From: Neocallimastix lanati (nom. inval.)
Taxonomy: Eukaryota; Neocallimastigomycota; Neocallimastigomycetes; Neocallimastigales; Neocallimastigaceae
DNA length: 64,000 nt
Assembly (NCBI GenBank): GCA_016946835.1
Contig: JACVTC010000219.1
Location: 66,001 to 130,000 of the forward strand
Reading direction: 5' to 3'
Shown here: piece by piece, positions 1-64,000 of the stretch
Layout of the letters: the number at the start of each line of letters is the position of its first letter
Position numbering within the stretch: position 1 is the stretch's first letter
The notes under the pieces: model-generated
Databases searched by the model: none
The model's input: the letters and a program-made list of their open reading frames with translations, nothing else
Told to the model about the DNA's origin: nothing
Translations under genes and position numbers: made by a program

Positions 1-1
1 A

Positions 2-3000
2 TCAAAAGATGTTGCTGATGAGAAACAAGGTGAAATTGAAAAGTTGATTGAAAAGATTACTATCATTGAAAAAATTGTTGAAGAAGAAAAGGCTAAATCC
101 TTTGATTTAGAAAAAGAATTAGCTGCTAATGAAGAAAGAATGAAAGAATTAGAAGTTGAAAAGAAAAATCAATTAAAATCTCTTATACCTATTGTTCTCC
201 AAAAGATTGTTCACAATGAAAAGGATAAGCAAGAATTTATTGAACGTCAAAACCTTGAAAGAGAAAAATCTAGACAATTTGTGTTGGAAAAGCAAAATGA
301 AATTGATGAGTTAAACCGTGAAATTAGTGATGCTAAGTCAAGAGCTGAAAATTATGAGAAAATAATCAATGAAAACAAAGAAAAAGTAGCTGATTTGGAA
401 AAGCAACTTTCTGCTAATGAAATCAAAGCTAGGGATATTAGTAATGCTAAACAAAATGAAATTCAACAATTACTTGAAAAGATTACTATTATAGAAACCA
501 TTGTTGAACAAGAAAAGGAAAAGGCTTCTGATTTAGAAAAACAGTTAGCAGATAATGAAGTTAAGGCTAGAGAAGCTGAAATGGTCAAACAAGATGAAAT
601 TGAGAGATTAAATCGTGAATTAAATGAACAAATTGAAGATGCTAAGAATAAGACACGTGACTATGAAAAAATAATTGCTGATGACAAGGAAAAGATTTCA
701 ACTTTGGAAAAGCAACTTATTGATAATGAAGAAAAATCAAGAGAAGATAGTGATGCTAAACAAATCGAAATTGAAAAATTAATTGAAAAAATAACTCTTA
801 CTGAAAAAATCGTTGAACAAGAAAAGGATAAAACAGATGATTTGGAAAGACAATTAGCTGAAAACGAAATGAAAGCAAGAGAAGCTGATGATGCTAAGCA
901 AGATGTAATTGATTCCTTAAAACGTGAAATTGAAGAAGCTAAATTGAAGACTCAAACTTATGAAAAGATGATTAATGATGATAAAGCAAAAATATCTGCC
1001 TTAGAAAAGCAACTTACCGACAGTGAAGCTAAAGCTAAGGAAGATAATGATGTTAAGCAATGTAAAATCCAACAATTAATTGAAAAGATTACAATCATCG
1101 AAAAAATAGTTGAAGAAGAAAAGCAGAAGGCGAATGAATTAGAAGAGCAATTAGCCGATAATATGGAAAGATCTAGAGCCATTGAAAGTAATAAGCAAGA
1201 TGAAATTGATGTCTTAACTCATCAAATTGAAGATGCTAAAAGCAAAGCTGAAGATTATGAACAGAAGATTTCAGATGCCATGGAAAATATTTCTTTATTA
1301 GAAAAACAACTTGCTGATAGTGAAGCTAAGAATAAGGAAGAAAATGAAGCAAAACAAAATGAGATTCAACAATTAATTGAAAAGATTAATGTAATAAAGG
1401 CTATTGCTGAACAAGAGAAAGCAAAAGTTAATAATTTAGAAAAGCAATTGGCTGATACTGAAATTAAAACTAGAGAAACTGATCATGCTAAGCAAAATAT
1501 TATTGACTCCTTAAACCATGAAATTGCTAATGCTAAGGATAAAATCTCTGAATTAGAAAAACAACTTGCTGATAATGAAATTAAAACTAGAGAACTCGGT
1601 GATGCTAAACAAAATGAAATTCAACAATTAATTGAAAAGATTACCATCATTGAAACCGTTGTTGAACAAGAAAAGGAAAGAGCTTCTGATTTAGAAAAAC
1701 AATTAGCCGATAATGAAGTCAAGGCTAGAGAAGCTGATACTGCTAAACAGAATGAAATTGAAACTTTAAATCGCGAGTTGAATGATCAAATTGAAGATGC
1801 TAAGAATAAGGCTCAAGATTATGAAAAGAAAATTATTGAAGCCAAGAATGAAATTTCATCTTTAGAAAAACAACTTACTGATAATGAAGCTAAAACCAAA
1901 GAAGACAATGAAGCTAAACAAAATGAGATTCAACAATTAATTGAAAAGATTACTATAATAGAAAGTATAGTAGAACAAGAAAGAGAAAGGGCAAATAATT
2001 TAGAGAAAAAATTAGTTAGTACTGAAGCTAAAGCTAGAGAAACGGATAATGCTAAGCAAAATATTATTGATTCCTTAAACCATGAAATTACTAATGCTAA
2101 GGATAAAATCTCTGAATTAGAAAAACAACTTGCGGATAATGAAGTTAAAGCAAGAGAACTGGGTGATGCCAAACAAAATGAAATTCAACAATTAATTGAA
2201 AAGATTACTATCATTGAAACCGTTGTTGAACGAGAAAAGGAAAGAGCTTCTGATTTAGAAAAACAATTAGCCGATAATGAAGTCAAGGCTAGAGAAGCTG
2301 ATACTGCTAAACAGAATGAAATTGAAACCTTAAATCGTGAATTAAATGAACAAATTGAAGATGCTAAGAACAAGACTCAAGAATATGAAAAGATGATTGC
2401 TGACGATAAGGAAAAGATTTCATTATTAGAAAAACAACTTTCAGATAATGAAGCTAAAGCCAAAGAAGACAATGAAGCTAAACAAAATGAAATTCAACAA
2501 TTAATTGAAAAGATTAATATTATTGAAAAAATTGTTGAAGATGAAAAAGCTAAATCTGATGGATTGAAAAAGGAATTGGAAGAGAATGAAGTTAAGGCTA
2601 GAAAAGCTGATGATGCAAAACAAGATATTATTAATTCCTTAAATCATGAAGTTGCAAATGCTAAAGATAAGATCTCTGAGTTAGAAAAACAACTTGCGGA
2701 TAATGAAATTAAAACTAGAGAACTCGGTGATGCCAAACAAAATGAAATTCAACAATTAATTGAAAAGATTACTATCATTGAAACCGTTGTTGAACAAGAA
2801 AAGGAAAGAGCTTCTGATTTAGAAAAACAATTAGCCGATAATGAAGTCAAGGCTAGAGAAGCTGATACTGCTAAACAGAATGAAATTGAAACTTTAAATC
2901 GTGAATTAAATGAACAAATTGAAGATGCTAAGAACAAGACTCAAGAATATGAAAAGATGATTGCTGACGATAAGAAAAAGATTTCATTATTAGAAAAACA

Positions 3001-6000
3001 ACTTTCAGATAATGAAGCTAAAGCCAAAGAAGACAATGAAGCTAAACAAAATGAAATTCAACAATTAATTGAAAAGATTAGTATTATTGAAAAAATTGTT
3101 GAAGATGAAAAAGCTAAATCTGATGGATTGAAAAAGGAATTGGAAGAGAATGAAGTTAAGGCTAGAAAAGCTGATGACGCAAAACAAGATATTATTAATT
3201 CCTTAAATCATGAAGTTGCAAATGCTAAAGATAAGATCTCTGAGTTAGAAAAACAACTTGCGGATAATGAAATTAAAACTAGAGAACTGGGTGATGCCAA
3301 ACAAAATGAAATTCAACAATTAATTGAAAAGATTACTATCATTGAAACCGTTGTTGAACAAGAAAAGGAAAGAGCTTCTGATTTAGAAAAACAATTAGCT
3401 GATAATGAAATCAAGGCTAGAGAAACTGAAACTGCTAAACAGAATGAAATTGAAACCTTAAATCGTGAATTAAATGAACAAATTGAAGATGCTAAGAACA
3501 AGGCTCAAGAATATGAAAAGATGATTGCTGACGATAAGGAAAAGATTTCATTATTAGAGAAACAACTTTCAGATAATGAGGAAAAGGCTAAGGAAGTCAA
3601 TGAAGCTAAACAAAATGAAATTCAACAATTAATTGAAAAGATTAGTATTATTGAAAAAATTGTTGAAGATGAAAAAGCTAAATCTGATGGATTGAAAAAG
3701 GAATTGGAAGAGAATGAAGTTAAGGCTAGAGAAGCTGATGATGCAAAACAAGATATTATTAATTCCTTAAATCATGAAGTTACAAATGCTAAAGATAAGA
3801 TCTCTGAGTTAGAAAAACAACTTGCGTTTAATGAAATTAAAACAAGAAAACTCGGTGATGCCAAACAAAGTGAAATTCAACAATTAATTGAAAAGATTAC
3901 TATCATTGAAGCCGTTGTTGAACAAGAAAAGGAAAGAGCTTCTGATTTAGAAAAACAATTAGCCGATAATGAAGTCAAGGCTAGAGAAGCTGATACTGCT
4001 AAACAGAATGAAATTGAAACTTTAAATCGTGAATTAAATGAACAAATTGAAGATGCTAAGAACAAGGCTCAAGAATACGAAAAGGTGATTGCTGACGATA
4101 AGGAAAAGATTTCATTATTAGAAAAACAACTTTCAGATAATGAAGCTAAGGCCAAAGAAGACAATGAAGCTAAACAAAATGAGATTCAACAATTAATTGA
4201 AAAGATTAGTATTATTGAAAAAATTGTTGAAGATGAAAAAGCTAAATCTGATGGATTGAAAAAGGAATTGGAAGAGAATGAAGTTAAGGCTAGAGAAGCT
4301 GATGATGCAAAACAAGATATTATTAATTCCTTAAATCATGAAGTTGCAAATGCTAAAGATAAGATCTCTGAGTTAGAAAAACAACTTTCGGATAATGAAA
4401 TTAAAACTAGAGAACTGGGTGACGCCAAACAAAATGAAATTCAACAATTAATTGAAAAGATTACTATCATTGAAACCGTTGTTGAACAAGAAAAGGAAAA
4501 GGCCACTAATTTAGAAAAACAATTAGCCGATAATGAAATCAAGGCTAGAGAAACTGAAACTGCTAAACAAGATGAAATTGAAACTTTAAATCGTGAATTA
4601 AATGAACAAATTGAAGATGCTAAGAACAAGGCTAAAGAATATGAAAAGATGATTGCTGACGATAAGGAAAAGATTTCATTATTAGAAAAACAACTTTCAG
4701 ATAATGAGGAAAAGGCTAAGGAAGTCAATGAAGCTAAACAAAATGAGATTCAACAATTAATTGAAAAGATTAGTATTATTGAAAAAATTGTTGAAGATGA
4801 AAAAGCTAAATCTGATGGATTGAAAAAGGAATTGGAAGAGAATGAAGTTAAGGCTAGAGAAGCTGATGACGCAAAACAAGATATTATTAATTCCTTAAAT
4901 CATGAAGTTGCAAATGCTAAAGATAAGATCTCTGAGTTAGAAAAACAACTTGTGGATAATGAAATTAAAACTAGAGAACTGGGTGACGCCAAACAAAATG
5001 AAATTCAACAATTAATTGAAAAGATTACTATCATTGAAACCGTTGTTGAACAAGAAAAGGAAAAGGCCACTAATTTAGAAAAACAATTAGCCGATAATGA
5101 AATCAAGGCTAGAGAAACTGAAACTGCTAAACAGAATGAAATTGAAACCTTAAATAGTGAATTAAATGAACAAATTGAAGATGCTAAGAATAAGGCTCAA
5201 GAATACGAAAAGATGATTGCTGACGATAAGGAAAAGATTTCATTATTAGAGAAACAACTTTCAGATAATGAAGCTAAGGCCAAAGAAGACAATGAAGCTA
5301 AACAAAATGAGATTCAACAATTAATTGAAAAGATTAGTATTATTGAAAAAATTGTTGAAGATGAAAAAGCTAAATCTGATGGATTGAAAAAGGAATTGGA
5401 AGAGAATGAAGTTAAGGCTAGAGAAGCTGATGATGCAAAACAAGATATTATTAATTCCTTAAATCATGAAGTTGCAAATGCTAAAGATAAGATCTCTGAG
5501 TTAGAAAAACAACTTTCGGATAATGAAATTAAAACTAGAGAACTGGGTGATGCCAAACAAAATGAAATTCAACAATTAATTGAAAAGATTACTATCATTG
5601 AAACCGTTGTTGAACAAGAAAAGGAAAAGGCCACTAATTTAGAAAAACAATTAGCCGATAATGAAGTCAAGGCTAGAGAAGCTGATACTGCTAAACAAGA
5701 TGAAATTGAAACTTTAAATCGTGAATTAAATGAACAAATTGAAGATGCTAAGAACAAGACTCAAGAATATGAAAAGATGATTGCTGACGATAAGGAAAAG
5801 ATTTCATTATTAGAGAAACAACTTTCAGATAATGAGGAAAAGGCTAAGGAAGTCAATGAAGCTAAACAAAATGAAATTCAACAATTAATTGAAAAGATTA
5901 GTATTATTGAAAAAATTGTTGAAGATGAAAAAGCTAAATCTGATGGATTGAAAAAGGAATTGGAAGAGAATGAAGTTAAAGCTAAAGAAGCTAATGATAC

Positions 6001-9000
6001 AAAACAATGTTTGATTGATGAATTAAATAGCAAAATATATAATGCTCAAGAAAAGATTTCATCATTAGAAAAACAACTTACTAATAATGAACAAAAAACT
6101 ATGGAGCTTTGTGAACAAAAGCAAAATGAAATTCAACAATTGATAGAGAAGATTACTATTATTGAAAAGATTGTTGAAAATGAAAAAGAAAAGGCTAATG
6201 AATTGGAGGAACAATTAGCTGATAATATGGAAAAATCTAAAGTCATTGAGAATGTTAAACAAGATAAAATTAATGAATTAACCAGTCAAATCGAAAATGC
6301 TACAAGTAAAATTCAGGATTATGAGAATATGATTGATGATAACATGAATAAAATATCGTCTTTAGAGCAACAGTTATATGATAATGAACAAAAAGCAAAG
6401 GAATTAAATGAGCAAAAACAAAATGAAATTAAGCAATTAATAGAAAAAATTAAAATAATTGAAAAAATTGTTGAAGAAGAAAAGGCCAAAACTGATGACT
6501 TAGAGAAACAATTAGTGGATAATGAAGAAAAGTCTAGAAAAGTTGAGAGTGCTAAACAAGATGTTATAGATAATTTAAATCGTGAAATTCAAGATGCAAG
6601 AGATAATATTTCATCATTGGAAAAGCAACTTATTGATAATGAGCAAAAGACTAAAGGACTTAGTGAGCAAAAACAAATTGAAATTCAACAATTACTTGAA
6701 AAAATTACTATTATTGAAAAGATTGTTGAAAATGAAAAAGAAAAAGCTAACGAATTAGAAGAACAATTGGCTAATAATATGGAAAAATCTAGAGTTATTG
6801 AAAATGATAAACAAGATGAGATCGATACATTAAATCGTGAATTAAATGATCAAATTGAAGATGCCAAGAATAAAGCGGAAGACTATGAAAAGATGATAGC
6901 CGATGATAAGGAAAGAATTTCTTCATTAGAGAGGCAACTTGTTGATAATGAAGCTAGAACTAGAGAACTTAATGATGATAAACAAAGAGAAATTAAGCAG
7001 TTGCTTGAGAAGATAACTATCATTGAAAAGATTGTTGAAGATGAAAAGGCGAAGTCCGATGAACTAGAAAAACAATTAGCAGAAAATGAAATTAAAGCAA
7101 GAGAAGCTGATGATGTTAAACAAGATATTATTGATTCCTTAAATCGTGAATTAAATGATCAAATTGAAGATGCCAAGAATAAAGCGGAAGACTATGAAAA
7201 GATGATAGCCGATGATAAGGAAAGAATTTCTTCATTAGAGAGGCAACTTGTTGATAGTGAAGCTAGAACTAGAGAACTTAATGATGATAAACAAAGAGAA
7301 ATTAAGCAGTTGCTTGAGAAGATAACTATCATTGAAAAGATTGTTGAAGATGAAAAGGCGAAGTCCGATGAATTAGAAAAACAATTAGCAGAAAATGAAG
7401 TTAAAGCCATGGAAGCTGATACTGCTAAACAGAATGAAATTGAAACTCTTAATCGTGAGTTGAATGATCAAATTGAAAATGCTAAGAACAAGGCTCAAGA
7501 ATATGAAAAGATGATTGCTGACGATAAGGAAAAAATTTCATTATTAGAAAAACAACTTTCAGATAATGAAACAAAAGCTAAGGAAGATAATGAAGCTAAA
7601 CAAAATGAGATTCAACAATTAATTGAAAAAATTACAATTATTGAAAAGATTATTGAAAATGAAAAGGCAAAGTCTGATGAATTAGAAAAACAATTAGCAG
7701 AAAATGAAGTTAAAGCCATGGAAGCTGATACTGCTAAACAGAATGAAATTGAAACTCTTAATCGTGAGTTGAATGATCAAATTGAAAATGCTAAGAACAA
7801 GGCTCAAGAATATGAAAAGATGATTGCTGACGATAAGGAAAAAATTTCATTATTAGAAAAACAACTTTCAGATAATGAAACAAAAGCTAAGGAAGATAAT
7901 GAAGCTAAACAAAATGAGATTCAACAATTGATTGAGAAAATTACTATTATTGAGAAGATTGTTGAAGATGAGAAGGCTAAATCTGATGAATTAGAAAAGC
8001 AATTAGCAGAAAATGAAGTTAAGGCCAGAGAAGCAGATGATGTTAAACAAGATATTATTGATTCTTTAAATCGTGAAATTGATGATGCTAAAGACAAGAT
8101 TTCATATTTAGAAAAACAACTTTCAGATAATGAAGAAAAAGCTAAGGAAGATAATGAAGCTAAACAAAATGAAATTCAACAATTGATTGAGAAAATTACA
8201 ATTATTGAAAAGATTGTTGAAAATGAGAAGGCTAAATCTGATGGATTGGAAAAGCAATTAGCAGAAAATGAAGTTAAAGCCATGGAAGCTGATACAGCTA
8301 AACAGAATGAAATTGAAACTTTAAATCGTGAATTAAATGATCAAATTGAAAATGCTAAGAACAAGGCTCAAGAATATGAAAAGATGATTGCTGACGATAA
8401 GGAAAAAATTTCATTATTAGAAAAACAACTTTCAGATAGTGAGGAAAAGGCTAAGGAAGATAATGAAGCTAAACAAAATGAGATTCAACAATTGATTGAG
8501 AAAATTACTATTATTGAAAAGATAGTTGAAGATGAGAAGGTTAAATCTGATGAATTAGAAAAGCAATTAGCGGAAAAAGAGGTTAAAGCAAGGGAAGATA
8601 CTGATGCTAAACAAGATATTATTGATTCCTTAAATCGTGAAATTGATGATGCTAAAGACAAGATTTCATTATTAGAAAAACAACTTTCAGATAATGAAAC
8701 AAAAGCTAAGGAAGATAATGAAGCTAAACAAAATGAAATTCAACAATTGATTGAGAAAATTACAATTATTGAAAAGATAGTTGAAGATGAGAAGGCTAAA
8801 TCTGATGAATTAGAAAAGCAATTAGCAGAAAATGAAGTTAAGGCCAGAGAAGCAGATGATGTTAAACAAGATATTATTGATTCTTTAAATCGTGAAATTG
8901 ATGATGCTAAAGACAAGATTTCATATTTAGAAAAACAACTTTCAGATAATGAAGAAAAAGCTAAGGAAGATAATGAAGCTAAACAAAATGAAATTCAACA

Positions 9001-12000
9001 ATTGATTGAGAAAATTACAATTATTGAAAAGATTGTTGAAAATGAGAAGGCTAAATCTGATGGATTGGAAAAGCAATTAGCAGAAAATGAAGTTAAAGCC
9101 ATGGAAGCTGATACAGCTAAACAGAATGAAATTGAAACTTTAAATCGTGAATTAAATGATCAAATTGAAAATGCTAAGAACAAGGCTCAAGAATATGAAA
9201 AGATGATTGCTGACGATAAGGAAAAAATTTCATTATTAGAAAAACAACTTTCAGATAGTGAGGAAAAGGCTAAGGAAGATAATGAAGCTAAACAAAATGA
9301 GATTCAACAATTGATTGAGAATATTACTATTATTGAAAAGATAGTTGAAGATGAGAAGGCTAAATCTGATGAATTAGAAAAGAAATTAGCCGAAAATGAG
9401 GTTAAAGCAAGGGAAGATACTGATGCTAAACAAGATATTATTGATTCCTTAAATCGTGAAATTGATGATGCTAAAGACAAGATTTCATTATTAGAAAAAC
9501 AACTTTCAGATAATGAAACAAAAGCTAAGGAAGATAATGAAGCTAAACAAAATGAAATTCAACAATTGATTGAGAAAATTACAATTATTGAAAAGATAGT
9601 TGAAGATGAGAAGGCTAAATCTGATGAATTAGAAAAGCAATTAGCGGAAAATGAGGTTAAAGCAAGGGAAGATACTGATGCTAAACAAGATATTATTGAT
9701 TCCTTAAATCGTGAAATTGATGATGCTAAAGACAAGATTTCATTATTAGAAAAACAACTTTCAGATAATGAAGAAAAAGCTAAGGAAGATAATGAAGCTA
9801 AACAAAATGAAATTCAGCAGTTAATTGAGAAAATAACAATTATTGAAAAGATTGTTGAAAATGAAAAGGCAAAGTCTGATGAATTAGAAAAGCAATTAGC
9901 AGAAAATGAAGTTAAGGCTAGAGAAGCTGATACTGCTAAACAGAATGAAATTGAAACTTTAAATCGTGAGTTGAATGATCAAATTGAAAATGCTAATTAC
10001 AAGGCTCAAGAATATGAAAAGATGATTGCTGACGATAAGGAAAAAATTTCATTATTAGAAAAACAACTTTCAGATAATGAAACAAAAGCTAAGGAAGATA
10101 ATGAAGCTAAACAAAATGAAATTCAACAATTGATTGAGAAAATTACAATTATTGAAAAGATAGTTGAAGATGAGAAGGCTAAATCTGATGAATTAGAAAA
10201 GCAATTAGCGGAAAATGAGGTTAAAGCAAGGGAAGATACTGATGCTAAACAAGATATTATTGATTCCTTAAATCGTGAAATTGATGATGCTAAAGACAAG
10301 ATTTCATTATTAGAAAAACAACTTTCAGATAATGAAGAAAAAGCTAAGGAAGATAATGAAGCTAAACAAAATGAAATTCAGCAGTTAATTGAGAAAATAA
10401 CAATTATTGAAAAGATTGTTGAAAATGAAAAGGCAAAGTCTGATGAATTAGAAAAGCAATTAGCAGAAAATGAAGTTAAGGCTAGAGAAGCTGATACTGC
10501 TAAACAGAATGAAATTGAAACTTTAAATCGTGAGTTGAATGATCAAATTGAAAATGCTAATTACAAGGCTCAAGAATATGAAAAGATGATTGCTGACGAT
10601 AAGGAAAAAATTTCATTATTAGAAAAACAACTTTCAGATAATGAAACAAAAGCTAAGGAAGATAATGAAGCTAAACAAAATGAAATTCAACAATTGATTG
10701 AGAAAATTACTATTATTGAAAAGATAGTTGAAAATGAAAAAGCTAAATCTGATGAATTAGAAAAGCAATTAGCAGATAATGAAGTTAAAGCTAAGGAAGC
10801 TGATACTGCTAAACAGAATGAAATTGAAACTCTTAATCGTGAGTTGAATGATCAAATTGAAAATGCTAAGAACAAAGCTCAAGAATATGAAAAGATGATT
10901 GCTGATGATAAAGAAAAGATTTCATTATTAGAAAAACAACTTTCAGATAATGAAACAAAAGATAAGGAAGCTGAAGAAAAAGTTGAAGAAAATATTCGTC
11001 TTATGCAAAATATAAATAAAGATTTAGCTCGTCAACTTGAAAATTCGAAGAATAATATTCAAGGTTATGAAGATTTAATTATTAATGCAATGGACAAGAT
11101 TCAAACATTAGAAAATCAGCTTAATGAAAATGATCAAAAGATGAAAGAACTGAATGATGCTAAAAATGATGAAGTTAATAATTTAATTGAAAAAATTATT
11201 ATTATTGAAAAGACTCTTGAAGAAGAAAAGACTAAATCAAGTGACTTAGAAGAAAAATTAAGAAACAATATAGAAAAATCAAATGATTTAGAAAACCAAT
11301 TAGTAGACAATGAAATTAAAGCCAGGGAAGCTAATATTGCAAAGCAAGATGAAATAGAATCTTTAAATCGTGAGTTAAATAATCAAATTGAAAATACTAA
11401 AAACAAAGTTCAGGAGTATGAAAAGAAAATTAACGAAGCTAAAGAAGAGATTTCAAATTTAGAAAAGCAACTTGTTAGCACTACAGCTAAAGCAAAAAAG
11501 GATAGTGAAGCTAAACAAAATGAAGTTCAACAATTAAATGAAAAAATTTCTATTATTGAAAAAATTATTGAAGATGAAAAGGCTAGATCTAATGATTTAG
11601 AAAAACGATTAGCCGAAAATGAGATGAAGACAAAAGAAGCTAATGATGCTAAACAAAATATAATTGATTCATTAAATCACAATATTGATGATGCTAAAAA
11701 TAAAATTTCTGAATTAGAAAAACAAATTGCTGATAATGAAGAAAAACTAAGAAAACTTCGTGAAGCTAAGCAAGATGAAATTCAGCAATTAATTGAAAAA
11801 ATTAATATTGCTGAAAAGATTGTTGAAGATGAAAAGGCTAAATCTAATGATTTGGAAAAGCGATTAGTAGACAGTGAAATGAAGATTAAGGAAGTTAATG
11901 ATGCTAAACAAAATATTATTGATTCCTTAAATCATGAAATTAGTGGAGCTAAAGGTAAGATTTCATCTTTAGAAAAACAGCTTTCAGATAATGAAGAAAA

Positions 12001-15000
12001 GGCTAAAGAAGATAATGAAGCTAAACAAAATGAAATTCAGCAATTAATTGAGAAAATTACTATAATTGAAAAGATTGTTGAAGATGAGAAAGCTAAATCT
12101 GATGATTTACAAAAGCAATTATCAGATAATGAAGTTAAGGCCAGAGAAGCTGATAATGCTAAACAAGGTATTATTGATTCCTTAAATAATGAAATTGAAG
12201 ATACTAAGAATAAAATTACTGATTTAGAAAAACAACTTGCTGATAATGAAGAAAAGACAAGAAAACTTGGTGAAGCTAAACAAAATGAAATTGAGACCTT
12301 AAATCGTGAATTAAGTGATCAAATTAAAAATGCTAAGAACAATGCCCAAAATTATGAAAAGATGATTGCTGATGATAAAGAAAAGATTTCATTATTGGAA
12401 AAACAACTTTCAGATAATGAAATAAAGGCTAAGGAAGATAATGAAGCTAAACAAAATGAAATTCAACAATTAATTGAAAAAATTACTATAATTGAAAAGA
12501 TTGTTGAAGATGAGAAAGCTAAATCTGATGGATTGGAAAAGCAATTAGCTGATAATGAAGTTAAAGCTAAAGAAGCTGAAACGGCTAAACAAAATGAAAT
12601 TGAAACATTAAATCGTGAAATTAATGATACTAAGAGTAAAATTACTGATTTAGAAAAGCAACTTAATGATAATGAAATAAAAGCAAAGGAAGCTGAAGAA
12701 AAGGCTAAAGAAAATATTTATCTTATACAAAATATAAATGATGATTTAGCTCGTCAACTTGAAAATTCAAAGAATAATATACAAAGTTATGAAAAATTAC
12801 TTAATAATACAATGAACAAAATTCAAACATTGGAAAATCAAATTTATAATAATGATCAAAAAGCTAAAGAACTTATTGATGCTAAAAAAGATGAAATTAA
12901 GAGTTTAATTGAAAAAATTAATGAAAATGAAAAAACTCTTGAAGAAGAACGGTCTAAATTCAATGAATTAGAAGAGCAATTAAATGGTGAAATAGAAAAA
13001 TCAAGAATAATTGAAAATGATAAACAAGAAATAATTGATTCCTTAAATAGTGAAATAAATGATGCTAAAAATAAAATTTCGTTATTAGAAAAACAAAATT
13101 CAGATAATGAAATGAAAGCTAAGGAAGATAATGAAGCTAAACAAAATGAGATTCAGCAATTAATTGAAAAAATTACTATAATTGAAAAGATTGTTGAAGA
13201 TGAAAAGGCTAAATCTGATGGATTGGAAAAGCGATTGGTGGACAATGAAATTAAAGCTAAGGAAGCTAATGATGCTAAGCAAGACAAAATTGAAACCTTA
13301 AATCGTGAATTGAATGATCAAATAGAAGATGCCAAGAACAAAGCTCAAGATTATGAAAAGATGATTGCTGCAGATAAAGAAAAGATTTCATTATTAGAAA
13401 AACAGCTTTCAGATAATGAAACAAAAACTAAGGAAGATAATGAGGCTAAACAAAATGAAATTCAACAATTAATTGAAAAAATCACTATTATTGAAAAGAT
13501 TGTTGAAGATGAGAAGGCTAGATCTGATGGATTGAAAAAGGAATTGAAAGAGAATGAAGTTAAGGCCAAAGAAGCTGATGATGTTAAACAAGATATTATT
13601 GATTCCTTAAATCGTGAGATTGATGATGCTAAAGATAAGATTTCATCTTTAGAAAAACAGCTTTCAGATAGTGAAGAAAAAGCTAAGGAAGATAATGAAG
13701 CTAAACAAAATGAAATTCAACAATTAATTGAGAAAATAACAATTATTGAAAAGATTGTTGAAAATGAAAAAGAAAAATCAAATGATTTACAAAAGCAATT
13801 ATCATATAATGAAGCTAAGGCCAGAGAAGCTGATACTGCTAAACAGAATGAAATTGAAACTCTAAATCGTGAATTGAATGATCAAATTGAAAATGCTAAT
13901 TACAAGGATCAAGAATATGAAAAGATGATTGCTGATGATAAAGAAAAGATTTCATTATTAGAAAAACAACTTTCAGATAATGAAACAAAAGCTAAGGAAA
14001 ATAATGAGGCAAAACAAAATGAAATTCAACAATTAATTGAAAAAATTACTATAATTGAAAAGATTGTTGAAGATGAGAAGGCTAAATCTGATGAATTAGA
14101 AAAACAATTGGCAGACAATGAGATTAAAGCCAGGGAAGCTAATAATGTTAAACAAGATATTATTGATTCCTTAAATCGTGAATTAAATGATCAAATAGAA
14201 GATGCCAAGAATAAGGCCCAGGATTATGAAAAGACTATTACTAATGCTAAGGATGAAATCTCATCATTAGAAAAGCAACTTGTTGATAATGAAGCTAGAA
14301 CTAAGGAAGATATTGATGCTAAACAAGATGAAATTAAGAATTTAATGGAAAAAATTTCTATCATTGAAAAAATTCTTGAAAATGAGAAAACTAAATCTAA
14401 TGAATTGGAAGAACAATTAAGTGATAATATAGAAAAATCAAGAATAATTGAGAACGATAAACAAAATATAATTAATGATTTAACTCGTCAACTTGTAGAT
14501 GTAAGAAATAAATCTCAGGATTATGAAAAAATAATTGAAAATTATAAGGATAAGATTTCTTCAATGGAAAAACAAATTATTGAGCATGAAAATAAATCAA
14601 GAGAAATTGGAAATAAGAAGCAAAATGAAATCGAAAAACTAATTGAAAAAATCAATATCATACAAAAGATAGTGGAAAATCAAAAACAAAAAGCAAATAG
14701 TTTAGAAGAAGTAATTGAATATGAAAAGGAAAGAGCTAATGAGTTAGAAGAGCAATTAAATGACAATTTAGAAAGATCTAGAATAATTGAAAATGATCAA
14801 CAAGATGAAATTTACAACTTAAATTGTCAAGTTGAAGAAGCAAATGCTAAAATTAATGAATATGAAAAAATGGTTAATAATTCAAAAAATAAGATTATTT
14901 CTTTAGAAGAGCAAATAGCTGATAATGAAGCTAAAATTAGAGAATTTGAAGACACTAAGCAAAATGAAATGAAAAAGTTAGTAGAAAAGATAATTATGAT

Positions 15001-18000
15001 TGAAAAGATTGTTGAAAATGAGAAGAATAAATGTAGTGGATTAGAAAAGACTATTGAAAATGAAAAATCTAAATCTAATGAATTAGAAGAACAATTGAAT
15101 GATAACTTAGAAAGATCTAGAATTATTGAAAATGACCAACAAGATGAAATTTACAGCTTAAATCGTAAAGTTGAAGATGCAAATTCTAAAATTAATAATT
15201 ATGAAAAAATAGTTAATAATGCAAAGAATAAAATATCTACTTTAGAAAGACAACTTAATGATAGTGAAACTAAAGCAAAGGAGGATAATGATGCTAAACA
15301 AAATGAAATTAGACAATTACTTGAGAAAATAACCATTATTGAAAATAATATTAAGGATGAAAAGGCTAAATCGGATGATTTAGAAAAACAATTAATTGAC
15401 AATGAAGAAAAGTTTAGAGATATCGAAGGTGAAAAACAAAAAGAAATTGAAATGTTATTGGAAAAACTTGAGAAAGAAAAAGAAAGAGCTGATATTTTAG
15501 GAAAACAATTAGCTTCTAACGGAGAAAAGTCTAAAGATTTATTTTCCCTTCTTGAGAAGGAAAAGGAAAGAGCAAATATATTAGAAAAGAAATTGAAAGA
15601 AAAAGAAGCTAAGCTAGAAGAATCAACACCAGAAAAGAAACGTAAGAGAAAGGTTAAAAAGATTATTACCACTACTACTGTTGTAAAAAGGAATGATAAA
15701 GTTGAACAAATAATGACTGAAATTCCTAAAGAAAAAGGAATAGAATATCAAGAACCAATTGAAAATGAGCCAAAACCAGCTTATGTTTCTGAAAAACCAG
15801 AAGAAAAGGTAAATCCATATGAGGATTTAATTCCAACCGCGATTGAAATGATTATTAATCAAGTAAAGAGTAATACTGAAAATAATAAAAAGCAAAAGGA
15901 AATTGAAGATTTATCAAAACAACTTGAAAAAGAAAAGGAAAGAGCTGATTTGTTTGAAAAGAAGTTTAAAGAAAACCAAGAAAACCCAATAAAATCTTCA
16001 TTAGAAAAGAAACGTAAGAGAAAGGTTAAAAAGGTTATTACTACTACTACTATTGTTAAAAAGAATGGTAATGACAAAGTTGAACAAGTAATGGCTGAAA
16101 TTCCTAAAGAAAAAGGAATAGAATATCAAGAACCAATTGAAAATGAGCCAAAACCAGCTTATGTTTCTGAAAAACCAGAAGAAAAGGTAAATCCATATGA
16201 GGATTTAATTCCAACCGCGATTGAAATGATTATTAATCAAGTAAAGAGTAATACTGAAAATAATAAAAAGCAAAAGGAAATTGAAGATTTATCAAAACAA
16301 CTTGAAAAAGAAAAGGAAAGAGCTGATTTGTTTGAAAAGAAGTTTAAAGAAAACCAAGAAAGCCCAATAAAATCTTCATTAGAAAAGAAACGTAAGAGAA
16401 AGGTTAAAAAGGTTATTACTACTACTACTATTGTTAAAAAGAACAGTAATGATCAAATAATTGAAGAAAATCCAAACCAAGAGTACTCACAAGTGTTACC
16501 AGAGGTTTCAGAAGCGAATCAAATTGAAGATAATTCTTCCAAATATGAAATATCTAAAGAAAATCCATGGAAGAAATTGATTCCATCAATTATTGGATTA
16601 ATTGTTAGTCAAACTAAAAGTAGGGATGATGAATTAAATAGTAAGGATGAAAAAATTCAAGTTAATTATTATTTAAACTTATCTGATGATAATAAAATAT
16701 TTATTACTGATGATGACAATAATAAAAAAAATTATTCAACAATAAAAATTAAAGAATCAAATTCAAAAAATATAAAAGAGGACCCAAAAGAGGTTGAAAA
16801 AACACTTATAAGTGTTGGAAAATCAGAGATTATTGAATCATCTTCAAGAGATCTTGTAGTTCCAGATCAAAATGAAGTTGAAAAAATGCAAGAAAGGATT
16901 GAAAAGCCAGAAAATTATGAAAAAACACTAATAGATGTTAGAAATTCAGAGATAATTGAATCATCCTCAAGAGATCTTGGAATTCCAGAACAAAATGAAG
17001 TCGAAAAAATGATACAAAACGTTGAAAAACCGGAAACTGTTGAATCACCTCCAAGAGATCTTGAAGTTATCGAAACAAAATTAGATGAAATTAGTAAAAT
17101 TGTCGGTGATGATTCATTGAGATATCTCGAAGAAATAACTGAAGATTTGATTCCTAATGAAGATAATAATGATGATAATGAGTATATAACAAGGAAAATT
17201 AATTTAAGTGGACCAATGGAAGAATCATATGCTATATTTATGGAAGATATTATTGACAATACTAATTTTGATAATTCTTACATCGAAAATGACAAAAAGA
17301 AGCATGTAACATTTTATGAAAGCCCAGAATTTGTAAATAATATTCAAGAAAGGAAACTACAAGGTAATTATCATTTAAATATATCAAAAAATAAAAAATA
17401 AACTAATACTCATACTAATACTACTAATAATAATAATGCTAATATTAATAATATTTTATGCTATTGTACATTTTCTTTAGTTAATTTAAATGAAAAGAAA
17501 TTAGATCTTGATGAAGTTTCTAAGAAGCCAGAAATTGAAAAAGATAGTTCACTTACAGAAGATTATTTAGAAATCACAGAAGAAGTAATTCCAAATGATT
17601 ATGAAGGTGATTATAAAGATGAAATTTCAAATTCATTAAATGATAATTCATCAAAGCCTATTGATCCAAATGATGAAGATTATGTAATTTATATTGAAGA
17701 TGTTGTTGAAGATCCTACTTTGGATGATTTATTAGATAAGATGGATGAAAGTACAAGAAACATTACATTTGATGAACCATCTGAAGAAATTATTAATGTT
17801 AAAGAATCAAAACCAACTGAAGAAATAATAAAATTTGAAGATATAGAAGAATCAAAACCAAAGGAAGTAGTTCAAGTAGATAAAGTAGAAGAATGTAAAA
17901 GAAATATTGCATTTGATGAACCAACTGAAGAAATTATTATTTCTAATTTGAATAATGAGGAATTCAGTCTTGATGATGATATTTCTAAGAAACCGGAAAA

Positions 18001-21000
18001 GGAAAAAGATAATTCACTTACAGAAGAATATTTTGAAATTACGGAAGAAGTAATTCCAAATGATTATGAAGGTGATTATGAAGATGAAATTTCAGATTCA
18101 TTAGATAATAATTCATCAAAGCCAATTGTTCCAAATGATGAAGATTATGTAATTTATATTGAAGATGTTGTTGAAGATCCTACTTTGGATGATTTAATTG
18201 ATAAAATGGATGAAAGTACAAGAAACATTACACTTGATGAACCATCTGAAGAAATTATTAATGTTAAAGAATCAAAACCAACTGAAGAAATAATAAAATT
18301 TGAAGATATAGAAGAATCAAAACCAAAGGAAGTAGTTCAAGTAGATAAAATAGAAGAATGTAAAAGAAGTATTGCAATTGATGAACCAACTGAAGAAATT
18401 ATTATTTCTAATTTGAATAATGAGGAATTCAGTCTTGATGATGATATTTCTAAGAAACCGGCAACGGAAAAAGATAATTCACTTACAGAAGAATATTTTG
18501 AAATCACAGAAGAAGTAATTCCAAATGATTATGAAGGTGATTATGAAGATGAAATTTCAGATTCATTAGATAATAATTCATCAAAGCCTATTAATCCAAA
18601 TGATGAAGATTATGTAATTTATATTGAAGATGTTGTTGAAGATCCTACATTAGATGATTTAATTGATAAAATGGATGAAAGTACAAGAAACATTAAATTT
18701 GATGAACCATCTGAAGAAATTATTAATGTTAAAGAATCAAAACCAACTGAAGAAATAATAAATTTTGAGGATATAGAAGAATCAAAACCAAAGGAAGTAG
18801 TTCAAGAAGATAAAGTAGAAGAATGTAAAAGAAGTATTGCATTTGATGAACCAACTGAAGAAATTATTATTTCTAATTTGAATAATGAGGAATTCAGTCT
18901 TGATGATGATATTTCTAAGAAACCGGCAACGGAAAAAGATAATTCACTTACAGAAGAATATTTTGAAATCACGGAAGAAGTAATTCCAAATGATTATGAA
19001 GGTGATTATGAAGATGAAATTTCAGATTCATTAGATAATAATTCATCAAAGCTTATTGATCCAAATGATGAAGATTATGTAATTTATATTGAAGATGTTG
19101 TTGAAGATCCTACTTTGGATGATTTAATTGATAATATGGATGAAAGTACAAGAAACATTAAATTTGATGAACCATCTGAAGAAATTATTAATGTTAAAGA
19201 ATCAAAACCAACTGAAGAAATAATAAATTTTGAGGATATAGAAGAATCAAAACCAAAGGAAGTAGTTCAAGAAGATAAAGTAGAAGAATGTAAAAGAAGT
19301 ATTGCATTTGATGAACCAACTGAAGAAATTATTATTTCTAATTTGAATAATGAGGAATTCAGTCTTGATGATGATATTTCTAAGAAACCGGCAACGGAAA
19401 AAGATAATTCATTTACAGAAGAATATTTTGAAATCACGGAAGAAGTAATTCCAAATGATTATGAAGGTGATTATGAAGATGAAATTTCAGATTCATTAGA
19501 TAATAATTCATCAAAGCTTATTGATCCAAATGATGAAGATTATGTAATTTATATTGAAGATGTTGTTGAAGATCCTACTTTGGATGATTTAATTGATAAA
19601 ATGGATGAAAGTACAAGAAACATTAAATTTGATGAACCATCTGAAGAAATTATTAATGTTAAAGAATCAAAACCAACTGAAGAAATAATAAATTTTGAGG
19701 ATATAGAAGAATCAAAACCAAAGGAAGTAGTTCAAGAAGATAAAGTAGAAGAATGTAAAAGAAGTATTGCATTTGATGAACCAACTGAAGAAATTATTAT
19801 TTCTAATTTGAATAATGAGGAATTCAGTCTTGATGATGATATTTCTAAGAAACCGGCAACGGAAAAAGATAATTCACTTACAGAAGAATATTTTGAAATC
19901 ACGGAAGAAGTAATTCCAAATGATTATGAAGGTGATTATGAAGATGAAATTTCAGATTCATTAGATAATAATTCATCAAAGCTTATTGATCCAAATGATG
20001 AAGATTATGTAATTTATATTGAAGATGTTGTTGAAGATCCTACTTTGGATGATTTAATTGATAATATGGATGAAAGTACAAGAAACATTAAATTTGATGA
20101 ATCATTTGAAGAAATTATTAAAAATGAAAATATTGAAAAATTAAAGCGTGAAAAAGAAGAACAAGTTGATAATATTAAAGAATCAAAACCTGAAAATGAA
20201 GAACAAGTTGAAAATATTGGAGAATCAGAGCATGAAAATAAATATCAAGTTGAAAATATTGAAGAATCGAAACCTGAAAATGAAGATCAAGTAGAAAATA
20301 TTGAAGAAGCTAAAAGGGATATTACATTTGATGAACCAATTGAAGATATTATTAAAATTGAGAATATTGAAGAATCAAAACCTGAAAATGAAGATCAAGT
20401 AGAAAATATTGAAGAAGCTAAAAGGGATATTACATTTGATGAACCAATTGAAGATATTATTAAAATTGAGAATATTGAAGAATCAAAACCTGAAAATGAA
20501 GAACAAGTTGAAAATATAGAGGAATCAAAACCTGAAAATGAAGATCAAGTAGAAAATATTGAAGAAAATAAAAGAGATATTACATTTGATGAACCAATTG
20601 AAGATATTATTAAAATTGAGAATATTGAAGAATCAAAACCTGAAAATGAAGAACAAGTTGAAAATATTGAGGAATCAAAAACTGAAAATGAAGAACAAGT
20701 TGAAAATGATGAAAAATCAAATTATGAAAAAGAACAAGTTGAAAATATTGAAGAAACCAAAAGAGATATTACATTTGATGAACCAATTGAAGATATTATT
20801 AAAATTGAGAATATTGAAGAATCAAAACCTGAAAATGAAGAACAAGTTGAAAATATTGAGGAATCAAAACCTGAAAATGAAGATCAAGTAGAACATATTG
20901 AAGAAAATAAAAGAGATATTACATTTGATGAACCAATTGAAGATATTATAAGAATTGATAATATCGAAGAATCAAAACCTGAAAATGAAGAACAAGTTGA

Positions 21001-24000
21001 TAATATTGAGGTGTCAAAACCTGAAAATGAAGAACAAGTTGAAAATGATGAAAAATCAAATTATGAAAAAGAACAAGTTGAAAATATTAAAGAATCGAAA
21101 CCTGAAAATGAAGATCAAGAAGAAAATATTGAAGAAGCTAAAAGAGATATTACATTTGATGAACCAATTAAAGATATTATAAAAATTGATAATATTGAAG
21201 AATCAAAACCTGAAAATGAAGAACAAGTTAAAAATATTGAAGAATTAAAACCTGAAAAAGAACAAATTGAAAATATTGAAGAATTAAAACCTGAAAATGA
21301 AGATCAAATAGAACATATTGAAGAAAATAAAAGAGATATTACATTTGATGAACCATTTGAAGATATTATAAAAATTGATAATATTGAAGAATCAAAACCT
21401 GAAAATGAAGAACAAGTTGAAAATAATGAAAAATCAAATTATGAAAAAGAACAAGTTGAAAATATTGAGGAATCAAAACCTGAAAATGAAAATATGATAA
21501 AAAAGATTCATAATAGTTATTTTATAAACCTCTCTGATGATGGTAAATTATATATTGGTAATGGTAATGATATTTTATTGAATAATATTCAATTACGTTT
21601 ATCTGATCCAATTGAAAGGAATTATAAATCTGAAAATGAAGATCAAGTTGAAAATATTGAAGAATCAAAACCTGAAAATGAAGATCAAGTAGAACATATT
21701 GAAGAAAATAAAAGAGATATTACATTTGATGAACCGATTGAAGATATTATTAAAATTGAGAATATTGAAGAATCAAAACCTGAAAATGAAGAACAAGTTA
21801 AAAATATTGAAGAATCAAAACCTGAAAATGAAGAACAAGTTAAAAATATTGAAGAATCAAAACCTGAAAATGAAGAACAAGTTGAAAATATTGAAGAATC
21901 AAAACCTGAAAATGAAGATCAAGTAGAACATATTGAAGAAAATAAAAGAGATATTACATTTGATGAACCATTTGAAGATATTATAAAAATTGATAATATT
22001 GAAGAATCAAAACCTGAAAATGAAGAACAAGTTGAAAATAATGAAAAATCAAATTATGAAAAAGAACAAGTTGAAAATATTGAGGAATCAAAACCTGAAA
22101 ATGAAAATATGATAAAAAAGATTCATAATAGTTATTTTATAAACCTCTCTGATGATGGTAAATTATATATTGGTAATGGTAATGATATTTTATTGAATAA
22201 TATTCAATTACGTTTATCTGATCCAACTGAAAGGAATTATAAATCTGAAAATGAAGATCAAGTTGAAAATATTGAAGAATCAAAACCTGAAAATGAAGAT
22301 CAAGTAGAACATATTGAAGATAATAAAAGAAATATTACATTTGATGAACCAATTGAAGATATTATAAAAGTTGATAATATCGAAGAATCAAAACCTGAAA
22401 ATGAAGAACAAGTTGAAAATGATGAAAAATCAAATTATGAAAAAGAACAAGTTGAAAATATTGAAGAATCAAAACCTGAAAAAGAAGATCAAGTTGAAAA
22501 TATTGAAGAAACTAAAAGAGATATTACATTTTATAAACCAATAATTGAAAATATTATTAAAATTGATAATATCGAAGAATCAAAACCTGAAAATGAAGAT
22601 CAAGCTGAAAATATTAAGGAATTAAATTCTGAAAAAGAAGAACAAATAGAAAAAATTGAAGAATCAAAACCTGAAAATGAAGATATGATAAAAAAGATTC
22701 ATAATAGTTATTTCATAAACCTCTCTGATGATGGTAAATTATATATTAGTAATGGTAATGATATTTTATTGAATAATATTCAATTACGTTTATCTGATCC
22801 AACTGAAAGGAATGACAAATCAAATGTTATTTCTAATTTGAATAATAAAGAATTCGGTATTGATGATGATATTTCAAAGAAACTAGAAACAGAAAAAGAT
22901 AATTCACTTACAGAAGAATATTTTGAAATCACAGAAGAAGTCATCCCAAGTGATTATGAAGGTGATTATTTTGATGAAATTTCAAATTCATTAAATAATA
23001 ATTCATCAAAGTCTATTGATCCAAATGACGAAGATTATGTAATTTATATTGAAGATGTTGTTGAAGATCCTACTTTGGATGATTTATTAGATAAGATGGA
23101 TGAAAGTACAAGAAACATTACATTTGATGAACCATCTGAAGAAATTATTAAAGATGAAAACATTCAAGAAACAAAACCTGAAAAAGAAGATCAAATGAAG
23201 AAAATTTCAAATAATTATTATATAGATTCATTTGATGATAGTAAATTATCATTTGGTAATGGTAATGATATTTTATTAAATAATATTCAATTACGTTTAT
23301 CTGATCCAACTGAAAGGAATGACGAATCAAATGTTATTTCTAATTTGAATAATAAAGAATTCGGTCTTGATGATGATATTTCAAAGAAACTAGAAACAGA
23401 AAAAGATAATTCACTTACAGAAGAATATTTTGAAATCACAGAAGAAGTCATCCCAAGTGATTATGAAGGTGACTACTTTGATGAAATTTCAAATTCATTA
23501 AATAATAATTCATCAAAGTCTATTGATCCAAATGACGAAGATGATGAAATTTCAAATTCATTAAATAATAATTCATCAAAGTCTATTGATCCAAATGACG
23601 AAGATTATGTAATTTATATTGAAGATGTTGTTGAAGATCCTACTTTGGATGATTTATTAGATAAGATGGATGAAAGTACAAGAAACATTACATTTGATGA
23701 ACCATCTGAAGAAATTATTAATGTTAAAGAATCAAAACCAACTGAAGAAATAATAAAATTTGAAGATATAGAAGAATCAAAACCAAAGGAAGTAGTTCAA
23801 GAAGATAAAATAGAAGAATGCAAAAGAAATATTACATTTGATGAACCAACTGAAGAAATTATTATTTCTAATTTGAATAATGAGGAATTCAGTCTTGATG
23901 ATGATATTTCTAAGAAACCGGCAACGGAAAAAGATAATTCACTTACAGAAGAATATTTTGAAATCACGGAAGAAGTAATTCCAAATGATTATGAAGGTGA

Positions 24001-27000
24001 TTATGAAGATGAAATTTCAGATTCATTAGATAATAATTCATCAAAGCTTATTGTTCCAAATGATGAAGATTATGTAATTTATATTGAAGATGTTGTTGAA
24101 GATCCTACTTTGGATGATTTATTAGATAAGATGGATGAAAGTACAAGAAACATTACATTTGATGAACCATCTGAAGAAATTATTAAAGATGAAAACATTC
24201 AAGAAACAAAACCTGAAAAAGAAGATCAAATGAAGAAAATTTCAAATAATTATTATATAGATTCATTTGATGATAGTAAATTATCATTTGGTAATGATAG
24301 TGATATTATCTTAAATAAAATGTCATTATGCATAACTGATCAAAATAAAAGGAATGATATATCAGTTGCTCTTTCCGAAGAACCAAAATTAAAAACTGCA
24401 AAACAAAATGTCAAAAAGCTTGATAGCAATAAAAATAAAGAAGCTCAAAATAATTATTATTTAAATATATCTGATGATGGAAGATTATCATTTGGTGGTA
24501 TTGATCTCTTAATAAATTTTTGGCCGTTACGTTTAGCAAATAGCAATGAAAACCTAAAAGAAAAAGAAGATTCAGTTAAAACTTCTCAATCTAAAATAAC
24601 TACTGAAGAATCAAAAGAAGTTTCAGTTAAAGCTAATAAACCTAATATAGTTACTGAAAAACTAAAAGGAGAAGAAATTACAATTAAAACTACTGAATCA
24701 GAAGTAAATGAAGAAATAAAGAAAGAAAAGGTTTCTGTTAAAATTACTGAACCAGAAGTAATTACTAAAGAAATAAAAGAAGAAATTCCAATTGAAACTA
24801 ATGAACCAGAAGTAATTGTTGAAGGATTAAAAGAAGTTCCTGCTAAAGCTGTAGAATTAAAGCAAAGTACTAAGGAACCAAAAGAAGTTGTTATTACAAA
24901 TACTGAACTAGGAATAAATACTAAAGAATTAAAAGAAGTTCCAACAAAGACTTCTGAACCAGAAATGATTGTAGAAAACCCAAAAGAAAAAGAAGTTTCA
25001 ATTAAATCTCCAGAATCAGAAATAATTACTGTAGCAACAAAAAATAATGGTGCTCAAGTTGAAGCTTCATTTATCTCTCATGTTGAAGCTTCTTTAATTG
25101 CAGAAATTTCAAGATTACATTGCCCATTAGAGGAATCAGTTATTTCACCTATTGAAATAACTAATAATGAAGACGTTCTTTATGAGGGCCCAAGTATATT
25201 AGAACCTTCAGTTCAAATTCCAAAGGATATTGCAAAGTCTAAAATTGAAACAGCTCCAATTGTTATTGAAAATAGTAAAGTCACAGATTCTAAAAATAGT
25301 AAGAAAAAATTTATAAAAAAGAAAATTATTTCTAAAACTATTACTACAAGAAATAACAAAGAATCAAATGAGCAATCATATATTTCAAATATTTTTTCAG
25401 ACCCACAAAAATCAGTAATTGTTAAAGAATTTACACCAGTAAGGACTGAAACTATTGAAATAACAAGAAACCCTATTAATAGAAAGAAAAAATATCACAA
25501 GAAAACTGTTATTTCTAAAAAAATTACTACCAATATTATAAAAACACCAGAATTAGTTTCTAAAGAAAAGGTAAATAAATGGACAAAATTAATTCCGTCT
25601 GTTGTTGAAATAATTGTTAATCAAGCTACAATAAATGATGATATAAGTGAGACTGAAAAACAAAATGATATGAAAAAAATAATGAATGAATATAATAGTA
25701 TTAATAAGAATGAGGAACCAGTATCAATAGAAGAACCGAAGTTTACATTTGAAGAAAAATCAAATAAATGGAAGGAATTAATTCCAAATGTTATAAAAAC
25801 TATTGTTAATCAAGTAAAGGTAAGTAATGATGAAAATAATAGGAAAAATGATTTGGACAAATTAATGAAAGAATACAGTTTAATTAATAATAATGAAGAG
25901 TCGTCTACAAAGAACATTCAATTACTAAATAATAATGACTTAAAAAAATTTATACCAAATGCACTAGAAATAAATACTGGTGATTTACCAATTATAAATG
26001 AAAATGTTGATATTAATGAAGAAATTGAAGAAAATAAGAAACAAAGCAATGGATCAAATCCTGAAAATATATCATTGGAAAATGAAAATCAATTAAAAAA
26101 TCTAGTACCAATTGCTCTTGAAATAATTGCTAGTCATATACCAAAAGCGCTTGAAATGATTGTTAATAAAACTAAGGAAGAAAGCAACAACGTTGCTAAT
26201 AATAAATTAGTTTCTAACGATAATGAACAAAATGATGAAAATGATATTGAAAAATCTATTGTTAAAGAAATATCGATTGAATACGAAAATAAATTAAGAA
26301 ATTTAATTCCTACAGCCCTTGAAATGATTACAGGAAAAATTCCGAATGCTCTTGAAATTTTAATTAATGAAACTAAAGAAAATAAAGAAAAAAAAAGTAA
26401 TGAAAAAAGTAATGAAGAAAATATTGAAAATTCAATTATTGAAGATATATCTATTGAATATGAAAATCATTTAAAGGACTTAATTCCAACTGCTATTGAA
26501 ATGATTATTGGAGAAGTGCCATCTGAACTTGAAACAATAGTTTATCAAAATAGTATAGGTGAAGATAAAGATGATATAACTGAATTCATTCCTAAAGACA
26601 TTCTCATAGAAGATGACAATTTAATTCCAACTTCAAAAATAGAAGTAAATAAAATGAATGAAAAAATTTCTAACTTAGAAAATAGTCTTACTAATGTAAG
26701 AAATGAAAATAAAAAATTACAAGAATATATTATAGATATAAAAAATGAAAATGAAGAATTGAGAAATAAATTGGAAAATTACAGTAATATTAAGAATGAA
26801 AATGAGTTATTAAAAAATGAATTGGAGACCTATACTAATGTAAGAAATGAAAATAAAAAATTACAAGAATATATTATAGATATAAAAAATGAAAATGAAG
26901 AATTGAGAAATAAATTGGAAAATTACAGTAATATTAAGAATGAAAATGAGTTATTAAAAAATGAATTGGAGACCTATAAGACTGAACTTAAAAAGAATTC

Positions 27001-29026
27001 AAGATGTAAAACCGAAAAAATTGCTAAATTAAATGATGATATTAAAAAATTAAAGAAGAGCATAAGTATAATGAATCAATTAAAAAAGAATATTGAAACT
27101 GGAAACATTAATGATATGAAACTTCTTAATAATCAATTACTTAAGCAAAAGGAAAAAATAATTCAATTGCAAAATATTAAACCATTACCTCCTGAAGTTA
27201 CTAATGATGATTTATACAGAATCAACAATAAAATTGATAACTTAAAGAATGTATTAGGTCAAATAAACAGTAATAAGATTAACAATAGAGAAATTTCTGA
27301 TAAACTTATGTCTATTGCTATTGATGAAAAAGAAAATGAAAAAATAAAAAAATTAAAAAATAAATTAGAAAAATCTAATTATTGTATCAATGAACTAAAG
27401 GAAAAAACGAAGCAATTGGAACGAAAGAGTCAGTTAAGTAATAACCAGGAAAAACAAGTCTTAGAGAATCTTAATAATAACAATGACAATCAAATAGATA
27501 TTGATGAAACAAACGATGATAATAAGAATAAACTAATAAACAAATTCGAAACTGATATTAATTCATTTGTTGATGTTAAAGATGATTCTAGTAACTCAGA
27601 TAGATTAGATATTGATTCATTTATAAATGCTAAAGATGATTTAAGTAACACTAATGAATTAGATGTAGACTTATTTGTTGATGCAAAAGATGAATTAAAT
27701 AATATAACTATATTAAATATGAATAATATTGGTGATTTCAAAGGTGAACCTCCAGAATTAGAATTTAATAATCGAGATATTTATATTGAAGAAATTAATA
27801 AATTTAAGGAAGAAAATCAAAAATTGATTGAAGAATTAGATAAATTAAAAGATATTGTATCGTTTGAAAAGAAAAAGCAAAACCATATTTCAGAAGAAAA
27901 GAAATCTTTAGAAGATCAGATTAAAAAATTAGAAAATGTAATTGAGAAATATACTTATAAATTTAAGAAATCTGAAGATACTATTCAAGAATTAAGTAAT
28001 GATAATATTGATCTTAATAAAAAGATTAAAGCAATTGCAGAATCTTATGAAACATTAAAGATTTTATACGAAAAGCAAAAAGCTAAAAATCAAAATGATA
28101 TCCTTACCAAAGAAATTATAAGGGATCTTAATAGAGAAAAACAAAGCGATAGAAAAAGATGTGTTCCATTTACAGAGAATAAACGTCGTAGAATGGAATT
28201 AGCTAAAAGATTAAATAAGGAAAATAATAACTTGAAAAATAAACCAAATAAATTAATTACTATCAAAAGTAAAAAGAGAAAAATGAATCCATTGGAAAGT
28301 AGTATTCAAAAGGAAATTAATTTAATACCAGAAATAAAGCCAATAAGCTTTATTGGACATATTTATAATTTACTTGGATACACTGTAACTACCACATCGG
28401 TTCTTTTAAGTTTATTATATACTCGTGATTATCTTAATGCACAACGATTTGTTGATAAGAATAAAATAACTTATATCAACGAGAATAAAGAGGTTCCAAC
28501 ACCTGGTCAGCTTGTAAGTGGTAAATTAACTAATACATTAGTAAGTTCAATAGCCTTACTATTCCTTTTAAATATTTTGTATTGTAAAAGTAGAAAGAGT
28601 GAAGAAATCAAGAAAGAAAGCAGTGAAAAAATGAATGAAATAGATCAATCAAATTTAAATTTTAAAAAGCAATCATCGGCAAATTCGAAAATTGAGGTTA
28701 TTGGAGAAAGTAGTTTTATAACTGAACCAAACAAAAATAATGAAAATCATACCGAATTTAATGATAAATCAATCTCAATTTTAAAAATAAATGAAAATAA
28801 TAATAATTTATTGAATAAGCAATATTTTTTGCCTGAAGAGCAATTAGATGAAGTTAAACAATCGTTAGAAAGTATTAAACATGAAGTTGATAATGAGGAT
28901 CAATTAAAAATGGAAAATAAGAATAAAGAATTAAGAAATAATAAATTAAGTTTAGAAGGTGACAAGCCAATAATTAAACCTCATTCTTTAATCGATATGG
29001 TTGAACATGAAGAAAATTCAAATTGA
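2..29026 (+). CDS. Giant coiled-coil / acidic-repeat protein with C-terminal membrane anchor (5' partial, 2 exons)
   Basis: Read as join(2..17363, 17481..29026), at least 9,635 residues; the frame is open to the left edge, so the true start lies outside. Domains in order: a Lys/Glu-rich coiled coil of LEKQL-DNE / EIQQLIEKITIIEK units (to about 15600); three basic patches KRKRKVKK followed by Thr runs (15630-16445); LIP-type hydrophobic motifs (LIPTAIEMIINQ); an acidic region of 155-residue and 14-residue-type repeats (17481-24300); two more Lys-rich/Thr patches (about 25295, 25480) and several LIP motifs (25570-26540); another coiled coil (26640-28150); then two hydrophobic stretches (about 28345-28430 and 28510-28590) and a polar tail. 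Both halves share the basic, LIP and NYYLNISDD motifs, supporting one gene. I do not recognise an ortholog. A membrane-anchored filament or tether (giantin- or nesprin-like in layout only) is inference. Unlike its neighbours it has only one intron visible. Confidence 0.75.
1612..5990 (+). repeat. Eight tandem 564-bp (188-residue) coiled-coil units
   Basis: The motif EIQQLIEKITIIET recurs at 1612, 2176, 2740, 3304, 3868, 4432, 4996 and 5560, exactly 564 bp apart. Each unit breaks into four LEKQL-started blocks of 57, 46, 39 and 46 residues. Long stretches are identical between copies at the DNA level, including silent positions, so the array has expanded or been homogenised recently. The last unit diverges after about 5970. 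Confidence 0.93.
7030..10960 (+). repeat. Second coiled-coil repeat block, 309-bp and 255-bp modules in mixed order
   Basis: Modules of 103 residues (57+46) and 85 residues (39+46) alternate irregularly. Near-identical segments recur at spacings of 564 bp (for example 9901 and 10465) and 819 bp (for example 8222 and 9041). The pattern fits unequal exchange between modules of the same two kinds as in the upstream array. Confidence 0.85.
17364..17480 (+). other. 117-nt in-frame intron joining the two giant open frames
   Basis: The donor is CAAG|GTAATT and the acceptor TTTTCTTTAG|TT, with TACTAAT-type branch sequences inside (about 17405-17430). It is phase 1 and a multiple of three. It removes the only in-frame stop (TAA, 17399-17401). 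The spliced downstream frame resumes directly in a repeat unit (VNLNEKKLDLDEVSKKP, like SNLNNEEFSLDDDISKKP in later units). In-frame, the first ATG after the stop is at 17741, in the middle of a repeat, which argues against a separate second gene. Alternatives are a nonsense mutation in one continuous frame, or intron retention making a short form. Confidence 0.72.
17481..20095 (+). repeat. Tandem 465-bp (155-residue) acidic repeats
   Basis: The segment encoding DVVEDPTLDDL recurs at 17701, 18166, 18631, 19096, 19561 and 20026, always 465 bp apart. Units contain KESKPTEEII, EECKR-I-FDEPTEEIIISNLNNEEF and EEVIPNDYEGDYEDE. Related units return at 22830-24300, including a 63-bp internal duplication near 23470-23600. 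Confidence 0.93.
20140..22700 (+). repeat. Short acidic repeats (IEESKPENEEQVEN type) with a 615-bp internal duplication
   Basis: A roughly 14-residue Glu/Asn-rich unit repeats many times, broken up by KRDITFDEPIEDIIKI blocks and a 40-residue block containing NSYFINLSDDGKLYIG. The stretch from about 21311 is repeated 615 bp downstream almost unchanged (21496 and 22111 are corresponding points). Confidence 0.9.
28345..28600 (+). other. Putative C-terminal membrane anchor of the giant protein
   Basis: These are the only clearly hydrophobic segments in the whole protein: one around YTVTTTSVLLSLLY and one around LVSSIALLFLLNILY, separated by about 40 polar residues and followed by CKSRKSEEIKK. 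A two-pass hairpin leaving both the giant N-terminal part and the roughly 140-residue tail on the same side is the simplest reading. The organelle is not shown by the sequence. Confidence 0.6.
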
Positions 29027-29776
29027 TTTAAGGAATATTAATAAACTGAAAAAGTTAAAAACAAAATAAAATAATATTTGATCATTTATAATCTGAAATT
29101 GAAGAGTAAATCATATACATTAATAATGTATAAATTCTATTTTAAAATATAAAATAAAAAAAAAATTATTGAATAATACTTTAACATATAAAAATATATT
29201 AGAAAATTATAAATGTTAATTAGAAAATTTTGTGCAATTAACGTTACACATATATGCATTGATAAGCTGCATTGGATGCATATGCACATTCATATGCGAC
29301 TATATCGCAGTACATCATATAACACATATACAACTCTTTTAGCATCATAATAATTTTATTAAATACAATAACCAATAACATATATATCATAGTATAATTT
29401 TGTTTGAATTATTTGAATAAAATTGTTCAAATAAAGATTACCAAAAAAAGATATCATATAACACATATACAACTCTTTTAGCATCATAATAATTTTATTA
29501 AATACAATAACCAATAACATATATATCATAGTATAATTTTGTTTGAATTATTTGAATAAAATTGTTCAAATAAAGATTACCAAAAAAAGATATAATTTAT
29601 AAATAAATTATTTTTAACAATTATATTTTATAAATATTTTTATCAATACTAATATGTAATATTATAAATTAATTTAATAATTAACATAATTAAAAGTTTC
29701 ATAAATTAGTATTTCATATTATAATGTAAAAAAAAAAAAAAATAAAATAAAAAAAAAAAATAAATAAATAAATAAA

Positions 29777-29807
<31 letters not shown>

Positions 29808-30005
29808 AAAAAATATAAAAAAAAAATAATTATTAATATCCTTCGTTGTTAGTGTTAACTAAATTATATAAATTTAAAGTTTATAAAATATTATTTTTAA
29901 TATAAAATAATTTTTTTAATTAAATTTTTCAAAATATTATTTTTTAATATAAAATAATTTTTTTTAATATAAAATAATTTTTTTAATTAAAATTTTCAAA
30001 TAATA
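29027..30005. other. Intergenic, AT-rich, with tandem duplication
   Basis: No gene is visible. It holds a 139-bp duplication (listed separately), A-rich and AATA microsatellite sequence (29727-29830), and TTTTTAATATAAAATAA direct repeats near 29890-29990. Confidence 0.7.
29314..29591 (+). repeat. 139-bp perfect tandem duplication
   Basis: Copy 1 is 29314-29452 and copy 2 is 29453-29591. The two read the same from ATCATATAACACATATAC to CCAAAAAAAGATAT. It is a recent duplication in noncoding DNA. Confidence 0.95.
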
Positions 30006-30237
30006 TTGAGTGATCTTCTTGGTTGGGCATTCAATGAAAAAATTAAACTTAATGATGCGTAACAAAGACAATTAGTTAACAATATTTTTAAACAAACATC
30101 AACTTCGTCCATTGTTCCGTATTTTGTGGGGATTGCGGAGTTTCCAAATGTATATAAGACTTTATTTAACAGATGGAAATCTTTTTGTTGTTTTTCACTA
30201 CTAACATTTTATTTACCTTTTCATTTTATTAAAATAT
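30006..30237 (+). pseudogene. Short decayed coding fragment, unidentified
   Basis: One frame runs through DLLGWAFNEKIKLNDA, a TAA (30060-30062), then QRQLVNNIFKQTS..SIVPYFVGIAEFPNVYKTLFNRW, in a locally less AT-rich stretch. There is one internal stop and no clear start. I do not recognise the family; a relic of a transposon or host gene is equally possible. Confidence 0.35.
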
Positions 30238-30309
30238 AATTTCTAAACAAAAAATTTTTACATTAATTAAAGTTTTTTATCAAATATAAAACCAAATATT
30301 CAAAAGATA

Positions 30310-30418
<109 letters not shown>

Positions 30419-30639
30419 ATTATTTATTACAACAAAATTCAAAAGTTGTTTATTTTACCTAAATATTTGTCAGTTGTTGCACAAAGAAACATTTTTATAT
30501 TATATTAATTATTTAAATTTTTCTATATTTATTTATTTTTTTTTTTTTATTTATATTTATATTTCTTTGTTTTTAATATTTTAGTTTATATTAGTTTCAT
30601 TTTTTCGATTTGTAATTTATAGATTAAAAGTATACTCTC

Positions 30640-30861
30640 CAAATATTTACAATTATTTTATGACATTACATAATGTATGTATATGTAATAAAACATGTAT
30701 ATTATTAATAAAAAATAAAATAAATATCGAAGTATAATAAAACACATACTTATAATTATATATAAAATGAAATAAAATAATTTGTATATAATTATAATAT
30801 AATAAATAATTGATTAACATTATGTGTTTATATTGATGAGTGTAATCTAATTTCTTAACAG
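30640..30861 (+). repeat. Degenerate LTR-like sequence
   Basis: It contains ATGACATTACATAATGTATG and ends GTAATCTAATTTCTTAACA. The same features occur, inverted, in the solo LTR at 44633-44813. A related stretch with ATTGATTAACATTATGT and CTTCTTAAC lies at about 31815-31885 on the other side of the gag relic. This suggests remains of two LTRs of one old element. Confidence 0.45.
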
Positions 30862-31012
30862 ATTATGATTGTTTCAACTCAATGAGACGATCATATTAAT
30901 ATTAATTATACATTTATTATCATAATAAATTCATATTTTAATTATAATAGACTATTTTTTATTTTTATTTTTATTTTTTTTTTTTTTTTTTTTTTAATTT
31001 AAAAATTTCTAA

Positions 31013-31780
31013 AATGACTTTTAAGAAGAGACAAAATCCTTCTTTTGAAGATAATTCACCTTCTTTAACTCATACAGAAACAAAAGATGTTGAAAATGAA
31101 CAATCTGATAATGAAATTAATCAGATAAAATTATTATTTAACAAGTAAAATATATAGAAACTTCGACTAAATCAGTATTTAATTATAAAGGCTTTAAAAT
31201 GGATAAAAATAATTTGAAAGGTGGTATGATGCATTAAGGCGTCATACCACCGATTATGATTAATATATAGATAAGCAAATTAATTTAAAGAATATGAACA
31301 GAAATTAAATTAAATCTGATAATACTGTTCATTCCATTATTATTAATAGTCTTGATGAATCCTCCCAAAACTACTTAAAAGGATGTAAGACAACTTTCCA
31401 AATGATTAATAGATTAAAAAGTTATTTTTATCAATCTGGACAAGCGTTAGTAAATATTCTAGCATACGAAATTAACAATTTATAAATAGCTAATAATGAT
31501 TATATTTTATAGTTAATTAAATTAAATAATTTTTTTCGAACAACATCAAAATAAAAGCGAAAAAATTAAAACTTCACAACATTTAAGAAATTAATATCCG
31601 AATTAACAAAAATATATGATTTTGACGAAAAAATTGAACTAGTAAAAATTTGGATATTAATAAAAGAAATAATAATAAACTTAATAAAAATAACAAATTT
31701 AAAAATTATTATTATATTTGCAAAATAACTTAATATCTACTCATTCAATTATAAGCAATGGTTGCAAATTAGTCATATAA
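31013..31780 (+). pseudogene. Degraded Ty1/copia-like gag remnant
   Basis: An ATG at 31013 opens 43 codons (MTFKKRQNPSFEDNSP...). After that the frame is broken repeatedly, yet gag-like pieces can be read: FERWYDALRRHTTDYD near 31217, then NTVHSIIINSLDESSQNYLKG and INRLKSYFYQSGQALVN (31320-31470), and a possible zinc-knuckle relic near 31700. The order and W..AL motif fit a copia-type gag. At least three stops and one shift make it non-functional. No pol was found. Confidence 0.5.
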
Positions 31781-31889
31781 CAAATTAATAGAACTGATAT
31801 AATAAAAATATAATATAATATAATAAAATAATTGATTAACATTATGTATTTATATTTTATATTATTGAGTGTATTCTAACTTCTTAACT

Positions 31890-32497
31890 CATTTTTTCTT
31901 TTTGGCAAAAACTTTTAATTTTAAAAAATTATTATTAGTAAAATTATAATTTAATTTCCTTAAATAATTTTTCATCTTATCAATTTCTTTTTTTAATAAT
32001 TTTTTTTTACTGTTTTTTTTTTTTGGTTGTTTTTTAATTATTAATATTAATTTTGATTTTAGTTGAAGTAGTAATAAAAATTCTAATATAATTTTTATTT
32101 AATCAAGGCCTACTTTAAATTTTAATTTTTTTATATTTAATAGAATATTATAAAGTAAAAAATTAAAAATTTTATTTCTATATGAAAAGAATTTCCTTTT
32201 TTTTTTTTTTGATTATTAAAATAGATATTATCTAATAAATGAGAGATTAAATTCTATACATCATGTTTTATTTTATAAATATTAATTATTTTGAAATTAT
32301 CCGTTTATTATGAACAAAAATATAAATATAATTATTAATATTTTTATTTTTTAACTATTATAATGAAAAAAATGATGTATTTTTCATATTATGATATTAA
32401 ATAAATATGCCAGGATAATCTTTACATTTATACAAAGCTATATAAAAAAAGACTTTTAATGGATTGTTGTATATAGAATATTTAAAATAACGTAATG
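31890..32497. other. Intergenic, AT-rich
   Basis: Long T runs and TTTA-type simple sequence. No coding frame, RNA gene or element boundary was recognised. Confidence 0.6.
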
Positions 32498-32856
32498 TTG
32501 ACTTATCTGTTTTTTTTTTTTTTTTTTTTTTTTTAGACTAGGAAGAAAATACACTTCCAGTGCTTTATTAAATAGATTAAAATATTTTTATATATTACAT
32601 TTAAATATAAAAAAAATACATTATATAATTAAAAAATAAGTAAAATAAAAATAAAAATAATAAAAAATTAAGAAATAACAAATTTTAATTAAACAAAGAA
32701 AATTTAATATTATAAAGAATAAAAATAAGTTCAAGAGTTAAAAAAAAATCGGTGTGATGTATACTACGAGTAGTAACATGATCACCAGTTAAATCTAAAA
32801 TAATAAAACAAAGAAGTAACATCTTTAAAATAGTTAGTGTGGTATCCACTAAATCC

Positions 32857-33705
32857 CTAACCCCTAAGAAAGATCATCAAAAGTTTACTTACTATAGGTT
32901 CTGTGTTCGGAACTGTACTGTTAGTTAATGTGTATTGATGAGAATTAACAGGACTTCTAATTGCATTAATCCTTTGCCATATCGGAACATCGTCGGCACT
33001 CTTAGTAATGAAAGTGTTTTTGCTAAACCTCTCAAAAAGTAACTCAAGAGAGCTTCTAATCATCGGTATTGTATTAGCAAGATATTCCGCAAGCCTCACA
33101 ATATACGGAGTAGTAGACCCTTATGAATTTTTTAGGAGTTGTTCACTTAAATGTCTTTGTTCCTCAGTATCGAATTGTAGCTCATCTAAAGCTGAAATTC
33201 CCCCAAGAAGGAATGTATAAATATACCTATTTATGAAATTTTCATATTCTAAAATATTAGAATAAGAAGGAAGTAAGGAAAGATTCTTTACTTTATTGGC
33301 AAATATTATAAATAAATGTTCGATAAAATCTAAAGATTTACATCGACATAAAGAAAAGGTAGAACATTCAAATATCCAATGGATAAAAGATTGTTCACCT
33401 TTTCCACAACAAGGGCAGAATTTAGGACAGTCGTCAGAAACTCTATCACTTCTAATTGTAATAATTGTATTATATTTGTATCCAGCTCTTAATCTTAAGA
33501 TCCAGTTAAAACCTAAACTTAAATAAGGGTATTCAAGGCTGAGCTTAAATAAATTTCTTGTATTTATAAATTTGAAGTTATCATAATTCATACCTTTAAT
33601 TCCTTGGAATTTACAAACATCAGACCAATATGATTCAATAACATCTTTGAATTTAGTGATATTCTTTTTCTTAATTTTCTTGTAGAGCACCAGTGATTTT
33701 TTCAA
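32857..33705 (-). pseudogene. LINE ORF2 C-terminal region with zinc-knuckle-like motif, stop-interrupted
   Basis: The longest open piece (33705-33121) contains CPCCGKGEQSFIHWIFEC, resembling the Cys/His motif found after the reverse transcriptase in many LINEs. The reading frame continues upstream without a Met at least to about 33870 (CFCKWRNSKCIIKDLINHIPS). A single TAA (33121-33123) separates it from the same-frame tail RLAEYLANTIPMIRSSLELLFERF (to 32857). The frame is otherwise well kept, so decay is moderate. Confidence 0.7.
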
Positions 33706-34182
33706 CTTAGAATAACGTGGTATAGAAGGGATATGGTTTATGAGATCTTTAATAATACATTTAGAATTTCTCCATTTACAAAAGCATTTTATTTGAAAAG
33801 ATGCACAAAAGTTAGCAATTGGAAATACTTGAAGATCACGAGATAAGGCATAAACACTAACCGTTGAGTTCCTTTTGATATAATTTTTACATTTTTTCTT
33901 CTTTTCACTATTAAAATAATTTTCCTTGTTCGAGAAGTCAGAATCAATACACTATAACAATGCTGTGTTAATTAAAGATTGTACATTCATAGAATTGTTT
34001 TTGTTTGAACCTAAAAGTGGAGCAAAATAAAATGCTTTGCTAATAATATATGATTGAATAATAGATCTTTTAAAAGTTAATGGAACTTGATTATTGGATA
34101 AAAAACTCAAGAAAAAAAAATAAGGATTTTCTAACTTTAGTATTCATATAAGTGATAATAGGTTCAAGAGAAAGACCATTAC

Positions 34183-34840
34183 TTAAGGGATACTTAAGTA
34201 AATATACACAGATGCTTTAGGGATAGAATACATACCAAGGTGAAATGTAGGTTCTTCATAACCAGGATATGAAACAAAATTTAAGGGTTTAATAGCCATT
34301 GTACATTTATTGATACCAAAAGACATTTCATTTTTATTTGCCCTACAAAAAACATGACGGTGTAGAGGCTTCATTTTTCTTTCACTAGGTGCTATGAGAA
34401 CAATAACATCAGCAAAAAGACCACCACAACATTTTTTATTACTAATATTAGCACCATATTTATCACAATTGTTTAAAATATCATTAATGAATAAATTAAA
34501 CAAAATAGGTGATTTTTTTTTTTTTTTTTAGACAGGGAAGAGAAAACACTTCCATAAATTTATTAATTTTATTATAAAAAAAAATACATGCAGGTGAAAA
34601 ATACATTTGAAATTAAAAATAAAAATAAATGTTAAAAAATAAAAAATAAAAAAGCTCAAAAATACTATGTATTTCGGTAATTTGTATCATGCAGGAATTT
34701 TCCCTTCCTAACAAATAAAAAAGTAAACCTAGAAGTAACATCTTTAAAATAGGTGATAACGGGAAACCTTGTCTAACACCACGATGAATAGGAAATTCAT
34801 TTGATAACATGTCAAGGTAACGAGCTCTAGCTTTATAAGA
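34183..34840 (-). pseudogene. LINE reverse transcriptase core, split by an insertion and catalytically dead
   Basis: The upstream piece reads ARARYLDMLSNEFPIHRGVRQGFPLSPI; the downstream piece reads FNLFINDILNNCDKYGANI...GGLFADVIVLIAPSE. Across the inserted segment the two join exactly at the usual PLSPILFNLFINDI motif. The polymerase FADD box is FADV (34405-34416), so the second catalytic Asp is lost. More stops occur upstream (SNF-stop-SLSYK). The family is the RVT_1 of LINE elements. Confidence 0.8.
34513..34745 (-). mobile_element. 233-bp nested 3'-end fragment of a related LINE, with 11-bp target duplication
   Basis: The repeat AAAATAGGTGA at 34502-34512 and 34746-34756 flanks it, with the T run beside the left copy. 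Its sequence next to the T run (AGACAGGGAAGAG..ACACTTCC) resembles the host LINE's own 3' end at 32535 (AGACTAGGAAGAA..ACACTTCC), and both carry GAAGTAACATCTTTA further in. It is therefore a severely 5'-truncated copy of the same or a sister family inserted into the older element. Confidence 0.85.
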
Positions 34841-34876
34841 TAGAGATTAGAAATTAGAAATGAATTGACTTATCTG

Positions 34877-35143
34877 GTTACGAACTTTTTTTTTTTTTTT
34901 TTTAAACAAAAAAAACGAAAAAAGGTACATATGAGAGTGCTAGCATAATTTTTACAGTTTATACAGTTTTGAATAGATAATATAAATAATATAGTTTATT
35001 AAAATTTTATATTAAATCAAAATATTCAATATAAAAATATTATATATAGCTCCACAAAACACATTAAAATATAATTATAATAAATATATATTATAAAATT
35101 TTATCTACTTTATTTTTTTGCTTTTTATTTTTTTATTTTATTT

Positions 35144-35190
<47 letters not shown>

Positions 35191-35757
35191 TAATTTTTTT
35201 AATTTTTTTTTTTTGATTGTTTGTTTGCTGAATTTTTTTTATAATTTTATCATTTTTATTATTAATATTTGTTTGTATTTAGTATTATTTGTATTTTTTT
35301 TTTTTTTAATTAGTTTTTTTTAATTAAATAAAAATTGATTTATTTAAATTTTATTATAAAACTTTTTTAAGGTTAAAAATTTTTTATTCTTATCTATAGT
35401 TATTATTTCATTATTATTATTTTTATAGGTTATATTTATTTTTTAACTTTCTTTTTAAAACAAAAAAGAAATAAAAAATAAATCCATAATAAAAATATAA
35501 CAACGAACTAGAATTTTATATTAATTGCTGGTATAAAAATTATTTTTAATTTTTTTTCTTTGTTTTTGTTATTTTAAGAATAGAGATTAAAGAAATAAAA
35601 ATAATTAAAAAAAAAAAAAAAAAAAAAAAAGAAAAATAAGTAAAAGAAAAACTTTTACTTCTTTTTTCTTCTTTTTATCTATTTCTTGAAAAAAGTTTTC
35701 AATTTTTCTTTTTTCTTGAAAACTAAATTACTTTTTAACATAAATTATTTAGTTGAT
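34877..35757. other. Intergenic, T-rich, downstream of the GDI gene
   Basis: Dominated by T runs (34888-34904, 35149-35185) and AT simple sequence. No gene was seen. It should hold the 3' UTR and poly(A) signal of the minus-strand GDI gene, but none stands out in such AT-rich sequence. Confidence 0.6.
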
Positions 35758-37596
35758 TTATTCATCATCTTCTTCAAGAATATCCTTACGTAACTTTCCT
35801 TCTAAAGATAAAGTCTTTCCAGTAATACGATGGTAAAGATCCTTAACATCATCACTGACAGTTTCAAAGTGACTAGTAGCATCGTAAGACTTAGAGATGA
35901 AGACATGATCAGTAGTACCGTTAGCTAATGGTTCATATAAGTCAGAAATTTCAATGAATTTTTCTTCAAAATCACCTAATAACTTAACAGCTTCAGCAAT
36001 TTCTTCCTCTGGGTTACCAGTTTCAATAATAGTACTAACCATGGCGATGTAGTGATCTGGAGCAGCAACCTTGTGAGCGCTAGAAACACAAGTAATGTAA
36101 ATGTCTTTTATAAAAAACAAAGGGGAAAAAAATAATATTATAATAATTAATTTTTTGTTCAATAATAAATAAAGAAAAAAAAAATTAAAATATGATATTT
36201 TTAGTAAATAAATATAAATATATATATATATATAATTTTTATTTTAAATTACCATGTTGACGGTTAAGTTGCTTTTGTGGAATAATAATTTGAGCAGAGT
36301 CAGCATTGTTAGTATCAGCGAGTGGGTGCTTTAATAAGTAAATAGCACGAATAACTTGACCAGTCTTTTGAACCTTGTCTTTGAAGTAACTTGGGGCTCC
36401 AACAATAGTGGTAGCCTTTGTGACCTAAATTAATATAAAAAAAAAAGATATTTTCAAAATTAATATATACAAATTTTAAAATTAAACTCTTTTTTTCATG
36501 AATTTATAATAATAATGAATAATTTAATTATAATAATAATTACCTTTCCTTCACTCTTTATACCGGCGGCAACACCATTTTCGTAGACAATTTCATCAAT
36601 CTTAGCGTTAAGCATATAAGTACCACCATAGATAGCACTTAATCTAAATTTTTAATTATTATTTAATAATTAATTAATTAAAATTTCTTAAAACTTTTAT
36701 TCTTCATGTAATTAATATTTTAATGTTTATAATATTTATTATATATACCTAGCAAAACCTTGTGAAAGTTCACCTAAACCATATAATGGGTAGATGAATG
36801 GACTCTTACCATAACGAATTACAGAGTTCATGTATAAAACAATCTTTTGGAAAGTTTCCTTAAATGGTTTCTCAAGATAATCATCATCGAAGTAAAGAGC
36901 TAAAGCATGACCACATAAATCACAAGTACTACTTTCTAAGTTGAACTTTTGGTAAACTTCCTTCATTGGAACTTTTTCCCAATCTAAGCCTTTTTTTTTT
37001 TTTTTTTTTTTTGATTAACATAATAAGATTGGTTACAAATTTTTATAATATAATATTTATAAATATATATATATTCATGAAAATTATTATTTACCATCAG
37101 TAGTTGATGGATCATCAATATTGTACTTTTGAATGAATTCGAACAACTTTCTTAAGTTGTTCTTTTCACTAAGACTGAAAATAGATGTTGTTAAAGCTTC
37201 CTTTTCAGTAGCTGGAACCTTAACAATCTTACCATTTTGATAAACGTAAGAACCTTCAATTTGCTTGAATTTGAAGTACCTAAATTATAATATAAATAAA
37301 AATTTATTAATAAAATTTTGCAATAAATTAATATGGTTCCATTTTCATGTTTATATTTTAATACATTCAAAAAAAAATTATATCTATAATTCTTACTTGG
37401 TAACATCAGTATAAACAAGCATTTGAACAAAATCACCGGCAGACATAGAGAACTTTGGAACAAGATCAATATTGTAATCTCTTGGACGACCAAAGCTTTC
37501 ACTTGGAGCACCAGACTTTCCAAACTTTTCATAAAGCTATTATATTAAACAATTAATAATAATAATATTTATTTTAGAATAGAATATTAAAATATT

Positions 37597-37636
<40 letters not shown>

Positions 37637-38216
37637 ATTAAAAATAATTGATTTATATAGTTTAAATTCATGTTAATTAATTACTTGAGTTAAGTTTAAG
37701 GAAGCACATTCACCACCATAGTAGTTGTTGGTGTCAAGGTGTAATACCTTTTTACCTTCAACAGATAATAAACCAGAAATAATACATTCGGTTAAACCAG
37801 TACCGAGAACAATAACATCATATGATTCTTCCTATTTATTTAATATAAAAGTTATTTAAGTATCAAAAATATTTATTTACTATTTTATTTTACTCAATAT
37901 ATATATAAGAAAGAAAAAAAAGGATAGGCAAAATACTTAAATGATATAATAAATAAATAAATAAATAAATAAATAAACAAATACAAAATATAAGAGTGCA
38001 ATAATAAACAAATAAACAAAAAAAAAAAAAAAGGTATAACAACATAAAAGTTAAGTACTGCTATTTTATGCTATCTTTGTTTAAGTTTTTCTTTTTCCCT
38101 TTATTTATTAGTATTTAAAAAAAATTATGCACACTTTATTTTTATTTACTTATTTATTTTGTTTTTTTTTAAAAAAAAAAGAAGTTTTTTGTATTTCAAA
38201 ACAATGATCTTACCAT
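35758..38216 (-). CDS. GDI1: Rab GDP-dissociation inhibitor (8 exons)
   Basis: Exons on the minus strand: 38216-38214, 37831-37685, 37536-37397, 37279-37095, 36989-36749, 36643-36544, 36424-36253, 36104-35758; 444 residues, the normal family length. It extracts and recycles prenylated GDP-bound Rab GTPases between membranes and cytosol. Family signatures visible: [18 protein letters not shown] and [16 protein letters not shown] (dinucleotide-binding-like N-terminus), [48 protein letters not shown], and SDLYEP...[19 protein letters not shown] near the C-terminus. All seven introns are GT...AG and keep phase. The C-terminus ends acidic (ILEEDDE). The lack of a prenyl-transferase-associated insert favours GDI over the related REP. 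Intron 1 (37832-38213) follows directly after the ATG. Confidence 0.97.
38214..38216 (-). other. ATG-only first coding exon of the GDI gene
   Basis: The minus strand reads ATG|GTAAGA, a strong donor directly after the start codon. The 382-nt intron ends AAATAG|GAAGAATCATATGATG, giving [11 protein letters not shown], which matches the conserved GDI N-terminus. There is no in-frame ATG in the second exon that could replace it. Confidence 0.9.
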
Positions 38217-39546
38217 TTTGTTTTTTATTGTTGTTTAATTAAAATATATGTTTATAATAAGTTAATAAATCTAATTTTTAAAAAAAAAAAAAATAAATAA
38301 ATACGCAAGATAAAATACGCTAATAAAAGATAAAATAAATCTATTAATTATAATTTTTAAATTATTAAAATTATTTTATTTCTTTTATGTTTTGTTTATT
38401 ATTAATAATAAAAACGATAAAATATAAATTTTAAAAAAAAAGAAAAAAAAATATTTAATCAAAATTTTTGATGCTTAAATATTATTTTTAATAAACAATA
38501 TTATTAAATATGAATTATATATTAATATTTTAAGATTTTATTAATTGTAAATTATTTATTATTATTATAAATATACAATATATAAATTAAATTATTTAAT
38601 TAATATATTATGAATAATTGTATCATTTATTTTCATTATTAATAATGATCCATTATAATTAATTAATATAAAAAATTCAATAAACGTAAAATGTTTAATA
38701 TTTTATTGAAATATTTTTAAATAATAAATAATATAAATAAATAATTAGATAATAAATGATAAATAATAAATAATAAATAATAAATAATAAATAATAAATA
38801 TATAATAAATAATTAAATAATAATAACTTATATAATCAAAATATTAAAGATTGTTATTATAGAATGTAAGATTATTAAAATTTCTAATATCATATCATAT
38901 AATAAAGATTATTATTATAGAATGTAAGATTATTAAAATTTCTTATATCATATATATTATTGAAATTCTGTCTTTATAGATACTTATATCACTCTATACT
39001 GATCATTTAATAATGATACTTCCGTTATTTATTAATAATAAATAATTATTTACTGATTAACATGCATACTGATTTATAAACATTTTAATTAAATCATCCT
39101 ATAAAATCGAACGTTTTACTGATTAATGACTATAAATTATATTAAAAGTTTAAATAATATTAAATTATTCTTGAATAAGGAAAATTTTATCATGAATTTA
39201 TGAATCTAATATTTAACTTAAATAGATTTATTGAATAGAAATTATTACATAAATATAAAAAATTGTGATAAAAAAAAGACATATATATATCAAAATATAT
39301 AAATATATAATTACAATAGTGTAATTATTCAAGAAAAACATTTATATATATATAAACCTTTTAATAAATTAAAGAAGTTTTTATTCTTTCATTTCTCTGA
39401 AAAAATATATATATATTAATACTTAGTATTAATTAAAAGAAAAACAAGCTTTGTTATATATATTAAATTATTCAATTCATAAACACATTTGCTAATAAGT
39501 AATATCTGGTAAGTTTACTTTTAAAAAAATTGGTAAAAATAAAAGA
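38217..39546. other. Intergenic, upstream of GDI
   Basis: Very AT-rich. It includes the GDI 5' UTR and promoter, with no recognisable element. It also contains TAAATAA microsatellite (38755-38815) and a 58-bp imperfect tandem duplication (38845-38960) around TAGAATGTAAGATTATTAAAATTTC. No gene was seen. Confidence 0.6.
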
Positions 39547-39900
<354 letters not shown>

Positions 39901-40385
39901 TATTTTATTTTATTTAATCTATACTTTATATTCATATTTCAACTATTTATTTTATTTTATTTATTTTATTTTAATTTTTTTTATTTTATTTTTTTTTTAT
40001 TGTTGAACCAGTGATGTTAAAACAAAGAATAATAAAAATAAGTAATTATCTTAAACCAATTATAAATTAATTTAATAATTTTTGGCTTTTTAAATTTTTG
40101 AAACGTATATAAGCGTATATTATTTAATTAAATAATATATAATATTTGATACAATGAGATTTAATTCATTATTATTCATTTTAATTATTAATCTAATTTA
40201 AGATTGTATTATTTAGTGTAAAATAAATATAAAAATATTAATATTATTTATAAAATAAACCTATATTAATATATTATGAATAATATTCTCTATAAAAGGT
40301 AATCTTTTGAGTAATAATAAATATTATAAAACATGTTAATAACTCTTCTTTTTTCCCTATTATGGTAATTTTCATTTAAAGATGA

Positions 40386-40390
40386 ACTAT

Positions 40391-40421
<31 letters not shown>

Positions 40422-40472
40422 TTCATTTATTCATTTATTCATTTATTCATTTATTCATTTATTTATTTATTT

Positions 40473-40503
<31 letters not shown>

Positions 40504-40510
40504 TGTATTA
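40386..40510. repeat. TTTA/TTCA tetranucleotide array
   Basis: TTTA units are interspersed with TTCA units. The open frame through it encodes only FIYL-type simple sequence and is not counted as a gene. Confidence 0.95.
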
Positions 40511-40869
40511 ATTTATTTATTTACTTTTATTTTTTATTCTTTAATTTTTCTTTTTTTATTTTTTAGATTTTTGCGCTCTTGTTTTACATAATAATATATA
40601 TATAGATATATATATTTATATAATACAATCTAAAGTAGTGTAATAATTGAATATATATGGGTCACCACAAGTATAAAATATATATTGCACATACACAATA
40701 TTTGCTAATTAGTTATACCAGTTCAGCATCAACCCTACTTTCTTAATCTCAGAGCAAAGGTAATACTGAATGATAACCCTTAAACAATCACATTCGTATA
40801 AATGTGGCTTGAAAAAGATCAGAAGACTTTCATTCTTTTCATCAAGACTAACAAATAGTTACGTTCCTC

Positions 40870-41142
40870 TCAGTTCACTAGATTTATTAGTATATGCAAT
40901 TTATTATAATATTCTTTGCTCATCCTGAATAGAGTCCTAGGCAATATGTAAATCATACTTACCATGGCGAGCAAACTTCCAACTTCATTTATGGGAAAAT
41001 CCAAGGGTAGAGTGAAAATACCCCATATAAATTGAGAAGGCATGCACAAGGTTGATACAGAATTCGTATGTGTGTTAGCTCCCAGAGTACTAATCTCCAG
41101 GATAAAAATAGACTGGAAAGACTTTTTATTCTTGAAGAGACT
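40870..41142 (-). pseudogene. Unidentified coding-like island of raised GC
   Basis: Between very AT-rich flanks, about 40640-41135 is clearly richer in G+C. On the minus strand a 90-codon frame without an ATG at its start stays open: ILEISTLGANTHTNS, WGIFTLPLDFPINEVGSLLAM, ILPRTLFRMSKEYYNKL, ending TGA at 40870-40872. The same frame continues with coding-like sequence and scattered stops for another 130 nt. No family was recognised; a decayed gene or element fragment, or a structured RNA, are both open. A short hairpin (CACATT..AATGTG) lies near 40790. Confidence 0.3.
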
Positions 41143-41149
41143 TTAAATT

Positions 41150-42340
41150 ATAATATATATAAATGAATTACTAAATGATTATCATTATCATCTAGTAATT
41201 CATTAATATTTATTAAATATTTAAATAAAATATTAAATGATAATAATAATTATAATTAATAATAAATAATAAAATTATATAATAATATTCAATAATTAAC
41301 TATAAATTAAAAAATAGATCAATAAGTAAATAAATAAATAATAAATAAATAATCATTTATGTAAAACATTATTAATAAATGGTTATTAACGGCTTTATGT
41401 TATGCCGTAATATTATATGGAAAGCGGTATACAATATGACAAGTTAATATTCATTTATTGGTTTTGTAATTTGATATATATAGTTTTTATTATTTTACTA
41501 ATGTAATAATAAATAAAACAAAACAAATAAAAATAAAAAGCTAGAATAAAATTAAACGCTAGGGAAAAAGAATAAAATTTATATATTTATATTATTATCT
41601 TCAAAATATATTATACAAACATAGTTATATGTTTTTTTTTTTTTTTTTTTTAAGAAATAGTATAATGAAAATTAAAATAATAGTTATAATAGAGTGACTA
41701 TATTAGATAATTTATAATTTATCAAATTATATTATAATTATTCTTCAATAATAATAATAATTTAAGTTATTTTTTAATTGTTATAAAATAAAATTATTAT
41801 ATATATATATATATATATTTAACGACTTTTTTTTTTTTTAATATTATTATTACATTGAAATTATTTAAAGTTAATTATATTTTCTTGGATTTTTAATATA
41901 TATATCTAAATATTATTTATTATTTATATTTATATTTATATTTATATAATTTTCTATTATTTTCAAAGAACATATAATGTTATCATACGTATCATGCATA
42001 TCAATAATTTTCAATAAATTATTTATTTCCTCACTTATTAAACTAATTATTTTTTATACTATGTAAAACAATTTTTCAAAGTCAAAATTTAAGCAAAAAA
42101 ATAAAATAAAATAAAATAAAATAAAATAAAATAAAATAAAATCTAAAAACTAATAATAATAATATATTATAATTAACACTAATGAAAAATACTGGAAATA
42201 AAGATATACCTTAAATATAAAATAAATATATAACATTTATATTTTTTATAATTCTATAATTTTTTATTTAGTTCTTAAGATTTTTATTATTATTATTTTT
42301 TTTTTTTTTACTTTATTTTATTTTATTTTATTTTATAAAT
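41150..42340. other. Intergenic, AT-rich
   Basis: AT simple sequence, a T run (41633-41652), a TA run (41800-41818) and an AATAA array (42100-42140). No gene or RNA was recognised. Confidence 0.6.
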
Positions 42341-43114
42341 TTATTTATTTTTGAATGAGTTTCTTTTAGTATTATTAATGCTATTATTAATGCTGTCTTC
42401 GATAGAAATATTGAGTTTTTGATCTTCGCTTAATTTTTGGAGAATTGTAAAGAAAGGCAATACAGTTATTGAATAAATTACTAAAACTATGATTAAATAT
42501 GTTATAATAAATGAGAAACTTGAAGTTCCAAAAATATAAATTATTTTTTCTGATGGGCAAAAACTTCCATCAAAAGTCCAACAATATAATTTATATGAAC
42601 TAAAACTTTGATATAGTGCAAGTAGTGGGAAACCAATAAATAATGTTTTTGGAAGTATATGAGCATAGAGTGTTTGAAATATATATAAGAAACATTCTAA
42701 AACAAACATAACAATAAATATTTGAGTATTACCATTTCCAAATGCCCAAATAATTGAGTAAAAAAGATATGGTAATAAAGTATTACCACATATAGTATCT
42801 GGAAAATATAATAAAAATGCTGAATGAATTATAAAAATAATATGGTGTTCAAAAATGTTAAAATTTGCTGATACCAATTGTGTTAATGTAATTTCCCAGT
42901 AAAATAGTATAATTTGGATAACAAGCATGGCTTTTATTTGAAGAACTGAAATTGATTGTTTTACTGTTTTTGAAGGCCACATATTTTCATTTATATAACA
43001 TGAACCAATTGCTATAATTAATTGAATAAGAAATATCCAATTAGTAAATTGATTCCATTTTTTTGGATATTGTGAGCTATCAGATAAATCATTAAGAATA
43101 TCCCAAAATCCCAT
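42341..43114 (-). CDS. Multi-pass membrane protein, unknown family
   Basis: 257 residues in one exon, starting MGFWDILNDL. The open frame extends 12 codons further (MDIFFYFFFFKK), but that part is translated from an A-rich leader, so the inner ATG at 43114 is preferred. About six to seven hydrophobic segments are visible, for example around NWIFLIQLIIAIGS, IKAMLVIQIILFYW, HHIIFIIHSAFLLYF, IFIVMFVLECFLYIF, TLFIGFPLLAL and SFIITYLIIVLVIYS. The C-terminus is polar (SIEDSINNSINNTKRNS) and probably cytosolic. No catalytic motif or named family was recognised. It stands alone, between large spacers. Confidence 0.7.
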   Translation of the reverse strand: MGFWDILNDLSDSSQYPKKWNQFTNWIFLIQLIIAIGSCYINENMWPSKTVKQSISVLQIKAMLVIQIILFYWEITLTQLVSANFNIFEHHIIFIIHSAFLLYFPDTICGNTLLPYLFYSIIWAFGNGNTQIFIVMFVLECFLYIFQTLYAHILPKTLFIGFPLLALYQSFSSYKLYCWTFDGSFCPSEKIIYIFGTSSFSFIITYLIIVLVIYSITVLPFFTILQKLSEDQKLNISIEDSINNSINNTKRNSFKNK

Positions 43115-43879
43115 TTTTTTAAAAAAAAAAAAATAAAAAAAAATATCCAATAATTTATTATATATTATATAATTATATAATTTGAAGAATTTGAAGCCTA
43201 TTATATTATATAATATTATGATTTTGTATTATATAATTATTATATTGTTTATCAATTTTTATATATATATATATATATAAATATAATTAAAATAATCTTC
43301 TAGTTAATTTAAGAAATTTGTTAACTTCTTTTTTTTTTAATAGTTTTTATTTAATTTTATTGTTTATTATTATTATTTTTTTGTTTGTTTGTTTGTTTTT
43401 CTTTCTTTTTTTTTTCTTATTTTGGTAGTTTTTGTTTAATTTTACTTCTTTTATTTTTATTATTTATTTATTATTACTGTTTTTTTTCAATGGTTTATTT
43501 AATAAAAAAATGAATAAGATAATTCTTAATTTTTTATTTATTATTATTTAAATTTCTAAAACTATATATTATTATTTATAAATGTAAATGTATATTCCAA
43601 TAAATTATTATTGTATCAAAAAAAAAAAATAAAAATTAATTTATTTTGTATTAACCGAAAATACAGGATTAAAATTATATTTTTATAAAATTATAAATTT
43701 TTTGTAGATTTATCCACAAAATTTTTATATAATAAATTTGGATTTATAATAAAATTCGTAATATTATTTATTATTCTTTATAATTATTATCAATATTTTT
43801 ATTATTTATTATTATTATTATTTTTAATATTACTGTAAATTATTATTATATATTATTTTTATTAATATTATTATTAATA

Positions 43880-43923
<44 letters not shown>

Positions 43924-44632
43924 ATGGTATTGTTTTTAAATACTTTAAATAATAATAATATTAAAATAACTATTTAATAATATTTAATTATGAAATTATT
44001 TTTTAATATTTTGTGAAAATAATAATAATCTAATTAATAATTTTTAATTATAAAGACTTTAATATGTTTTATGAAAATAATATTCAATTATTTAGTAATA
44101 CTCAATTATAAAAAATATAGTTTAATATTTTTGTTCAATTAGTATTAGAATAATTATTAAATAATATTATAATAATTATTTAATAAATTTTAATTTTAAA
44201 TAGATATCTATTATGATTTTTAACCTAATTCAATAATAATTAAAACGTTTTAATGCTTTAAGAATTAATTATAATTTTGTACGACAGAATTTGTATAATA
44301 CAATGAGATAATTTTTATTACTTTTTTTTTTTTTTTTTTATTTTATTTTTATTTTCAAACAGATTATATTAGTGAAATGTATAATATTCCCTAAAATGTA
44401 TAACAAAAAATATTCAAAAATTATATCTTTATAATTAAATATTATTAAATAACAATTTTACTATTATTCTCACCTAAAATTTATTAGTTTTAGAATACAA
44501 CACACTGAATATTATTATATTAATTATTAAATAAATATTATTTTAATTATTAAATGAAATGTCTTTTGGTTTTAAATTTTTTTATTTTTATTTTTTTATT
44601 TTTTATTTTTTATTTGGTATTATATATATAAT
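43115..44632. other. Intergenic, AT-rich
   Basis: ATT and TTTG microsatellites (43370-43405, 43870-43922) and long T runs. No gene was recognised. Confidence 0.6.
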
Positions 44633-44813
44633 TGTTAAGAAATTAGAGCACACTTAATGATAAATATATAATATTATTAGTCAATTAACTATTATTTTAT
44701 ATTATATTTTATTAAAATAAAAGACCTCAATTTCAAATATAAAATTACATTATAATTATAAGTATGTATACACTATGTAATGTCATAATGTACATAAAAT
44801 AAGAACCTTAACA
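44633..44813 (-). mobile_element. 181-bp solo LTR with 5-bp target duplication
   Basis: The ends are TGTTAAG...CTTAACA (perfect 7-bp inverted termini, TG...CA), flanked by ATAAT on both sides (44628-44632, 44814-44818). The content (ATGACATTACATAGTGTATAC, CTCTAATTTCTTAACA on the minus strand) resembles the degenerate LTR-like sequence at 30640-30861. Strand is assigned by that similarity. It is a remnant of LTR-LTR recombination. Confidence 0.75.
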
Positions 44814-44879
44814 ATAATTATATATAATATATATATATATATACATATATATTTTATACTAGAAATAAACTTCATTTAA

Positions 44880-44938
44880 AAAAAAAAAAAAAAAAAAAAA
44901 CTTGAAAATAAAATACTTAATTTTTTTTTTTTACATTA

Positions 44939-44990
<52 letters not shown>

Positions 44991-45392
44991 ATGTTATGAG
45001 TTTCGAGGGGACGAAAAGGTCTCTCTAACTCTTCCCATTCATTAATGATACATTCCATGTAGATGTAGATAAAAAAAAAAAAAAAAACATTCGAATCTGT
45101 ATCTGAATTTCTTCTTTGATATATTTATTGTTTCGTTGTCAATGCTCTTGACAAACGGTAGGTCTATTGGTATACAAACTGATCAAAATGTAAAAAAAAA
45201 AAAAAAATTTACTAATTACAACTGATATAACATTAATAAGGAATTCCCCACAAAATAGGAAATCGGGAAAGAAGACTGTCTCGAAGGGGATTGAAATATA
45301 CTATTAATAAAATAACTTCTTTCCCTCAAGCCAATCTTTAAGATTTCATTTACCACATTTCCACCAAGAAGGAGACATAGAATAATAATAAA

Positions 45393-45427
<35 letters not shown>

Positions 45428-45430
45428 ATA
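44880..45430 (-). pseudogene. Coding-like fragments broken by poly(A) tracts, unidentified
   Basis: A GC-raised island is interrupted by A runs (44943-44988, 45071-45086, 45401-45425). Minus-strand frames give MECIINEWEELERPFRPLETHNIV (about 45063-44992), CIPIDLPFVKSIDNETINISKKKFRYRFEC (about 45178-45089) and SPSWWKCGK (about 45378). The pieces are not joined by convincing splice sites. A relic gene or transposon is more likely than an active gene. Confidence 0.3.
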
Positions 45431-45705
45431 TTAAAAAAGAATATTTTTAAGTTTCGTATTAACTTTAAATGTTTCGTTATAATAAAATTAATAGTCATAA
45501 TTAATAACTTTTATAATATTTAAAAGCAAATAAAATATAATTATAAAAAATACTTGATGATTATTTTTTTATTATTATTTTATTATTATTATTATTTTTT
45601 TCTAAACAAAAACGTCTTTTATTATTATTTGTATCATTTTCTAGTATTAATATTCGTTAGTAGTATTAATATTATAAGTATTATTATTAATACTTAATAG
45701 TATTA

Positions 45706-46674
45706 TTAATATCTTTTTCTTCTATCCTTGTCACTACTTCTTCTTTTTTCTCTTGACTTTGACCTTGACCTTGACCTTGAAATAGAATATTTACTTTTTT
45801 TATATTCATTATATGATAATGAGGAGTAAGTATGAGAATGTCGATAATCATTAGAATGATGAGGATGTGAGTATTTCGAATGAGAATATCTTGATCTTGA
45901 ATGTGAACGAGTTCTAGACCTTGATTTTAATCTTGATCTTGAATGTGAACGAGTTCTAGACCTTGGCTTTAATCTTGATCTTGATTTTGACCTTGATCTT
46001 GACCTTGACCTTGATCTTGATCTTATTTTTGATTTTGAATATATAGGTGAACGAGACCTTGATCTTGATCTTGATCTTAAATTTGACTTTGATCTTGACC
46101 TTTTCCTTGACCTTGATTTGGAGTGAGAATGAGATCTTGATAAAGATGTTATATTTGATTGTTTTGATGCTATTTTTTCATTATTACTACTATTATTATT
46201 TTTATTATCATTATTGTCATTATTATTACTATTTTTACTATTACTATTAGAATTATTATTAGTAGTAGCAGTAGTAATAGTCGTAGAAAGGGTATATTTT
46301 GAATTAGAAATCATATTTTCCTTAGGAATATCTTCATTGTTATCTACTTTTATATTATCTTTTTCTGTTTCTTGATTTAATATATTATTGTGTAATTCAT
46401 TTTTAGTCAAGAGATTATCATTTTTATCTTTATTGTCATTATTCGTATTAATATTGTCTTTGTATCTAAAAACGTGTAAAAAATTACAATATGCCAATTT
46501 CGGACAACCAGGTAAATTATTATTATCTTCATGTCTTTCATTATGACCTTTTAAAATTATTGATATTGAAATATTGTAATTGTTAATATATATTTAAATT
46601 CAATAAATAAATTTATTAATTAATTAATTAATTAATAATAAATAAATAAAATATATATATATATATATATATAG

Positions 46675-46718
<44 letters not shown>

Positions 46719-48635
46719 AAGAAAGAAAATAGTTTGATATTTTAATAATAATAATAATATTTACCACATAACGCCATTTTCCAATCTGTTATTGTTATAA
46801 ATTCTACCATTAATTGTTTACCACCATACCATCTACCATTCATTGCACAAAACGCTGTAAACGCTTCTTCTTCTGTACTATAATCGACATATACATTTCC
46901 TCGTAAATGTGGAATAATATTATTACAAACCTTTATATAATATACATAAATTATTAAGTTAGTTTTAAGATATATATATATTTGAATATATACGCTTAAT
47001 ATAGTCAATATTACAAAATATATTATATATATATACATAAAAGTGAATAATATTTCCAAACTTTGAAAACTCAGGATAAACATCATCATAAAATTCTTTA
47101 TATTTAATATAGCTATCATTTGAATCTTCATCATACTATATATAATTTATAATTTATAGAAAAAAACAAAAAAGAAAAATAATGATTTAAGAATTAAATC
47201 ATTAATGAATTAGGTTAGTTTAAAAAACTTAAAATAGGGAATTTATATATAATTGATATTAATAAATCTATTTACAAATTATATATAATAATAAATAATA
47301 AATAATAAATACTTCAATAATTTCATTCTCATCGAATAGATAAGTTGACATGATTTCAGTTCCTAAATCAAACATATTTCTAATAATTATTGTCTTTGAG
47401 TGAGTGGGTTGAATATGAATTCTATCACATTGATTACCGAAACGGCATGCACCCGTCCTTTTAAAAAATTGACATACTTGTAAATCATTATTCTCCTGAT
47501 TTCCCATGATTTCAAACTGATAACATATTAATATAAATTAATTCATATTTAATTAGTATTATTATATATAAGAATTATACAAATATATATAAAAGTTTAT
47601 ATTTATTTATTATTAGTATTTCTTTTTTCCAAAAAAAAAAAAAAAAAAAAAAAAAATAGAACAATATTTACTAAGTCAATTGATGCCTGAGGATTTACAA
47701 ATTTTAAATCCTTTATATTTAATTTTATTATAATCATTAATAATAATATTATTATTGTAGTTGATATTTTTTATTATAATACAATAAATAAAAATATTGT
47801 TAAAATTGCAATTATTATCAATAATAATATAAATCTACAGCATTATTATAAAAATCTGTATTAGTTACATCTTCGGCTTTGGAAGCAATATTAAAAGTGA
47901 TATATTTGAAATTTTCTTCAATTCTATGCTTTTCAATATTTTTATTAATTTCTTCATACTTTGATTTAACCATTTCCTATATTATAAAAAATATTTTTTT
48001 TTTATAATTACATTTTTATTAGTTTCATCTTTTTTATTTTCCTTGTTATTAAAAGCAACATAGGATAATATATATATTTATATATACTTGAATAGATTTT
48101 GTTTCAGTTGAATTTTCACTTTTTTCCTCCTCCTTTTTTGAAGATTTTTCTTTAATTTCTTTATTTATTTGTTTTTGTTTCATCTCTAATTCCTTTTTTT
48201 TCTTAATTTTCATTTCAATTTTTTGTTCACGTAATTCCCATTTTTTCCGTTGTTTTTCTCTAATTTTATTTATTTTTATTTTATTTTAATTTAAAATCTT
48301 AAATAATATATATATTGATTATTAGAACAACCAATATAATACCTTTCTTTTTCTTCTTTCAATAATTCTTTTATATATATATAATATAATATTAAAGATA
48401 AAAAAAAAAAAATAAAAAAAAAAAAGGTTAATTTCTAAATAATGCTTAGTACAATTAATAAATAAATTATAATAAAGATGATTATTGATTAATAATTATT
48501 TTTAAATATACCTTCTTTTTTCTTTTCTATATACTCTTTATCATTCAATTCTATAATTTTCTGTTCCGCATATTGCTGTCTTCTAATTTTTCTTTTAAGT
48601 TTCTTTTTTAATTTTCTAAATTCCTTTCGTGACAT
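45706..48635 (-). CDS. ZRSR2: ZRSR2/Urp-type U2AF35-related splicing factor (9 exons)
   Basis: Exons on the minus strand: 48635-48512, 48367-48343, 48259-48088, 47976-47839, 47710-47672, 47516-47313, 47135-47037, 46930-46765, 46547-45706; 602 residues. It binds 3' splice sites; the metazoan ortholog serves the U12-type (minor) spliceosome. Order: Lys-rich coiled N-terminus (MSRKEFRKLKKKLKRK); first CCCH finger C-x8-C-x5-C-x3-H (CQFFKRTGACRFGNQCDRIH); UHM-type RRM ending PHLRGNVYVDYSTEEEA and NGRWYGGKQLMVEF; WKMALC and second CCCH finger ending CPKLAYCNFLHVFR; Asn-rich linker; long RS domain. WKMA-C, PHLRGNVYV and the long charged N-terminus point to ZRSR2 rather than U2AF1. The last acceptor may lie 21 nt further in (exon from 46526), which restores the usual C-x7-C spacing. 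The ATG at 48635 is chosen because the open frame upstream has none. Confidence 0.88.
48343..48367 (-). other. 25-nt microexon in the ZRSR2-like gene
   Basis: Bounded by ATAAAAG|AATTATT and GAAAG|GTATTA. It has 2+21+2 nt, encoding E-LLKEEKE-R across its junctions, and is the only piece that links the phase-1 end of exon 1 to the phase of exon 3. Flanking introns are 144 nt (48368-48511) and 83 nt (48260-48342). Confidence 0.75.
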
Positions 48636-48844
48636 TTTTTTGGAGGCTTCTTTTATCTCTTTATTTTCATTTTCAATTAGCAAATGAATAGTCTTTATGT
48701 CATCTTCGTATGATTTATAAATGTTTAAAATTGAAAATTTTGAAATATAAAATTTTGAATCGTTTTATGAATTATAAATGATTTTATACATTATTGAATA
48801 AATATATAAATGTAGATATAGATATAGATATAAAAAAAAAAAAA

Positions 48845-48880
<36 letters not shown>

Positions 48881-50332
48881 TAAGGAGAAAATAAAATATA
48901 AAAAAAATAATTTAAATTGTTTAAATAAATATTTATAAATTCATTAATAAAAAAAAAAAAAAAGATATAAATCCTTAATTAAATTGGCATTTTGATGGAA
49001 ATGGAATTTAATGAATTATTTTCTTCTTATTTTTTATTTTTATTTTTTTTTTTCAATTATTGACAAGAGTGGTAATTACCATTGATATCTTTAAGTTGAT
49101 TGACATCATCATTGTCCATATTAGAATTTTATTATTAATTGTTTTAATTGAGTTAAAATAATTGGATATTTTCTATTTTTGTTTTTGTGTTAAATATAAT
49201 TAAAATATATGATAGAGTAGTTAAAAAAATATTTATATATGAAAAAATAAAAAAAATTTATTATTATTATATAATTATAAAAATTCATGTATTATTGAAT
49301 CATTTTATTTAATTTATGAATAAAAATTAAAAACTTTAAAATATATATATTTATCTTATAATAAATTACTAATAAAGTTTAATTTTTATTATCCTTTAAG
49401 AAATTAATTTATATTAGGGTTATGACTTAAAGTAGTTACTTCTATACTATTCAATTTAATCAAATTAATAATAGTAAATATAAAAATTTATTTATTAATA
49501 AAGATAAATAAAGTACATTTTATTATAAGAAAAACCATGACCTAAAAAAATTTGATTCTTAAAAAAAAAGGTAATAACAAATGCTACAATATAAAGTTAT
49601 AAATTAAATTTTTGAAGATTAATATATTTACATTATATTTATTTTGGTTTTTGGTCAAAACCATTTGCTTTATTATTTATAGATTGATCTTTGTATTTAG
49701 AATTCCACTTTATTTTTTTCTTATTAGTTTTCTGATTTTATAATAATTAATATGGACATGTTTAGATCATAGATTTATTTTGTAATTTTATGTCTTATAA
49801 ATTGTAGCTTGATTGTTAATATAAAATTTTATGTAGTCTTTTTTTTGCTTTTTATTTTATTTTATTTTTTTTTTATTGAATGATCGTATATAATAACATT
49901 TATTTACTTTTGCGTAGTTTATAATATAAAACTTCGATATTAAAGTGTTCATATTTTTTTTCTTTTTTAATTTTTATTTATTTATTTATTTTTGGAACAT
50001 CAATTATTATTTAATCTAATCTGGACCCATAAATTTAATATATTATGTGGTAGGTATTTTTGTTTTCTAACCTTTAGTGTAGTTTGAGTCAATCGATACC
50101 TTCTAAATATTTTTCTTATCATTAGATTATATCTTAAATCATAAGTCTTATCAATTTTGCAAAAAAATTAAATATTTAAATAAAAAGAATATTAACCCTA
50201 CCTAATTATAAATATTTTAAAATAAATCATATTTCTATTAATAATCTTTTTAATAAAATTTCAACTTTACAATCTGTATATAGATATAATAATGAAATAA
50301 TTTTATTTTTTGAAATAAAAAATAATTAATTT
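48636..50332. other. Intergenic, AT-rich
   Basis: It contains the 5' flank of the ZRSR2-like gene, an (AAT)n array (48844-48882) and T-rich spacer. In-frame codons without ATG continue about 130 nt upstream of 48635, so an additional 5' exon cannot be excluded. No other gene was seen. Confidence 0.55.
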
Positions 50333-50780
50333 AGTGTTAAAATTCATAATTAATATTCAAGAATTCAAAAAGGAATTATAAAAAAAAAAAAAAAAAGGAC
50401 AGGATTTAGTCAAGGAATATATTATATTGAAGGCATATAAATATTATAATGGATACCAAATATGATAGATATTGTGGTGTTTTTTATCTTACTTATATTT
50501 TATATTGTACTGGGAAAATGAAATGAGAAAAATGTTAATGATGAGTTAATTCATTTAAATTTATATTATTTTCAATTGGTAAGAGGATTCTATTGAAAAA
50601 GAAAAAACGGAAAATTTGGACAAACACATGAAGAAATGTTATGTATAGTATACTTTGAAAGAAATAAATGTTATTTATTTTTGCTTTGTAAATTTGTTAC
50701 TAAAAATTGTGTTAAAACGTTTAATAATTATGCGTTGTGTAGAAAAAGAATAGAAAATAGTTTTAAAAAATTTTTTAACA
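50333..50780 (+). pseudogene. Truncated, decayed copy of the Cys-rich RING gene
   Basis: It matches the gene at 58229-59320 in order: ATTAATATTCAAGAATTCAAAA (near 50350), GTCAAGGAATAT, GATATTGTGGTG, TATATTTTATATTGTACTGG (near 50495), GAAATGTTATG..GTATACTTTGAAAGAAATAAATG (RING start, near 50630), and AGAAAAAGAATAGAAAATAGTTTTAAA (end). The second Cys-rich repeat is missing, several zinc-ligand Cys codons are lost, and frames are broken. It lies about 7.9 kb upstream of the intact gene in the same orientation. Confidence 0.88.
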
Positions 50781-50866
50781 ATATTAATTAATAACAATAA
50801 GTCTTTTATTGCTTAAAAAAACATTTTTTTAATTCCTATTATGAATCTAATCAACAATAGCATATC

Positions 50867-50907
<41 letters not shown>

Positions 50908-51049
50908 TATTTGATTTTGATTTTTTAATATAAATGGACATCTTTTATTGAATTATATATCGTAGGTTGAATATAATAAAAAACATTAAATATTATTTTA
51001 TTTTTTTATTCAATTTTTTAATCTATTATAATTTATTTTAATATTGGAA

Positions 51050-51081
<32 letters not shown>

Positions 51082-51226
51082 TAATAAATAATTTGATAAA
51101 TAAATAAATTAAAAAATCATTTATCCTTTATTAATAGATATTAAATGATTATAATGTAACTTCAAATTAAAATAAATTTCTAAAGATTTTATATATTGTA
51201 TTTAATTTTATTTATTTTAGGTTTTA
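50781..51226. other. Intergenic, AT-rich, with AAT microsatellites
   Basis: (AAT)n arrays at 50868-50903 and 51050-51080. Nothing else was recognised; the copia target site starts at 51227. Confidence 0.7.
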
Positions 51227-51231
51227 CATTA

Positions 51232-51519
51232 TTTTAGAAATAAGCCCCGCTAATAAAGCTCAATGGTGTACAGAAAATTTATTTTTTAATAAAACTTTAT
51301 TTAATATAAAATTTAATACAAAAATTTATTATTATCTATAATAATAAATTTAATAACACAAAAATAAAATTTTTCTTTTGTTTACTTTTATTTATTAAAA
51401 ATACACTTTTCTTTTATAAATATAACTTCTCTCGTTATATTTTACAAAAAAAAACAAATTTCTCTTTTTTTTTTTTTCTCTCTTATTTTTTAAAAAATGA
51501 AACTACATATGTATTTATA

Positions 51520-51558
<39 letters not shown>

Positions 51559-51847
51559 TTAATTATATAATTATTTTATTATTGTAAAAAATATGATATT
51601 TCACTTTATTTTAGTTTTATAATTCTTTCTTCTGTCATATATATCCTTTATAGGAAGGACCTTTTATTATAATAATTAAAGTAAAAAATTTATTTTATCT
51701 AAGCCATTTTAATATAATAGTTAAAGTGAAATTATTAAATTTAAATTTATAATAAATTAAGTTTTTAATATAACTTTATAATTTCATATAGAAAAAAATT
51801 TTTATTATTAATTATAGAGAAGGAATTTTAGTTTGAAAAATCTAACA
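51232..51847 (-). repeat. 3' LTR of the copia element
   Basis: 616 bp; on the minus strand it begins TGTTAGATTTTTC and ends TTATTTCTAAAA. The expected terminal CA is CTAAAA in both LTRs, an unusual end. Contains long T runs. Confidence 0.95.
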
Positions 51848-51857
51848 CTCCCCCCTC
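51848..51857 (-). promoter_or_regulatory. Polypurine tract
   Basis: GAGGGGGGAG on the minus strand, immediately before the 3' LTR (TGTTAG). It is the plus-strand primer site in reverse transcription and a striking G run in this sequence. Confidence 0.9.
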
Positions 51858-51880
51858 AAAATAAAATTTCATAATAATAA

Positions 51881-54800
51881 TTAATAATAAAAAGTGTTAT
51901 CAATAAAGTAATTAAAAGAGTCCTTACTGATTCTTTTAGTTAGAATATCTGCTAACATATTGTTGGAATTGATATAAGAGATGTTGATAAAGTCCTCCTT
52001 TATATAATCCATTACATAAGAATAATCTATATCAAAGTGTCTTGACGAATTAGTTCTTTTTTCATTAGTTAATATTTTTATATTACTAAGGTTATCACAG
52101 AATGTTTGACATAATAAAACTCTCCCTTCTAATTCTTTATTTAAATTATTTAACCAAATGATCTTTTCGATTAGATCTGCAGTTGCATTGAACTCAGCTT
52201 CAGTAGTACTTCTAGCTGTAAATTTTTGCTTTTTCGATCTCCAACATACAGGTGCACTTCCAATATATATTATGTATCCAGTAGTTGATTTTGCATTATT
52301 GTCATCTTCTTTTGGTCCAAAGCTTGCATCTGAGTATGCCATAATGTCTTCTTTATCGTCAAATCTTAAATAAAAGTTCTTAGTCTTATTTAAATATTTA
52401 AAAACATTTAATAACATTTTCCAATCTTTAATAGTGGGGTTGTTCCTTTTAGTTGATAGTTTACTTATTGTTTCGCTAATATCTGGTCTAGTGCATCTTG
52501 CTAAGTGAATTAGTGATCCTATTGCTGATCTATATTTAGTGGGATCTACCTTTTGTTTGTTTAGATCACTATCAGTTATTTCTGAATATGGATTATTTTT
52601 CTCTTCTTTAATATTATATTCGTTTAATTTATTAATGATATACTTTGACTGATCCATAGTGTATTCTCCTATGTTAGTTTTTGTAATTTTAATCCCTAAT
52701 ATACTATCTATTTCTTCTGATTTTGAAACAGTGTATACATATTTTATTTCCTTTATGGTGTTTTGGATATTACTAATGTTTCCTATGATGATCATATCGT
52801 CTACGTATAGACCTATGATCACCTTTTCATTATCATTAATGATTTTATAATAGATGTTACTATCGGCATATGTTTTATTAAATCCTAATTTATTAATTAA
52901 TGTATTATTAATTTCTTCATACCAAAGTCTGCCTGCCTGTTTTAGACCGTATAGGGCTTTATTTAATTTCCAACAGTAACCATCTTCATAGTCAGGATGA
53001 GATACTGGTATTTCTGTATAAATATCAGTATCGATTTTTGAGTTTAAATATGCACCTTTAATATCCAATTGGTAGCAATCATAGTGATGTCTGGCGGCGT
53101 AGGCAATAAGGTATCTGAGGGACTCATATTCCAACGTTGGAGAATATGTTGCGAAGTAATCTATATTTTTCTTTTGGGTGTATCCTTTGGCCACTAGTCT
53201 TGCCTTAAATTTTAATACTTTATTATTTTCATCAGTTTTTAAAGAAAAAATCCATTTTAATTTTATTAACTTTCTGTTTTTCTCTATTTGACTCTTGTTT
53301 ATTTTTGTAGCTGTTTTATGCGCATCATAGTTTTCTAGTTCTTCATTGATGGCAATTATCCAATAAGTTTTAAACTTGCTTCTCAGTGCTTCTTGTATAT
53401 TACTAGGAATGAAAACTTCTTTTGAATTTATTTCTGGCAAATTATTCCATATTTCAGCATGGTTAGCTTCACCTATTATATTTGGGTCCTTTTCAATACG
53501 TTTGTGATTTTGATTATCTTCATCATTAGAGGATGAGACTATCTTTCTTTTCATTTTTCTGATATTTAATGGTACTAATTCATCGCTGGATGTATTATAG
53601 TTACTTTCTATGTCGCTTTCTGTACCACTTATATAATTATTATTTTTAATTTCTTCATTATTGTTCTCTTTTATTTTATTTAATCTGATATTTAGCGGTT
53701 CATATTCGCTACTTGAAATAATATCATCCTCATCATTATTTTGTTTATTAACAATGTCTTCATTTTTATTAGAATTTGTATTCTCATTATAATTGTTATT
53801 GTCAATATTTTCTTCAGTAATATTAATTTCATTATTCTTTTCTAAATTTTCATTATTTTCAAATTCATCAATAAGATCTTCAAGGATTAGGTCTTGATAA
53901 AATTCAACATTATTTAAATCTTCTATGTTGTCTGAAATTATTTCTTTATTAATGTTAAATATATCAATATCTTTAGTTTTAATAAATTTGGTTTCATAAA
54001 ATTCTACATTTCTCCTTAAATATATGGTTCCATTTTGTATGTCCAGGATTTTATAAGCATTTGCATTTTCTGCTCTACCTAGATTTATTCCGAATTTCTT
54101 GAATATATGTAGTTTGTTTGCATTTTCTTGTCTATCATAGGTGGCAAAACAACCAAAAGCTCTTAATTTATCGTACCTGATGTTATGGTGAGGACCATAC
54201 CATTCTAAGTCAGGTATTTTATTATTGACACCTTTATGTGGTATTATATTATTAATATCTACTGCATTTTTTATGGCATATGGCCAGTATTTAAGATTTA
54301 GGTTTGAATATCTAAGTATTGTTTTTATACAGTTTTCGAGAGATCTATTATTCCTTTCTGACCTTCCTAGTTCCTCAGGATTTTTCGGTGCAGTGGTAAG
54401 GTGTATGGTTCCATGTTTGTCATATAGTTCGTTTAATAATGGTGTACTATATTCTGGTGCACCGTCAGTTTTGAAATATTTGATGTCCAGATCAAAATGA
54501 TTCTTCAAATAATTAAAGAATTTAGTAACTATGTTACCAACTTCTCTTTTGCTCACAATGTTATAAATCCAAATTTTCCTTGAAAAATCATCAACAAAGA
54601 TGATAGAATAATTTTCGCCATTTACTCCTTCAATACCTTTATTACCTTTATTGAATTCGAGCAAGTCACTATAAATTAAGTCTCCTCTGGATTTTGCTCT
54701 AAGATTACTGGTTTTATTAGGCAGTTTATTAATTTTAGATACATTGCAATCCTTACACGTTTTTAATGAAACATTGATGTTTTTAATTTTATCTTGTAAA

Positions 54801-55303
54801 TATTTTATATCATAATGTAAAAACCTATTATGCCATATAAATTTTTTTAATTTATCATTGGCAGGTTCTACTAAATAATTTTCAATTATCTTTTTGTTTT
54901 TATTCTTACTTACTATTTTATTATTATCATTAGAGTTGGTTAAAATTTTAAATAAACCATTATCGATTTCAATAATATCTATGACTTTGTTTATTTTCAA
55001 TTGGTTGATATTATCTTTGAATAATTTTAAATATTTTTTATTGTTTTGGTTGTAGAATAAACAGCTAATATTGTTATCTAACAAATCTATTATAGATAAT
55101 AAATTCCTTCTTCCATTCTTAAATAAAATAGCATCATCTATACTTATTATCTCTGGTCCTATTTTGATCTTTAATTTACCAGAAATGTTAGACTTATTAC
55201 TTTTATTATTAAGAAAGTTGATTATGCTGTTTTTTAATTCTTTATTTTTTAAAATTTCAGGATTATTAACTATAGTTTGAGTGGTCCCTGAATCAACCAC
55301 CCA
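51881..55303 (-). CDS. pol: Copia Pol: protease, integrase, reverse transcriptase, RNase H
   Basis: About 1,140 residues without internal stops. It has no own ATG and follows gag in the -1 frame. Seen in order: protease DSGTT at the start; integrase zinc motif H-x-H...CKDC; integrase core D (YSDLLEF), D (FKTDGAPEYS), E (LGRSERNNRSL); an Asn/Glu-rich linker; reverse transcriptase with KARLVAKGYTQ, YQLDIKGAYLNSKI, ALYGLKQAGRLWY and the YVDD box; RNase H with YSDASFG, STTEAEF and the terminal ADILTKR motif. All catalytic residues I can check are present, so the enzymes look intact. Translation probably depends on a frameshift at the gag stop (55311-55316). Confidence 0.95.
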   Translation of the reverse strand, partial: WVVDSGTTQTIVNNPEILKNKELKNSIINFLNNKSNKSNISGKLKIKIGPEIISIDDAILFKNGRRNLLSIIDLLDNNISCLFYNQNNKKYLKLFKDNINQLKINKVIDIIEIDNGLFKILTNSNDNNKIVSKNKNKKIIENYLVEPANDKLKKFIWHNRFLHYDIKYLQDKIKNINVSLKTCKDCNVSKINKLPNKTSNLRAKSRGDLIYSDLLEFNKGNKGIEGVNGENYSIIFVDDFSRKIWIYNIVSKREVGNIVTKFFNYLKNHFDLDIKYFKTDGAPEYSTPLLNELYDKHGTIHLTTAPKNPEELGRSERNNRSLENCIKTILRYSNLNLKYWPYAIKNAVDINNIIPHKGVNNKIPDLEWYGPHHNIRYDKLRAFGCFATYDRQENANKLHIFKKFGINLGRAENANAYKILDIQNGTIYLRRNVEFYETKFIKTKDIDIFNINKEIISDNIEDLNNVEFYQDLILEDLIDEFENNENLEKNNEINITEENIDNNNYNENTNSNKNEDIVNKQNNDEDDIISSSEYEPLNIRLNKIKENNNEEIKNNNYISGTESDIESNYNTSSDELVPLNIRKMKRKIVSSSNDEDNQNHKRIEKDPNIIGEANHAEIWNNLPEINSKEVFIPSNIQEALRSKFKTYWIIAINEELENYDAHKTATKINKSQIEKNRKLIKLKWIFSLKTDENNKVLKFKARLVAKGYTQKKNIDYFATYSPTLEYESLRYLIAYAARHHYDCYQLDIKGAYLNSKIDTDIYTEIPVSHPDYEDGYCWKLNKALYGLKQAGRLWYEEINNTLINKLGFNKTYADSNIYYKIINDNEKVIIGLYVDDMIIIGNISNIQNTIKEIKYVYTVSKSEEIDSILGIKITKTNIGEYTMDQSKYIINKLNEYNIKEEKNNPYSEITDSDLNKQKVDPTKYRSAIGSLIHLARCTRPDISETISKLSTKRNNPTIKDWKMLLNVFKYLNKTKNFYLRFDDKEDIMAYSDASFGPKEDDNNAKSTTGYIIYIGSAPVCWRSKKQKFTARSTTEAEFNATADLIEKIIWLNNLNKELEGRVLLCQTFCDNLSNIKILTNEKRTNSSRHFDIDYSYVMDYIKEDFINISYINSNNMLADILTKRISKDSFNYFIDNTFYY

Positions 55304-55308
55304 TTCAA

Positions 55309-56188
55309 TTAAAAAGAATTGTTGTTGCTTGGATTCTCCTCATTAGTATCAACATTGTAGTTTTCTTCTATGTTGAAGGATTTTTCTTTTTCTTTTAGTT
55401 TTTCTTGTTCAGTTCTTTTCCAGTTGTTATAAGAATCTCTTAAGCTGCATTGATTAATAAGATGATCTATTGATCCACAAAGGTGGCACTTCTTTCTATA
55501 AACTGGTTGTGCATCATAATGAGGATTAAAATGTTTTATTTCCTGTTTGTTCTTTTCATTTTTTATATCATTTGTTTTCTTTTCATTTAATGATAACTCG
55601 ATCATTTGCTTTATAACTGTCATATCTTCTTCTTTAACAACAGCATATGTAAGTCTTTCATAAATATTCGGATAATGTTTTTTGAAACTGTTGCGGAGGT
55701 AATATAATTTATTGGATTGCTTTATCTCTTTGTCTAATGGATCTACACTTTTTACTGCCTTAACATATTTATTCCAAAGATTCTCAAAGTCAACAATAAA
55801 CAATCTGACATCTTCTCCTTTATATACTAGTTCATCAAGAGTCTTTTTATATTTTTTTATTTTTTCTTCATCAGTTTCACAATAGTATACTTTAAGATAT
55901 TCCCAAAGTTCATAAGCTGTGTCAATATCCTCTACTTTTTCCCATGTTACTTCACTCAAATGCTTATATATGATCCTTTTTTGCTTTTGAGTCTTCTTTA
56001 GCTGAAATAGTATTAACATTCAGGGTTCCTTCAGTAATGCCTTCTGTAGTACCTTCTGTAGTACCTTCTGTTGTATTATCACTATGATTTAGAGTAACTG
56101 CATGTTCAAGGTTAGCTTCCTCCAGTTCACCCATTATTAAATTACTCCAGATTTTATAGTTTCTTTTGTTAAGGATTATTCTGTCCAT
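55309..56188 (-). CDS. gag: Copia Gag (one frameshift in the N-terminal part)
   Basis: The start ATG is at 56188 (MDRIILNKRNYKIWSNLIMGELEE...). This frame ends at 55964, but Gag clearly continues in the next frame (IYKHLSEVTWEKVEDIDTAYELWEYLKVYY) to 55309. A one-base length change in the A6 run at 55977-55982 would explain the break, so it may be a mutation or a homopolymer error. The zinc knuckle CHLCGSIDHLINQC (C-x2-C-x4-H-x4-C, about 55490) binds RNA. A TTEG-type short repeat lies near residue 40. It forms the particle shell. Confidence 0.9.
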
Positions 56189-56257
56189 TTTTATTAATAT
56201 TCCCTTTTTATTTTATTTTTATTAATATTTATAAATTATGTTTTAGTGTTCCTTTCG

Positions 56258-56272
56258 TGAGACTCTTAATCT
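56258..56272 (-). promoter_or_regulatory. Primer binding site matching a tRNA-Lys(CUU) anticodon arm
   Basis: The plus strand reads TGAGACTCTTAATCT directly beside the 5' LTR. This equals the anticodon stem-loop of eukaryotic tRNA-Lys(CUU) as I remember it, including the CTT anticodon. So the element appears to be primed by an internally cut tRNA half, as in Drosophila copia (which uses initiator tRNA-Met), rather than by a tRNA 3' end. Confidence 0.7.
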
Positions 56273-56560
56273 TTTAGAAATAAGCCCCGCTAATAAAGCT
56301 CAATGGTGTACAGAAAATTTATTTTTTAATAAAACTTTATTTAATATAAAATTTAATACAAAAATTTATTATTATCTATAATAATAAATTTAATAACACA
56401 AAAATAAAATTTTTCTTTTGTTTACTTTTATTTATTAAAAATACACTTTTCTTTTATAAATATAACTTCTCTCGTTATATTTTACAAAAAAAAACAAATT
56501 TCTCTTTTTTTTTTTTTTCTCTCTTATTTTTTAAAAAATGAAACTACATATGTATTTATA

Positions 56561-56598
<38 letters not shown>

Positions 56599-56887
56599 TT
56601 AATTATATAATTATTTTATTATTGTAAAAAATATGATATTTCACTTTATTTTAGTTTTATAATTCTTTCTTCTGTCGTATATATCCTTTATAGGAAGGAC
56701 CTTTTATTATAATAATTAAAGTAAAAAATTTATTTTATCTAAGCCATTTTAATATAATAGTTAAAGTGAAATTATTAAATTTAAATTTATAATAAATTAA
56801 GTTTTTAATATAACTTTATAATTTCATATAGAAAAAAATTTTTATTATTAATTATAGAGAAGGAATTTTAGTTTGAAAAATCTAACA
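56272..56887 (-). repeat. 5' LTR of the copia element (promoter LTR)
   Basis: 616 bp, nearly identical to the other LTR. By position it should carry the promoter and transcription start for the minus-strand element; no TATA box can be singled out in this AT-rich sequence. Confidence 0.95.
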
Positions 56888-57444
56888 CATTAAACCATCA
56901 ACTTTATTATTTATAGTTTCTATTAAAATTTAAATTTAGTTCTTTTTTTTTTTTTTTTTTTTTTATTATTATTAAATCCCTAATTTCATAATATTTAATA
57001 TCAATATTTTTCAATCTTCGATTTATATGTATTGTATTTTAATTGTTTATATGAATTTTTATACAGTCTTATATACTTTTTAATTTCTCTTAAAATGTTC
57101 TTACACCATTAAAGTTTGTTTGGCACATTTATGTAGTTGATTATTTAGGTTTTAAAGTTGATATATTTATTTTATATATTTAAATTTTTGGAACTTTGAG
57201 TATTAATTAGTAGGTCATATCAAATTAATATATCTTGGGATTTCTTCTATAATTATTATTATAGCCTAAGTTAGCATATATTTTTAAATATTTTTCTTTT
57301 CATGGGATTGTATTTTATGGAATTATTTTTTGATAATTAATTGGCTTCCATCATCTTTTATAAGGATTTGCTATATGGTTATTTCCATATTTTTGATAAA
57401 TTTTTTTTTTGGACATAATTTAAAATAGTGTTTCATTTCGAAAT

Positions 57445-57510
57445 GTTACATTTCACAAAGTTGTATGTCAAAAAATGTGGCGTTTCAAAAATTTAATAAA
57501 TAAATTAATA
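57445..57510 (+). repeat. Left arm of a 66-bp inverted repeat around the RING gene
   Basis: Its sequence around ACAAAGTTGTATGTC and AATGTGGCGTTTCAAAA returns in inverted orientation at 60271-60337 (ACGCCACATTTTCCGAAATACAACTTTG). Identity is roughly 85 percent by eye. Confidence 0.75.
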
Positions 57511-57959
57511 AATAAACAATTTTAATAAATAATGTTAAATTAGGGTTAGAGATTTTTTATTTTTATTATTCTTTTTATATTTATTTTTTAAAAAAAATAT
57601 TCTTTAAAAATAAAATATTTTTGAAATTTTCATTAATATATATATTTAAAAAAAATAAAATATTTTGAATTAATATTTATTTATTTATTCATTTATTTAT
57701 ATCAATACTCCAGTTGTCGAAATGCAACCTGGCGAAATTCAATTTGGGGAAATGCAACTCTCCCCAAAAAAAGACTAAGACATTTTATTTTTTAATAATA
57801 TATTTATTTCTAAATCTATAATTTATTTATTTATATAAATTGTATTAAAAATATTAAAAAATTTACGGCGTTAAATTACAATAATATAAAAGCTACATAT
57901 TGAAATACAACACTCCTCATAATTTAATAATAATTTTAACTTCTTAATTTAAAGCAATT

Positions 57960-58002
57960 AACCCTTACTTACAAAATTATCACGTGATTATGAATAAGGG
58001 TT
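57960..58002. promoter_or_regulatory. Palindromic site: CACGTG between AACCCTTA and TAAGGGTT
   Basis: A CACGTG core (57981-57986, the usual bHLH-type binding site) is centred between perfect inverted 8-mers at 57960-57967 and 57995-58002, about 230 bp before the RING gene ATG. It stands out in AT-rich spacer; function is inferred. Confidence 0.4.
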
Positions 58003-58057
58003 TAGTTTTTTAAAAAAATTTTTTTTTTTCTTTTTTATATAAAATATTTTAATTTTT

Positions 58058-58095
<38 letters not shown>

Positions 58096-58228
58096 TGTAA
58101 CATTTTAAATTTTAAATTTATTTTCTTTTTATTAATAAACTAATTTCTACTCTTATTATTTAGTCTATTTAAATATATTATATTAAAATAATTTTGTTTT
58201 TATAAAAATAATAAATATAATATTAAAA

Positions 58229-59320
58229 ATGGTAAATTCAGAATTAATATTCAAGAATTCAAAAGGTATTGTAATGAAGCAAGGTACAGAAGTTTGTCAA
58301 GGAATATTATACTGTGGAAAAAAATTCGCATCTAATCATGGGTGCAAATGTGGAACTTGTGATGGATATTGTGGTATTCATAATGGATGCGCCTGTCCTG
58401 ATTGTGAATATACTTTATCTTATATTTTATATTGTACTGGAAAAATGAAATGTGGAAAATGTAATAATGATTTAATTCGTTTAAATTTAAAAAATATTCA
58501 ATTAATAACAGGAAGATATTCAGCTTTCATTTGTGATACATGTAATGGAAGATATTATCAAAAATATATACCAATTATGCATTGCTTTAAATGTAATTTT
58601 GATCTGTGCCCAAAATGTGCTTTTTCTAATATTAGCAAATATCATTTAAATAATTTAAGAATAACATCATCTCTTCAAAGTATTAGTGATGGTGTATTAT
58701 ATTGTGGAAATAGGTATACAACATGTGGTAAGTGCATTTGTGGAACATGCGATGGAAGATGTGGTCCCACTAATGGATGCCCTTGCCCAAAATGTGATAT
58801 AATTTTAGGATATAATATATATTTACAAAAAAGTTTAACTTGCATACGTTGTGGAAACGGAAAAATATTAACAAAATATATTTTGAAAGGAATACAAAGT
58901 GAAAACAAAGGGTACTTATCTGGTTTTATATGTAATATTTGTAGAAATCTTTATATTAATGGATATAACATAAGTTATCATTGTAATAAATGTAGTTATG
59001 ATGTATGTTCAAAATGTGCTCTCGGAAATATTAATATTAATAATTTAAAACTTCCAAATTTACCTTTATTACCATCATTTGAAAGAAATAGTACTGAAAA
59101 AAATTTAAACAAAATATCAGATTTTAATAAGGAAGAAAAAATTAGAGAAACAGAAAAAACAAATGATGAAATGATATGTGTAATATGTTATGAAAGAAGT
59201 AAATGTTATTTATTTTTACCATGTAAACATATTGCTTGTTGTGAAAATTGTGGAAAAATGGTTAACAAATGTCCTTTATGTAGAGAAAGAATTGATTCTA
59301 GTTTTAAAGTTTTTATTTAA
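58229..59320 (+). CDS. RING-finger E3-type protein with two Cys-rich zinc repeats
   Basis: 363 residues, one exon. Two related Cys/His-rich repeats (about residues 24-132 and 151-267) each start GILYCG / GVLYCG, contain CGTCDG-CG..NGC-CP-C, CxxC pairs and end HC-KC--D-C-KCA, a DC1/ZZ-like zinc pattern. A C-terminal RING follows (about residues 318-358): CVICYERSKCYLFLPCKHIACCENC and CPLC, with all C3HC4 ligands present, of the type found at the end of IAP and MDM2-like ligases. A ubiquitin ligase role is inferred from the RING; substrates are unknown. A broken copy lies at 50333-50780, and an inverted repeat encloses this gene. Confidence 0.85.
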   Translation: MVNSELIFKNSKGIVMKQGTEVCQGILYCGKKFASNHGCKCGTCDGYCGIHNGCACPDCEYTLSYILYCTGKMKCGKCNNDLIRLNLKNIQLITGRYSAFICDTCNGRYYQKYIPIMHCFKCNFDLCPKCAFSNISKYHLNNLRITSSLQSISDGVLYCGNRYTTCGKCICGTCDGRCGPTNGCPCPKCDIILGYNIYLQKSLTCIRCGNGKILTKYILKGIQSENKGYLSGFICNICRNLYINGYNISYHCNKCSYDVCSKCALGNININNLKLPNLPLLPSFERNSTEKNLNKISDFNKEEKIRETEKTNDEMICVICYERSKCYLFLPCKHIACCENCGKMVNKCPLCRERIDSSFKVFI

Positions 59321-62300
59321 TAATTACTAAACTAATAGAAATAGGATTTAACATAATTTAAAAAAAAAATAATCACAATACTTACTAGAAATAAAATCAA
59401 TCACTACATATCTATCTATAATAAACTTTATTAAAAAAAATTTTTTTTTTTTTTTATATATGATAAATATATTTCTCATTATAAATAAATATAATCCAAA
59501 TAATATATATTAATTTCGTATTATTCCAGTTTCTAAAAGATAATAAATATTCAAGGTTATAACATTGATTGATAAATAATGGATGAGGTGCATTCCTGAA
59601 AGTTACATTTCGTGATATGGCATTTATATTGCTGTAATTTAACTCTATAATTTTTTTAATATTGTTTAATACAATTAAAACTAAGTAAATTATAATCATG
59701 TTTAAAAATTAATAAAATTACATAAACTATTAAAAAATAAAATGTTTTAAATATTTTCATAACTACTTTGTAATAAAAAAGACTGAATAATTAATATTAA
59801 TCTATTAATAATAAATAATTAAATTTAAACAATAAAATTAAATAATAAATAATTAATTATAAATAAAAAATAATTATATAAATAATTTATTTTCTAATAT
59901 TTTAAATCTAAAATATTTACTTAAAAACACTCTATAATTAAAAAATAAAACAAAAAATAAAATACTAAATAATTGGAACTAATTTATTCATATTAAATAA
60001 ATTTAAGATATATAAACCTTTTTATAATTTATATGTCTTTTTTTTTATGTTAAATACTTTTTATTGTTTTTAAAAATATTCGGTATTTTATTTTATTTTT
60101 TTTATAAATATATATATAATATTTATTTCAGAAAATATGTTATTCTTATAGAATATATTTTTTTATTTTTTTTTTTTTATAATAAATATAAAAAGTAAAA
60201 TAAGAATAAATAATAATAATAAAAGAAAATCTATCTCTTAATTTGACATTATTTTTTAAAATTATTCATATAATAATTTATTTATTAAAAATTTTAAAAC
60301 GCCACATTTTCCGAAATACAACTTTGCAAAATGCAACTCCTATAAATAAATAAATACATAAATAAATAAATAAATAATAGGTAACAAGGAATAATTATGT
60401 TTTTTTTTTTTTCTCTAAAGCTTCATTGATATTTAATATATGTAAGTTAAAATTAATTTAAAATATTTTGATTTAACATCAAAACAATCATTCTAAAGTT
60501 AAACATAATTAATATGAAATAATAGAAAATTATGAAAATACAAAAAAAATATATATATATAACCCATATAATAAATGCTGACTTTTTATTTTTATATTTT
60601 TATTTTTATTTTTATTTTTTTCCTTTTTTTTAAATCAATGAATATAAATGGTTATTTGATGACTTTTTTAAAGTATAATGTAAAATTTTAATATCCTGTT
60701 CCTAATTAAACAAAATCTTTAAAAATTAAATATTAAAATTTATTTAATTGTTATTTATTCATCTATTTAATTATTTAATTAGTTAATTAATTAATTATTT
60801 ATTTACATATTTATTTAATTAATTATTTATTTAGCTTGATTTGTTATAATTATTTAGTTAATTGTAAATATGGATAAAAAAAAATAAAAATGTTTATTTA
60901 ATTTACATTCAAAATATATTTAAACTAATATAAAATTAATTTGAAAATTAATTAAAAATAATAAAAAAATACTGTATATTAGTTGTACATTATTAATATA
61001 TTGTATTAATCCTCGTTCTTAATATTAATCATTATTCCTAATATTAATTGTTGATTATATGAATCATTAATATTAAGAATAATTTGAAAAAAGGAAATAT
61101 AAAAATAATAAATAAAATTAATAAATAAAATAAATAAAATAAATATAAAAAATATATTATAATATATTAATGAATAGAATTATTATAAATGTATAATATA
61201 TATTTAATAGTATGGAGTCAAAAAAAAAATGCTTTTTAATAAATGATATAAAATAGGAAATTTAATTCAACTGATTTTTGAATAGCATAAAAGATTATTA
61301 ATTAAACTTTTAATAGGTATCATTATACTTAAATAAATGAATAAATATAATAAAATAGATAAATTATTATAAATAAATAAATAAATAAATAAATAGATAC
61401 TATTATAAATTTATTATAATATATATATAATAAAAAATATCCAAAAAAAGCAAAAAAAACAATGATGAAAAAAAAAAAAACAATGATGAAAAATATTATA
61501 AATATTATAATAATTTAAATTTTTTATAAAATTAAAAAAGATATAATAAGGAAAAAATAATTTTTAAATAGAAATAAAAGAAATAAAATAAATTGTTTAT
61601 ATTTTTTAAACAAAATAAATTGTTTTCTGTAAATAAATTGGAAAATTATTTAGATTAAACAAAGAATAAAAAATATAAAATACTTAAAGAACAATTTAAA
61701 TATTATATAATCATTATAATATATTTAAAAGTTACTTTTATTATTATTATTATTATTTTTTTTTCATGAAATATTTATTGTATTATTAAATTTGAATTTT
61801 TTTTAAAAATCTCTACGAAACCTTTAAATTATTTTTCTTTTTCTTTTCTTTTATTTATTTCTTTTATTTATTTTTTTTATTAAATTAATAATACATAATT
61901 TTAAATAAATTTGTAAATTACATATAAAAAGATGAAATACTTATTTTAGAATTTATTTTAAAATTTATCTAGAATTTTATATTAAAGTAAATTCAAGTAC
62001 AAAAAGCAAGAGGATTATTAAATAATTATTTATATTTCAAAATTATATATTATATATATAAAAGAAAGTTTACGTGTTTATAATAGTACATATTAATAAA
62101 AATATTGTATAATTAAAATTTTCATAGTATATTTATCAAAAAGGTAAATGAACTTTTTTATATGGATGTAAAAATTTAATGTATAAAAATAAGAAAAAGA
62201 TTTCATATAATTTTTTAATAGGAATTTGATTTTAAAAATATAATGTTACACTATTAATACTTTATTTTTTATTTTTACTAATTTAATTTTTATTTTTATT

Positions 62301-62487
62301 TTATTTTTTCAATATATATAAAAAATTGAAATCCATTTAATATTAATATTTTTATATATTTATTAAATTATTAAATAAATTTATTTGATAATTCGAATTT
62401 TATAAAAAAAAATAAAAATAAAAATAAAAAAATTTTTAAAAATTATAAATTAAAAATTTTATTATAATATAATAAAAAGACTTCAAA
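59321..62487. other. Long intergenic spacer, AT-rich
   Basis: Contains the right inverted-repeat arm (60271-60337) and many TTTA, AATA and TAAA microsatellites (for example 60775-60835, 61100-61145, 61375-61398). No gene, tRNA or further element was recognised. An 81-codon minus-strand frame at 59454-59699 is judged spurious. Confidence 0.6.
60271..60337 (-). repeat. Right arm of the inverted repeat around the RING gene
   Basis: Reverse complement of the arm at 57445-57510. The arms are about 2.76 kb apart and enclose the whole RING gene. Confidence 0.75.
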
Positions 62488-63955
62488 ATGGAAAATTATA
62501 CAGACTATAATGTGGAAGAAAACTATTATCAAATACCTCCGAAACCATCATATCCAATGGAAAATAAAGTTTATGAAACGTATAATTATGATTACAATTA
62601 TGACTATAACGGCATGGGAATGGGATTAGACATGAATTCAAATTTGCCTCGTCCTGCTACTCCGACTTCCCCAATGGTATCATCCTATAATACTTCACCA
62701 AGAGTTTCTTCACCAATTCCACCAAGAATATCTTCACCTATACCACAAAGAATTTCATCACCAGTGCCACAGAGAATTGCTTCACCAGTACCACAGAGAA
62801 TTGCTTCACCAGTACCACAAAGAATTGCTTCACCAGTACCACAGAGAATTGCTTCACCAGTACCACAAAGAATTGCTTCACCAGTACCACAGAGAATTGC
62901 TTCACCGGTTCCCCAAAGAAATGCTTCACCAGTACCACAAAGAAATGTTTCACCTACTCCAAGAATGGGAAATCCTACCACAAGGGATTTGCCACATTCA
63001 CCATTAAATTTCAATTTCAATTACGATGATAGTGAAGCTAATACTTCATATATTACAAATCAATATGAGGAAATGAAAAGCTTAAGAAGTTGTAGTAGTT
63101 TAGCGTCATTAAGACCTCATAAAATTACGGAAGCGAAAAGTTTAAGAAGTGCAAGTAGTGTTACTTCATTAAGTTCTTTAAGAAATCAACAAATTGATGC
63201 ACAGCTTGAACAACCTTTATCTCCTTCCACACAAAGACTTATTAATAAAAAGCAACCTTTTGATGTTATTGGTTCACCTCAAGATCAATTACAAAAATTA
63301 ATTTTCCAAGGAAAAGCTATTACTAGTCAACTTCAAAGTCTTTCTTCCCAAGATACAAAATTAGGTATATTTCTAGATATTTATTTTAAATATTTTATTT
63401 CTTTTCTTTTATTTTATTATATATATATTCCTTTTATTTTATTTTATTTTATTTTATTATTTATATATATATTATATTTTTATTTATTTTTTTATTTTTT
63501 GATTATATAATTAATTATCTATGTTGAATATTTATACAAATAAATAAATTAATAAGTCAATAAATTAATAAATTAAATAATTTTATAATATATTTATTTA
63601 TTTTAAAAACTTTATATTTTAAATTAATTATATATTTTATTTTATAAAAATAAAGAAATTTATTCTGAAGGAAAACTTCCAAGTTATGATAAATTAGTTA
63701 AAGTTGTCTCTGAAAAATTCCAAGTTCAAAGAGAAATTAATCAAGTAATTAAATCAATAAATCAATATATATATATATATATTTATATAATATGTAGTTA
63801 ATAATCAATATTTCTATAATATAATATGCTAAATATATGTTATATGTACTAAATTATTATTTTTAATACTAAAATTTTTTTAGGCCAATGCAAGACTTTT
63901 AACTATTAATTATATTGTAAATATTACAAATTTCTGTAGAACTCATCAATTACAT
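62488..63955 (+). CDS. Pro/Ser-rich protein with SPVPQRIA repeats (3' partial, at least 3 exons)
   Basis: Exons 62488-63364, 63656-63744 and 63884-63955; introns have GTATAT, GTAATT and GTAAGT donors with AG acceptors and keep frame, and the gene runs off the right edge. The N-terminus is Tyr/Asn-rich (NYDYNYDYNGMG). Then come Pro/Ser sequence and about ten 8-residue SPVPQRIA-type repeats (62700-62960, 24-bp period), then Ser-rich sequence with LRSCSSLASLRP / LRSASSVTSLSS. The better-folded part begins at QLQKLIFQGKAITSQLQSL and continues over the exon junctions (GKLPSYDKLVKVVSEKFQ, ANARLLTINYIVNITNFCRTHQLH). Its helical look suggests a conserved domain, but I do not recognise it. Confidence 0.8.
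62700..62960 (+). repeat. 24-bp tandem repeat encoding SPVPQRIA
   Basis: Units of the type TCACCAGTACCACAGAGAATTGCT repeat about ten times inside the Pro-rich gene. Outer units vary (SPIPPRIS, SPVPQRNA, SPTPR); inner ones are nearly identical, alternating between CAG and CAA. Confidence 0.93.
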
Positions 63956-64000
63956 GTAAGTAAATAATAGTAAATAATATTAATAGATATATATAAGTTT

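Follow-up and report, generated by a model that had tools for sequence, protein, structure and literature searches.

A 2016 review names the coil of giantin (3,056 residues, ca. 0.5 micrometre) as the longest identified to date (PMC5082667), and golgins are described as being anchored via their carboxy terminus (PMC4707255). Giant repeat-built proteins have also been reported from trypanosomes, i.e., NUP-1, with 17 near-perfect 144-residue repeats and a mass of over 400 kDa (PMC3313915), and the cytoskeletal FAZ10, with 52 repeats of 35 residues and two coiled-coil regions (PMC5358337), each described in these sources as having no predicted transmembrane helix. Intronization, by which an internal coding stretch turns into an intron via new splice boundaries, has been described in Cryptococcus and Schizosaccharomyces (PMC2740785, PMC3629103) and is reported as rare, with five cases for 28,256 introns studied in Cryptococcus (PMC2740785). 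Among gut fungi, Cthe_2159 genes carry putative young introns, some of them flanked by duplicated coding sequence; apparent recent introns in gut-fungus genes other than the one described here are presented in the same source without spliced-transcript support and are possibly artefacts (PMC6712302).

We analysed a window of 64,000 nucleotides from the gut fungus Neocallimastix lanati (assembly GCA_016946835.1, contig JACVTC010000219.1, here C134, positions 66,001 to 130,000). Two giant frames share a common phase on its forward strand (2..17401, 5,799 codons, the 5' end being open at the window edge, and 17402..29026, 3,874 codons), and between them there is one TAA (17399..17401) and no other stop. 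Frame and stop listings confirm what a reading of the sequence alone had proposed, i.e., that this single stop lies inside a 117-nt GT...AG interval (17364..17480), and the computed join shows, as the same reading held, that splicing the interval out connects the frames in phase; no stop is created, and the spliced coding sequence retains only its terminal one. On the 5' side of the window the frame stays open on the contig from 61796 (7,201 codons). The spliced gene model, all of it on the forward strand, has three exons: exon 1 (C134 61254-61596, outside the window, with an in-phase join to exon 2), exon 2 (C134 61803-83363, the window part being 1..17363) and exon 3 (17481..29026, 3,847 codons plus a TGA stop). 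Its coding sequence of 33,450 nt would yield 11,149 residues, or ca. 1.3 MDa; the giant size expected earlier (more than 9,600 residues) held up but its extent did not, as the start lies outside the window. It may plausibly rank with the largest proteins of fungi, although some peptaibol synthetases are longer.

The same genome harbors a paralog (C741:2127285-2140116) with exon 1 as in the C134 gene, followed by a single uninterrupted frame of 4,101 codons that runs from ENENKARGVHFDLNN, where exon 2 of the C134 gene starts, to the anchor at the end of its exon 3 (4,212 residues in total). Exon 2 is homologous to the first part of this single large exon, and C-terminal parts of exon 3 are 57-63% identical to the paralog. 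Because the paralog holds homologues of both halves in one frame, the two C134 frames most likely make up one gene, in agreement with the sequence-only reading. That the downstream frame is instead a gene with its own promoter and a start at ATG 17741 appears very improbable. This is the first ATG after the stop, and P0001, a JGI-sourced protein (3,406 aa, on a 21,948-base contig) that carries the downstream frame and is identical to the C134 gene over 1,555 unique residues, starts there, but it looks like the product of an intron-blind gene caller using code 4. Moreover, 87 repeat-matching codons lie ahead of this ATG, and an AT-rich stretch of intergenic type is missing, with GC at 0.287 and 0.258 over 600 nt on each side vs. 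0.11 over the 2 kb that precede exon 1. We give just as little credit to an assembly or base error, i.e., a stop that is absent in the organism: at the stop the two copies differ by a substitution, no break interrupts the frame in 11,000 codons, and 62x depth with ARROW polishing is reported, even though the assembly is PacBio-based (PMC8561657), the gene is repetitive and the paralog has no stop at that place. P0001, apparently derived from other data, begins right after the stop, which fits a genuine stop but could be a contig end.

Over its full length the interval aligns with a 90-nt in-frame coding stretch in the paralog, with a score of 38 vs. a dinucleotide-shuffle mean of -7.2 (sd 5.9), and none of 2000 shuffles was as good, be it for the whole interval, its 5' 36 nt or its 3' 36 nt. 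Its TAA is aligned with TTA (Leu), one substitution apart, and where the C134 copy has GT...AG the paralog has TT...AA. The 5' end of the interval encodes an in-frame copy of the NYYLN-S motif (GNYHLNISKNKK, followed by the stop). When the exon-2 copy of this motif was slid over 207,916 positions (a 104-kb region, both strands), eight places reached at least 31/42, namely the exon-2 copy itself, six coding copies in exon 3 (five at 32, one at 31) and the interval (31), the next-best score being 29. A motif HMM built from ten coding copies gives the interval 6.1 bits, which 5 of 2000 shuffles equal, and this weak support led us to use the direct paralog alignment in place of the HMM. A residue-shuffle test of the motif gave a modest outcome, as 21 of 1,000 shuffles did equally well before the stop and 171 of 1,000 when the entire interval was taken. 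The paralog alignment shows the coding descent of the interval, in which the stop, the GT and the AG would all be new. Judged from the two paralogs of this one genome, the coding state is probably ancestral, because further coding copies of the motif occur in the C134 protein (seven) and in the paralog (three, including the one that corresponds to the interval) and the exon-2 copy reads TTAATTAT at the donor position, as the paralog does. We also weighed the reverse event, a de-intronization in the paralog, but did not adopt it, since the additional coding copies suggest that the coding state is older.

In its GT and AG ends and its phase-keeping removal, the interval matches a spliceosomal GT-AG intron: exon 2 ends in CAAG, the interval runs from GTAATT to TTTTCTTTAG and exon 3 begins with TTAATT (phase 1, length a multiple of three). 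The length of 117 nt falls within the range of five other introns inferred here (106-217 nt), and the donor GTAATT resembles theirs. The TACTAAT-type branch sites of the sequence-only reading are present as three ACTAAT sites (at -79, -67 and -58 from the 3' end) but amount to weak evidence, as all of them are located within an ACTAAT/AAT microsatellite. GT...AG pairs are common: with no pyrimidine rule, 54 of them, each 50-300 nt long, occur no farther than 300 nt from the stop, and 21 keep the phase. What sets the interval apart is its donor together with a pyrimidine-rich acceptor. Around random codons, an in-phase GTAA[AT]...[CT]AG bracket with at least 11/14 pyrimidines was seen 0 times in 1500 in the C134 coding sequence and 0 in 1500 in the paralog, by criteria that derive from the interval itself and with an outcome that is sensitive to thresholds: a looser donor, GTA[ATG], gave 0 and 63 of 1500, respectively, at 11 pyrimidines, 24 and 90 at 10, and 95 and 172 at 9. 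The five other introns would fail the bracket test, as they have 5-7 of 14 acceptor pyrimidines (vs. 11 in the interval), and their GC is 0.06-0.12 (vs. 0.145). Since these reference introns lack the tract and are lower in GC, a pyrimidine tract does not appear to be a usual need of this genome and the interval does not look like a typical intron; together with the threshold dependence of the bracket test, the missing tracts slightly lower the odds of splicing and of intronization and slightly raise those of a bare nonsense mutation. Taken together, we consider it quite likely that the 117-nt interval is a putative intron that is spliced out, and a public N. lanati transcriptome exists (PMC8561657).

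The main rival is a bare nonsense mutation: the TAA would be recent, nothing would be spliced, the gene would make an anchorless protein of 7,313 residues, and the downstream frame would be an undecayed relic while the C741 paralog, a second complete gene, does the job. We regard this as unlikely, albeit with several observations in its favor, i.e., the interval remains colinear DNA of coding origin, has just one stop and keeps its phase, TTA needs one substitution to become TAA, the five reference introns lack the very tract that makes the bracket seem special, and intronization is, as reported, rare (PMC2740785). GT and AG, both absent from the paralog here, nevertheless flank the stop in phase, and the 3,847 codons of exon 3 contain no other stop or frameshift. 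None of 2,059 possible stop-making single-base changes is present in exon 3, three stops would be expected after just 0.0044 neutral substitutions per site, and the other two forward frames contain 277 and 899 stops. We also observe that the interval has one stop only and a length still divisible by three, which speaks against intronization and would suit a nonsense mutation of very recent date almost equally well.

As a sign of constraint that favors one gene, dN/dS between the C134 copy and the paralog is 0.14 at the start of exon 2, 0.39 at its end, and 0.41, 0.28 and 0.15 in three exon-3 blocks; exon 1 and the leading 100 aligned codons of exon 3 are less constrained, at 0.61 each. For the 87 codons between the interval and the first ATG, dN/dS against eight later repeats is 0.38-1.12, a range that speaks neither for nor against constraint. 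Four recent 155-codon repeats show values of 0.22-0.83 in five of six pairs, the sixth being undefined. The ends are conserved between the paralogs, and the rod is variable and ca. 3x longer in the C134 copy.

This rod (191..15628, residues 1578-6723) is proline-free over 5,146 aa and consists mostly of alternating 85- and 103-residue units with a hydrophobic period of 3.54. Heptad-like periodicity beat all 100 shuffles in 76 of 81 periodicity windows across residues 900-6700, vs. 0/32 in the acidic region and 1/8 in residues 150-900, which points to a long coiled coil as judged by sequence periodicity, not by structure. Behind it (15635..17363) follow basic patches (KKRKRKVKK...TTTT, three times), three LIP motifs, one NYYLN-S motif and a degenerate copy of the acidic repeat that reaches the junction. 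Downstream come the acidic repeat region (17509..24677), including a 465-nt array (17509-20121, 97% matches), a second set of basic patches with five LIP motifs (25301..26542, residues 9909-10322) and a second, shorter coiled-coil-like stretch (26624..28156) in which 3 of 6 periodicity windows beat all shuffles. Basic patches, LIP and NYYLN-S motifs had been claimed for both sides of the junction and are indeed found there; LIP-type motifs number 7 upstream and 5 downstream, whereas 200 shuffled proteins averaged 0.02 and had at most 1. A predicted C-terminal anchor has a first hydrophobic segment (28361..28417) that is weak by hydropathy, a second (28511..28594) and a tail of ca. 140 residues beyond it; the anchor region is conserved in the paralog, its surroundings (145 codons) having 83% identity and a dN/dS of 0.15. 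AlphaFold models (two sequences each) reached a pLDDT of 54.7 for the anchor region and 36.9 for the LIP/basic region, too poor for fold searches.

Pfam gave no informative match for exon 3 and two exon-2 pieces, scanned to an E of 0.1, or for the remaining window part of exon 2 and two paralog pieces, scanned to 0.01. The sole match above its cut-off, to the short Pox_A_type_inc repeat in the coiled coil (21.7 bits, cut-off 21.4), was taken as a coiled-coil artefact. A PDB sequence search with the C-terminal 841 residues returned 0 matches, and none of 1,956 scored candidates of about 5,320-16,930 residues matches the C-terminus. Of two further protein searches, one gave P0001 as its single hit and the other matched P0002 and P0003 among 7,998 scored candidates sharing most words, and the NCBI protein found for the paralog spans 611 of its 4,212 residues. 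Within the searches made, we found the family only in N. lanati and near-identical database entries. The Pfam, PDB and protein searches agree with the earlier remark that the layout is not known as a described family.

We favor, with moderate confidence, one three-exon N. lanati gene whose interval was intronized from coding sequence and whose product is a membrane-anchored, 11,149-residue rod protein; for the interval itself, intronization is the best reading. After the two paralogs had diverged, a coding copy of a ca. 40-residue NYYLN...WPLRL segment in the C134 gene would have gained a stop (TTA in the paralog) and a net 27 nt by in-frame ACTAAT/AAT expansion, along with a GT at its one end and an AG with a pyrimidine-rich tract at its other. 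This copy would now be removed as a 117-nt phase-1 intron. A variant of this favored reading makes the young intron, stop included, a switch: splicing would give the anchored protein, and retention a soluble rod of 7,313 residues with NYHLNISKNKK at its C-terminus. Young introns are often spliced incompletely and the retained reading stays in frame and resembles the motif right up to the stop, yet the stop could equally route retained transcripts to decay, and we think such a switch rather improbable. In the favored, spliced form, a cytosolic N-terminus, the rod, flexible acidic repeats and the two-segment anchor would make a tethered spacer or scaffold, with a rod of ca. 0.9-1 micrometre if fully helical (at a helix rise of 0.1485 nm per residue). 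The protein probably works as such a membrane-tethered spacer, although no informative domain matched and the models were of low confidence, which counts against this function.

If the interval is spliced, this locus would show in unusually readable form how an intron is born from coding sequence, as a paralog in the same genome keeps the coding state and the stop, donor and acceptor changes can be compared side by side. The pair, whose ends are conserved and whose rods differ in length by a factor of about three, also offers a natural test of the role of a very long coiled-coil spacer. With some 5,800-6,500 residues and ca. 1 micrometre, the rod would have about double the length of the longest coil named in the 2016 review (PMC5082667). 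Given that the NCBI protein covers so little of the paralog and that none of the long candidates matches the C-terminus, the locus further suggests how giant genes go missed.

Like giantin and the golgins, the C134 protein would combine a very long coiled coil with an anchor near the C-terminus and a presumed cytosolic N-terminus. It differs from them in its rod, about twice as long and mostly made of tandem 85/103-residue units, in its acidic repeats and LIP motifs, and in having two hydrophobic segments ahead of a tail of ca. 140 residues; no golgin family was among the Pfam matches (exon 3, window exon 2 and two paralog pieces). Nuclear envelope linkers of the KASH/nesprin type have a single membrane segment with a short lumenal end, located at the very C-terminus, whereas here there are two hydrophobic segments with ca. 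140 residues beyond the second. The giant repetitive coiled coil recalls the lamina protein NUP-1, as do the basic patches, which we take to be NLS-like, but the C134 protein differs from it in having predicted C-terminal membrane segments. FAZ10 is likewise giant, repeat-built and endowed with two coiled-coil regions, and is set apart by its 35-residue repeats and the absence of a predicted transmembrane helix. As for the interval, it would resemble the Cryptococcus and Schizosaccharomyces cases in being a coding stretch with new splice boundaries, but the stretch converted here would be one copy of a segment repeated in the protein, and it contains a stop and an expanded microsatellite. With the Cthe_2159 introns it would share the status of a putative young intron in the Neocallimastigomycota, in another gene and with another proposed origin.

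The two giant frames (window 2-17401 and 17402-29026, both on the plus strand) share a common phase, as the sequence-only reading had described, and splicing out the 117-nt GT...AG interval between them (17364-17480) joins them in frame, leaving a CDS whose sole stop is the terminal one. The protein of more than 9,600 residues envisaged at that stage proves larger still, as the first frame extends 5' beyond the window on the same contig (C134, of which the window covers 66001-130000; frame open from 61796; 7,201 codons) and is directly preceded by an exon 1 with an ATG (C134 61254-61596, starting MENNQEKYEKLSVSESDTST), whose donor (AAAG/GTAAAT) is followed by an in-phase acceptor of exon 2 (TTAAAG/AAAATG). 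Without this first intron and the interval, the CDS measures 33,450 nt and encodes 11,149 residues (~1,300 kDa). The genome carrying the window comprises 199 Mb in 762 contigs; the available text of the N. lanati genome paper describes 200.97 Mbp in 970 contigs (PacBio 62x, MECAT and ARROW) and RNA-seq produced by its own authors (PMC8561657).

A whole-genome search with the protein of window 25001-29023 (35 of 35 candidates scored) gave five matches, i.e., the window itself and four pieces of a second contig, C741, at 57-63% identity. There, positions 2127811-2140113 form one frame of 4,101 codons that begins (LTENENKARGVHFDLNN) like exon 2 of this copy and ends with the same membrane anchor as its exon 3, so that both window frames correspond to a single uninterrupted frame. 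The paralog's exon 1 (MENYQEKYENLSESGSDSSTALLDL...) matches that of this copy at 57% identity and is followed by an in-phase intron of 193 nt, the spliced protein having 4,212 residues. At the level of sequence, this uninterrupted frame is the strongest evidence for one gene; the earlier proposal of one gene, not two, is thereby upheld, and we consider it very likely that the two giant frames belong together. The same contig also carries, at 2112145-2116845, a copia-like frame (identified by eye) that stays open without interruption over 1,567 codons.

Database proteins matching this copy or its paralog include P0002 (NCBI, Neocallimastix lanati), a 435-aa protein (P0003, 100% identical over the query) corresponding to the extreme C-terminus, and a JGI-sourced protein (P0001, from a contig of 21,948 bases) corresponding to the downstream frame from the ATG at 17741. 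In unique sequence, P0001 agrees with this frame at all of 1,555 residues, whereas its repeats differ by six substitutions and it is shorter by 310 residues (equal to two 155-residue units) plus a further 50; these differences may reflect short-read collapse or another allele. It translates the TGA stop as Trp, matching code 4. Window 17509-20121 consists of 465-nt units (97% match), an array whose copy number is possibly variable or mis-assembled, given that P0001 is missing 310 residues here, equal in length to two units.

At the junction, the paralog protein reads EKKIPVNYYLNVGDDGKLTIGDDNDNILNYWPLRLNNSNEKE and this copy ERKLQ[GNYHLNISKNKK*TNTHTNTTNNNNANINNILCYCTFSLV]NLNEKK. Aligned as DNA to 90 nt of the paralog, the interval scores 38, a value reached by none of 2,000 dinucleotide shuffles (mean -7.2, sd 5.9), and its first and last 36 nt taken alone share 23 and 24 identical positions with the paralog, each unmatched in 2,000 shuffles. 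The in-frame TAA (17399-17401) is TTA in the paralog, the donor GT is TT and the acceptor AG is AA, while the net gain of 27 nt is located around an ACTAAT/AAT microsatellite. Weaker than the DNA alignment are an HMM built from ten coding copies of the NYYLN motif (6.1 bits, matched by 5 of 2,000 shuffles) and a residue-shuffle test of the motif (21/1,000 as good before the stop, 171/1,000 for the whole interval). Coding copies of NYYLN occur seven times elsewhere in this protein and three times in the paralog, including the interval's counterpart, and the coding state is therefore taken as older, as judged from copies within N. lanati. The interval thus almost certainly descends from coding DNA.

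Whether it is now spliced is a separate matter, and its main rival is a bare nonsense mutation with nothing spliced. The interval retains its phase and a single stop, so any intronization would be recent, which keeps this rival in play; intronization is rare according to the part of PMC2740785 available, and according to the accessible text of PMC6712302, seemingly young introns described from other genes of gut fungi lacked transcript support. However, the GT and AG, missing from the paralog, preserve phase and flank the only stop. When 1,500 random codons per CDS were examined for an in-phase GTAA[AT] donor and an acceptor with at least 11 of 14 pyrimidines, none was so bracketed in either gene; with a looser donor, the counts in this CDS and the paralog were 0 and 63 under the threshold of 11 pyrimidines, rising to 24 and 90 under one of 10 and to 95 and 172 under one of 9, and without the pyrimidine rule 21 in-phase GT...AG pairs surround the stop. 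Five other introns inferred in the genome (106-217 nt; donors GTAAAT, GTAAAG, GTATTT, GTATAT and GTAAAT), three of them from a single U2AF-like gene (window 45706-47507), would fail this test, since their GC (0.058-0.123 vs 0.145) and 3' pyrimidines (5-7/14 vs 11/14) are lower than those of the interval. A bare nonsense mutation also has to contend with exon 3, which holds no internal stop despite 2,059 single-base changes that could create one (at 0.0044 neutral substitutions per site, three stops would be expected; 277 and 899 are present in the two remaining forward frames). On this evidence, we consider that the interval is probably spliced out as an intron, in whole or in part.

When this copy was compared with the paralog, dN/dS was 0.61 for exon 1 (113 codons); exon 2 gave 0.14 at its start (776 codons) and 0.39 at its end (173 codons), and exon 3 gave 0.61 over its first 100 aligned codons, then 0.41, 0.28 and 0.15 in three later blocks (467, 447 and 145 codons). 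Pairs among four recent 155-codon repeats gave 0.37, 0.83, 0.83, 0.22, 0.22 and one undefined value, and the 87 codons from the interval to the first ATG gave values scattered from 0.38 to 1.12 against eight later repeats. All of these ratios also cover the time before the stop arose.

Proline is absent from residues 1578-6723 (5,146 residues), and the rod is built mostly of alternating 85- and 103-residue units with a hydrophobic period peaking at 3.54 residues, as expected arithmetically if 85 residues comprise nine heptads and two hendecads (24 turns). With each window compared to 100 shuffles of itself, all were exceeded in 76 of 81 windows at residues 900-6700, one of eight at 150-900 (the averaged spectrum peaking at the same period), none of 32 in the acidic region, three of six in the second coil and 12 of 17 in the paralog rod (900-2220). 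The paralog's first proline after the rod is at residue 2138, making that rod about one third as long. Basic patches and LIP motifs were indeed found on both sides of the junction (residues 6726-7066 and 9909-10322), flanking acidic repeats (~7300-9700); a second coil (10350-10860), two hydrophobic segments (~10929-10947 and 10979-11006) and a tail of ~140 residues follow, with a further weak hydrophobic window at residue 10177. Of the C-terminal blocks, the one around the anchor is conserved best (83% identity to the paralog, 145 codons).

Soon 3' of the giant gene's stop lies a 139-nt tandem duplication (29314-29593, 100% match). On the minus strand, a 257-residue frame (42341-43114), a multi-pass membrane protein by eye, had no Pfam match at E up to 0.01; the U2AF 23/35-kDa-like splicing factor (45706-47507) is a split gene with an RS-rich C-terminus, likely with more exons upstream, whose spliced core matches PDB 4yh8 (E 9.8e-27) and which looks nearer to ZRSR2, a minor-spliceosome factor; and a copia-type retrotransposon (51881-56019) has gag-like and pol-like stop-to-stop frames sharing 31 nt, with RVT_2, SH3_retrovirus and Pol_BBD over and rve and Retrotran_gag_2 under Pfam cut-offs. 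The plus strand carries a cysteine-rich protein whose C-terminus has a RING finger (58229-59320; zf-C3HC4_3) and a frame in which an IASPVPQR-type repeat occurs in tandem (62488-63510). CBM10/dockerin domains, abundant in anaerobic gut fungi, gave at least 150 matches above cut-off in the genome (150 scored among 1,440 first-look candidates) and none in 14 control genomes.

As the ends are conserved, the rod variable and the anchor C-terminal, we postulate that the protein could act as a spacer or tether fixed C-terminally in a membrane, its rod of ~5,800-6,500 residues reaching near 1 micrometre if helical throughout; we give a membrane tether, with no particular membrane assigned, about an even chance. 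Such a mode would be like that of the golgins; the giantin coil, of 3,056 residues, is named the longest identified to date in the part of a 2016 review available (PMC5082667). By sequence the protein is not a golgin, no golgin family being among the Pfam matches at E up to 0.1 for exon 3 and two exon-2 pieces or up to 0.01 for the remaining exon-2 part of the window and two paralog pieces. The basic patches may resemble nuclear import signals, which would make a scaffold at the nuclear envelope, analogous to trypanosome NUP-1, another possibility. NUP-1, as far as the available text of PMC3313915 describes it, has no membrane segment, unlike the giant protein with its predicted anchor.
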